DNA from: Panorpa germanica
Taxonomy: Eukaryota > Arthropoda > Insecta > Mecoptera > Panorpidae
Length of the DNA: 64,000 nt
Reading direction: 5' to 3'
Assembly: GCA_963678705.1 (NCBI GenBank)
Contig: CAVMBN010000220.1
Span: 1-64,000 of the forward strand
Part shown: in pieces, positions 1 to 64,000 of the stretch
How positions within the stretch are numbered: position 1 is the stretch's first letter
How the letters are laid out: each line of letters begins with the position of its first letter
The notes under the pieces: model-generated
What the model was told of the DNA's origin: nothing
The model's database searches: none
Seen by the model: only the letters and a program-made list of their open reading frames with translations
Translations under genes and position numbers: made by a program

Positions 1-1584
1 GTTATGCTATAAGACCGCGTGTACGCGTAAAAAAAAATTCGTTTTTAACACTGGTTTCCAACTGTCAAACTTATGTAAAAACACTTTGTTTAGAATAAAT
101 TAACACAAATTTAAAACAAACTTAAATACTTTTCGTTTGAAAAAGTATTAATATAATTTATTTAATTTTTTTCCATAATTAATTTCTCACTTTTAATCAC
201 TTTTTTTACCTAAAGTAGCAGGAGCCGATCACACACATAGTAGATAGGAACCACTTGTGTTGCAAAGCAATATTAACGTCCTTGTAAACCAATACGTAGG
301 TCTTCCTTTTTGTATTAAGTCTTATCTGTCTTGCCAGAGCTTATGCATATATGCATTCATCTCTTTGGCAATATATTTGGTATCGTCTCTAGACTTTTAT
401 CCTACAGCTGCATTAACTTTAAATCCTCGAAAGTTGTCGCATTATTTTAAAATCATCAAAATTTGATTTTTTCAGTTCTAGCGTAATTTGTACTTGAGTA
501 AGTGCATTAGTGATTTTTAAATCTAAAGGAATTGTCCCCAATATCACTTGCACCACTTCTGTAGATACAGTTCTGCAACAACGCGTCATCGTCAATAACA
601 TAGTTCTTTGCATGAAAGATCTGAAAGATTGATCCTGTAATACCATGTTGAAGCACAATGCACAACTATTAGCAAAAAAGCCCCCTTGTATAGTGTCGGC
701 ATAGTTGCCGAGTTTAAGCTTCATTCCGTCCTTGTGACACGCGCAAGGTGTGTTACAAGTTTATCATTCGTTGTTACTGTATTTGTTTCGTAGCTTTGTA
801 GCTTCAAGAAACTACAGATTTTATATATAGCAGGTCGAGAACGGCTTTCTAGGGTTTCTGTACTATTTGCACCGATAAGGATCACATTATCGTTGGCAAA
901 ACATATGTCTACAAACCTTTCGAGTGAGAAACACAGTTCTCGTCGAATACCATGTTCCAGAGCTCAGGCCCCATTACAGACCGCTGAGGACAACCTTTAG
1001 ATAGCTGCCTTTTCATGGAACGGTATTCGGTTTGTAAAATAATGTTCGACAATGAAAATAGTTCTCCATAGCGCAGTAGACGTACCTATAGGTTTTTGCC
1101 GGTCTAATTCTTTGAAGGTCACTTGGCCACCAGACATCAACAAAGGCACACTGAATTTCTATAAATATCTCATATACATACATGTACTTATGCCTACTTA
1201 CTTACCATTTGTTTGTTACCATTGAATGTTCATGAACGATCAATCACTATTTTTAAGAAAACCGCATATATTGTTCACTTAATCACTTATAACAATTAAT
1301 ACACTCTTATTATTATTTAAAACACGCATTTATATAAACTAATTCTTGTGTTTTAATATTATTTATAGTTAATGTTATTCGACTTACTTGATAGTGGGCG
1401 GCAACCTTTTGTCTTCCGTATATTTGTAGTGTTTATATAAGGTCTTCCTTATATATCTCTACAGATTTCTTGAATTTTAAACCACTTGATGTTTTAGCAC
1501 TAACACTAACCTAATTATTATCACTTTTTTTGTCTATCGCACTTATTAATGTCTTATATCAAACATCAAAGTTACAAATTTGAG
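1..1584. repeat. Satellite unit 1, subtype a1
   Basis: The unit starts at or within a base of the window edge and lacks one T of the usual TTATAAGACC start. It shares CATTATTTTAAAATC and other private variants with unit 10, nine units (14,266 bp) away. In its LINE part the text TCTACAAACC is one base shorter than the TCTACACAACC of other subtypes, a frameshift between RT motifs B and C. Confidence 0.93.
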
Positions 1585-1600
1585 GTTATGTTTATAAGTC

Positions 1601-1612
1601 CGCGTGTACGCG
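1601..1612. other. CpG-rich dyad CGCGT-GT-ACGCG (example, unit 2)
   Basis: A 5-bp inverted repeat with a 2-bp spacer at unit offset 16-27, present in nearly every unit and the most GC-rich spot of an AT-rich flank. Variant copies occur in units 12, 13, 24, 26, 30 and 37. Function unknown. Confidence 0.6.
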
Positions 1613-1927
1613 TAATGAATAATTCGTTTATAACACTGGTTTCCTACTGTCAAACTTTTGTAAAAACACTTTGTTTAAGGTAAATTAACACAAATTTAAA
1701 ACAAACTTAAATACTTTTCGTTTGAAAAAGTATTCATATAATTTATTTAATTTTTTTCCATAATTAATTTCTCACTTTTAATCACTTTTTTCACCTAAAG
1801 TAGCAGGAGCCGATCACACACATAGTAGATAGGAACCACTTGTGTTGCAAAGTAATATTAACGTCCTTGTAAACCAATACGTAAGTCTTCCTTTTTGTAT
1901 TAAGTCCCATCTGTCTTGCCAGAGCTT

Positions 1928-1941
1928 ATGCATATATGCAT
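1928..1941. other. 14-bp perfect palindrome ATGCATATATGCAT (example, unit 2)
   Basis: Present in a1, a2 and A units. C units have ATGCATATATGTAT, and B units lack 8 bp here (ATGCAT only). The loss explains the 1578-bp B unit length. It lies over the C-terminal part of the LINE remnant. Confidence 0.75.
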
Positions 1942-2774
1942 TCATCTCTTTGGCAATATATTTAGTATCGTCTCCAGACTTTTATCCTACAGCCGCATTT
2001 ACTTTAAATCCTCAAAATTTGTCGCATTAATTTTAAATCATCAAAATTTGATTTTTTCAGTTCTAGCGTAATTTGTACTTGAGTAAGTGCATGAGTGATT
2101 TTTAAATCTAAAGGAATTGTCCCCAATATCACTTGCACCACTTCTGTAGATACAGTTCTGCAACAACGCGTCATCGTCAATAACATAGTTCTTTGCATGG
2201 AAGATCTGGAAGATTGTTTCTGTAATACCATGCCGAAGCACAATACACAACTATTAGCATAAATGCCCTCTTGTATAGTGTCAACATAGTTGCCGAGATT
2301 AAGCTTCATTCCGTCCTTGTGACACGCGCAAGGTGTGTTACAAGTTTATCATTCGTTGTTACTGCATTTGTTTCGTAGCTTTGTAGCTTCAAGAAACTAC
2401 AGATTTTATATATAGCAGGTCGAGAACGGTTTTCTAGGGTTTCTGTACTATTTGCACCGATAAGGATCACATTATTGTTGGCAAAACATATGTCTACACA
2501 ACCTTTCGAGTGAGAAACACAGTTCTCGTCGAATACCATGTTCCAGAGCTCAGGCCCCATTACAGATCGCTGAGGACAACCTTTAGATAGTTGCCTTTTC
2601 ATAGAACGGTAATCGGTTTGTAAAATAATGTTCGACAATGAAAATAGTTCTCCATAGCGCAGTAGACGTACCTATAGGTTTTTGCCGGTCTAATTCTTTG
2701 AAGGTCACTTGGCCACCGGACATCAACAAAGGCACACTAAATTTCTATAAATATCTCATATACATACATGTACT

Positions 2775-3427
2775 TATGCCTATTTACTTACCATTTGTTT
2801 GTTACCATTGAATGTTCATGAACGATCAATCACTATGTTCAAGAAAACCGCATATATTGTTCACTTAATCACTTATAACAATTAATACACTCTCATTATT
2901 ATTTAAAACACGCATTTATATAAACTAATTCTTGTGTTTAAATATTATTTATAGTTAATGTTATTCGACTCACTTGATAGTGGGCGGCAACCTTTTGTCT
3001 TCCGTATATTTGTAGTGTTTATATGGGGTCTTCCTTATATATCTCTACAGATTTCTTGAATTTTAAACCACTTGATGTTTTAGCACTAACACTAACCTAA
3101 TTTTATCACTTTTTTTGTCTATCGCACTTATTATTGTCTTATATCAAACATCAAAGTTACAAGTTTGAGGTTATGCTTATAAGACCGCGTGTACGCGTAA
3201 TGAAAAATTCGTTTTTAACACTGGTTTCCAACTGTCAAACTTATGTAAAAACACTTTGTTTAGAATAAATTAACACAAATTTAAAACAAACTTGAATACT
3301 TTTCGTTTGAAAAAGTATTAATATAATTTATTTAATTTTTTTCCATAATTAGTTTCTCACTTTTAATCACTTTTTTCACCTAAAGTAGCAGGAGCCGATC
3401 ACACACATAGTAGATAGGAACCACTTG
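2775..3427. other. Non-LINE part of the satellite unit (example between units 2 and 3)
   Basis: About 650 bp per unit, AT-rich, with T-runs and no coding sense in any frame. Marks in it: the GTTCATGAAC dyad (2814-2823), the CACTAACACTAACCTAA run (3084-3100) and the CpG dyad of the next unit (3186-3197). I do not recognise its origin. It could be LINE untranslated sequence or an older unrelated repeat. Confidence 0.6.
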
Positions 3428-4754
3428 TGTTGCAAAGCAATATTAACGTCCTTGTAAACCAATACGTAGGTCTTCCTTTTTGTATTAAGTCCCATCTGTC
3501 TTGCCAGAGCTTATGCATATATGCATTCATCTCTTTGGCAATATATTTGGTATCGTCTCTAGACTTTTATCCTACAGCTGCATTAACTTTAAATCCTCGA
3601 AAGTTGTCGCATTAATTTAAAATCATCAAAATTTGATTTTTTCAGTTCTAGCGTAATTTGTACTTGAGTAAGTGCATTAGTGATTTTTAAATCTAAAGGA
3701 ATTGTCCCCAATATCACTTGCACCACTTCTGTAGATACAGTTCTGCAACAACGCGTCATCGTCAATAACATAGTTCTTTGCATGAAAGATCTGGAAGATT
3801 GATCCTGTAATACCATGTTGAAGCACAATGCACAACTATTAGCAAAAATGCCCCCTTGTATAGTGTCGGCATAGTTGCCGAGTTTAAGCTTCATTCCGTC
3901 CTTGTGACACGCGCAAGGTGTGTTACAAGTTTATCATTCGTTGTTACTGTATTTGTTTCGTAGGTTTGTAGCTTCAAGAAACTACAGATTTTATATATAG
4001 CAGGTCGAGAACGGCTTTCTAGGGTTTCTGTACTATTTGCACCGATAAGGATCACATTATCGTTGGCAAAACATATGTCTACAAACCTTTCGAGTGAGAA
4101 ACACAGTTCTCGTCGAATACCATGTTCCAGAGCTCAGGCCCCATTACAGACCGCTGAGGACAACCTTTAGATAGCTGCCTTTTCATGGAACGGTATTCGG
4201 TTTGTAAAATAATGTTCGACAATGAAAATAGTTCTCCATAGCGCAGTAGACGTACCTATAGGTTTTTGCCGGTCTAATTCTTTGAAGGTCACTTGGCCAC
4301 CAGACATCAACAAAGGCACACTGAATTTCTATAAATATCTCATATACATACATGTACTTATGCCTACTTACTTACCATTTGTTTGTTACCATTGAATGTT
4401 CATGAACGATCAATCACTATTTCTAAGAAAACCGCATATATTGTTCACTTAATCACTTATAACAATTAATACACTCTTATTATTATTTAAAACACGCATT
4501 TCTATAAACTAATTCTTGTGTTTTAATATTATTTATAGTTAATGTTATTCGACTTACTTGATAGTGGGCGGCAACCTTTTGTCTTCCGTATATTTGTAGT
4601 GTTTATATAAGGTCTTCCTTATATATCTCTACAGATTTCTTGAATTTTAAACCACTTGATGTTTTAGCACTAACACTAACCTAATTATTATCACTTTTTT
4701 TGTCTATCGCACTTATTAATGTCTTATATCAAACATCAAAGTTACAAATTTGAG
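3170..4754. repeat. Satellite unit 3, subtype a1
   Basis: Twin of units 1 and 5. With units 1, 2 and 4 it forms an a1-a2-a1-a2 pattern, a ~3.17-kb dimeric higher-order repeat. Confidence 0.93.
3428..4358 (-). pseudogene. LINE remnant in a1-type unit 3
   Basis: Same LINE piece as in unit 26. It carries a single-base loss at TCTACAAACC (near 4079-4088), which breaks the frame between motifs B and C. The post-RT frame (3589-3894) is open and reads CALCFNMVLQDQ, an a1-specific version. The same loss is in units 1, 5 and 10. Confidence 0.82.
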
Positions 4755-6340
4755 GTTATGTTTATAAGTCCGCGTGTACGCGTAATGAATAATTCGTTTA
4801 TAACACTGGTTTCCTACTGTCAAACTTTTGTAAAAACACTTTGTTTAAGGTAAATTAACACAAATTTAAAACAAACTTAAATACTTTTCGTTTGAAAAAG
4901 TATTCATATAATTTATTTAATTTTTTTCCATAATTAATTTCTCACTTTTAATCACTTTTTTCACCTAAAGTAGCAGGAGCCGATCACACACATAGTAGAT
5001 AGGAACCACTTGTGTTGCAAAGTAATATTAACGTCCTTGTAAACCAATACGTAAGTCTTCCTTTTTGTATTAAGTCCCATCTGTCTTGCCAGAGCTTATG
5101 CATATATGCATTCATCTCTTTGGCAATATATTTAGTATCGTCTCCAGACTTTTATCCTAGAGCCGCATTTACTTTAAATCCTCAAAATTTGTCGCATTAA
5201 TTTTAAATCATCAAAATTTGATTTTTTCAGTTCTAGCGTAATTTGTACTTGAGTAAGTGCATGAGTGATTTTTAAATCTAAAGGAATTGTCCCCAATATC
5301 ACTTGCACCACTTCTGTAGATACAGTTCTGCAACAACGCGTCATCGTCAATAACATAGTTCTTTGCATGGAAGATCTGGAAGATTGTTTCTGTAATACCA
5401 TGCCGAAGCACAATACACAACTATTAGCATAAATGCCCTCTTGTATAGTGTCAACATAGTTGCCGAGATTAAGCTTCATTCCGTCCTTGTGACACGCGCA
5501 AGGTGTGTTACAAGTTTATCATTCGTTGTTACTGCATTTGTTTCGTAGCTTTGTAGCTTCAAGAAACTACAGATTTTATATATAGCAGGTCGAGAACGGT
5601 TTTCTAGGGTTTCTGTACTATTTGCACCGATAAGGATCACATTATTGTTGGCAAAACATATGTCTACACAACCTTTCGAGTGAGAAACACAGTTCTCGTC
5701 GAATACCATGTTCCAGAGCTCAGGCCCCATTACAGATCGCTGAGGACAACCTTTAGATAGTTGCCTTTTCATAGAACGGTAATCGGTTTGTAAAATAATG
5801 TTCGACAATGAAAATAGTTCTCCATAGCGCAGTAGACGTACCTATAGGTTTTTGCCGGTCTAATTCTTTGAAGGTCACTTGGCCACCGGACATCAACAAA
5901 GGCACACTGAATTTCTATAAATATCTCATATACATACATGTACTTATGCCTATTTACTTACCATTTGTTTGTTACCATTGAATGTTCATGAACGATCAAT
6001 CACTATGTTCAAGAAAACCGCATATATTGTTCACTTAATCACTTATAACAATTAATACACTCTCATTATTATTTAAAACACGCATTTATATAAACTAATT
6101 CTTGTGTTTAAATATTATTTATAGTTAATGTTATTCGACTCACTTGATAGTGGGCGGCAACCTTTTGTCTTCCGTATATTTGTAGTGTTTATATGGGGTC
6201 TTCCTTATATATCTCTACAGATTTCTTGAATTTTAAACCACTTGATGTTTTAGCACTAACACTAACCTAATTATTATCACTTTTTTTGTCTATCGCACTT
6301 ATTATTGTCTTATATCAAACATCAAAGTTACAAGTTTGAG
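4755..6340. repeat. Satellite unit 4, subtype a2
   Basis: Twin of unit 2; I see only a few single-base differences. It closes the second a1-a2 dimer. Confidence 0.93.
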
Positions 6341-7925
6341 GTTATGCTTATAAGACCGCGTGTACGCGTAATGAAAAATTCGTTTTTAACACTGGTTTCC
6401 AACTGTCAAACTTATGTAAAAACACTTTGTTTAGAATAAATTAACACAAATTTAAAACAAACTTGAATACTTTTCGTTTGAAAAAGTATTAATATAATTT
6501 ATTTAATTTTTTTCCATAATTAATTTCTCACTTTTAATCACTTTTTTCACCTAAAGTAGCAGGAGCCGATCACACACATAGTAGATAGGAACCACTTGTG
6601 TTGCAAAGCAATATTAACGTCCTTGTAAACCAATACGTAGGTCTTCCTTTTTGTATTAAGTCCCATCTGTCTTGCCAGAGCTTATGCATATATGCATTCA
6701 TCTCTTTGGCAATATATTTGGTATCGTCTCTAGACTTTTATCCTACAGCTGCATTAACTTTAAATCCTCGAAAGTTGTCGCATTAATTTAAAATCATCAA
6801 AATTTGATTTTTTCAGTTCTAGCGTAATTTGTACTTGAGTAAGTGCATTAGTGATTTTTAAATCTAAAGGAATTGTCCCCAATATCACTTGCACCACTTC
6901 TGTAGATACAGTTCTGCAACAACGCGTCATCGTCAATAACATAGTTCTTTGCATGAAAGATCTGGAAGATTGATCCTGTAATACCATGTTGAAGCACAAT
7001 GCACAACTATTAGCAAAAATGCCCCCTTGTATAGTGTCGGCATAGTTGCCGAGTTTAAGCTTCATTCCGTCCTTGTGACACGCGCAAGGTGTGTTACAAG
7101 TTTATCATTCGTTGTTACTGTATTTGTTTCGTAGCTTTGTAGCTTCAAGAAACTACAGATTTTATATATAGCAGGTCGAGAACGGCTTTCTAGGGTTTCT
7201 GTACTATTTGCACCGATAAGGATCACATTATCGTTGGCAAAACATATGTCTACAAACCTTTCGAGTGAGAAACACAGTTCTCGTCGAATACCATGTTCCA
7301 GAGCTCAGGCCCCATTACAGATCGCTGAGGACAACCTTTAGATAGCTGCCTTTTCATGGAACGGTATTCGGTTTGTAAAATAATGTTCGACAATGAAAAT
7401 AGTTCTCCATAGCGCAGTAGACGTACCTATAGGTTTTTGCCGGTCTAATTCTTTGAAGGTCACTTGGCCACCGGACATCAACAAAGGCACACTGAATTTC
7501 TATAAATATCTCATATACATACTTGTACTTATGCCTACTTACTTACCATTTGTTTGTTACCATTAAATGTTCATGAACGATCAATCACTATTTCCAAGAA
7601 AACCGCATATATTGTTCACTTAATCACTTATAACAATTAATACACTCTCATTATTATTTAAAACACGCATTTATATAAACTAATTCTTGTGTTTTAATAT
7701 TATTTATAGTTAATGTTATTCGACTTACTTGATAGTGGGCGGCAACCTTTTGTCTTCCGTATATTTGTAGTGTTTATATGAGGTCTTCCTTATATATCTC
7801 TACAGATTTCTTGAATTTTAAACCACTTGATGTTTTAGCACTAACACTAACCTAATTATTATCACTTTTTTTGTCTATCGCACTTATTATTGTCTTATAT
7901 CAAACATCAAAGTTACAAATTTGAG
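6341..7925. repeat. Satellite unit 5, subtype a1
   Basis: The left two thirds match units 1 and 3. The right third carries ACTTGTACTTATGCC and CTCTCATTATT, variants that also occur in subtype A, so it may be mosaic. Confidence 0.92.
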
Positions 7926-9507
7926 GTTATGCTTATAAGACCGCGTGTACGCGTAATGAAAAATTCGTTTTTAACACTGGTTTCCAACTGTCAAACTTAT
8001 GTAAAAACACTTTGTTTAGAATAAATTAACACAAATTTAAAACAAACTTGAATACTTTTCGTTTGAAAAAGTATTAATATAATTTATTTAATTTTTTTCC
8101 ATAATTAATTTCTCACTTTTAATCACTTTTTTCACCTAAAGTAGCAGGAGCCGATCACACACATAGTAGATAGGAACCACTTGTGTTGCAAAGCAATATT
8201 AACGTCCTTGTAAACCAATACGTAGGTCTTCCTTTTTGTATTAAGTCCCATCTGTTTTGCCAGAGCTTATGCATATATGCATTCATCTCTTTGGCAATAT
8301 ATTTGGTATCGTCTCTAGACTTTTATCCTACAGCTGCATTAACTTTAAATCCTCGAAAGTTGTCGCATTAATTTAAAATCATCAAAATTTGATTTTTTCA
8401 GTTCTAGCGTAATTTGTACTTGAGTAAGTGCATTAGTGATTTTTAAATCTAAAGGAATTGTCCCCAATATCACTTGCACTACTTCTGTAGATACAGTTCT
8501 GCAACAACGCGTCATCGTCAATAACATAGTTCTTTGCATGAAAGATCAGGAAGATTGATCCTGTAATACCATGCCGAAGCACAATACACAACTATTAGCA
8601 TAAATGCCTACTTGTATAGTGTCGGCATAGTTGCCGAGTTTAAGCTTCATTCCGTCCTTGTGACACGCGCCAGGTGTGTTACAAGTTTATCATTCGTTGT
8701 TACTGTATTTGTTTCGTAGCTTTGTAGCTTCAAGAAACTACAGATTTTATATATAGCAGGTCGAGAACGGCTTTCTAGGGTTTCTGTACTATTTGCACCG
8801 ATAAGGATCACAATATCGTTGGCAAAACATATGTCTACACAACCTTTCGAGTGAGAAACACAGTTCTCGTCGAATACCATGTTTCAGAGCTCAGGCCCCA
8901 TTACAGATCGCTGAGGACAACGTTTAGATAGTTGCCTTTTCATGGAACGGTAATCGGTTTGTAAAATAATGTTCGACAATGAAAATAGTTCTCCATAGCG
9001 CAGTAGACGTACCTATAGGTTTTTGCCGGTCTAATTCTTTGAAGGTCACTTGGCCACCGGACATCAACAAAGGCACACCGAATTTCTATAAATATCTCAT
9101 ATACATACTTGTACTTATGCCTACTTAGCATTTGTTTGTTACTATTGAATGTTCATGAACGATCAATCACTCTTTCTAAGAAAACCGCATATATTGTTCA
9201 CTTAATCACTTATAACAATTAATACACTCTCATTATTATTTAAAACACGCATTTATATAAACTAATTCTTGTGTTTTAATATTATTTATAGTTAATGTTA
9301 TTCGACTTACTTGATAGTGGGCGGCAACCTTTTGTCTTCCGTATATTTGTAGTGTTTATATGAGGTCTTCCTTATATATCTCTACAGATTTCTTGAATTT
9401 TAAACTACTTGATGTTTTAGCACTAACACTAACCTAATTATTATCACTTTTTTTGTCTATCGCACTTATTAATGTCTTATATTAAACATCAAAGTTACAA
9501 ATTTGAG
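7926..9507. repeat. Satellite unit 6, a1/A chimera (1582 bp)
   Basis: The left part is a1. From about 8540 it carries the TCTACACAACC form and other A-type bases. It is four bases short around 9126 (CTACTTAGCATT in place of CTACTTACTTACCATT). The RT motif B Trp codon is a stop here, as in subtype B. Confidence 0.92.
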
Positions 9508-11093
9508 GTTATGTTTAAAAGACCGCGTGTACGCGTAATGAAAAATTCGTTTTTAACACTGGTTTCCAACTGTCAAACTTTTGTAAAAACACTTTGTTTA
9601 GGGTAAATTAAAACAAATTTAAAACAAACTTAAATAGTTTTCGTTTGAAAAAGTATTCATATAATTTATTTAATTTTTTTCCATAATTAATTTCTCACTT
9701 TTAATCACTTTTTTCACCTAAAGTAGCAGGAGCCGATCACACACATAGTAGATAGGAACCACTTGTGTTGCAAAGCAATATTAACGTCCTTGTAAACCAA
9801 TACGTAGGTCTTCCTTTTTGTATTAAGTCCCATCTGTCTTGCCAGAGCTTATGCATATATGCATTCATCTCTTTGGCAATATATTTGGTATCGTCTCCAG
9901 ACTTTTATCCTACTGCCGCATTAACTTTAAATCCTCGAAATTTGTCGCATTAATTTTAAATCATCAAAATTTGATTTTTTCAGTTCTAGCGTAATTTGTA
10001 CTTGAGTAAGTGCATGAGTGATTTTTAAATCTAAAGGAATTGTCCCCAATATCACTTGCACCACTTCTGTAGATACAGTTCTGCAACAACGCGTCATGGT
10101 CAATAACATAGTTCTTTGCATGGAAGATCTGGAAGATTGATCCTGTAATTATATGCCGAAGCACAATACACAACTATTAGCATAAATGCCCCCTTGTATA
10201 GTGTCGGCATAGTTGCCGAGTTTAAGCTTTATTCCGTCCTTGTGACACGCGCAAGGTGTGTTACAAGTTTATCATTCGTTCTTACTGTATTTGTTTCGTA
10301 GCTTTGTAGCTTTAAGAAACAACAGATTTTATATATAGCAGGTCAAGAACGGCTTTCTAGGGTTTCTGTACTATTTGCACCGATAAGGATCACATTATCG
10401 TTGGCAAAACATATGTCTACACAACCTTTCGAGTGAGAAACACAGTTCTCGTCGAATAGCATGTTCCAGAGCTCAGGCCCCATTACAGATCGCTAAGGAC
10501 AACCTTTAGATAGTTGCCTTTTCATGGAACGGTAATCGGTTTGTAAAATAATGTTCGACAATGAAAATAGTTGTCCATAGCGCAGTAGACGTACCTATAG
10601 GTTTTTGCCGGTCTAATTCTTTGAAGGTCACTTGGACACCGGACATCAACAAAGGCACACTGAATTTCTATAAATATCTCATATACATACATGTACTTAT
10701 GCCTACTTACTTACCATTTGTTTGTTACCATTGAATGTTCATGAACGATCAATCACTATTTCCAAGAAAACCGCATATATTGTTCACTTAATCACTTATA
10801 ACAATTAATACACTCTCATTATTATTTAAAACACGCATTTATATAAACTAATTCTTGTGTTTTAATATTATTTATAGTTAATGTTATTCGACTTGTTTGA
10901 TAGTGGGCGGCAACCTTTTGTCTTCCGTATATTTGTAGTGTTTATATGAGGTCTTCCTTATATATCTCTACAGATTTCTTGAATTTTAAACCACTTGATG
11001 TTTTAGCACTAACACTAACCTAATTATTATCACTTTTTTTGTCTATCGCACTTATTATTGTCTTATATTAAACATCAAAGTTACAAATTTGAG
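9508..11093. repeat. Satellite unit 7, divergent A-like unit
   Basis: Private variants include TACTGCCGCATT and TGTAATTATATGCC. It carries CGCTAAGGA, which gives a stop in LINE motif B, as in subtype C. Confidence 0.92.
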
Positions 11094-12679
11094 GTTATGC
11101 TTATAAGACCGCGTGTACGCGTAATGAAAAATTCGTTTTTAACACTGGTTTCCAACTGTCAAACTTATGTAAAAACACTTTGTTTAGAATAAATTAACAC
11201 AAATTTAAAACAAACTTGAATACTTTTCGTTTGAAAAAGTATTAATATAATTTATTTAATTTTTTTCCATAATTAATTTCTCACTTTTAATCACTTTTTT
11301 CACCTAAAGTAGCAGGAGCCGATCACACACATAGTAGATAGGAACCACTTGTGTTGCAAAGCAATATTAACGTCCTTGTAAACCAATACGTAGGTCTTCC
11401 TTTTTGTATTAAGTCCCATCTGTCTTGCCAGAGCTTATGCATATATGCATTCATCTCTTTGGCAATATATTTGGTATCGTCTCTAGACTTTTATCCTACA
11501 GCTGCATTAACTTTAAATCCTCGAAAGTTGTCGCATTAATTTAAAATCATCAAAATTTGATTTTTTCAGTTCTAGCGTAATTTGTACTTGAGTAAGTGCA
11601 TTAGTGATTTTTAAATCTAAAGGAATTGTCCCCAATATCACTTGCACCACTTCTGTAGATACAGTTCTGCAACAACGCGTCATCGTCAATAACATAGTTC
11701 TTTGCATGAAAGATCAGGAAGATTGATCCTGTAATACCATGCCAAAGCACAATACACAACTATTAGCATAAATGCCTACTTGTATAGTGTCGGCATAGTT
11801 GCCGAGTTTAAGCTTCATTCCGTCCTTGTGACACGCGCCAGGTGTGTTACAAGTTTATCATTCGTTGTTACTGTATTTGTTTCGTAGCTTTGTAGCTTCA
11901 AGAAACTACAGATTTTATATATAGCAGGTCGAGAACGGCTTTCTAGGGTTTCTGTACTATTTGCACTGATAAGGATCACATTATCGTTGGCAAAACATAT
12001 GTCTACACAACCTTTCGAGTGAGAAACACAGTTCTCGTCGAATACCATGTTCCAGAGCTCAGGCCCCATTACAGATCGCTGAGGACAACCTTTAGATAGT
12101 TGCCTTTTCATGGAACGGTAATCGGTTTGTAAAATAATGTTCGACAATGAAAATAGTTCTCCATAGCGCAGTAGACGTACCTATAGGTTTTTGCCGGTCT
12201 AATTCTTTAAAGGTCACTTGGCCACCGGACATCAACAAAGGCACACTGAATTTCTATAAATATCTCATATACATACATGTACTTATGCCTACTTACTTAC
12301 TATTTGTTTGTTACCATTGAATGTTCATGAACGATCAATCACTATTTCCAAGAAAACCGCATATATTGTTCACTTAATCACTTATAACAATTAATACACT
12401 CTCATTATTATTTAAAACACGCATTTATATAAACTAATTTTTGTGTTTTAATATTATTTATAGTTAATGTTATTCGACTTACTTGATAGTGGGCGGCAAC
12501 CTTTTGTCTTCCGTATATTTGTAGTGTTTAAATGAGGTCTTCCTTATATATCTCTACAGATTTCTTGAATTTTAAACCACTTGATGTTTTAGCACTAACA
12601 CTAACCTAATTATTATCACTTTTTTTGTCTATCGCACTTAATAATGTCTTATATCAAACATCAAAGTTACAAATTTAAG
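11094..12679. repeat. Satellite unit 8, a1/A chimera
   Basis: The left end is a1 and the right is A-type. GCACTGATAAGG (near 11964) is shared with units 31 and 35, the copia-bearing units. A 110-codon LINE frame survives at 11815-12147. Confidence 0.92.
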
Positions 12680-14265
12680 GTTATGTTTATAAGACCGCGT
12701 GTACGCGTAATCATAAATTCGTTTTTAACACTGGTTTCCAACTGTCAAACTTTTGTAAAAACACTTTGTTTAGGGTAAATTAACACAAATTTAAAACAAA
12801 CTTAAATACTTTTCGTTTGAAAAAGTATTAATATAATTTATTTAATTTTTTTCCATAATTAATTTCTCACTTTTAATCACTTTTTTCACCTAAAGTAGCA
12901 GGAGCCGATCACACACATAGTAGATAGGAACCACTTGTGTTGCAAAGCAATATTAACTTCCTTGTAAACCAATACGTAGGTCTTCCTTTTTGTATTAAGT
13001 CCCATCTGTCTTGCCAGAGCTTATGCATATATGCATTCATCTCTTTGGCAATATATTTGGTATCGTCCCCAGACTTTTATCCTACAGCCGCATTAACTTT
13101 AAATCCTCGAAATTTGTCGCATTAATTTTAAATCATCAAAATTTGATTTTTTCAGTTCTAGCGTAATTTGTACTTGAGTAAGTGCATGAGTGATTTTTAA
13201 ATCTAAAGGAATTGTCCCCAATATCACTTGCACCACTTCTGTAGATACAGTTCTGCAACAACGCGTCATCGTCAATAACATAGTTCTTTGCATGGAAGAT
13301 CTGGAAGATTGTTTCTGTAATACCATGCCGAAGCACAATACACAACTATTAGCATAAATGCCCTCTTGTATAGTGTCGGCATAGTTGCAGAGTTTAAGCT
13401 TCATTCCGTCCTTGTGACACGCGCAAGGTGTGTTACAAGTTTATCATTCGTTGTTACTGCATTTGTTTCGTAGCTTTGTAGCTTCAAGAAACTACAGATT
13501 TTATATATAGCAGGTCGAGAACGGCTTTCTAGGGTTTCTGTACTATTTGCACCGATAAGGATCACATTATTGTTGGCAAAACATATGTCTACACAACCTT
13601 TCGAGTGAGAAACACAGTTCTCGTCGAATACCATGTTCCAGAGCTCAGGCCCCATTACAGATCGCTGAGGACAACCTTTAGATAGTGGCCTTTTCATAGA
13701 ACGGTAATCGGTTTGTAAAATAATGTTCGACAATGAAAATAGTTCTCCATAGCGCAGTAGACGTACCTATAGGTTTTTGCCGGTCTAATTCTTTGAAGGT
13801 CACTTGGCCACCGGACATCAACAAAGGCACACTGAATTTCTATAAATATCTCATATACATACATGTACTTATGCCTACTTACTTACCATTTGTTTGTTAC
13901 CATTGAATGTTCATGAACGATCAATCACTATGTTCAAGAAAACCGCATATATTGTTCACTTAATCACTTATAACAATTAATACACTCTCATTATTATTTA
14001 AAACACGCATTTATATAAACTAATTCTTGTGTTTAAATATTATTTATAGTTAATGTTATTCGACTCACTTGATAGTGGGCGGCAACCTTTTGTCTTCCGT
14101 ATATTTGTAGTGTTTATATGGGGTCTTCCTTATATATCTCTACAGATTTCTTGAATTTTAAACCACTTTATGTTTTAGCACTAACACTAACCTAATTATT
14201 ATCACTTTTTTTGTCTATCGCACTTATTATTGTCTTATATCAAACATCAAAGTTACAAATTTGAG
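12680..14265. repeat. Satellite unit 9, a2-like
   Basis: Shares the TTGTTTCTGTAATACC block and the TGTTCAAGAAAACC variant with units 2 and 4, but has a subtype-A left end. Both large LINE frames (13099-13404 and 13401-13733) are open. Confidence 0.92.
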
Positions 14266-15849
14266 GTTATGCTTATAAGACCGCGTGTACGCGTAATAAA
14301 AAATTCGTTTTTAACACTGGTTTCCAACTGTCAAACTTATGTAAAAACACTTTGTTTAGAATAAATTAACACAAATTTAAAACAAACTTAAATACTTTTT
14401 GTTTGAAAAAGTATTAATATAATTTATTTAATTTTTTTCCATAATTAATTTCTCACTTTTAATCACTTTTTTTACCTAAAGTAGCAGGAGCCGATCACAC
14501 ACATAGTAGATAGGAACCACTTGTGTTGCAAAGCAATATTAACGTCCTTGTAAACCAATACGTAGGTCTTCCTTTTTGTATTAAGTCCCATCTGTCTTGC
14601 CAGAGCTTATGCATATATGCATTCATCTCTTTGGCAATATATTTGGTATCGTCTCTAGACTTTTATCCTACAGCTGCATTAACTTTAAATCCTCGAAAGT
14701 TGTCGCATTATTTTAAAATCATCAAAATTTGATTTTTTCAGTTCTAGCGTAATTTGTACTTGAGTAAGTGCATTAGTGATTTTTAAATCTAAAGGAATTG
14801 TCCCCAATATCACTTGCACCACTTCTGTAGATACAGTTCTGCAACAACGCGTCATCGTCAATAACATAGTTCTTTGCATGAAAGATCTGGAAGATTGATC
14901 CTGTAATACCATGTTGAAGCACAATGCACAACTATTAGCAAAAATGCCCCCTTGTATAGTGTCGGCATAGTTGCCGAGTTTAAGCTTCATTCCGTCCTTG
15001 TGACACGCGCAAGGTGTGTTACAAGTTTATCATTCGTTGTTACTGTATTTGTTTCGTAGCTTTGTAGCTTCAAGAAACTACAGATTTTATATATAGCAGG
15101 TCGAGAACGGCTTTCTAGGGTTTCTGTACTATTTGCACCGATAAGGATCACATTATCGTTGGCAAAACATATGTCTACAAACCTTTCGAGTGAGAAACAC
15201 AGTTCTCGTCGAATACCATGTTCCAGAGCTCAGGCCCCATTACAGACCGCTGAGGACAACGTTTAGATAGCTGCCTTTTCATGGAACGGTATTCGGTTTG
15301 TAAAATAATGTTCGACAATGAAAATAGTTCTCCATAGCGCAGTAGACGTACCTATAGGTTTTTGCCGGTCTAATTCTTTGAAGGTCACTTGGACACCGGA
15401 CATCAACAAAGGCACACTGAATTTCTATAAATATCTCATATACATACATGTACTTATGCCTACTTACTTACCATTTGTTTGTTACCATTGAATGTTCATG
15501 AACGATCAATCACTATTTCTAAGAAAACCGCATATATTGTTCACTTAATCACTTATAACAATTAATACACTCTTATTATTATTTAAACCACGCATTTATA
15601 TAAACTAATTCTTGTGTTTTAATATTATTTATAGTTAATGATATTCGACTTACTTGATAGTGGGCGACAACCTTTTGTTTTCCGTATATTTGTAGTGTTT
15701 AAATGAGGTCTTCCTTATATATCTCTACAGATTTCTTGAATTTTAGAGCACTTGATGTTTTAGCACTAACACTAACCTAATTATTATCACTTTTTTTGTC
15801 TATCGCACTTATTAAATCTTATATCAAACATCAAAGTTACAAATTTGAG
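14266..15849. repeat. Satellite unit 10, a1/C chimera
   Basis: The left and centre match unit 1, including CATTATTTTAAAATC. From ~15590 the tail carries subtype-C marks (AAACCACGCATT, GGGCGACAACC, TTAGAGCACTTG, TTATTAAATC). It marks the switch from the a1/a2 domain to the B/C domain. Confidence 0.92.
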
Positions 15850-17427
15850 GTTATGTTTATAAGACCGCGTGTACGCGTAATGAAAAATTCGTTTTTAACA
15901 CTGGTTTTCAACTGTCAAACTTTTGTAAAAACACTTTGTTTAGGGTAAATTAACACAAATTTAAAACAAACTTAAATACTTTTCGTTTGAAAAAGTATTC
16001 ATATAATTTATTTAATTTTTTTCCCTAATTAATTTTTAACTTTTAATCACTTTTTTCGCCTAAAGTAGCAGGAGCCGATCACACACATAGTAGATAGGAA
16101 CCACTTGTGTTGCAAAGCAATATTAACGTCCTTGTAAACCAATACGTAGGTCTTTCTTTTTGTATTAAGTCCCATCTGTCTTGCCAGAGCTTATGCATTC
16201 ATCTCTTTGGCAATATATTTAGTATCGTCTCCACACTTTTATCCTACAGCCGCATTAACTTTAAATCCTCGAAATTTGTCGCATTGATTTTAAATCATCA
16301 AAATTTGATTTTTTCAGTTCTAGCGTAATTTGTACTTGAGTAAGTGCATAACTGATTTTTAAATCTAAAGGAATTGTCCCCAATATCACTTGCACCACTT
16401 CTGTAGATACAGTTCTGCAACAACGCGTCATCGTCAATAACATATTTCTTTACATGGAAGATCTGGAAGATTGATCCTGTAATACCATGCCGAAGCACAA
16501 TACACAACTATTAGCATAAATGCCCCCTTGTATAGTGTCGGCATAGTTGCCGAGTTTAAGCTTCATTCCGTCCTTGTGACACGCGCAAGGTGTGTTACAA
16601 ATTTATCATTCGTTGTTACTGTATTTGTTTCGTAGCTTTGTAGCTTCAAGAAACTACAGATTTTATATATAGCAGGTCGAGAACGGCTTTCTAAGGTTTC
16701 TGTACTATTTGCACCGATAAGGATCACATTATCATTGGCAAAACATATGTCTACACAACCTTTCGAGTGAGAAACACAGTTCTCGTCGAATACCATGTTT
16801 CATAGCTCAGGCCCCATTACAGATCGCTGAGGAAAACCTTTAGATAGTTGCCTTTTCATGGAACGGTAATCGGTTTGTTAAATAATGTTCGACAATGAAA
16901 ATAGTTTTCCATAGCGCAGTAGACGTACCTATAGGTTTTTGCCGGTCTAATTCTTTGAAGGTCACTTGGCCACCGGACATCAACAAAGGCACACTGAATT
17001 TCTATAAATATCTCATATACATACTTGTACTTATGCCTACTTACTTACCATTTGTTTGTTACTATTGAATGTTCATGAACGATCAATCACTATTTCCAAG
17101 AAAACCGCATATATTGTTCACTTAATCACTTATAACAATTAATACACTCTCATAATTATTTAAAACACGCATTTATATAAACTAATTCTTGTGTTTTAAT
17201 ATTATTTATAGTTAATGTTATTCGACTTACTTGATAGTGGGCGGCAACCTTTTGTCTTCCGTATATTTGTAGTGTTAATATGAGGTCTTCCTTATATATC
17301 TCTACAGATTTCTTGAATTTTAAACCACTTGATGTTTTAGCACTAACACTAACCTAATTATTATCACTTTTTTTGTCTATCGCACTTATTAATGTCTTAT
17401 ATCAAACATCAAAGTTACAAATTTGAG
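15850..17427. repeat. Satellite unit 11, subtype B (1578 bp)
   Basis: First B unit; it has CTTATGCATTCATC in place of the 14-bp palindrome form. Shares GGTCTTTCTTTTTG, GTGCATAACTGATT and GAGGAAAACC with unit 22, exactly 17,395 bp downstream. Confidence 0.92.
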
Positions 17428-19011
17428 GTTATGTTTATAAGACCGCGTGCACGCGTAATGAAAAATTCGTTTTTAACACAGGTTTCAAACTGTCAAACTT
17501 TTGTAAAAACACTTTGTTTAGGGTAAATTAACACAAATTTAAAACAAACTTAAATACTTTTCGTTTGAAAAAGTATTAATATAATTTATTAAATTGTTTT
17601 CCATAATTAATTTCTCACTTTTATTCACTTTTTTCGCCTAAAGTAGCAGGAGCCGATCACACACATAGTAGATAGGAACCACTTGTGTTGCAAAGCAATA
17701 TTAACGTCCTTGTAAACCAATACGTAGGTCTTCCTTTTTGTATTAAGTCCCATCTGTCTTGCCAGAGCTTATGCATTCATCTCTTTGGCAATATATTTAG
17801 TATCGTCTCCAGACTTTTATCCTACAGCCGCATTAACTTTAAATCCTCGAAATTTGTCGCATTGATTTTAAATCATCAAAATTTGATTTTTTTAGTTCTA
17901 GCGTAATTTGTACTTGAGTAAGTGCATAAGTGATTTTTAAATCTAAAGGAATTGTCCCCAATATCACTTGCACCACTTCTGTAGATACAGTTCGGCAACA
18001 ACGTGTCATCGTCAATAACATAGTTCTTTGCATGCTAGATCTAGAAGATTGATCCTGTAATACCATGCCGAAGCACAATACACAACTATTAGCATAAATG
18101 CCCCCTTGTATAGTGTCGGCATAGTTGCAAATTTAAGCCTTATTCCGTCCTTGTGACACGCGCAAGGTGTGTTACAAGTTTATCATTCGTTGTTACTGTA
18201 TTTGTTTCGTAGCTTTGTAGCTTTAAGAAACTACAGATTTTATATATAGCAGGTCGAGAACGGCTTTCCAGGGTTTCTGTACTATTTGCACCGAAAAGGA
18301 TCACATTATCGTTGGCAAAACATATGTCTACACAACCATTCGAGTGAGAAACACAGTTCTCGTCGAATACCATGTTCCAGAGCTCAGGCCCCATTACAGA
18401 TCGCTAAGGACAACCTTTAGATAGTTGCCTTTTCATGGAACGGTAATCGGTTTGTAAAATAATGTTCGACAATGAAAATAGTTCTCCATAGCGCAGTAGA
18501 CGTACCTATAGGTTTTTGCCGGTCTAATTCTTTGAAGGTCACTTGGCCACCGGACATCAACAAAGGCACACTGAATTTCTATAAATATCTCATATACATA
18601 CTTGTACTTATGCCTACTTACTTACCATTTGTTTGTTACCATTGAATGTTCATGAACGATCAATCACTATTTCCAAGAAAACCGCATATATTGTTCACTT
18701 AATCACTTATAACAATTAATACACTAATACACTCTTATTATTATTTAAACCACGCATTTATATAAACTAATTCTTGTGTTTTAATATTATTTATAGTTAA
18801 TGATATTCGACTTACTTGATAGTGGGCGACAACCTTTTGTCTTCCGTATATTTGTAGTGTTTATATGAGGTCTTCCTTATATATCTCTACAGATTTCTTG
18901 AATTTTAGAGCACTTGATGTTTTAGCACTAACACTAACCTAATTATTATCACTTTTTTTGTCTATCGCACTTATTAAATCTTATATCAAACATCAAAGTT
19001 ACAAATTTGAG
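17428..19011. repeat. Satellite unit 12, B/C chimera
   Basis: The left half matches unit 23, 17,395 bp downstream (shared AACACAGGTTTCAAACTG). From ~18130 to the end it is subtype C. It carries a short extra direct repeat, AATACACTAATACACTC, near 18719. The CpG dyad reads CGCGTGCACGCG here. Confidence 0.92.
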
Positions 19012-20596
19012 GTTATGTTTATAAGACCGCATGTACGCGTAATGAAAAATTCGTTTTTAACACTGGTTTTCAACTGTCAAACTTTTGTAAAAACACTTTG
19101 TTTAGGGTAAATTAACACAAATTTAAAACAAACTTAAATACTTTTCGTTTGAAAAAGTATTCATATAATTTATTTAATTTTTTTCCATAATTAATTTCTC
19201 ACTTTTAATTACTTTTTTCACCTAAAGAAGCAGGAGCCGATCACACACATAGTAGATAGGAACCACTTGTGTTGCAAAGCAATATTAACGTCCTTGTAAA
19301 CCAATACGTAGGTCTTCCTTTTTGTATTAAGTCCCATCTGTCTTGCCAGAGCTTATGCATATATGCATTCATCTCTTTGGCAATATATTTGGTATCGTCT
19401 CCGGACTTTTATCCTACAGCCGCATTAACTTTAAATCCTCGAAATTTGTCGCATTAATTTTAAATCATCAAAATTTGATTTATTCAGTTCTAGCGTAATT
19501 TGTACTTGAGTAAGTGCATGAGTGATTTTTAAATCTAAAGGAATTGTCCCCAATATCACTTGCACCACTTCTGTAGATACAGTTCTGCAACAACGCGTCA
19601 TCGTAAATAACATAGTTTTTTGCATGAAAGATCTGGAAGATTGATCCTGTAATACCATGCCGAAGCACAATACACAACTATTAGCATAAATGCCCCCTTG
19701 TATAGTGTCGGCATAGTTGCTGAGTTTAAGCTTCATTCCGTCCTTGTGACACGCGCAAGGTGTGTTACAAGTTTATCATTCGTTGTTACTGCATTTGTTT
19801 CGTAGCTTTGTAGCTTCAAGAAACTACAGATTTTATATATAGCAGGTCGAGAACGGCTTTCTAGGGTTTCTGTACTATTTGCACCGATAAGGATTACATT
19901 ATTGTTGGCAAAACATATGTCTACACAACCTTTCGAGTGAGAAACACAGTTCTCGTCGAATACCATGTTCCAGAGCTGAGGCCCCATTACAGATCGCTGA
20001 GGACAACCTTTAGATAGTTGCCTTTTCATGGAACGGTAATCGGTTTGTAAAATAATGTTCGACAATGAAAATAGTTCTCCATAGCGCAGTAGACGTACCT
20101 ATAGGTTTTTGCCGGTCTAATTCTTTGAAGGTCATCTGGCCACCGGACATCAACAAAGGCACACTGAATTTCTATAAATATCTCATATACATACATGTAC
20201 TTATGCCTACTTACTTACCATTTGTTTGTTACCATTGAATGTTCATGAACAATCAATCACTATTTCCAAGAAAACCGCATATATTGTTCACTTAATCACT
20301 AATAACAATTAATACACTCTCATTATTATTTAAAACACGCATTTATATAAACTAATTCTTGTGTTTTAATATTATTTATAGTTAATGTTATTCGACTTAC
20401 TTGATAGTGGGCGGCAACCTTTTGTCTTCCGTATATTTGTAGTGTTTATATGAGGTCTTCCTTATATATCTCTACAGATTTCTTGAATTTTAAAGCACTT
20501 GATGTTTTAGCACTAACACTAACCTAATTATTATCACTTTTTTTGTGTATCGCACTTATTAAATCTTATATCAAACATCAAAGTTACAAATTTGAG
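19012..20596. repeat. Satellite unit 13, subtype A inside the B/C domain
   Basis: Has the intact 14-bp palindrome. Both large LINE frames are open (19431-19736 and 19733-20065). The CpG dyad is altered to CGCATGTACGCG. Confidence 0.92.
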
Positions 20597-22174
20597 GTTA
20601 TGTTTATAAGACCGCGTGTACGCGTAATGAAAAATTCGTTTTTAACACTGGTTTTCAACTGTCAAACTTTTGTAAAAACACTTTGTTTAGGGTAAATTAA
20701 CACAAATTTAAAACAAACTTAAATACTTTTCGTTTAAAAAAGTATTCATATAATTTATTTAATTTTTTTCCATAATTAATTTCTCATTTTTAATCACTTT
20801 TTTCGCCTAAAGTAGCAGGAGCCGATCACACACATAGTAGATAGGAACCACTTGTGTTGCAAAGCAATATTAACGTCCTTGTAAACCAATACGTAGGTCT
20901 TCATTTTTGTATTAAGTCCCATCTGTCTTGCCAGAGCTTATGCATTCATCTCTTTGGCAATATATTTAGTATCGTCTCCACACTTTTATCCTACAGCCGC
21001 ATTATTTTTAAATCCTCGAAATTTGTCGCATTGATTTTAAATCATCAAAATTTGATTTTTTCAGTTCTAGCGTAATTTGTACTTGAGTAAGTGCATAAGT
21101 GATTTTTAAATCTAAAGGAATTGTCCCCAATATCACTTGCACCACTTCTGTAGATACAGTTCTGCAACAACGCGTCATCGTCAATAACATATTTCTTTAC
21201 ATGGAAGATCTGGAAGATTGATCCTGTAATACCATGCCGAAGCACAATACACAACTATTAGCATAAATGCCCCCTTGTATAGTGTCGGCATAGTTGCCGA
21301 GTTTAAGCTTCATTCCGTCCTTGTGACACGCGCAAGGTGTGTTACAAGTTTATCATTCGTTGTTACTGTATTTGTTTCGTAGCTTTGTAGCTTCAAGAAA
21401 CTACAGATTTTATATATAGCAGGTCGAGAACGGCTTTCTAGGGTTTCTGTACTATTTGCACCGATAAGGATCACATTATCGTTGGCAAAACATATGTCTA
21501 CACAACCTTTCGAGTGAGAAACACAGTTCTCGTCGAATACCATGTTTCATAGCTCAGGCCCCATTACAGATCGCTCAGGACAACCTTTAGATAGTTGCCT
21601 TTTCATGGAACGGTAATCGGTTTGTAAAATAATGTTCGACAATGAAAATAGTTTTCCATAGCGCAGTAGACGTACCTATAGGTTTTTGCCGGTCTAATTC
21701 TTTGAAGGTCACTTGGCCACCGGACATCAACAAAGGCACACTGAATTTCTATAAATATCTCATATACATACTTGTACTTATGCCTACTTACTTACCATTT
21801 GTTTGTTACTATTGAATGTTCATGAACGATCAATCACTATTTCCAAGAAAACCGCATATATTGTTCACTTAATCACTTATACCAATTAATACACTCTCAT
21901 AATTATTTAAAACACGCATTTATATAAACTAATTCTTGTGTTTTAATATTATTTATAGTTAATGTTATTCGACTTACTTGATAGTGGGCATCAACCTTTT
22001 GTCTTCCGTATATTTGTAGTGTTAATATGAGGTCTTCCTTATATATCTCTACAGATTTCTTGAATTTTAAACCACTTGATGTTTTAGCACTAACACTAAC
22101 CTAATTATTATCACTTTTTTTGTCTATCGCACTTATTAATGTCTTATATCAAACATCAAAGTTACAAATTTGAG
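20597..22174. repeat. Satellite unit 14, subtype B (1578 bp)
   Basis: B unit with private variants GTCTTCATTTTTG and GGGCATCAACC. LINE motif B Trp is a stop (TTTCATAGCTC on the plus strand). Confidence 0.92.
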
Positions 22175-23752
22175 GTTATGTTTATAAGACCGCGTGTACG
22201 CGTAATGAAAAATTCGTTTTTAACACTGGTTTCCAACTGTCAAACTTTTGTAAAAACACTTTGTTTAGGGTAAATTAACACAAATTTAAAACAAACTTAA
22301 ATACTTTTCGTTTGAAAAAGTATTCATATAATTTATTAAATTGTTTTCCATAATTAATTTCTCACTTTTATTCACTTTTTTCGCCTAAAGTAGCAGGAGC
22401 CGATCACACACATAGTAGATAGGAACCACTTGTGTTGCAAAGCAATATTAACGTCCTTGTAAACCAATACGTAGGTCTTCCTTTTTGTATTAAGTACCAT
22501 CTGTCTTGCCAGAGCTTATGCATTCATCTCTTTGGCAATATATTTAGTATCGTCTCCAGACTTTTATCCTACAGCCGCATTAACTTTAAATCCTCGAAAT
22601 ATGTCGCATTGATTTTAAATCATCAAAATTTGATTTTTTTAGTTCTAGCGTAATTTGTACTTGAGTAAGTGCATAAGTGATTTTTAAATCTAAAGGAATT
22701 GTCCCCAATATCACTTGCACCACTTCTGTAGATACAGTTCTGCATCAACGCGTCATCGTCAATAACATATTTCTTTACATGGAAGATCTGGAAGATTGAT
22801 CCTGTAATACCATGCCGAAGCACAATACACAACTATTAACATAAATGCCCCCTTGTATAGTGTCGGCATAGTTGCCGAGTTTAAGCTTCATTCCGTCCTT
22901 GTGACACGCGCAAGGTGTGTTACAAGTTTATCATTCGTTGTTACTGTATTTGTTTCGTAGCTTTGTAGCTTCAAGAAACTACAGATTTTATATATATTAG
23001 GTCGAGAACGGCTTTCTAGGGTTTCTGTACTATTTGCACCGATAAGGATCACATTATCGTTGGCAAAACGTATGTCTACACAACCTTTCGAGTGAGAAAC
23101 ACAGTTCTCGTCGAATACCATGTTTCATAGCTCAGGCCCCATTACAGATCGCTGAGGACAACCTTTAGATAGTTGCCTTTTCATGGAACGGTAATCGGTT
23201 TGTAAAATAATGTTCGACAATGAAAATAGTTCTCCATAGCGCAGTAGACGTACCTATAGGTTTTTGCCGGTCTAATTCTTTGAAGGTCACTTGGCCACCG
23301 GACATCAACAAAGGCACACTGAATTTCTATAAATATCTCATATACATACTTGTACTTATGCCTACTTACTTACCATTTGTTTGTTACTATTGAATGTTCA
23401 TGAACGATCAATCACTATTTCCAAGAAAACCGCATATATTGTTCACTTAATCACTTATAACAATTAATACACTCTCATAATTATTTAAAACACGCATTTA
23501 TATAAACTAATTCTTGTGTTTTAATATTATTTATAGTTAATGTTATTCGACTTACTTGATAGTGGGCGGCAACCTTTTGTCTTCCGTATATTTGTAGTGT
23601 TAATATGAGGTCTTCCTTATATATCTCTACAGATTTCTTGAATTTTAAACCACTTGATGTTTTAGCACTAACACTAACCTAATTATTATCACTTTTTTTG
23701 TCTATCGCACTTATTAATGTCTTATATCAAACATCAAAGTTACAAATTTGAG
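22175..23752. repeat. Satellite unit 15, subtype B (1578 bp)
   Basis: B unit with the TATATTAGGTCG variant also seen in units 18, 20 and 23. It begins a B-C succession. Confidence 0.92.
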
Positions 23753-25336
23753 GTTATGTTTATAAGACCGCGTGTACGCGTAATGAAAAATTCGTTTTTA
23801 ACACTGGTTTCCAGCTGTCAAACTTTTGTAAAAACACTTTGTTTAGGGTAAATTAACACAAATTTAAAACAAACTTAAATACTTTTCGTTTGAAAAAGTA
23901 TTCATATAATTTATTAAATTTTTTTCCATAATTAATTTCTCACTTTTATTCACTTTTTTCGCCTAAAGTAGCAGGAGCCGATCACACACATAGTAGATAG
24001 GAACCACTTGTGTTGCAAAGCAATATTAACGTCCTTGTAAACCAATACGTAGGTCTTCCTTTTTGTATTAAGTCCCATCTGTCTTGCCAGAGCTTATGCA
24101 TATATGTATTCATCTCTTTGGAAATATATTTGGTATCGTCTCCAGACTTTTATCCTACAGCCGCATTAACTTTAAATCCTCGAAATTTGTCGCATTAATT
24201 TTAAATCATCAAAATTTGATTTTTTTAGTTCTAGCGTACTTTGTACTTGAGTAAGTGCATGAGTGATTTTTAAATCTAAAGGAATTGTCCCCAATATCAC
24301 TTGCACCACTTCTGTAGATACAGTTCTGCAACAACGTGTCATCGTCAATAACATAGTTCTTTGCATGCTAGATCTAGAAGATTGATCCTGTAATACCATG
24401 CCGAAGCTTAATACACAACTATTAGCATAAATGCCCCCTTGTATAGTGTCGGCATAGTTGCAAATTTAAGCCTTATTCCGTCCTTGTGACACGCGCAAGG
24501 TGTGTTACAAGTTTATCATTCGTTGTTACTGTATTTGTTTCGTAGCTTTGTAGCTTTAAGAAACTACAGATTTTATATATAGCAGGTCGAGAACGGCTTC
24601 CCAGGGTTTCTGTACTATTTGCACCGATAAGGATCACATTATCGTTGGCAAAACATATGTCTACACAACCATTCGAGTGAGAAACACAGTTCTCGTCGAA
24701 TACCATGTTCCAGAGCTCAGGCCCCATTACGGATCGCTAAGGACAACCTTTAGATAGTTGCCTTTTCATGGAACGGTAATCGGTTTGTAAAATAATGTTC
24801 GACAATGAAAATAGTTCTCCATAGCGCAGTAGACGTACCTATAGGTTTTTGCCGGTCTAATTCTTTGAAGGTCACTTGGCCACCGGACATCAACAAAGGC
24901 ACACTGAATTTCTATAAATATCTCATATACATACTTGTACTTATGCCTACTTACTTACCATTTGTTTGTTACCATTGAATGTTCATGAACGATCAATCAC
25001 TATTTCCAAGAAAACCGCATATATTGTTCACTTAATCACTTATAACAATTAATACACTCTTATTATTATTTAAACCACGCATTTATATAAACTAATTCTT
25101 GTGTTTTAATATTATTTATAGTTAATGATATTCGACTTACTTGATAGTGGGCGACAACCTTTTGTCTTCCGTATATTTGTAGTGTTTAAATGAGGTCTTG
25201 CTTATATATCTCTACAGATTTCTTGAATTTTAGAGCACTTGATGTTTTAGCACTAACACTAACCTAATTATTATCACTTTTTTTGTCTATCGCACTTATT
25301 AAATCTTATATCAAACATCAAAGTTACAAATTTGAG
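23753..25336. repeat. Satellite unit 16, subtype C
   Basis: C unit, near-identical to its direct neighbour unit 17. Shared private marks are GAAGCTTAATACAC and CGGCTTCCCAGGG, which point to a recent one-unit duplication. Confidence 0.93.
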
Positions 25337-26920
25337 GTTATGTTTATAAGACCGCGTGTACGCGTAATGAAAAATTCGTTTTTAACACTGGTTTTCAACT
25401 GTCAAACTTTTGTAAAAACACTTTGTTTAGGGTAAATTAACACAAATTTAAAACAAACTTAAATACTTTTCGTTTGAAAAAGTATTCATATAATTTATTT
25501 AATTTTTTTCCATAATTAATTTCTCACTTTTAATTACTTTTTTCACCTAAAGTAGCAGGAGCCGATCACACACATAGTAGATAGGAACCACTTGTGTTGC
25601 AAAGCAATATTAACGTCCTTGTAAACCAATACGTAGGTCTTCCTTTTTGTATTAAGTCCCATCTGTCTTGCCAGAGCTTATGCATATATGTATTCATCTC
25701 TTTGGAAATATATTTGGTATCGTCTCCAGACTTTTATCCTACAGCCGCATTAACTTTAAATCCTCGAAATTTGTCGCATTAATTTTAAATCATCAAAATT
25801 TGATTTTTTTAGTTCTAGCGTACTTTGTACTTGAGTAAGTGCATGAGTGATTTTTAAATCTAAAGGAATTGTCCCCAATATCACTTGCACCACTTTTGTA
25901 GATACAGTTCTGCAACAACGTGTCATCGTCAATAACATAGTTCTTTGCATGCTAGATCTAGAAGATTGATCCTGTAATACCATGCCGAAGCTTAATACAC
26001 AACTATTAGCATAAATGCCCCCTTGTATAGTGTCGGCATAGTTGCAAATTTAAGCCTTATTCCGTCCTTGTGACACGCGCAAGGTGTGTTACAAGTTTAT
26101 CATTCGTTGTTACTGTATTTGTTTCGTAGCTTTGTAGCTTTAAGAAACTACAGATTTTATATATAGCAGGTCGAGAACGGCTTCCCAGGGTTTCTGTACT
26201 ATTTGCACCGATAAGGATCACATTATCGTTGGCAAAACATATGTCTACACAACCATTCGAGTGAGAAACACAGTTCTCGTCGAATACCATGTTCCAGAGC
26301 TCAGGCCCCATTACAGATCGCTAAGGACAACCTTTAGATAGTTGCCTTTTCATGGAACGGTAATCGGTTTGTAAAATAATGTTCGACAATGAAAATAGTT
26401 CTCCATAGCGCAGTAGACGTACCTATAGGTTTTTGCCGGTCTAATTCTTTAAAGGTCACTTGGCCACCGGACATCAACAAAGGCACACTGAATTTCTATA
26501 AATATCTCATATACATACTTGTACTTATGCCTACTTACTTACCATTTGTTTGTTACCATTGAATGTTCATGAACGATCAATCACTATTTCCAAGAAAACC
26601 GCATATATTGTTCACTTAATCACTTATAACAATTAATACACTCTTATTATTATTTAAACCACGCATTTATATAAACTATTTCTTGTGTTTTAATATTATT
26701 TATAGTTAATGATATTCGACTTACTTGATAGTGGGCGACAACCTTTTGTCTTCCGTATATTTGTAGTGTTTAAATGAGGTCTTCCTTATATATCTCTACA
26801 GATTTCTTGAATTTTAGAGCACTTGATAATTTAGCACTAACACTAACTTAATTATTATCACTTTTTTTGTCTATCGCACTTATTAAATCTTATATCAAAC
26901 ATCAAAGTTACAAATTTGAG
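25337..26920. repeat. Satellite unit 17, subtype C
   Basis: Twin of unit 16, 1584 bp apart. In the tail it has GATAATTTAGCAC in place of GATGTTTTAGCAC. Confidence 0.93.
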
Positions 26921-28498
26921 GTTATGTTTATAAGACCGCGTGTACGCGTAATGAAAAATTCGTTTTTAACACTGGTTTTCAACTGTCAAACTTTTGTTAA
27001 AACACTTTGTTTAGGGTAAATTAACACAAATTTAAAAAAAACTTAAATACTTTTCGTTTGAAAAAGTATTCATATAATTTATTTAATTTTTTTCCATAAT
27101 TAATTTCTCACTTTTAATTACTTTTTTCACCTAAAGTAGCAGGAGCCGATCACACACATAGTAGATAGGAACCACTTGTGTTGCAAAGCAATATTAACGT
27201 CCTTGTAAACCAATACGTAGGTCTTCCTTTTTGTATTAAGTACCATCTGTCTTGCCAGAGCTTATGCATTCATCTCTTTGGCAATATATTTAGTATCGTC
27301 TCCAGACTTTTATCCTACAGCCGCATTAACTTTAAATCCTCGAAATATGTCGCATTGATTTTAAATCATCAAAATTTGATTTTTTTATTTCTAGCGTAAT
27401 TTGTACTTGAGTAAGTGCATAAGTGATTTTTAAATCTAAAGGAATTGTCCCCAATATCACTTGCATAACTTCTGTAGATACAGTTCTGCAACAACGCGTC
27501 ATCGTCAATAACATATTTCTTTACATGGAAGATCTGGAAGATTGATCCTGTAATACCATGCCGAAGCACAATATACAACTATTAGCATAAATGCCCCCTT
27601 GTATAGTGTCGGCATAGTTGCCGAGTTTAAGCTTCATTCCGTCCTTGTGACACGCGCAAGGTGTGTTACAAGTTTATCATTCGTTGTTACTGTATTTGTT
27701 TCGTAGCTTTGTAGCTTCAAGAAACTACAGATTTTATATATATTAGGTCGAGAACGGCTTTCTAGGGTTTCTGTACTATTTGCACCGATAAGGATCACAT
27801 TATCGTTGGCAAAACATATGTCTACACAACCTTTCGAGTGAGAAACACAGTTCTCGTCGAATACCATGTTTCATAGCTCAGGCCCCATTACAGATCGCTG
27901 AGGACAACCTTTAGATAGTTGCCTTTTCATGGAACGGTAATCGGTTTGTAAAATAATGTTCGACAATGAAAATAGTTCTCCATAGCGCAGTAGACGTACC
28001 TATAGGTTTTTGCCGGTCTAATTCTTTGAAGGTCACTTGGCCACCGGACATCAACAAAGGCACACTGAATTTCTATAAATATCTCATATACATACTTGTA
28101 CTTATGCCTACTTACTTACCATTTGTTTGTTACTATTGAATGTTCATGAACGATCAATCACTATTTCCAAGAAAACCGCATATATTGTTCACTTAATCAC
28201 TTATAACAATTAATACACTCTCATAATTATTTAAAACACGCATTTATATAAACTAATTCTTGTGTTTTAATATTATTTATAGTTAATGTTATTCGACTTA
28301 CTTGATAGTGGGCGGCAACCTTTTGTCTTCCGTATATTTGTAGTGTTAATATGAGGTCTTCCTTATATATCTCTACAGATTTCTTGAATATTAAACCACT
28401 TGATGTTTTAGCACTAACACTAACCTAATTATTATCACTTTTTTTGTCTATCGCACTTATTAATGTCTTATATCAAACATCAAAGTTACAAATTTGAG
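26921..28498. repeat. Satellite unit 18, subtype B (1578 bp)
   Basis: Twin of unit 20, 3162 bp downstream. Both have CTTGCATAACTTCTG and TATATTAGGTCG. Confidence 0.93.
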
Positions 28499-30082
28499 GT
28501 TATGTTTATAAGACCGCGTGTACGCGTAATGAAAAATTCGTTTTTAACACTGGTTTCCAACTGTCAAACTTTTGTAAAAACACTTTGTTTAGGGTAAATT
28601 AACACAAATTTAAAACAAACTTAATCACTTTTCGTTTGAAAAAGTATTCATATAATTTATTAAATTTTTTTCCATAATTAATTTCTCACTTTTATTCACT
28701 TTTTTCGCCTAAAGTAGCAGGAGCCGATCACACACATAGTAGATAGGAACCACTTGTGTTGCAAAGCAATATTAACGTCCTTGTAAACCAATACGTAGGT
28801 CTTCCTTTTTGTATTAAGTCCCATCTGTCTTGCCAGAGCTTATGCATATATGTATTCATCTCTTTGGAAATATATTTGGTATCGTCTCCAGACTTTTATC
28901 CTACAGCCGCATTAACTTTAAATCCTCGAAATTTGTCGCATTAATTTTAAATCATCAAAATTTGATTTTTTCAGTTCTAGCGTACTTTGTACTTGAGTAA
29001 GTGCATGAGTGATTTTTAAATCTAAAGGATTTGTCCCCAATATCACTTGCACCACTTCTGTAGATACAGTTCTGCAACAACGTGTCATCGTCAATAACAT
29101 AGTTCTTTGCATGCTAGATCTAGAAGATTGATCCTGTAATACCATGCCGAAGCACAATACACAACTATTAGCATAAATGCCCCCTTGTATAGTGTCGGCA
29201 TAGTTGCAAATTTAAGCCTTATTCCGTCCTTGTGACACGCGCAAGGTGTGTTACAAGTTTATTATTCGTTGTTACTGTATTTGTTTCGTAGCTTTGTAGC
29301 TTTAAGAAACTACAGATTTTATATATAGCAGGTCGAGAACGGCTTTCCAGGGTTTCTGTACTATTTGCACCGATAAGGATCACATTATCGTTGGCAAAAC
29401 ATATGTCTACACAACCATTCGAGTGAGAAACACAGTTCTCGTCGAATACCATGTTCCAGAGCTCAGGCCCCATTACAGATCGCTAAGGACAACCTTTAGA
29501 TAGTTGCCTTTTCATGGAACGGTAATCGGTTTGTAAAATAATGTTCGACAATGAAAATAGTTCTCCATAGCGCAGTAGACGTACCTATAGGTTTTTGCCG
29601 GTCTAATTCTTTGAAGGTCACTTGGCCACCGGACATCAACAAAGGCACACTGAATTTCTATAAATATCTCATATACATACTTGTACTTATGCCTACTTAC
29701 TTACCATTTGTTTGTTACCATTGAATGTTCATGAACGATCAATCACTATTTCCAAGAAAACCGCATATATTGTTCACTTAATCACTTATAACAATTAATA
29801 CACTCTTATTATTATTTAAAACACGAATTTATATAAACTAATTCTTGTGTTTTAATATTATTTATAGTTATTGTTATTCGACTTACTTGATAGTGGGCGG
29901 CAACCTTTTGTCTTCCGTATATTTGTAGTGTTTAAATGAGGTCTTCCTTATATATCTCTACAGATTTCTTGAATTTTAGAGCACTTGATGTTTTAGCACT
30001 AACACTAACCTAATTATTATCACTTTTTTTGTCTATCGCACTTATTAAATCTTATATCAAACATCAAAGTTACAAATTTGAG
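28499..30082. repeat. Satellite unit 19, subtype C
   Basis: Twin of unit 21, 3162 bp downstream. Both have ACTTAATCACTTTTCG, AAGGATTTGTCCCC and TTTATTATTCGTTG. Confidence 0.93.
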
Positions 30083-31660
30083 GTTATGTTTATAAGACCG
30101 CGTGTACGCGTAATGAAAAATTCGTTTTTAACACTGGTTTTCAACTGTCAAACTTTTGTAAAAACACTTTGTTTAGGGTAAATTAACACAAATTTAAAAC
30201 AAACTTAAATACTTTTCGTTTGAAAAAGTATTCATATAATTTATTTAATTTTTTTCCATAATTAATTTCTCACTTTTAATTACTTTTTTCACCTAAAGTA
30301 GCAGGAGCCGATCACACACATAGTAGATAGGAACCACTTGTGTTGCAAAGCAATATTAACGTCCTTGTAAACCAATACGTAGGTCTTCCTTTTTGTATTA
30401 AGTACCATCTGTCTTGCCAGAGCTTATGCATTCATCTCTTTGGCAATATATTTAGTATCGTCTCCAGACTTTTATCCTACAGCCGCATTAACTTTAAATC
30501 CTCGAAATATGTCGCATTGATTTTAAATCATCAAAATTTGATTTTTTTAGTTCTAGCGTAATTTGTACTTGAGTAAGTGCATAAGTGATTTTTAAATCTA
30601 AAGGAATTGTCCCCAATATCACTTGCATAACTTCTGTAGATACAGTTCTGCAACAACGCGTCATCGTCAATAACATATTTCTTTACATGGAAGATCTGGA
30701 AGATTGATCCTGTAATACCATGCCGAAGCACAATACACAACTATTAGCATAAATGCCCCCTTGTATAGTGTCGGCATAGTTGCCGAGTTTAAGCTTCATT
30801 CCGTCCTTGTGACACGCGCAAGGTGTGTTACAAGTTTATCATTCGTTGTTACTGTATTTGTTTCGTAGCTTTGTAGCTTCAAGAAACTACAGATTTTATA
30901 TATATTAGGTCGAGAACGGCTTTCTAGGGTTTCTGTACTATTTGCACCGATAAGGATCACATTATCGTTGGCAAAACATATGTCTACACAACCTTTCGAG
31001 TGAGAAACACAGTTCTCGTCGAATACCATGTTTCATAGCTCAGGCCCCATTACAGATCGCTGAGGACAACCTTTAGATAGTTGCCTTTTCATGGAACGGT
31101 AATCGGTTTGTAAAATAATGTTCGACAATGAAAATAGTTCTCCATAGCGCAGTAGACGTACCTATAGGTTTTTGCCGGTCTAATTCTTTGAAGGTCACTT
31201 GGCCACCGGACATCAACAAAGGCACACTGAATTTCTATAAATATCTCATATACATACTTGTACTTATGCCTACTTACTTACCATTTGTTTGTTACTATTG
31301 AATGTTCATGAACGATCAATCACTATTTCCAAGAAAACCGCATATATTGTTCACTTAATCACTTATAACAATTAATACACTCTCATAATTATTTAAAACA
31401 CGCATTTATATAAACTAATTCTTGTGTTTTAATATTATTTATAGTTAATGTTATTCGACTTACTTGATAGTGGGCGGCAACCTTTTGTCTTCCGTATATT
31501 TGTAGTGTTAATATGAGGTCTTCCTTATATATCTCTACAGATTTCTTGAATTTTAAACCACTTGATGTTTTAGCACTAACACTAACCTAATTATTATCAC
31601 TTTTTTTGTCTATCGCACTTATTAATGTCTTATATCAAACATCAAAGTTACAAATTTGAG
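30083..31660. repeat. Satellite unit 20, subtype B (1578 bp)
   Basis: Second B of the B-C-B-C run (units 18-21). It is closest to unit 18. Confidence 0.93.
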
Positions 31661-33244
31661 GTTATGTTTATAAGACCGCGTGTACGCGTAATGAAAAATT
31701 CGTTTTTAACACTGGTTTCCAACTGTCAAACTTTTGTAAAAACACTTTGTTTAGGGTAAATTAACACAAATTTAAAACAAACTTAATCACTTTTCGTTTG
31801 AAAAAGTATTCATATAATTTATTAAATTTTTTTCCATAATTAATTTCTCACTTTTATTCACTTTTTTCGCCTAAAGTAGCAGGAGCCGATCACACACATA
31901 GTAGATAGGAACCACTTGTGTTGCAAAGCAATATTAACGTCCTTGTAAACCAATACGTAGGTCTTCCTTTTTGTATTAAGTCCCATCTGTCTTGCCAGAG
32001 CTTATGCATATATGTATTCATCTCTTTGGAAATATATTTGGTATCGTCTCCAGACTTTTATCCTACAGCCGCATTAACTTTAAATCCTCGAAATTTGTCG
32101 CATTAATTTTAAATCATCAAAATTTGATTTTTTCAGTTCTAGCGAACTTTGTACTTGAGTAAGTGCATGAGTGATTTTTAAATCTAAAGGATTTGTCCCC
32201 AATATCACTTGCACCACTTCTGTAGATACAGTTCTGCAACAACGTGTCATCGTCAATAACATAGTTCTTTGCATGCTAGATCTAGAAGATTGATCCTGTA
32301 ATACCATGCCGAAGCACAATACACAACTATTAGCATAAATGCCCCCTTGTATAGTGTCGGCATAGTTGCAAATTTAAGCCTTATTCCGTCCTTGTGACAC
32401 GCGCAAGGTGTGTTACAAGTTTATTATTCGTTGTTACTGTATTTGTTTCGTAGCTTTGTAGCTTTAAGAAACTACAGATTTTATATATAGCAGGTCAAGA
32501 ACGGCTTTTTAGGGTTTCTGTACTATTTGCACCGATAAGGATCACATTATCGTTGGCAAAACATATGTCTACACAACCATTCGAGTGAGAAACACAGTTC
32601 TCGTCGAATACCATGTTCCAGAGCTCAGGCCCCATTACAGATCGCTAAGGACAACCTTTAGATAGTTGCCTTTTCATGGAACGGTAATCGGTTTGTAAAA
32701 TAATGTTCGACAATGAAAATAGTTCTCCATAGCGCAGTAGACGTACCTATAGGTTTTTGCCGGTCTAATTCTTTGAAGGTCACTTGGCCACCGGACATCA
32801 ACAAAGGCACACTGAATTTCTATAAATATCTCATATACATACTTGTACTTATGCCTACTTACTTACCATTTGTTTGTTACCATTGAATGTTCATGAACGA
32901 TCAATCACTATTTCCAAGAAAACCGCATATATTGTTCACTTAATCACTTATAACAATTAATACACTCTTATTATTATTTAAACCACGCATTTATATAAAC
33001 TAATTCTTGTGTTTTAATATTATTTATAGTTAATGATATTCGACTTACTTGATAGTGGGCGACAACCTTTTGTCTTCCGTATATTTGTAGTGTTTAAATG
33101 AGGTCTTCCTTATATATCTCTACAGATTTCTTGAATTTTAGAGCACTTAATGTTTTAGCACTAACACTAACCTAATTATTATCACTTTTTTTGTCTATCG
33201 CACTTATTAAATCTTATATCAAACATCAAAGTTACAAATTTGAG
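31661..33244. repeat. Satellite unit 21, subtype C
   Basis: Closest to unit 19. Private changes include CAGGTCAAGAACGG and GAGCACTTAATG. Confidence 0.93.
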
Positions 33245-34822
33245 GTTATGTTTATAAGACCGCGTGTACGCGTAATGAAAAATTCGTTTTTAACACTGGT
33301 TTTCAACTGTCAAACTTTTGTAAAAACACTTTGTTTAGGGTAAATTAACACAAATTTAAAACAAACTTAAATACTTTTCGTTTGAAAAAGTATTCATATA
33401 ATTTATTTAATTTTTTTCCATAATTAATTTCTCATTTTTAATCACTTTTTTCGCCTAAAGTAGCAGGAGCCGATCACACACATAGTAGATAGGAACCACT
33501 TGTGTTGCAAAGCAATATTAACGTCCTTGTAAACCAATACGTAGGTCTTTCTTTTTGTATTAAGTCCCATCTGTCTTGCCAGAGCTTATGCATTCATCTC
33601 TTTGGCAATATATTTAGTATCGTCTCCACACTTTTATCCTACAGCCGCATTAACTTTAAATCCTCGAAATTTGTCGCATTGATTTTAAATTATCAAAATT
33701 TGATTTTTTCAGTTCTAGCGTAATTTGTACTTGAGTAAGTGCATAACTGATTTTTAAATCTAAAGGAATTGTCCCCAATATCACTTGCACCACTTCTGTA
33801 GATACAGTTCTGCAACAACGCGTCATCGTCAATAACATATTTCTTTACATGGAAGATCTGGAAGATTGATCCTGTAATACCATGCCGAAGCACAATACAC
33901 AACTATTAGCATAAATGCCCCCTTGTATAGTGTCGGCATAGTTGCCGAGTTTAAGCTTCATTCCGTCCTTGTGACACGCGCAAGGTGTGTTACAAGTTTA
34001 TCATTCGTTGTTACTGTATTTGTTTCGTAGCTTTGTAGCTTCAAGAAACTACAGATTTTATATATAGCAGGTCGAGAACGGCTTTCTAGGGTTTCTGTAC
34101 TATTTGCACCGATAAGGATCACATTATCGTTGGCAAAACATATGTCTACACAACCTTTCGAGTGAGAAACACAGTTCTCGTCGAATACCATGTTTCATAG
34201 CTCAGGCCCCATTACAGATCGCTGAGGAAAACCTTTAGATAGTTGCCTTTTCATGGAACGGTAATCGGTTTGTAAAATAATGTTCGACAATGAAAATAGT
34301 TTTCCATAGCGCAGTAGACGTACCTATAGGTTTTTGCCGGTCTAATTCTTTGAAGGTCACTTGGCCACCGGACATCAACAAAGGCACACTGAATTTCTAT
34401 AAATATCTCATATACATACTTGTACTTATGCCTACTTACTTACCATTTGTTTGTTACTATTGAATGTTCATGAACGATCAATCACTATTTCCAAGAAAAC
34501 CGCATATATTGTTCACTTAATCACTTATAACAATTAATACACTCTCATAATTATTTAAAACACGCATTTATATAAACTAATTCTTGTGTTTTAATATTAT
34601 TTATAGTTATTGTTATTCGACTTACTTGATAGTGGGCGGCAACCTTTTGTCTTCCGTATATTTGTAGTGTTAATATGAGGTCTTCCTTATATATCTCTAC
34701 AGATTTCTTGAATTTTAAACCACTTGATGTTTTAGCACTAACACTAACCTAATTATTATCACTTTTTTTGTCTATCGCACTTATTAATGTCTTATATCAA
34801 ACATCAAAGTTACAAATTTGAG
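33245..34822. repeat. Satellite unit 22, subtype B (1578 bp)
   Basis: Counterpart of unit 11 at 17,395 bp. Shares three private marks with it, including GAGGAAAACC. Confidence 0.93.
33503..34433 (-). pseudogene. LINE remnant in B-type unit 22
   Basis: The motif B tryptophan (PELW) is a TGA stop, read on the plus strand as TTTCATAGCTC near 34192. An 8-bp loss at CTTATGCATTCATC shifts the C-terminal W..RW..KGR frame. Motif C FAND remains in the 77-codon frame 33958-34191. Confidence 0.82.
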
Positions 34823-36400
34823 GTTATGTTTATAAGACCGCGTGTACGCGTAATGAAAAATTCGTTTTTAACACAGGTTTCAAACTGTCAAACTTTTGTA
34901 AAAACACTTTGTTTAGGGTAAATTAACACAAATTTAAAACAAACTTAAATACTTTTCGTTTGAAAAAGTATTCATATAATTTATTAAATTGTTTTCCATA
35001 ATTAATTTCTCACTTTTATTCACTTTTTTCGCCTAAAGTAGCAGGAGCCGATCACACACATAGTAGATAGGAACCACTTGTGTTGCAAAGCAATATTAAC
35101 GTCCTTGTAAACCAATACGTAGGTCTTCCTTTTTGTATTAAGTCCCATCTGTCTTGCCAGAGCTTATGCATTCATCTCTTTGGCAATATATTTAGTATCG
35201 TCTCCAGACTTTTATCCTACAGCCGCATTAACTTTAAATCCTCGAAATTTGTCGCATTGATTTTAAATCATCAAAATTTGATTTTTTTAGTTCTAGCGTA
35301 ATTTGTACTTGAGTAAGTGCATAAGTGATTTTTAAATCTAAAGGAATTGTCCCCAATATCACTTGCACCACTTCTGTAGATACAGTTCTGCAACAACGCG
35401 TCATCGTCAATAACATATTTCTTTACATGGAAGATCTGGAAGATTGATCCTGTAATACCATGCCGAAGCACAATACACAACTATTAGCATAAATGCCCCC
35501 TTGTATAGTGTCGGCATAGTTGCCGAGTTTAAGCTTCATTCCGTCCTTGTGACACGCGCAAGGTGTGTTACAAGTTTATCATTCGTTGTCACTGTATTTG
35601 TTTCGTAGCTTTGTAGCTTCAAGAAACTACAGATTTTATATATATTAGGTCGAGAACGGCTTTCTAGGGTTTCTGTACTATTTGCACCGATAAGGATCAC
35701 ATTATCGTTGGCAAAACATATGTCTACACAACCTTTCGAGTGAGAAACACAGTTCTCGTCGAATACCATGTTTCATAGCTCAGGCCCCATTACAGATCGC
35801 TGAGGACAACCTTTAGATAGTTGCCTTTTCATGGAACGGTAATCGGTTTGTAAAATAATGTTCGACAATGAAAATAGTTCTCCATAGCGCAGTAGACGTA
35901 CCTATAGGTTTTTGCCGGTCTAATTCTTTGAAGGTCACTTGGCCACCGGACATCAACAAAGGCACACTGAATTTCTATAAATATCTCATATACATACTTG
36001 TACTTATGCCTACTTACTTACCATTTGTTTGTTACTATTGAATGTTCATGAACGATCAATCACTATTTCCAAGAAAACCGCATATATTGTTCACTTAATC
36101 ACTTATAACAATTAATACACTCTCATAATTATTTAAAACACGCATTTATATAAACTAGATCTTGTGTTTTAATATTATTTATAGTTAATGTTATTCGACT
36201 TACTTGATAGTGGGCGGCAACCTTTTGTCTTCCGTATATTTGTAGTGTTAATATGAGGTCTTCCTTATATATCTCTACAGATTTCTTGAATTTTAAACCA
36301 CTTGATGTTTTAGCACTAACACTAACCTAATTATTATCACTTTTTTTGTCTATCGCACTTATTAATGTCTTATATCAAACATCAAAGTTACAAATTTGAG
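34823..36400. repeat. Satellite unit 23, subtype B (1578 bp)
   Basis: The left half is the counterpart of unit 12 (AACACAGGTTTCAAACTG). Unlike unit 12, the right half stays subtype B, which dates the chimera event in unit 12 relative to the pair duplication. Confidence 0.93.
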
Positions 36401-37985
36401 GTTATGTTTATAAGACTGCGTGTACGCGTAATGAAAAATTCGTTTTTAACACTGGTTTCCAACTGTCAAACTTTTAAAAAAACACTTTGTTTAGGGTAAA
36501 TTAACACAAATTTAAAACAAACTTAAATACTTTTCGTTTGAAAAAGTATTCATATAATTTATTAAATTTTTTTCCATAATTAATTTCTCACTTTTATTAA
36601 CTTTTTTCGCCTAAAGTAGCAGGAGCCGATCACACACATAGTAGATAGGAACCACTTGTGTTGCAAAGCAATATTAACGTCCTTGTAAACCAATACGTAG
36701 GTCTTCCTTTTTGTATTAAGTCCCATCTGTCTTGCCAGAGCTTATGCATATATGTATTCATCTCTTTGGAAATATATTTGGTATCGTCTCCAGACTTTTA
36801 TCCTACAGCCGCATTAACTTTAAATCCTCGAAATTTGTCGCATTAATTTTAAATCATCAAAATTTGATTTTTTCAGTTCTAGCGTACTTTGTACTTGAGT
36901 AAGTGCATGAGTGATTTTTAAATCTAAAGGAATTGTCCCCAATATCACTTGCACCACTTCTGTAGATACAGTTCTGCAACAACGTGTCATCGTCAATAAC
37001 ATAGTTCTTTGCATGCTAGATCTAGAAGATTGATCCTGTAATACCATGCCGAAGCACAATACACAACTATTAGCATAAATGCCCCCTTGTATAGTGTCGG
37101 CATAGTTGCAAATTTAAGCCTTATTCCGTCCTTGTGACACGCGCAAGGTGTGTTACAAGTTTATCATTCGTTGTTACTGTATTTGTTTCGTAGCTTTGTA
37201 GCTTTAAGAAACTACAGATTTTATATATAGCAGGTCGAGAACGGCTTTCCAGGGTTTCTGTACTATTTGCACCGATAAGGATCACATTATCGTTGGCAAA
37301 ACATATGTCTACACAACCATTCGAGTGAGAAACACAGTTCTCGTCGAATACCATGTTCCAGAGCTCAGGCCCCATTACAGATCGCTAAGGACAACCTTTA
37401 GATAGTTGCCTTTTCATGGAACGGTAATCGGTTTGTAAAATAATGTTCGACAATGAAAATAGTTCTCCATAGCGCAGTAGACGTACCTATAGGTTTTTGC
37501 CGGTCTAATTCTTTGAAGGTCACTTGGCCACCGGACATCAAAAAAGGCACACTGAATTTCTATAAATATCTCATATACATACTTGTACTTATGCCTACTT
37601 ACTTACCATTTGTTTGTTACCATTGAATGTTCATGAACGATCAATCACTATTTCCAAGAAAACCGCATATATTGTTCACTTAATCACTTATAACAATTAA
37701 TACACTCTTATTATTATTTAAACCACGCATTTATATAAACTAATTCTTGTGTTTTAATATTATTTATAGTTAATGTTATTCGACTTACTTGATAGTGGGC
37801 GGCAACCTTTTGTCTTCCGTATATTTGTAGTGTTTATATGAGGTCTTCCTTATATATCTCTACAGATTTCTTGAATTTTAAACCACTTGATGTTTTAGCA
37901 CTAACACTAACCTAATTATTATCACTTTTTTTGTTTATCGCACTTATAAATGTCTTATATCAAACATCAAAGTTACAAATTTGAG
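36401..37985. repeat. Satellite unit 24, C/A chimera
   Basis: C-type left and centre. From ~37750 the tail reverts to A-type (GTTAATGTTATTCG, GGGCGGCAACC, TTAAACCACTTG). It marks the end of the B/C domain. The dyad start is altered to GACTGCGTGTACGCG. Confidence 0.92.
36660..37590 (-). pseudogene. LINE remnant in C-type unit 24
   Basis: Motif B CPQR is interrupted by a CAG-to-TAG stop (plus strand CGCTAAGGA near 37384). SHSKGCVD is SHSNGCVD. GCAAATTTAAGCC near 37107 is one base shorter than in A units, which changes the relation of the two frames. Units 12 (right half), 16, 17, 19 and 21 carry the same marks. Confidence 0.82.
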
Positions 37986-39571
37986 GTTATGTTTATAAGA
38001 CCGCGTGTACGCGTAATAAAAAATTCGTTTTTAACACTGGTTTCCAACTGTCAAACTTTTGTAAAAACACTTTGTTTAGGGTAAATTAACACAATTTTAA
38101 AACAAACTTAAATACTTTTCGTTTGAAAAAGTATTCATATAATTTATTTAATTTTTTTCCATAATTAATTTCTTACTTTTAATCACTTTTTTCACCTAAA
38201 GTAGCAGGAGCCGATCACACACATAGTAGATAGGAACCACTTGTGTTGCAAAGCAATATTAACGTCCTTGTAAACCAATACGTAGGTCTTCCTTTTTGTA
38301 TTAAGTCCCATCTGTCTTGCCAGAGCTTATGCATATATGCATTCATCTCTTTGGCAATATATTTGGTATCGTCTCCAGACTTTTATCCTACAGCCGCATT
38401 AACTTTAAATCCTCGAAATTTGTCGCATTAATTTTAAATCTTAAAAATTTGATTTTTTCAGTTCTAGCGTAATTTGTACTTGAGTAAGTGCATGAGTGAT
38501 TTTTAAATCTAAAGGAATTGTCCCCAATATCATTTGCACCAGTTCTGTAGATACAGTTCTGCAACAACGCGTCATCGTCAATAACATAGTTCTTTGCATG
38601 AAAGATCTGGAAGATTGATCCTGTAATACCATGCCGAAGCACAATACACAACTATTAGCATAAATGCCCCCTTGTATAGTGTCGGCATAGTTGCCGAGTT
38701 TAAGCGTCATTCCGTCCTTGTGACACGCGCAAGGTGTGTTACAAGTTTATCATTCGTTGTTACTGTATTTGTTTCGTAGCTTTGTAGCTTCAAGAAACTA
38801 CGGATTTTATATATAGCAGGTCGAGAACGGCTTTCTAGGGTTTCTGTACTATTTGCAACGATAAGGATCACATTATCGTTGGCAAAACATATGTCTACAC
38901 AACCTTTCGAGTGAGAAACACAGTTCTCGTCGAATATTATGTTCCAGAGCTCAGGCCCCATTATAGATCGCTGAGGACAACCTTTAGATAGTTGCCTTTT
39001 CATGGAACGGTAATCGGTTTGTAAAATAATGTTCGACAATGAAAATAGTTCTCCATAGCGCAGTAGACGTACCTATTGGTTTTTGCCAGTCTAATTCTTT
39101 GAAGGTCACTTAACCACCGGACATCAACAAAGGCACACTGAATTTCTATAAATATCTCATATACATACTTGTACTTATGCCTACTTACTTACCATTTGTT
39201 TGTTACCATTGAATGTTCATGAACGATCAATCACTATTTCCAAGAAAACCGCATATATTGTTCACTTAATCACTTACAAAAATTAATACAATCTTATTAT
39301 TATTTAAAACACGCATTTATATAAACTAATTCTTGTGTTTTCATATTATTTATAGTTATTGTTATTCGACTTACTTGATAGTGGGCGGCAACCTTTTGTC
39401 TTCCGTATATTTGTAGTGTTTATATAAGGTTTTCCTTATATATCTCTACAGATTTCTTAAATTTTAAACCACTTGATGTTTTAGCACTAACACTAACCTA
39501 ATTATTATCACTTTTTTTATCTATCGCACTTATTAATGTCTTATATCAAACATAAAAGTAACAAATTTGAG
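37986..39571. repeat. Satellite unit 25, subtype A
   Basis: First unit of the right A domain. Private marks are CAATATCATTTGCACCAG (shared with unit 28) and CTTAACCACCGG. Confidence 0.92.
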
Positions 39572-41157
39572 GTTATGTTTATAAGTCCGAGTGTACGCGT
39601 AATGAAAAATTCGTTTTTAACACTGGTTTCCAACTGTCAAAGTTTTGTAAAAACACTTTGTTTAGGGTAAATTAACAGAAATTTAAAACAAACTTAAATA
39701 CTTTTCGTTTGAAAAAGTATTCATATAATTTATTTAATTTTTTTCCATAATTAATTTCTCACTTATAATCACTTTTTTCACCTAAAGTAGCAGGAGCCGA
39801 TCACACACATAGTAAATAGGAACCACTTGTGTTGCAAAGCAATATTAACGTCCTTGTTAACCAATACGTAGGTCTTCCTTTTTGTATTAAGTCCCATCTG
39901 TCTTGCCAGAGCTTATGCATATATGCATTCATCTCTTTGGAAATATATTTGGTATCGTCTCCAGACTTTTATCCTACAGCCGCATTAACTTTAAATCCTC
40001 GAAATTTGTCGCATTAATTTTAAATCATCAAAATTTGATTTTTTCTGTTCTAGCGTAATTTGTACTTGAGTAAGTGCATGAGTGATTTTTAAATCTAAAG
40101 GAATTGTCCCCAATTTCACTTGCACCACTTCTGTAGAAAGAGTTCTGCAACAACGCGTCATCGTCAATAACATAGTTTCTTGCATGAAAGATCTGGAAGA
40201 TTGATCCTGTAATACCATGCCGAAGCACAATACACAACTATTAGCATAAATGCCCCCTTGTATAGTGTTGGCATAGTTGCCGAGTTTAAGCTTCATTTCG
40301 TCCTTGTGACACGCGCAAGGTGTGTTACAAGTTTATCATTCGTTGTTACTGTATTTGTTTCGTAGCTTTGTAGCTTTAAGAAACTACAGATTTTATATAT
40401 AGCAGGTCGAGAACGGCTTTCTAGGGTTTCTGTACTATTTGCACCGATAAGGATCACATTATCGTTGGCAAAACATATGTCTACACAACCTTTCGAGTGA
40501 GAAACACAGTTCTCGTCGAATACCATGTTCCAGAGCTCAGGCCCCATTACAGATCGCTGAGGACAACCTTTAGATAGTTGCCTTTTCATGGAACGGTAAT
40601 CGGTTTGTAAAATAATGTTCGACAATGAAAATAGTTCTCCATAGCGCAGTAGACGTACCTATAGGTTTTTGCCGGTCTAATTCTTTGAAGGTCACTTGGC
40701 CACCGGACATCAACAAAGGCACACTGAATTTCTATAAATATCTCATATACATACTTGTACTTATGCCTACTTACTTACCATTTGTTTGTTACTATTGAAT
40801 GTTCATGAACGATCAATCACTATTTCCAAGAAAACCGCATATATTGTTCACTTAATCACTTATAACAATTAATACACTCTCATAATTATTTAAAACACGC
40901 ATTTATATAAACTAATTCTTGTGTTTTAATATTATTTATAGTTATTGTTATTCGACTTACTTGATAGTGGGCGGCAACCTTTTGTCTTCCGTATATTTGT
41001 AGTGTTAATATGAGGTCTTCCTTATATATCTCTACAGATTTCTTGAATTTTAAACCACTTGATGTTTTAGCACTAACACTAACCTAATTATTATCACTTT
41101 TTTTGTATATTGCACTTATTATTGTCTTATATCATACATCAAAGTTACAAATTTGGG
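39572..41157. repeat. Satellite unit 26, subtype A (reference unit for the LINE annotation)
   Basis: Variants CCGAGTGTACGCG and TTAACAGAAATTT in the left end are shared with unit 30, four units away. Both large LINE frames are open (39991-40296 and 40293-40625). Confidence 0.93.
39830..40760 (-). pseudogene. R1/LOA-group LINE ORF2 remnant in satellite unit 26 (reference)
   Basis: Minus-strand order. RT motif A reads FIEIQCAFVDVRWP (40738-40697); live relatives have a pattern like F.DI.GAFDN.WW, so the catalytic Asp is Glu. A frame from 40625 gives motif B KGCPQRSVMGPELW (G20 to W32 at 40568-40530) and motif C FAND (40472-40461) in place of ADD, then ends at LARVTRTE. A second frame from 40296 overlaps it by ATGA and gives LGNYANTIQGGIYANS, MLLTMTRCC and TEVVQV..GTIPLDLKI, the block after RT in R1/LOA LINEs. 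A third frame (~39932 down) gives KLWQDRWDLIQKGRPTYW, the C-terminal W..RW..KGR.T pattern. At least three frame changes and lost catalytic residues show a dead gene. Compared with relatives, ~50 residues seem to be missing between KTVTT-like text and LARVTR.E. Confidence 0.85.
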
Positions 41158-42742
41158 GTTATGTTTATAAGACCGCGTGTACGCGTAATGAAAAATTCGT
41201 TTTTAAAACTGGTTTCCAACTGTCAAACTTTTGTAAAAACACTTTGTTTAGGGTAAATTAACACAAATTTAAAACAAACTTAAATATTTTCGTTTGAAAA
41301 AGTATTTATATAATTTATTTAATTTTTTTCCATAATTAATTTCTCACTTTTAATCACTTTTTTCACCTAAAGTAGCAGTAGCCGATCACACACATAGTAG
41401 ATAGGAACCACTTGTGTTGCAAAGCAATATTAACGTCCTTGTAAACCAATACGTAGGTCTTCCTTTTTGTATTAAGTCCCATCTGTCTTGCCAGAGCTTA
41501 TGCATATATGCATTCATCTCTTTGGCAATATATTTGGTATCGTCTCCAGACTTTTATCCTACAGCCGCAATAACTTTAAATCCTCGAAATTTGTCGCATT
41601 AATTTTAAATCATCAAAATTTAATTTTTTCAGTTCTAGCGTACTTTGTACTTGAGTAAGTGCATGAGTGATTTTTAAATCTAAAGGAATTGTCCCTAATA
41701 TCACTTGCACCACTTCTGTAGATACAGTTGTGCAACAACGTGTCATCGTCAATAACATAGTTCTTTGCATGGAAGATCTAGAAGATTGATAATGTAATAC
41801 TATGCCGAAGCACAATACACAACTATTAGCATAAATGCCCCCTTGTATAGTGTCGGCATAGTTGCCGAGTTTAAGCTTCATTCCGTCCTTGTGACACGCG
41901 CAAGGTGTGTTACAAGTTTATCATTTGTTGTTACTGTATTTGTTTCGTAGCTTTGTAGCTTTAAGAAACTACAGATTTTATATATAGCAGGTCGAAAACG
42001 GCTTTCTAGGGTTTCTGTACTATTTGCACCGATAAGGATCACATTATCGTTGGCAAAACATATGTCTACACAACCTTTCGAGTGAGAAACACAGTTCTCG
42101 TCGAATACCATGTTCCAGAGCTCAGGCCCCATTACAGATCGCTGAGGACAACCTTTAGATAGTTGCCTTTTCATGGAACGGTAATCGGTTTGTAAAATAA
42201 TGTTCGACAATGAAAATAGTTCTCCATAGTGCAGTAGACGTACCTATAGGTTTTTGCCGGTCTAATTCTTTGAAGGTCACTTGGCCACCGGACATAAACA
42301 AAGGCACACTGAATTTCTATAAATATCTCATATACATACTTGTACTTATGCCTACTTACTTACCATTTGTTTGTTACCATTGAATGTTCATAAACGATCA
42401 ATCACTATTTCCAAGAAAACCGCTTATATTGTTCACTTAATCACTTATAACAATTAATACACTCTCATTATTATTTAAACCACGCATTTATATAAACTAA
42501 TTCTTGTGTTTTAATATTATTTATAGTTAATGTTATTCGACTTACTTGATAGTGGGCGGCAACCTTTTGTCTTCCGTATATTTGTAGTGTTTATATGAGG
42601 TCTTCCTTATATATCTCTACAGATTTCTTGAATTTTAAACCACTTGATGTTTTAGCACTAACACTAACCTAATTATTATCACTTTTTTTGGCTATCGCAC
42701 TTATTAATGTCTTATATCAAACATCAAAGTTACAAATTTGAG
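41158..42742. repeat. Satellite unit 27, subtype A
   Basis: Shares the TTTTTAAAACTGG and TAAATATTTTCG variants with unit 29, two units away. It carries AGCAGTAGCCGATC. Confidence 0.92.
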
Positions 42743-44328
42743 GTTATGTTTATTAGACCGCGTGTACGCGTAATGAAAAATTCGTTTTTAACACTGGTTT
42801 CCAACTGTCAAACTTTTGTAAAAACACTTTGTTTAGGGTAAATTAACACAAATTTAAAACAAACTTAAATACTTTTCGTTTGAAAAAGTATTTATATAAT
42901 TTATTTAATTTTTTTCCATAATTAATTTCTCACTTTTAATTACTTTTTTCACCTAAAGTAGCAGGAGTTGATCACACACATAGTAGATAGGAACCACTTG
43001 TGTTGCAAAGCAATATTAACGTCCTAGTAAACCAATACGTAGGTCTTCCTTTTTGTATTAAGTCTCATCTGTCTTGCCAGAGCTTATGCATATATGCATT
43101 CATCTCTTTGGCAATATATTTGGTATCGTCTCCAGACTTTTATCCTACAGCCGCATTAACTTTAAATCCTTGAAATTTGTCGCATTAATTTTAAATCATC
43201 AAAATTTGATTTTTTCAGTTCTAGCGTAATTTGTACTTGAGTAAGTGCATGAGTGATTTTTAAATCTAAAGGAATTGTCCCCAATATCATTTGCACCAGT
43301 TCTGTAGATACAGTTCTGCAACAACGCGTCATCGTCAATAACATAGTTCTTTGCATGAAAGATCTGAAAGATTGATCATGTAATACCATGCCGAAGAACA
43401 ATACACAACTATTAGCATAAATGCCCCCTTGTATAGTGTCGGCATAGTTGCCGAGTTTAAGCTTCATTCCGTCCTTGTGACACGCGCAAGGTGTGTTACA
43501 AGTTTATCATTCGTTGTTACTGTATTTGTTTCGTAGCTTTGTAGCTTCAAGAAACTACGGATTTTATATATAGCAGGTCAAGAACGGCTTTGTAGGGTTT
43601 CTGTACTATTTGCACCGATAAGGATCACATTATCGTTGGCAAAACATATGTCTACACAACCTTTCGAGTGAGAAACACAGTTCTCGTCGAATACCATGTG
43701 CCAGAGCTCAGGCCCCATTACAGATCGCTGCGGGCAACCTTTAGATAGTTGCCTTTTCATGGAACGGTAATCGGTTTGTAAAATAATGTTCGACAATGAA
43801 AATAGTTCTCCATAGCGCAGTAGACGTACCTATTGGTTTTTGCCGGTCTTATTCTTTGAATGTCACTTGGCCACCGGACATCAACAAAGGCACACTGAAT
43901 TTCTATAAATATCTCATATACATACTTGTACTTATGCCTACTTACTTACCATTTGTTTGTTACCATTGAATGTTCATGAACGATCAATCACTATTTCCAA
44001 GAAAACCGCATATATTGTTCACTTAATCACTTATAACAATTAATACACTCTCATTATTATTTAAAACACGCATTTATATAAACTAATTCTTGTGTTTTAA
44101 TATTATTTATAGTTAATGTTATTCTACTTACTTGATAGTGGGCGGCAACCTTTTGTCTTCCGTATATTTGTAGTGTTTATATGAGGTCTTCCTTATATAT
44201 CTCTACAGATTTCTTGAATTTTAAACCACTTGATGTTTTAGCACTAACACTAACCTAATTATTATCACTTTTTTTGTATATCGCACTTATTAATGTCTTA
44301 TATCAAACATCAAAGTTACAAATTTGGG
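42743..44328. repeat. Satellite unit 28, subtype A
   Basis: Has CGTCCTAGTAAACC at the anchor and AGGAGTTGATC. Shares the CATTTGCACCAG mark with unit 25. Confidence 0.92.
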
Positions 44329-45913
44329 GTTATGTTTATAAGACCGCGTGTACGCGTAATGAAAAATTCGTTTTTAAAACTGGTTTCCAACTGTCAAACT
44401 ATTGTAAAATCACTTTGTTTAGGGTAAATTAACACAAATTTAAAACAAACTTAAATATTTTCGTTTGAAAAAGTATTCATATAATTTATTTAATTTTTTT
44501 CCATAATTAATTTCTCACTTTTAATCTCTTTTTTCACCTAAAGTAGCAGGAGCCGATCACACACATAGTAGATAGGAACCACTTGTGTTGCAAAGCAATA
44601 TTAACGTTCTTGTAAACCAATACGTAGGTCTTCCTTTTTGTATTAGGTCCCATCTGTCTTGCCAGAGCTTATGCATATATGCATTCATCTCTTTGGCAAT
44701 ATATTTGGTATCGTCTCCAGACTTTTATCCTACAGCCGCATTAACTTTAAATCCTCGAAATTTGTCGCATTAATTTTAAATCATCAAAATTTGATTTTTT
44801 CAGTTCTAGCGTAATTTGTACTTGAGTAAGTGCATGAGTGATTTTTAAATCTAAAGGAATTGTCCCCAATATCACTTGCACCACTTCTGTAGATACAGTA
44901 CTGCAACAACGCGTCATTGTCAATAACATAGTTCTTTGCATGGAAGATCTGGAAGATTGATCCTGTAATACCATGCCGAAGCACAATACACAACTATTAG
45001 CATAAATGCCCCCTTGTATAGTGTCGGCATAGTTGCCGAGTTTAAGCTTCATTCCGTCCTTGTGACACGCGCAAGGTGTGGTACAAGTTTATCATTCGTT
45101 GTTACTGTATTTGTTTCGTAGCTTTGTAGCTTCAAGAAACTACGGTTTTTATATATAGCAGGTCGAGAACGGCTTTCTAGGGTTTCTGTACTATTTGCAC
45201 CGATAAGGATCACATTATCGTTGGCAAAACATATGTCTACACAACCTTTTGAGTGAGAAACACAGTTCTCGTCGAATACCATGTTCCAGAGCTCAGGCCC
45301 CATTACAGATCGCTGAGGACAACCTTTTGATAGTTGCCTTTTCATGGAACGGTAATCGGTTTGTAAAATAATGTTCGACAATGAAAATAGTTCTCCATAG
45401 CGCAGAAGACGTACCTATAGGTTTTTGCCGGTCTAATTCTTTAAAGGTCACTTGGCCACCGGACATCAACAAAGGCACACTGAACTTCTATAAATATCTC
45501 ATATACATACTTGTACTTATGCCTACTTACTTACCATTTGTTTGTTACCATTGAATGTTCATAAACGATCAATCACTATTTCTAAGAAAACCGCATATAT
45601 TGTTCACTTAATCACTTATAACAATAAATACACTCTTATTATTATTTAAAACACGCATTTATATAAACTAATTCTTGTGTTTTAATATTATTTATAGTTA
45701 TTGTTATTCGACGTACTTGATAGTGGGCGGCAACCTTTTGTCTTCCGTATATTTGTAGTGTTTATATGAGGTCTTCCTTATATATCTCTACAGATTTCTT
45801 AAATTTTAAACCACTTAATGTTTTAGCACTAACACTAACCTAATTATTATAAATTTTTTTGTCTATCGCACTTACTAATGTCTTATATCAAACATCAAAG
45901 TTACAAATTTGAG
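44329..45913. repeat. Satellite unit 29, subtype A; left edge of the 9.75-kb duplication
   Basis: Its right half shares CCTTTTGATAG, GCGCAGAAGACG, CTGAACTTC and CTTACTAATG with unit 33 at a distance of 9750 bp. Its left half does not match unit 33 more than other units, so the duplication edge lies inside this unit. Confidence 0.92.
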
Positions 45914-46171
45914 GTTATGTTTATAAGACCGAGTGTACGCGTAATGAAAAATTCGTTTTTAACACTGGTTTCCAACTGTCAAACTTTTGTAAAAACACTT
46001 TGTTTAGGGTAAATTAACAGAAATTTAAAACAAACTTAAATACTTTTCGTTTGAAAAAGTATTCATATAATTTATTTAATTTTTTTCCATAATTAATTTC
46101 TCACTTTTAATCACTTTTTTCACCTAAAGTAGCAGGAGTTGATCACACACATAGTAGATAGGAACCACTTG

Positions 46172-46682
46172 TGTTGCAAAGCAATATTAACGTCCTTGTA
46201 AACCAATACGTAGGTCTTCCTTTTTGTATTAAGTCCCATCTGTCTTGCCAGAGCTTATGCATATATGCATTTATCTCTTTGGCAATATATTTGGTATCGT
46301 CTCCAGACTTTTATCCTACAGCCGCATTCACTTTAAATCCTCGAAATTTGTCGCATTAATTTTAAATCGTCAAAATTTGATTTTTTCAGTTCTAGCGTAA
46401 TTTGTATTTGAGTAAGTGCATGAGTGATTTTTAAATCTAAAGAAATTGTCCCCAATATCACTTGCACCACTTCTGTAGATACAGTTCTGCAACAACGCGT
46501 CATCGTTAATAACATAGTTCTTTGCATGGAAGATCTGGAAGATTGATCCTGTAATACCATGCCGAAGCACAATACACAACTATTAGCATAAATGCTCCCT
46601 TGTATAGTGTCGGCATAGTTGCCGAGTTCAAGCTTCATTCCGTCCTTGTGACACGCGCAAGGTGTGTTACAAGTTTATCATT
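46172..46682 (-). pseudogene. LINE remnant in short unit 30, post-RT part only
   Basis: Only the region after the RT core is left: the 101-codon frame (46333-46638) with MTRCCRTVSTEVVQV and LDLKI, plus the C-terminal W..RW part. RT motifs A to C are gone with the ~470-bp loss. Unit 34 (55922-56432) is the same. Confidence 0.8.
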
Positions 46683-46714
46683 TTGTATTTATTGTTGTTG
46701 TTTATTGTTTATCA
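46683..46714. other. Filler at the short-unit junction, copy 1
   Basis: About 30 bases (TTGTATTTATTGTTGTTG and following) stand between the two satellite breakpoints. They contain overlapping TTGTTG, TTATTGTTTATCA-like words resembling local sequence such as TTATCATTCGTTGTTAC. This fits error-prone, templated end joining after a double-strand break. Confidence 0.7.
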
Positions 46715-47028
46715 TTGTTCACTTAATCACTTATAACAATTAATACACTCTCATTATTATTTAAAACACGCATTTATATAAACTAATTTTTGTGTTTTAA
46801 TATTATTTATAGTTAATGTTATTCGACTTACTTGATAGTGGGCGGCAACCTTTTGTCTTCCGTATATTTGTAGTGTTTATATGAGGTCTTCCTTATATAT
46901 CTCTACAGATTTCTTGAATTTTAAACCACTTGATGTTTTAGCACTAACACTAACCTAATTATTATCACTTTTTTTGTCTATCGCACTTATTAATGTCTTA
47001 TATCAAACATTAAAGTTACAAATTTGAG

Positions 47029-47301
47029 GTTATGTTTATAAGACCGCGTGTACGCGTAATGAAAAATTCGTTTTTAAAACTGGTTTCCAACTGTCAAACT
47101 TTTGTAAAAACACTTTGTTTAGGGTAAATTAACACAAATTTAAAACAAACTTAAATACTTTTCGTTTGAAAAAGTATTCATATAATTTATTTAATTTTTT
47201 TCCATAATTAATTTCTCACTTTTAATCACTTTTTTCACCTAAAGTAGCAGGAGCCGATTACACACATAGTAGATAGGAACCACTTGTGTTGCAAAGCAAT
47301 A
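47029..47301. repeat. Satellite unit 31, left part
   Basis: First 273 bp of a unit, ending in GCAAAGCAATA, directly followed by the copia LTR. The right part of the unit resumes at 51472. Confidence 0.95.
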
Positions 47302-47511
47302 TGTTGGATTTAAATTTAGCGCCCTCTCGGTATTGACACTATTGTATCTTTCTTTCTACACACGGTAATACTGTAGTTAATACTATACTCTGTAATACCG
47401 TCCTACTATGTAGTTCTATACTCTGTGACATCATAACTCATGTGTACATCTAATTAAATATAATAAACCTGATTAATATTAATTAATAGTTTATCTCTGC
47501 TAAATATAACA
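47302..47511 (+). repeat. copia LTR, copy 1 (210 bp)
   Basis: Begins TGTTGGATTT and ends TAAATATAACA, the TG...CA ends of LTRs. Its right end abuts a primer-binding site. Inside are a direct repeat of CTATACTCTGT (47383-47393 and 47416-47426) and an AATAAA hexamer at 47462-47467 that could serve as polyadenylation signal. The same 210 bp occur at 57052-57261 with one difference seen. Confidence 0.88.
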
Positions 47512-47527
47512 GGTTATCGGCCCAGAT
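47512..47527 (+). promoter_or_regulatory. tRNA primer-binding site, copia type
   Basis: GGTTATCGGCCCAGAT lies directly against the LTR end. From memory it resembles the GGTTATGGGCCCAG of Drosophila copia, which primes on a fragment of initiator tRNA-Met instead of on its 3' CCA end. No TGG start is present, which agrees with this unusual mode. Confidence 0.7.
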
Positions 47528-47667
47528 AAACCTAGAGACGTTTAATGTGTGTTTTTCGGAAAAGTGGATAAAGACTTTTAGTGTGGTGAACATAACCTTA
47601 AAAAAAACGTGGCTGTTGAAACTGTTTCTGTTCTTCTTTGTGTATAAAGTGTTCTCAACGAATAAAA

Positions 47668-48717
47668 ATGGCATCGAATAATTCACTGGCATTAATCGAG
47701 AAGTTAACCGGCCGTGAAAACTATTCGACTTGGCAATTCGCAGTGAAAACATACCTACAACACGAAGAATTATGGGATTGTATTGAGGTTAACCCGGCGT
47801 CACCCACAGATTCAAAACGTGATACAAAAGCGAAAACAAAGTTAATTCTTCTGGTTGATCCGATCAATTACGTTTATATCCAAGAGGAAAACACGGCCAA
47901 AGGAGTTTGGGACAAATTGGCTGCAGTGTTCGACGACTCAGGACTTACACGCCGAGTTGGTCTGCTACGTGATTTATGTAACACATCGTTAAGTGGATGT
48001 CAAAGTATAGAAGAGTATGTGAGCAAAATTATGTCAACTGCTCACAAGCTGCGCAACATTGGCTTTAAAGTGGACGATGAGTGGCTCGGGACATTGCTGC
48101 TCTCCGGTCTGCCCGAATCATATCAACCAATGATTATTGCGATCGAAAGCTCAGGTACAAAAATAACTGCAGACGGTGTTAAAGCAAAACTATTGCAAGA
48201 TGTTAGAAATTCAGACAACAAAACAACGGCGTTTGCTGTCAACAAGAAGTTTCATAACAACTCTGTAAACAAGAAGTTCTACAAGGGTCCGAGATGTTAT
48301 TCCTGCAATCAATATGGACATAAACGCTCTGAATGCAGCAAATACAAAACCATGAACAAGACACAGAAACCTAGCTCTTCTTATGCTGCTGTGTTTGTTG
48401 CATCATCCCACTATGGTGATGCTTGGTACATAGACTCCGGTGCTTCGGCACATATGACTAAGACCAAGAATATAATTGTAAAGGAAACTACCCCTATAAC
48501 AAAGAACATTCGTGTTGCTGATAACAAAGTGTTATCTGTGCAAAGCTTAGGAGATGTCAGCTTAAACATTTATGACCAAAACGGGCAAGAGAATAAGATT
48601 CTGTTCACAAATGTCTTATATGTTCCTGAATTGGCAACTAATCTGATATCTGTAAGCCAAATTATTAAAAATGGAGGCCAAGTGAAATTTGATAACTCAG
48701 GCTGTGTGATCATCTAA
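47668..48717 (+). pseudogene. copia gag and protease region, copy 1
   Basis: Part of the copia fossil. Starting at MASNNSLALIEKL, the region shows the copia Gag domain (W-F-V-K-Y pattern, LWDCIE near residue 40). A CCHC zinc knuckle CYSCNQYGHKRSEC lies at residues ~210-223 and the aspartic protease motif WYIDSGASAHMT has its Asp at ~256. In live relatives Gag forms the particle and the protease matures it. Compared with whole copia elements this is the expected size for gag plus protease. Confidence 0.9.
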
Positions 48718-48798
48718 GCCAAATTAGCAATTGGCATTTGGCAAATTAGCAAATTAAGCAAGAATCAAATAATAGCAACTGCGAGCATTGTAAATAAC

Positions 48799-51471
48799 AT
48801 GTACCGGCTGAACATGCCTGAAAGCCTTGCGCACATGTCTAGTGTTGAACATGAAAAAGATGCTTTTTGCTGGCACCAGAGGATGGGACATCTTAATTTC
48901 CAAACTTTGAAAAAATTGTCTGATAACACAGAGCATTTAACTTTCTCAGGAAATACACAAAATCTGAAATGCATAACTTGTAAAGAAGGAAAGCAGACAC
49001 GGTTACCTTTTAAAAGTGATGGATTAAGAGTCACCAAACACCTAGAACTGGTTCATTCTGACGTATGTGGACCAATGGAAACCCAGTCTCTCGGTGGGAG
49101 CAGATATTTTTTAACCTTCCTAGATGAATATTCCAAGAAGATTTCAGTATACTTTCTTCACAACAAGTCTGAAGTGCTCAGTAAATTCAAAGAATTCAAG
49201 CAAGAAGTTGAAAATCAATCGGATGCTCATATAAAGGTTCTTCGTACAGACAACGGACTTGAATACGATAACAAATCCTTCTCTGATTACCTGAAAGGTG
49301 CCGGAATCATTCATCAGACCACCAAACCATACACGCCTGAACAGAATGGGACTGCGGAACGTATTAATCGGACACTGGTTGAAAAAGCGAAGTGCATGCT
49401 ACTCAACGCTGGTCTGCCGAAGTTGTATTGGGCAGATGCAATACACACTGCTGCTTACATCATCAATCGTTCCCCAACCAAATCCTTAGCTTTCAAGACT
49501 CCTATGGAAATCTGGTCTGGACGCAAACCAAATGTTAATCATATGCGTATATTTGGCTGCGAAGCAATGGTTCATCTACCTAAAGAAAAACGCAGAAAAT
49601 GGGATCTAAAGGCTCAAAGAATGATCTTCATCGGATACTGCGACCATACAAAAGGATACAGATTCACATTACCAAATACTAGAAAGGTAATAAAGAGCAG
49701 AGATGCTACATTTCTTGAATCCTCAGTGAAGAGAGATTTTGTTTCGGTAGAATTGAATGAGACAGAAACTGAAACTGACAAAACAAATACAAGAAAAGAA
49801 GATGTAAGAGAAAATGCAACAACGGAAGAGGACAGCTTGATTGACAACGACACAAATTCAGAAAGTTCATATAAAACAGAGAAAGGAAACAGGTCAACAT
49901 CCGACAGTGAATACTTACCTAACACCAGAATTGATTCTCCTCCTGTCAGTAATGTGACATTGAGACCAAGAAATAAAAGAAAAAATAAGAATTTCAACTG
50001 TCCATGTACTGAAAAACACAATCATTTGTGTTTATTCTCATCCTGTGTTCCTGTAACATATGAAGAAGCAGTACATTCAACAAATAAAAATGAATGGAAA
50101 AAGTCAATCAATGAAGAACTTGATGCTCTTAAGAAAAATGAAACCTGGACATTGATAGAAAAACCTCCAAATGCCAAAGTGATCGGTAGCAAATGGGTGT
50201 TCCGAATAAAAGAAGAGTCAACGGGTCCACGGTTCAAATCAAGACTTTGTGCTAAGGGATTTGCACAAACCGCAGGTATTGACTACACAGAAACCTTCGC
50301 TCCGACTGTAAGGTATGATTCAATACGTTTATTACTTTCCATGGCTGTTCAAAATAAACTTAAAATCTTACAACTTGATGTAAAAACTGCATTTTTATAT
50401 GGTGAACTTGAAGAGACTATATTTATGACTCCGCCTGAAGGTCTATCCTGTGAAAACAACATGGTATGCAAGCTCAACAAGTCGCTGTATGGTTTAAAGC
50501 AAGCCCCCAGAAGCTGGAATAAGAAATTTGACTTAATATTAAAGAAATTTGGCTTCATCAACAGCAAAGCTGATCAATGTGTGTATGTTGGTCATGTCAA
50601 GAATGAGAAATGTTATCTTTGCCTGTATGTGGATGATGGCCTACTATTTTCTAAAACTGAATCCACTCTGAAAGAAATAACCAAGGAACTACAATCTGTG
50701 CTGGAAGTAAAAATATTGAACACCTTAAGTAATTTTGTGGGCATGCAAATTGAGATAGTTAGCAACGGTATTTTTATACATCAGACCAAGTATGTTGAAC
50801 AACTGTTAGAGAAGTTTAACATGACTGATGCTAACCCGAACACTGTTCCAGTGGACCCCCATGTAAAGCTACAAAAGGAAGTTGGAGAACCAGAGAAAAA
50901 CTATCCTTATAGAGAAGCTGTAGGTTCTCTTATGCATCTGGCTACAGTCAGTCGACCAGAAATTATGTTTGCCGTAAGCCTAGTAAGTCGATTTTTAAGT
51001 TGCTATAACAAATCACACTGGAATGCTGTCACAAAGATCTTCAAGTACCTAAAGGATACTAAAGATTATGGCCTGAACTACTCATCAACATCAGAGCCAC
51101 CAGCTGTTACTGGTTATAGTGATGCTGATTATGCAAACGATATTGATACAAGACGCTCAGTTACTGGCTACGTCTTCATAAAGAATGGTGCTGCTGTAAC
51201 ATGGTCAAGCCAACGCCAACAGACGGTTGCTCTGTCAACAACAGAAGCTGAATTTATGGCCGCCTGTGCTGCAACAAAAGAAGCTATGTGGATAAAGCAA
51301 GTGTTAAGTGATATTGGTGAATATAAACAAGACACTATGTGTTTACATTTAGACAATCAAAGTGCCATCAGTGTAATTAAGAATATAAATTTTCATAAAA
51401 GATGTAAATATATTGATATTAAGTATCACTTCATAAAAGAAAAATATTCTCAAAAGATTATAGATTCACAT
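48799..51471 (+). pseudogene. copia integrase, reverse transcriptase and RNase H region, copy 1
   Basis: Part of the copia fossil. Positions are residues counted from 48799. The integrase zinc-binding HHCC has WHQRMGH at ~25 and CITCKEGK near 60. The catalytic triad is D88 (HSDVCGP), D151 (RTDNGLEY) and E187 (NGTAERI), with the D-35-E spacing of integrases. Reverse transcriptase shows LQLDVKTAFLYGELEE, SLYGLKQAPRSW and the YVDD box at 610-613. RNase H shows D775 (GYSDADYA), E816 (STTEAEF) and D852 (LDNQSA). The right end passes directly into satellite, so this part is incomplete in the fossil. Confidence 0.92.
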
Positions 51472-52491
51472 TACAGTTCTGCAACAACGCGTCATCGTAA
51501 ATAACATAGTTCTTTGCATGGAAGATCTGGAAGATTGATCCTGTAATACCATGCCGAAGCACAATACACAACTATTAGCATAAATGCCCTCTTGTATAGT
51601 GTCGGCATAGTTGCCGAGTTTAAGCTTCATTCCGTCCTTGTGACACGCGCAAGGTGTGTTACAAGTTTATCATTCGTTGTTACTGTATTTGTTTCGTAGC
51701 TTTGTAGCTTCAAGAAACTACAGATTTTATATATAGCAGGTCGAAAACGGCTTTCTAGGGTTTCTGTACTATTTGCACTGATAAGGATCACATTATCGTT
51801 GGCAAAACATATGTCTACACAACCTTTCGAGTGAGAAACACAGTTCTCGTCGAATACCATGTTCCAGAGCTCAGGCCCCATTACAGATCGCTGAGGACAA
51901 CCTTTAGATAGTTGCCTTTTCATGGAACGGTAATCGGTTTGTAAAATAATGTTCGACAATGATAATAGTTCTCCATAGCGCAGTAGACGTACCTATAGGT
52001 TTTTGCCGGTCTAATTCTTTGAAGGTCACTTGGCCACCGGACATCAACAAAGGCACACTGAATTTCTATAAATATCTCATATACATACTTGTACTTATGC
52101 CTACTTACTTACCATTTGTTTGTTACCATTGAATGTTCATGAACGATCAATCACTATTTCCAAGAAAACCGCATATATTGTTCACTTAATCACTTATAAC
52201 AATTAATACACTCTCATTATTATTTAAAACACGCATTTATATAAACTAATTCTTGTGTTTTAATATTATTTATAGTTAATGTTATTCGACTTACTTGATA
52301 GTGGGCGGCAACCTTTTGTCTTCCGTATATTTGTAGTGTTTATATGAGGTCTTCCTTATATATCTCTACAGATTTCTTGAATTTTAAACCACTTGATGTT
52401 TTAGCACTAACACTAACCTAATTATTATCACTTTTTTTGTCTATCGCACTTAATAATGTCTTATATCAAACATCAAAGTTACAAATTTGAG
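51472..52491. repeat. Satellite unit 31, right part
   Basis: Resumes at unit offset ~566. Carries CGTAAATAACATAG, GCACTGATAAGG and AATGATAATAGTTC, the first two shared with unit 35, plus CTTAATAATGTC at its end, also shared. It lies inside the 9.75-kb duplication. Confidence 0.94.
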
Positions 52492-54077
52492 GTTATGTTT
52501 ATAAGACCGCGTGTACGCGTAATGAAAAATTCGTTTTTAACACTGGTTTCCAACTGTCAAACTTTTGTAAAAACACTTTGTTTAGGGTAAATTAACACAA
52601 ATTTAAAACAAACTTAATCACTTTTCGTTTGAAAATGTATTCATATAATTTATTAAATTTTTTTCCATAATTAATTTCTCACTTTTATTCACTTTTTTCG
52701 CCTAAAGTAGCAGGAGCCGATCACACACATAGTAGATAGGAACCACTTGTGTTGCAAAGCAATATTAACGTCCTTGTAAACCAATACGTAGGTCTTCCTT
52801 TTTGTATTAAGTCCCATCTGTCTTGCCAGAGCTTATGCATATATGCATTCATCTCTTTGGCAATATATTTGGTATCGTCTCCAGACTTTTATCCTACAGC
52901 CGCATTAACTTTAAATCCTCGAAATTTGTCGCAATAATTTTAAATCATTGAAATTTGATTTTTTCAGTTCTAGCGTAATTTGTACTTGAGTAAGTGCATG
53001 AGTGATTTTTAAATCTAAAGGAATTGTCCCCAATATCACTTGCACCACTTCTGTAGATACAGTTCTGCAACAACGCGTCATCGTCAATAACATAGTTCTT
53101 TGCATGGAAGATCTGGAAGATTAATCCTGTAATACCATGCCGAAGCACAATACACAACTATTAGCATAAATGCCCCCTTGTATAGTGTCGGCATAGTTGC
53201 CGAGTTTAAGCTTCATTCCGTCCTTGTGACACGCGCAAGGTGTGTTACAAGTTTATCATTCGTTATTACTGTATTTGTTTCGTAGCTTTGTAGCTTCAAG
53301 AAACTACAGATTTTATATATAGCAGGTCGAGAACGGCTTTCTAGGGTTTCTGTACTATTTGCACCGATAAGGATCACATTATCGTTGGCAAAACATATGC
53401 CTACACAACCTTTCGAGTGAGAAACACAGTTCTCGTCGAATACCATGTTCCAGAGCTCAGGCCCCATTACAGATCGCTGAGGACAACCTTTAGATAGTTG
53501 CCTTTTCATGGAACGGTAATCGGTTTGTAAAATAATGTTCGACAATGAAAATAGTTCTCCATAGCGCAGTAGACGTACCTATAGGTTTTTGCCGGTCTAA
53601 TTCTTTGAAGGTCACTTGGCCACCGGACATCAACAAAGGCACACTGAATTTTTATAAATTTCTCATTATCATACTTGTACTTATGCCTACTTACTTACCA
53701 TTTGTTTGTTACCATTGAATGTTCATGAACGATCAATCACTATTTCCAAGAAAACCGCATATATTGTTCACTTAATCACTTATAACAATTAATACACTCT
53801 CATTATTATTTAAAACACGCATTTATATAAACTAATTCTTGTGTTTTAATATTATTTATAGTAAATGTTATTCGACTTACTTGATAGTGAGCGGCAACCT
53901 TTTGTCTTCCGTATATTTGTAGTGTTTATATGAGGTCTTCCTTATATATCTCTACAGATTTCTTGAATTTTAAACCACTTGATGTTTTAGCACTAACACT
54001 AACCTAATTATTATCACTTTTTTTGTCTATCGCACTTATTAATGTCTTATATCAAACATCAAAGTTACAAATTTGAG
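52492..54077. repeat. Satellite unit 32, A unit with C-like left end
   Basis: ACTTAATCACTTTTCG, TTTATTAAATTTTTTTCC and CTTTTATTCACTTTTTTCGCC in the left 250 bp match units 19 and 21. The rest is A-type. At this point the similarity to unit 36 drops, so the right edge of the 9.75-kb duplication is close to the unit start. Confidence 0.92.
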
Positions 54078-55663
54078 GTTATGTCTATAAGACCGCGTGT
54101 ACGCGTAATGAAAAATTCGTTTTTAACACTGGTTTCCAACTGTCAAACTTTTGTAAAAACACTTTGTTTAGGGTAAATTAACACAAATTTAAAACAAACT
54201 TAAATACTTTTCGTTTGAAAAAGTATTCATATAATTTATTTAATTTTTTTCCATAATTAATTTCTCATTTTTAATCACTTTTTTCGCCTAAAGTAGCAGG
54301 AGCCGATCACACACATAGTAGATAGGAACCACTTGTGTTGCAAAGCAATATTAACGTCCTTGTAAACCAATACGTAGGTCTTCCTTTTTGTATTAAGTCC
54401 CATCTGTCTTGCCAGAGATTATGCATATATGCATTCATCTCTTTGGCAATATATTTGGTATCGTCTCCAGACTTTTATCCTACAGCCGCATTAACTTTAA
54501 ATCCTTGAAATTTGTCGCATTAATTTTAAATAATCAAAATTTGATTTTTTCAGTTCTAGCGTAATTTGTACTTGAGTAAGTGCATGAGTGATTTTACAAT
54601 CTAAAGGAATTGTCCTTAATATCACTTGCACCACTTCTGTAGATACAGTTCTGCAACAACGCGTCATCGTCAATAACATAGTTCTTTGCATGGAAGATCT
54701 GGAAGATTAATCCTGTAATACCATGCCGAAGCACAATACACAACTATTAGCATAAATGCCCCCTTGTATAGTGTCGGCATAGTTGCCGAGTTTAAGCTTC
54801 ATTCCGTCCTTGTGACACGCGCAAGGTGTGTTACAAGTTTATCATTCGTTATTACTGTATTTGTTTCGTAGTTTTGTAGCTTCAAGAAACTACGGATTTT
54901 ATATATAGCAGGTCGAGAACGGCTTTCTAGGGTTTCTGTACTATTTGCACCGATAAGGATCACATTATCGTTGGCAAAACATATGTCTACACAACCTTTC
55001 GAGTGAGAAACACAGTTCTCGTCGAATATTATGTTCCAGAGCTCAGGTTTCATTACAGATCGCTGAGGACAACCTTTTGATAGTTGCCTTTTCATGGAAC
55101 GGTAATCGGTTTGTAAAATAATGTTCGACAATGAAAATAGTTCTCCATAGCGCAGAAGACGTACCTATAGGTTTTTGCCGGTCTAATTCTTTGAAGGTCA
55201 CTTGGCCACCGGACATCAACAAAGGCACACTGAACTTCTATAAATATCTCATATATATACTTGTACTTATGCCTACTTACTTACCATTTGTTTGTTACCA
55301 TTGAATGTTCGTAAACGATCAATCACTATTTCCAAGAAAACCGCATATATTGTTCACTTAATCACTTATAACAATTAATACACTCTTATTATTATTTAAA
55401 ACACGAATTTATATAAACTAATTCTTGTGTTTTAATATTATTTATAGTTATTGTTATTCGACTTACTTGATAGTGGGCGGCAACCTTTTGTCTTCCGTAT
55501 ATTTGTAGTGTGTATATGAGGTCTTCCTTATATATCTCTACAGATTTCTTAAATTTTAAACCACTTGATGTTTTAGCACTAACACTAACCTAATTATTAT
55601 CAATTTTTTTGTCTATCGCACTTACTAATGTCTTATATCAAACATCAAAGGTACAAATTTGAG
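54078..55663. repeat. Satellite unit 33; left edge of the second duplicated segment
   Basis: The right half is paired with unit 29 at 9750 bp. The left half has its own variants (GTCTATAAGACC, CAGAGATTATGC, GATTTTACAATC). In LINE motif B the plus strand reads CAGGTTTCATTAC, so VMGPE is changed to VMKPE. Confidence 0.92.
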
Positions 55664-56778
55664 GTTATGTTTATAAGACCGCGTGTACGCGTAATGAAAA
55701 ATTCGTTTTTAACACTGGTTTCCAACTGTCAAACTTTTGTAAAAATACTTTGTTTAGGGTAAATTAACACAAATTTAAAACAAACTTAAATACTTTTCGT
55801 TTAAAAAAGTATTCATATAATTTATTTAATTTTTTTCCATAATTAATTTCTCACTTTTAATCACTTTTTTCACCTAAAGTAGCAGGAGCCGATCACACAT
55901 ATAGTAGATAGGAACCACTTGTGTTGCAAAGCAATATTAACGTCCTTGTAAACCAATACGTAGGTCTTCCTTTTTGTATTAAGTCCCATCTGTCTTGCCA
56001 GAGCTTATGCATATATGCATTCATCTCTTTGGCAATATATTTGGTATCGTCTCCAGACTTTTATCCTACAGCTGCATTAACTTTAAATCCTCGAAATTTG
56101 TCGCATTAATTTTAAATCGTCAAAATTTGATTTTTTCAGTTCTAGCGTAATTTGTATTTGAGTAAGTGCATGAGTGATTTTTAAATCTAAAGGAATTGTC
56201 CCCAATATCACTTGCACCACTTCTGTAGATAAAGTTCTGCAACAACGCGTCATCGTTAATAACATAGTTCTTTGCATGGAAGATCTGGAAGATTGATCCT
56301 GTAATACCATGCCGAAGCACAATACACAACTATTAGCATAACAGCTCCCTTGTATAGTGTCGGCATAGTTGCCGAGTTCAAGCTTCATTCCGTCCTTGTG
56401 ACACGCGCAAGGTGTGTTACAAGTTTATCATTTTGTATTTATTGTTGTTGTTTATTGTTTATCATTGTTCACTTAATCACTTATAACAATTAATACACTC
56501 TCATTATTATTTAAAACACGCATTTATATAAACTAATTCTTGTGTTTTAATATTATTTATAGTTAATGTTATTCTTCTTACTTGATAGTGGGCGGCAACC
56601 TTTTATCTTCCGTATATTTGTAGTGTTTATATGAGGTCTTCCTTATATATCTCTACAGATTTCTTGAATTTTAAACCACTTGATGTTTTAGCACTAACAC
56701 TAACCTAATTATTATCACTTTTTTTGTCTATCGCACTTATTAATGTCTTATATCAAACATTAAAGTTACAAATTTGAG
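55664..56778. repeat. Satellite unit 34, shortened to 1115 bp
   Basis: Exact counterpart of unit 30 at 9750 bp, with the same ~470-bp loss and filler. Its left end has the ordinary CCGCGTGTACGCG, whereas unit 30 has CCGAGTGTACGCG, so the two have been converted differently since duplication. Confidence 0.95.
56433..56464. other. Filler at the short-unit junction, copy 2
   Basis: Same filler bases as at 46683-46714. Because such junctions are essentially unique events, this shows that the two short units descend from one rearrangement. Confidence 0.72.
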
Positions 56779-57051
56779 GTTATGTTTATAAGACCGCGTG
56801 TACGCGTAATGAAAAATTCGTTTTTAAAACTGGTTTCCAACTGTCAAACTTTTGTAAAAACACTTTGTTTAGGGTAAATTAACACAAATTTAAAACAAAC
56901 TTAAATACTTTTCGTTTGAAAAAGTATTCATATAATTTATTTAATTTTTTTCCATAATTAATTTCTCACTTTTAATCACTTTTTTCACCTAAAGTAGCAG
57001 GAGCCGATTACACACATAGTAGATAGGAACCACTTGTGTTGCAAAGCAATA
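56779..57051. repeat. Satellite unit 35, left part
   Basis: Same 273-bp stub as at 47029, ending GCAAAGCAATA before the LTR. GAGCCGATTACACAC is shared with unit 31 and differs from the usual GATCACACAC. Confidence 0.95.
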
Positions 57052-57261
57052 TGTTGGATTTAAATTTAGCGCCCTCTCGGTATTGACACTATTGTATCTT
57101 TCTTTCTACACACGGTAATACTGTAGTTGATACTATACTCTGTAATACCGTCCTACTATGTAGTTCTATACTCTGTGACATCATAACTCATGTGTACATC
57201 TAATTAAATATAATAAACCTGATTAATATTAATTAATAGTTTATCTCTGCTAAATATAACA
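57052..57261 (+). repeat. copia LTR, copy 2 (210 bp)
   Basis: TGTTGGATTT to TAAATATAACA, followed by the same primer-binding site at 57262-57277. I see one base difference from the LTR at 47302. This is divergence since duplication, not since insertion. Confidence 0.88.
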
Positions 57262-57417
57262 GGTTATCGGCCCAGATAAACCTAGAGACGTTTAATGTGT
57301 GTTTTTCGGAAAAGTGGATAAAGACTTTTAGTGTGGTGAACATAACCTTAAAAAAAACGTGGCTGTTGAAACTGTTTCTGTTCTTCTTTGTGTATAAAGT
57401 GTTCTCAACGAATAAAA

Positions 57418-58467
57418 ATGGCATCGAATAATTCACTGGCATTAATCGAGAAGTTAACCGGCCGTGAAAACTATTCGACTTGGCAATTCGCAGTGAAAAC
57501 ATACCTACAACACGAAGAATTATGGGATTGTATTGAGGTTAACCCGGCGGCACCCACAGATTCAAAACGTGATACAAAAGCGAAAACAAAGTTAATTCTT
57601 CTGGTTGATCCGATCAATTACGTTTATATCCAAGAGGAAAACACGGCCAAAGGAGTTTGGGACAAATTGGCTGCAGTGTTCGACGACTCAGGACTTACAC
57701 GCCGAGTTGGTCTGCTACGTGATTTATGTAACACATCGTTAAGTGGATGTCAAAGTATAGAAGAGTATGTGAGCAAAATTATGTCAACTGCTCACAAGCT
57801 GCGCAACATTGGCTTTAAAGTGGACGATGAGTGGCTCGGGACATTGCTGCTCTCCGGTCTGCCCGAATCATATCAACCAATGATTATTGCGATCGAAAGC
57901 TCAGGTACAAAAATAACTGCAGACGGTGTTAAAGCAAAACTATTGCAAGATGTTAGAAATTCAGACAACAAAACAACGGCGTTTGCTGTCAACAAGAAGT
58001 TTTATAACAACTCTGTAAACAAGAAGTTCTACAAGGGTCCGAGATGTTATTCCTGCAATCAATATGGACATAAACGCTCTGAATGCAACAAATACAAAAC
58101 CATGAACAAGACACAGAAACCTAGCTCTTCTTATGCTGCTGTGTTTGTTGCATCATCCCACTATGGTGATGCTTGGTACATAGACTCCGGTGCTTCGGCA
58201 CATATGACTAAGACCAAGAATATAATTGTAAAGGAAACTACCCCTATAACAAAGAACATTCGTGTTGCTGATAACAAAGTGTTATCTGTGCAAAGCTCAG
58301 GAGATGTCAGCTTAAACATTTATGACCAAAACGGGCAAGAGAATAAGATTCTGTTCACAAATGTCTTATATGTTCCTGAATTGGCAACTAATCTGATATC
58401 TGTAAGCCAAATTATTAAAAATGGAGGCCAAGTGAAATTTGATAACTCAGGCTGTGTGATCATGTAA
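57418..58467 (+). pseudogene. copia gag and protease region, copy 2
   Basis: Counterpart of 47668-48717, with the zinc knuckle (CYSCNQYGHKRSEC) and the protease DSGA motif still readable. It is part of a broken element. Confidence 0.9.
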
Positions 58468-58548
58468 GCCAAATTAGCAATTGGCATTTGGCAAATTAGC
58501 AAATTAAGCAAGAATCAAATAATAGCAACTGCGAGCATTGTAAATAAC

Positions 58549-60976
58549 ATGTACCGGCTGAACATGCCTGAAAGCCTTGCGCACATGTCTAGTGTTGAAC
58601 ATGAAAAAGATGCTTTTTCCTGGCACCAGAGGATGGGACATCTTAATTTCCAAACTTTGAAAAAATTGTCTGATAACACAGAGCATTTAACTTTCTCAGG
58701 AAATACAGAAAATCTGAAATGCATAACTTGTAAAGAAGGAAAGCAGACACGGTTACCTTTTAAAAGTGATGGATTAAGAGTCACCAAACACCTAGAACTG
58801 GTTCATTCTGACGTATGTGGACCAATGGAAACCCAGTCTCTCGGTGGGAGCAGATATTTTTTAACCTTCCTAGATGAATATTTCAAGAAGATTTCAGTAT
58901 ACTTTCTTCACAACAAGTCTGAAGTGCTCAGTAAATTCAAAGAATTCAAGCAAGAAGTTGAAAATCAATCGGATGCTCATATAAAGGTTCTTCGTACAGA
59001 CAACGGACTTGAATACGATAACAAATCCTTCTCTGATTACCTGAAAGGTGCCGGAATCATTCATCAGACCACCACACCATACACGCCTGAACAGAATGGG
59101 ACTGCGGAACGTATTAATCGGACACTGGTTGAAAAAGCGAAGTGCATGCTACTCAACGCTGGTCTGCCGAAGTTGTATTGGGCAGATGCAATACACACTG
59201 CTGCTTACATCATCAATCTTTTTCCAACCAAATCCTTAGCTTTCAAGACTCCTATGGAAATCTGGTCTGGACGCAAACCAAATGTTAATCATATGCGTAT
59301 ATTTGGCTGCGAAGCAATAGTTCATCTACCTAAAGAAAAACGCAGAAAATGGGATCCAAAGGCTCAAAGAATGATCTTCATCGGATACTGCGACCATACA
59401 AAAGGATACAGATTCACATTACCAAATACTAGAAAGGTAATAAAGAGCAGAGATGCTACATTTCTTGAATCCTCAGTGAAAAGAGATTTTGTTTCGGTAG
59501 AATTGAATGAGACAGAAACTGAAACTGACACAACAAATACAAGAAAAGAAGGTTCCTGTAACATATGAAGAAGCAGTACATTCAACAAATAAAAATGAAT
59601 GGAAAAAGTCAATCAATGAAGAACTTAATGCTCATAAGAAAAATGAAACCTGGACATTGATAGAAAAACCTCCAAATGCCAAAGTGATCGGTAGCAAATG
59701 GGTGTTCCGAATAAAAGAAGAGTCAACGGGTCCACGGTTCAAATCAAGACTTTGTGCTAAGGGATTTGCACAAACCGCAGGTATTGACTACACAGAAACC
59801 TTCGCTCCGACTGTAAGGTATGATTCAATACGTTTATTACTTTCCATGGCTGTTCAAAATAAACTTAAAATCTTACAACTTGATGTAAAAACTGCATTTT
59901 TATATGGTGAACTTGAAGAGACTATATTTATGACTCCGCCTGAAAGTCTATCCTGTGAAAACTACATGGTATGCAAGCTCAACAAGTCGCTGTATGGTTT
60001 AAAGCAAGCCCCCACAAGCTGGAATAAGAAATTTGACTTAATATTAAAGAAATTTGGCTTCATCAACAGCAAAGCTGATCAATGTGTGTATGTTGGTCAT
60101 GTCAAGAATGAGAAATGTTATCTTTGCCTGTATGTGGATGATGGCCTACTATTTTCTAAAACTGAATCCACTCTGAAAGAAATAACCAAGGAACTACAAT
60201 CTGTGCTGGAAGTAAAAATATTGAACACCCCAAGTAATTTTGTGGGCATGCAAATTGAGATAGTTAGCAACGGTATTTTTATACATTAGACCAAGTATGT
60301 AGAACAACTGTAAGAGAAGTTTAACATGACTGATGCTAACCCGAACACTGTTCTAGTGGACCCCCATGTAAAGCTACAAAAGGAAGTTGGAGAACCAGAG
60401 AAAAACTATCCTTATAGAGAAGCTGTAGGTTCTCTTATGCATCTGGCTACAGTCAGTCGACCAGAAATTATGTTTGCCGTAAGCCTGGTAAGTCGATTTT
60501 TAAGTTGCTATAACAAATCACACTGGAATGCTGTCACGAAGATCTTCAAGTACCTAAAGGATACTAAAGATTATGGCCTGAACTACTCATCAACATCAGA
60601 GCCACCAGCTGTTACTGGTTATAGTGATGCTGATTATGCAAACGATATTGATACAAGACGCTCAGTTACTGGCTACGTCTTCATAAAAAATGGTGCTGCT
60701 GTAACATGGTCAAGCCAACGCCAACAGACGGTTGCTCTGTCAACAACAGAAGCTGAATTTATGGCCGCCTGTGCTGCAACAAAAGAAGCTATGTGGATAA
60801 AGCAAGTGTTAAGTAATATTGGTGAATATAAACAAGACACTATGTGTCTACATTTAGACAATCAAAGTGCCATCAGTGTAATTAAGAATATAAATTTTCA
60901 TAAAAGATGTAAATATATTGATATTAAGTATCACTTCATAGAAGAAAAATATTCTCAAAAGATTATAGATTCACAT
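58549..60976 (+). pseudogene. copia integrase, reverse transcriptase and RNase H region, copy 2
   Basis: Counterpart of the copy 1 region. The HHCC and DDE integrase motifs, LQLDVKTAFLYGELEE, the YVDD box and the RNase H STTEAEF motif can still be recognised. The region is broken in several places and somewhat shorter than in copy 1. Confidence 0.9.
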
Positions 60977-61997
60977 TACAGTTCTGCAACAACGCGTCAT
61001 CGTAAATAACATAGTTCTTTGCATGGAAGATCTGGAAGATTGATCCTGTAATACCATGCCGAAGCACAATACACAACTATTAGCATAAATGCCCTCTTGT
61101 ATAGTGTCGGCATAGTTGCCGAGTTTAAGCTTCATTCCGTCCTTGTGACACGCGCAAGGTGTGTTACAAGTTTATCATTCGTTGTTACTGTATTTGTTTC
61201 GTAGCTTTGTAGCTTCAAGAAACTACAGATTTTATATATAGCAGGTCGAGAACGGCTTTCTAGGGTTTCTGTACTATTTGCACTGATAAGGATCACATTA
61301 TCGTTGGCAAAACATATGTCTACACAACCTTTCGAGTTAGAAACACAGTTCCTCGTCGAATACCATGTTCCAGAGCTCAGGCCCCATTACAGATCGCTGA
61401 GGACAACCTTTAGATAGTTGCCTTTTCATGGAACGGTAATCGGTTTGTAAAATAATGTTCGACAATGACAATAGTTCTCCATAGCGCAGTAGACGTACCT
61501 ATAGGTTTTTGCCGGTCTAATTCTTTGAAGGTCACTTGGCCACCGGACATCAACAAAGGCACACTGAATTTCTATAAATATCTCATATACATACTTGTAC
61601 TTATGCCTACTTACTTACCATTTGTTTGTTACCATTGAATGTTCATGAACGATAAATCACTATTTCCAAGAAAACCGCATATATTGTTTACTTAATCACT
61701 TATAACAATTAATACACTCTCATTATTATTTAAAACACGCATTTATATAAACTAATTCTTGTGTTTTAATATTATTTATAGTTAATGTTATTCGACTTAC
61801 TTGATAGTGGGCGGCAACCTTTTGTCTTCCGTATATTTGTAGTGTTTATATGAGGTCTTCCTTATATATCTCTACAGATTTCTTGAATTTTAAACCACTT
61901 GATGTTTTAGCACTAACACTAACCTAATTATTATCACTTTTTTTGTCTATCGCACTTAATAATGTCTTATATCAAACATCAAAGTTACAAATTTGAG
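60977..61997. repeat. Satellite unit 35, right part
   Basis: Counterpart of 51472-52491, sharing GCACTGATAAGG and CTTAATAATGTC. Private change: GAGTTAGAAACACAG with an extra C in GTTCCTCGTCG. Confidence 0.94.
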
Positions 61998-63581
61998 GTT
62001 ATGTTTATAAGACCGCGTGTACGCGTAATGAAAAATTCGATTTTGACACTGGTTTCCAACTGTCAAACTTTTGTAAGAACACTTTGTTTAGCGTAAATTA
62101 ACACAAATTTAAAACAAACTTAAATACTTTTCGTTTAAAAAGTATTCATATAATTTATTTAATTTTTTTCCATAATTAATTTCTCACTTTTAATCACTTT
62201 CTTCACCTAAAGTAGCAGGAGCCGATCACACACATAGTAGATAGGAACCACTTGTGTTGCAAAGCAATATTAACGTCCTTGTAAACCAATACGTAGGTCT
62301 TCCTTTTTGTATTAAGTCCCATCTGTCTTGCCAGAGCTTATGCATATATGCATTCATCTATTGGCAATATATTTGGTATCGTCTCCAGACTTTTATCCTA
62401 CAGCCGCATTAACTTTAAATCCTCGAAATTTGTCGCATTAATTTTAAATCATCAAAATTTGATTTTTTCAGTTCTAGCGTAATTTGTATTTGAGTAAGTG
62501 CATGAGTGATTTTTAAATCTAAAGGAATTGTCCCGAATATCACTTGCACCACTTCTGTAGATACAGTTCTGCAACAACGCGTCATCGTCAATAACATAGT
62601 TCTTTGCATGGAAGATCTGGAAGATTGATCCTGTAATACCATGCCGAAGCACAATACACAACTATTAGCATAAATGGCCCCTTGTATAGTGTCGGCATAG
62701 TTGCCGAGTTTAAGCTTTATCCCGTCCTTGTGACACGCGCAAGGTGTGTTACAAGTTGATCATTCGTTGTTACTGTATTTGTTTCGTAGCTTTGTAGCTT
62801 TAAAAAACTACAGATTTTATATATAGCAGGTCGAGAACGGCTTTCTAGGGTTTCTGTACTATTTGCACCAATAAGGATCACATTATCGTTGGCAAAACAT
62901 ATGTCTACACAACCTTTCGAGTGAGAAACACAGTTCTCGTCGAATACCATGTTCCAGAGCTCAGGCCCCATTACAGATCGCTGAGGACAACCTTTAGATA
63001 GTTGCCTTTTTATGGAACGGTAATCGGTTTGTAAAATAATGTTCGACAATGAAAATAGTTCTCCATAGCGCAGTAGACGGACCTATAGGTTTTTGCCGGT
63101 CTAATTCTTTGAAGGTCACTTGGCCACCGGACATCAACAAAGGCACACTGAATTTCTATAAATATCTCATATACATACTTGTACTTATGCCTACTTACTT
63201 ACCATTTGTTTGTTACCATTGAATGTCCATGAACGATCAATCACTATTTCCAAGAAAACCGCATATATTGTTCACTTAATCACTTATAACAATTAATACA
63301 CTCTCATTATTATTTAAAACACGCATTTATATAAACTAATTCTTGTGTTTTAATATTATTTATAGTTAATGTTATTCGACTTACTTGATAGTGGGCGGCA
63401 ACCTTTTGTCTTCCGTATATTTGTAGTGTTTATATGAGGTCTTCCTTATATATATCTACAGATTTCTTGAATTTTAAACCACTTAATGTTTTAGCACTAA
63501 CACTAACCTAATTATTATCTTTTTTTTTGTCTATCGCACTTATAAATGTCTTATATCAAACATCAAAGTTACAAATTTCAG
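61998..63581. repeat. Satellite unit 36, subtype A
   Basis: Full unit with private variants ATTCGATTTTGACAC and CATCTATTGGC. The 110-codon LINE frame (62717-63049) is open. Confidence 0.92.
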
Positions 63582-64000
63582 GTTATATTTATAAGACCGC
63601 TTGTACGCGTAATGAAAATTTCGTTTTTAACACTGGTTTCCAACTGTCAAACTTTTGTAAAAACACTTTGTTTAGGGTAAATTAACACAAATTTAAAACA
63701 AACTTAAATACTTTTTGTTTGAAAAAGTATTCATATAATTTATTTAATTTTTTTCCATAATTAATTTCTCACTTTTAATCTTTTTTTTCACCTAAAGTAG
63801 CAGGAGCCGATCACACACATAGTAGATAGGAACCACTTGTGTTGCAAAGCAATATTAACGTCTTTGTAAACCAAAACGTAGGTCTTCCTTTTTGTATTAA
63901 GTCCCATCTGTCTTGCCAGAGCTTATGCATATATGCATTTATATCTTTGGCAATATATTTGGTATCGTCTCCAGACTTTTATCCTACAGCCGCATTAACT
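63582..64000. repeat. Satellite unit 37, partial
   Basis: First 419 bp of a unit, cut by the window edge. The dyad reads CGCTTGTACGCG. Confidence 0.93.

Follow-up and report, generated by a model that had tools for sequence, protein, structure and literature searches.

INTRODUCTION

Satellite DNAs derived from LINEs are already known as a kind (PMC9659126, PMC6947457). According to these accounts, the monomer of the common cetacean satellite derives from LINE-1, its source being the 3'-terminal part of L1 (PMC9659126, PMC6947457), PROsat of Phodopus roborovskii and Pvc20 of the harbour seal derive from LINE-1 ORF2 (PMC9659126), the chicken HinfI (SCR1) satellite from CR1, including a partial ORF2 and the 3' UTR (PMC9659126), and 18HT of the D. 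melanogaster Y, which lies in a centromeric region, from the 3' non-coding region of the telomeric elements HeT-A/TART (PMC9659126).

The satellite described here was found in a 64,000-nucleotide stretch of the Panorpa germanica genome (the window). Like the cetacean satellite it has a LINE-derived monomer, but the source here is an R1-like LINE, of which the Panorpa unit holds an internal ORF2 piece lacking both ends. It shares ORF2 sequence with PROsat and Pvc20, whose source is a mammalian L1, and whereas PROsat includes a small LINE region only, about 59% of the Panorpa unit is LINE sequence. The chicken satellite likewise contains a partial ORF2 but, unlike ours, the 3' UTR of its source, a member of a different LINE family; 18HT, which lies in a centromeric region, is also a non-LTR-derived insect satellite but came from a non-coding region. 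The Panorpa satellite is therefore a new case among known LINE-derived satellites, and the original prediction fairly called it unusual, although such precedents exist. The sources of satellites are seldom traceable. What makes this case well documented is that the same genome also contains the parent family.

RESULTS

A homogeneous satellite array

The window is a head-to-tail satellite from which, leaving out partial units, we extracted 32 full units of 1576 to 1586 bp, which were 95.8 to 99.9% alike in pairs (mean, 97.06%). One unit used as a BLAST query found end-to-end copies over the whole window at 95.4 to 97.3% identity. A search against Rfam at gathering scores found no family in the window, and the telomere repeats TTAGG and TCAGG, searched as 35-mers, gave no match. 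The array and its example unit are laid out as follows.

1..47302, + strand: satellite array, 29 full units, then one rearranged unit
15850..36400, + strand: higher-order dimers of ~3.16 kb, 1576-bp and 1582-bp unit types partly alternating
39572..41157, + strand: example satellite unit, also the BLAST query (unit position 1 = 39572)
39572..39820, no strand: non-LINE part, second stretch (unit 1-249)
39821..40761, - strand: LINE-derived part (unit ~250-1190; ends approximate, mapped from consensus)
39981..40037, + strand: 29-bp tandem duplication within the LINE-derived part
40334..40369, - strand: internal deletion, where ~160 bp of the parent LINE are missing (unit 763-798, mapped from consensus)
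40762..41157, no strand: non-LINE part, first stretch (unit ~1191-1586)
45914..47302: rearranged unit (45914-46703 = unit 1-789; 46714-47026 = unit 1272-1584; 47029-47302 = unit 1-274)

The array is interrupted by two copies of a Copia-type element.

47303..51474, + strand: Copia-type element within a satellite unit; starts TGTTGG, the probable start of a 5' LTR
51475..57052, + strand: satellite separating the two Copia copies; the rearranged unit of 45914-47302 recurs at 55664-57052
57053..60979, + strand: second Copia copy, 98.8 to 99.3% identical to the first and 245 bp shorter, with the same junctions
60980..64000, + strand: satellite up to the window end, by BLAST with the unit

In the first copy no second LTR was found, and its 3' end and unit positions 275-569 are missing. 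A 9750-bp segment including the Copia element was duplicated as a whole; its 5' junction occurs twice in the genome and no more.

The LINE-derived part of the unit

On the minus strand, unit positions ~250 to 1190 (941 of 1584 bp, or 59%) contain RT motifs A, B, and C, the post-RT block, and the C-terminal W..RW..KGR.TYW stretch, and are homologous to the ORF2 of L078, a LINE of the same genome. The satellite consensus matched L078 DNA in two collinear blocks of 81.7% (383 bits) and 73.6% (334 bits) identity, while the best of 200 shuffles reached 32.8 bits. In a set made up of the 32 window units and 31 units from elsewhere in the genome, every unit (63/63; 32/32 in the window) matched L078 in two or more blocks with E<1e-20. 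Homology begins immediately 5' of motif A and stops immediately past W..RW..KGR.TYW..ALQHKWF, the DNA alignment to the parent extending the C-terminal homology as far as ALQHKWF. A frameshifted match to a C-terminal motif added little beyond its first block. The stretch with the 29-bp duplication was of full length in 62 of the 63 units and measured 80 instead of 81 bp in the remaining one; 29 bp are absent from the BLAST match of copy L086.

This DNA homology is decisive; protein-level searches were also carried out. A blastx search of one unit against R1-type LINEs of its own genome gave E values down to 1.7e-10 over motifs B to C, with another collinear block covering the RTVSTE region, and a frameshift-tolerant alignment to L069 scored 140, compared with a mean of 49 (standard deviation, 5.2; maximum, 66) for 100 dinucleotide shuffles. 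Five frames of satellite copies lying outside the window were searched unspliced against Pfam: that of L061 exceeded the RVT_1 cut-off of 29.6 (30.5 bits, E 3.6e-7), two matched RVT_1 below the cut-off, and two did not match it. A hand-spliced composite protein of a window unit stayed under the RVT_1 cut-off (E 0.0039) and was dropped as evidence in favor of the unspliced frames and the DNA homology. Besides this composite, two other results speak against the LINE reading: two consensus frames on their own had no Pfam match at E 0.01, and PDB searches found no RT.

The original prediction had read at least 30 units in the window, about 60% of each coming from an internal fragment of a LINE ORF2 on the minus strand, and all of this is borne out by the above counts and alignments.

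The remaining ~643 bp of the unit are AT-rich non-LINE DNA. Conservation within the unit is highest at unit ~245-300, where the second non-LINE stretch meets the LINE part. Pfam returned nothing convincing for the non-LINE DNA (one weak match only, to squalene epoxidase at E 0.077), and it had no DNA match in the fetched parent LINE sequences (L080 to L084). That it is a decayed LINE 3' end was rejected, since neither these sequences nor a comparison with L067 and L070, where nothing rose above shuffles, gave a match.

The parent LINE family

The genome search suggested by the original prediction did find a near relative of the satellite, L078/L081, a LINE with an open EN-RT frame of 1004 codons. 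Its family occupies nine places outside the arrays, counting that of the query, which was the RT portion lying upstream of the fragment; protein identity to it is at least 74% at these places. Of the candidate relatives read first, 30 loci of the best 150 RVT_1 places, none was close; by eye they resembled Jockey, I, and gypsy elements. The R1-type LINEs L067 to L072 are genuine but distant relatives.

The R1 clade is defined by EN, RT, and a C-terminal domain, with a CCHC ORF1 and without RNase H, and LOA elements carry RNase H. At E 0.01, Pfam found Exo_endo_phos_2, RVT_1, and zf-CCHC in the fetched parent parts, most of which Jockey-type LINEs have too, and no RNase H. A C-terminal GHG motif was present in 3/3 of L077 to L079, 6/6 of L067 to L072, and 0/30 other RT loci; a stricter C-terminal pattern, matching 1/3, 0/6, and 0/30, respectively, was rejected as a clade marker. 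In an RT tree of own-genome LINEs only, with type labels assigned by eye, three satellite frames grouped together (100/100) and were joined in turn by L078/L084 (94/93), L077 (98/97), and L079 (94/98). The fork of the L077 to L079 group with the other R1-type LINEs was weak (72/72) in this midpoint-rooted tree with long branches. Like R1, TRAS, and SART, the parent family has a CCHC ORF1, EN, RT, and a GHG C-terminal domain, whereas EN, the N-terminal portion of RT, and the end of the C-terminus are absent from the satellite itself. As regards the predicted R1/LOA grouping, the domains and the C-terminal motif support an R1-like parent; the clade name is unsure because of the weak fork, and LOA membership appears less likely because Pfam did not find RNase H in the parent sequence that was fetched.

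Abundance and location

A 30-mer of the satellite, searched with up to two mismatches, had 9153 matches in the genome, and its reversed control had 0. The satellite totals roughly 14.5 Mb, ~3% of the 464-Mb assembly, and for every copy of the parent family there are about a thousand of the satellite. Among the matches listed, the blocks lay in confined regions on contigs C1 (at least two separate stretches), C3, C6, C8, C10, C11, and C15, that is, 7 of the 21 large contigs. On block-bearing contigs, the median distance of R1-type LINE ends to the blocks was 1.85 Mb, compared with 6.11 Mb for uniform placing (0/5000). This closeness is not specific, since fifty of the best 150 RVT_1 places also lie near blocks (median, 2.97 Mb; 3/5000). 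The blocks are most likely pericentromeric heterochromatin, and a putative centromeric role of the satellite is possible.

Decay states

In the window, motif A reads AFVD in 30 of 32 units and AFDN in none (0/32), while AFDN is kept in 12 of the 31 units from elsewhere. A frameshift between motifs A and B is present in 32/32 window units versus 14/31 elsewhere, and some other arrays keep this frame open. In all 63 units the Gly of CPQG has changed to Arg and the initial Asp of FADD to Asn; an intact FADD was found only in copies from C1 at 8.8 Mb, which were read later than the 63-unit set. As an internal fragment with altered CPQG and FADD, the unit has neither the complete ends nor the intact catalytic motifs of a mobile LINE. 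The 1776- and 1748-bp monomers at C1 8.8 Mb were ruled out as undeleted ancestors, as they contain a 191-bp internal duplication instead. A divergent 1184-bp type, L073, retains LINE sequence and has a deletion different from that of the main type.

Because AFDN, the open A-B frame, and FADD survive in other arrays, several disabling changes arose once the unit already existed. The Arg after CPQ and the ~160-bp deletion look older. The prediction that the fragment decayed before or early in amplification is thus only partly right: it appears to hold for these two changes but not for several others.

DISCUSSION

We consider it likely that the monomer arose from an internal piece of an R1-like LINE plus other DNA, was multiplied by recombination and not by target-primed reverse transcription (TPRT), is most likely pericentromeric, and carries the RT frame as a passive relic. 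One R1-like LINE copy would have given the piece from just 5' of RT motif A to W..RW..KGR.TYW, and this piece, joined to ~643 bp of AT-rich DNA from elsewhere, would have formed the tandem unit. Multiplication and homogenization of the unit would have come about through unequal exchange and gene conversion, perhaps also rolling-circle copying, all of them forms of DNA recombination, and not through the LINE's own TPRT; the RT frame would have been carried along passively, its decay continuing past amplification. The origin, the parent family, the copy number, the blocks, the higher-order units, the segment duplication, and the decay states are shown by the data above, and we infer from them recombination as the driving process and the pericentromeric location.

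It is rather unlikely, though it deserves weighing, that a LINE copy inserted into an older satellite of ~640 bp and was trimmed, the composite unit then displacing the older one. The non-LINE part is unmatched in the fetched parent LINE sequence, and transposable elements do insert into these arrays, as the Copia element did; yet no LINE-free unit occurred among the loci read, all of them selected for resemblance to the entire unit or to its LINE part, and even the 1184-bp type retains LINE sequence. Growth by repeated target-primed insertion is known from R1 tandem arrays and the telomeric LINEs TRAS and SART, and the R1 group, which the parent resembles, includes site-specific members. It is nonetheless very improbable here: TPRT alone would not produce this unit, since both LINE ends are absent; in addition, main-type units have one internal deletion in common, CPQG has Arg in place of Gly in 63/63 units, and dimers and 9.75-kb segments were copied blockwise.

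Retention of the RT fragment as a domesticated protein seems scarcely credible. Some copies outside the window do have open frames of up to 203 to 214 amino acids, but within the window there are none of at least 150, CPQG and FADD are altered throughout the 63-unit set, and polymorphism in the old frames is distributed over codon positions without concentration at third positions. Speaking against a purely passive relic, second codon positions were the least polymorphic in frame A (36/121, versus 53 and 50), a pattern missing from the other two frames. As for an assembly artifact or a chance resemblance, the probability is next to nil: misassembly can happen in satellite-rich unplaced contigs, but the unit was found in many contigs, the largest included, and its homology lies more than 300 bits above shuffles.

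Under the preferred origin from an R1-like LINE piece multiplied by recombination, a dead fragment of a rare LINE became a repeat with thousands of copies, while a small number of longer relatives survive elsewhere in this genome. One assembly holds the source family, less decayed subfamilies (the AFDN and FADD arrays and the 1184-bp type), and the derived array, and this coexistence makes the birth of a satellite from a mobile element directly testable; an order of decay first and amplification later is right only in part. More tentatively, and somewhat short of what we would call probable, the internal RT fragment may have become the karyotype's centromeric or pericentromeric satellite while the parental family persisted, roughly a thousand times less abundant. 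If so, both the birth of such a satellite and its stepwise decay would be readable within one genome.

Organization of the array in the window

The window, which is the beginning of contig C235 (assembly of 464 Mb in 249 contigs), is tiled nearly throughout, head to tail, by BLAST matches to the unit at 39572-41157. We extracted 32 full units from it (matches starting at unit position ≤3 and ending at ≥1582; partial units were left out), in keeping with the original count of at least 30, and these were 1576 to 1586 bp long with a pairwise identity of 95.8 to 99.9%. Another 31 full units came from other loci, which had been chosen for their high match scores and so form a biased sample, bringing the set to 63; the mean identity was 97.06% within the window, 96.36% between the window and the other loci, and 96.41% among the latter. 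Between 15.8 and 36.4 kb, 1576-bp units partly alternate with 1582-bp units, and the strong 3162-bp distance is that of a higher-order dimer.

Block copying is visible as a 9750-bp duplication, a segment with a truncated Copia element being present twice:
47303-51474, Copia-type copy
57053-60979, Copia-type copy
45914-47026 and 55664-56776, rearranged unit preceding each copy, with unit positions ~790-1271 replaced by ~10 bp

The Copia copies (gag, integrase, and RVT_2 in Pfam) lie 9750 bp apart, are 98.8 to 99.3% identical, have identical junctions, and have lost the 3' end alike. At ≤1 mismatch, the 5' satellite-Copia junction occurs in the genome at those two places only.

Parent LINE family of the satellite

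A LINE of the parent family sought in the genome was found at C8 2.587 Mb (L078). This locus matches the satellite consensus at the DNA level over unit positions 798-1190 (81.7%) and 250-763 (73.6%), with scores of 383 and 334 bits against a top score of 32.8 bits for 200 shuffles, and at least two of its blocks were detected at an E value of <1e-20 in all 63 units. L078 has a 1004-codon open frame encoding EN and RT domains, preceded by a frame that contains CCHC; the 3' end of L078 is broken and runs into another, adjoining LINE of the L079 type. Related copies (L082-L084) are more distant from the satellite, at 71.5 to 73.2% over the first block. A query with the RT sequence that precedes the captured fragment gave, among 150 scored places, nine at 74 to 100% protein identity, the query's own included, and four further, shorter matches at 65 to 69%.

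As had been proposed, the fragment is internal: the satellite retains the parent stretch from just before motif A through codons ALQHKWF, and both LINE ends are absent. Relative to the parent it has lost ~160 bp internally, lacks ~16 bp further, and carries ~30 bp extra at the site of a 29-bp tandem duplication. The ~643-bp remainder of the unit gave no match to the fetched LINE sequences and nothing convincing in Pfam.

Maximum-likelihood analysis of 16 RT rows, for which the tool warned of long branches, placed the three satellite frames in one group (100/100), joined by L078 and L084 (94/93), then L077 (98/97), then L079 (94/98). The fork uniting this group with the R1-type LINEs L067-L072, apart from Jockey and I, was weak (72/72). 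The GHG motif is present in 3/3 of L077-L079, 6/6 of L067-L072, and 0/30 other RT loci. Domain order, this motif, and the usual clade definitions suggest an R1-like parent family. L077-L079-like LINEs cluster in a few regions (C8 0.1-3.5 Mb, C5 8.25 Mb, and C1 1.8-2.2 Mb), some of them nested.

Decay of the RT frame

All 63 units of the set described above encode Arg directly after CPQ and carry Asn in place of the first Asp of FADD. The frameshift between motifs A and B is present in 32/32 window units versus 14/31 elsewhere, where a frame test found this stretch open in 18/31; motif A reads AFDN in 12/31 units elsewhere and in none of the 32 in the window. FADD is intact in further copies, outside that set, from C1 8.8 Mb (L074, L085, and L086). 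A divergent 1184-bp satellite type (L073, C1:11716700-11719300), 82 to 90% identical to the main type and with a different internal deletion, lacks the frameshift yet reads FAND. Since the frameshift and the loss of AFDN and FADD are not fixed in copies elsewhere, the unit predates several of the window's defects. The proposal that the fragment had decayed before or early in amplification thus appears to stand for part of the decay, several window defects being younger than the unit; this order could be obscured by gene conversion and by parallel or reverse changes.

Polymorphic sites at codon positions 1, 2, and 3 numbered 53, 36, and 50 of 121 in frame A, 45, 49, and 47 of 113 in frame B, and 29, 28, and 14 of 62 in the motif A frame. 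The third-position excess expected under coding selection was absent from all three; frame A showed a dip at second positions. At L076 (C201:7400-10600), a 500-codon open frame leads from the RT remnant of the satellite into a stretch resembling, by eye, gag and protease of another retroelement; the two were probably joined by chance where an insertion occurred.

Abundance and genomic location

A 30-mer from the non-LINE part had 4325 + 4828 = 9153 genome-wide matches at ≤2 mismatches, and the reversed 30-mer had none. At ~1.58 kb per match, the satellite occupies ~14.5 Mb, or ~3.1% of the assembly, a rough figure as monomers range from 1.18 to 1.78 kb. Monomers at L085 and L086 (C1 8.82 Mb) measure ~1.75 to 1.78 kb, with a 191-bp internal duplication and FADD. 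Among the matches listed, the satellite lies on 7 of contigs C1-C21, taken as chromosome scale; it is also found in many small contigs.

Satellite places among the matches listed
C1, 8.81-8.82 and 11.25-14.84 Mb
C3, 17.72-18.31 Mb
C6, 18.40 Mb
C8, 4.49-4.53 Mb
C10, 0.43-0.54 Mb, likely also 0.07
C11, 0.57-0.97 Mb
C15, 1.35-1.52 Mb

On C1 its orientation switches near 12.95 and 14.2 Mb. With C1 treated as one block (8.81-14.84 Mb) and places copied by hand, 60 R1-type C-termini (of 150) on the seven contigs lay a median of 1.85 Mb from a block versus 6.11 Mb under uniform placing (0/5000 as low), and 50 RVT_1 places (of the best 150) lay at a median of 2.97 Mb (3/5000 as low). Such TE-rich surroundings are compatible with pericentromeres, without being proof of them. 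Neither TTAGG nor TCAGG occurs as a 35-base run anywhere in the genome; the telomeres may be missing from the assembly or may be of a different type.

Origin and spread of the satellite

LINE-derived satellites are already known as a kind. Excerpts of published accounts describe a cetacean satellite from the L1 3' end (PMC9659126, PMC6947457) and PROsat and Pvc20 from L1 ORF2, chicken HinfI from CR1, and 18HT from HeT-A/TART (PMC9659126). Titles and abstract openings of the literature on LINE- or R1-derived satellites, a coverage with few subscription journals, named no R1-derived one, and we claim no priority. Most likely, the unit was copied and homogenised by DNA recombination; since the fragment has lost both ends and most of its catalytic motifs, the LINE's own machinery would not have been needed.
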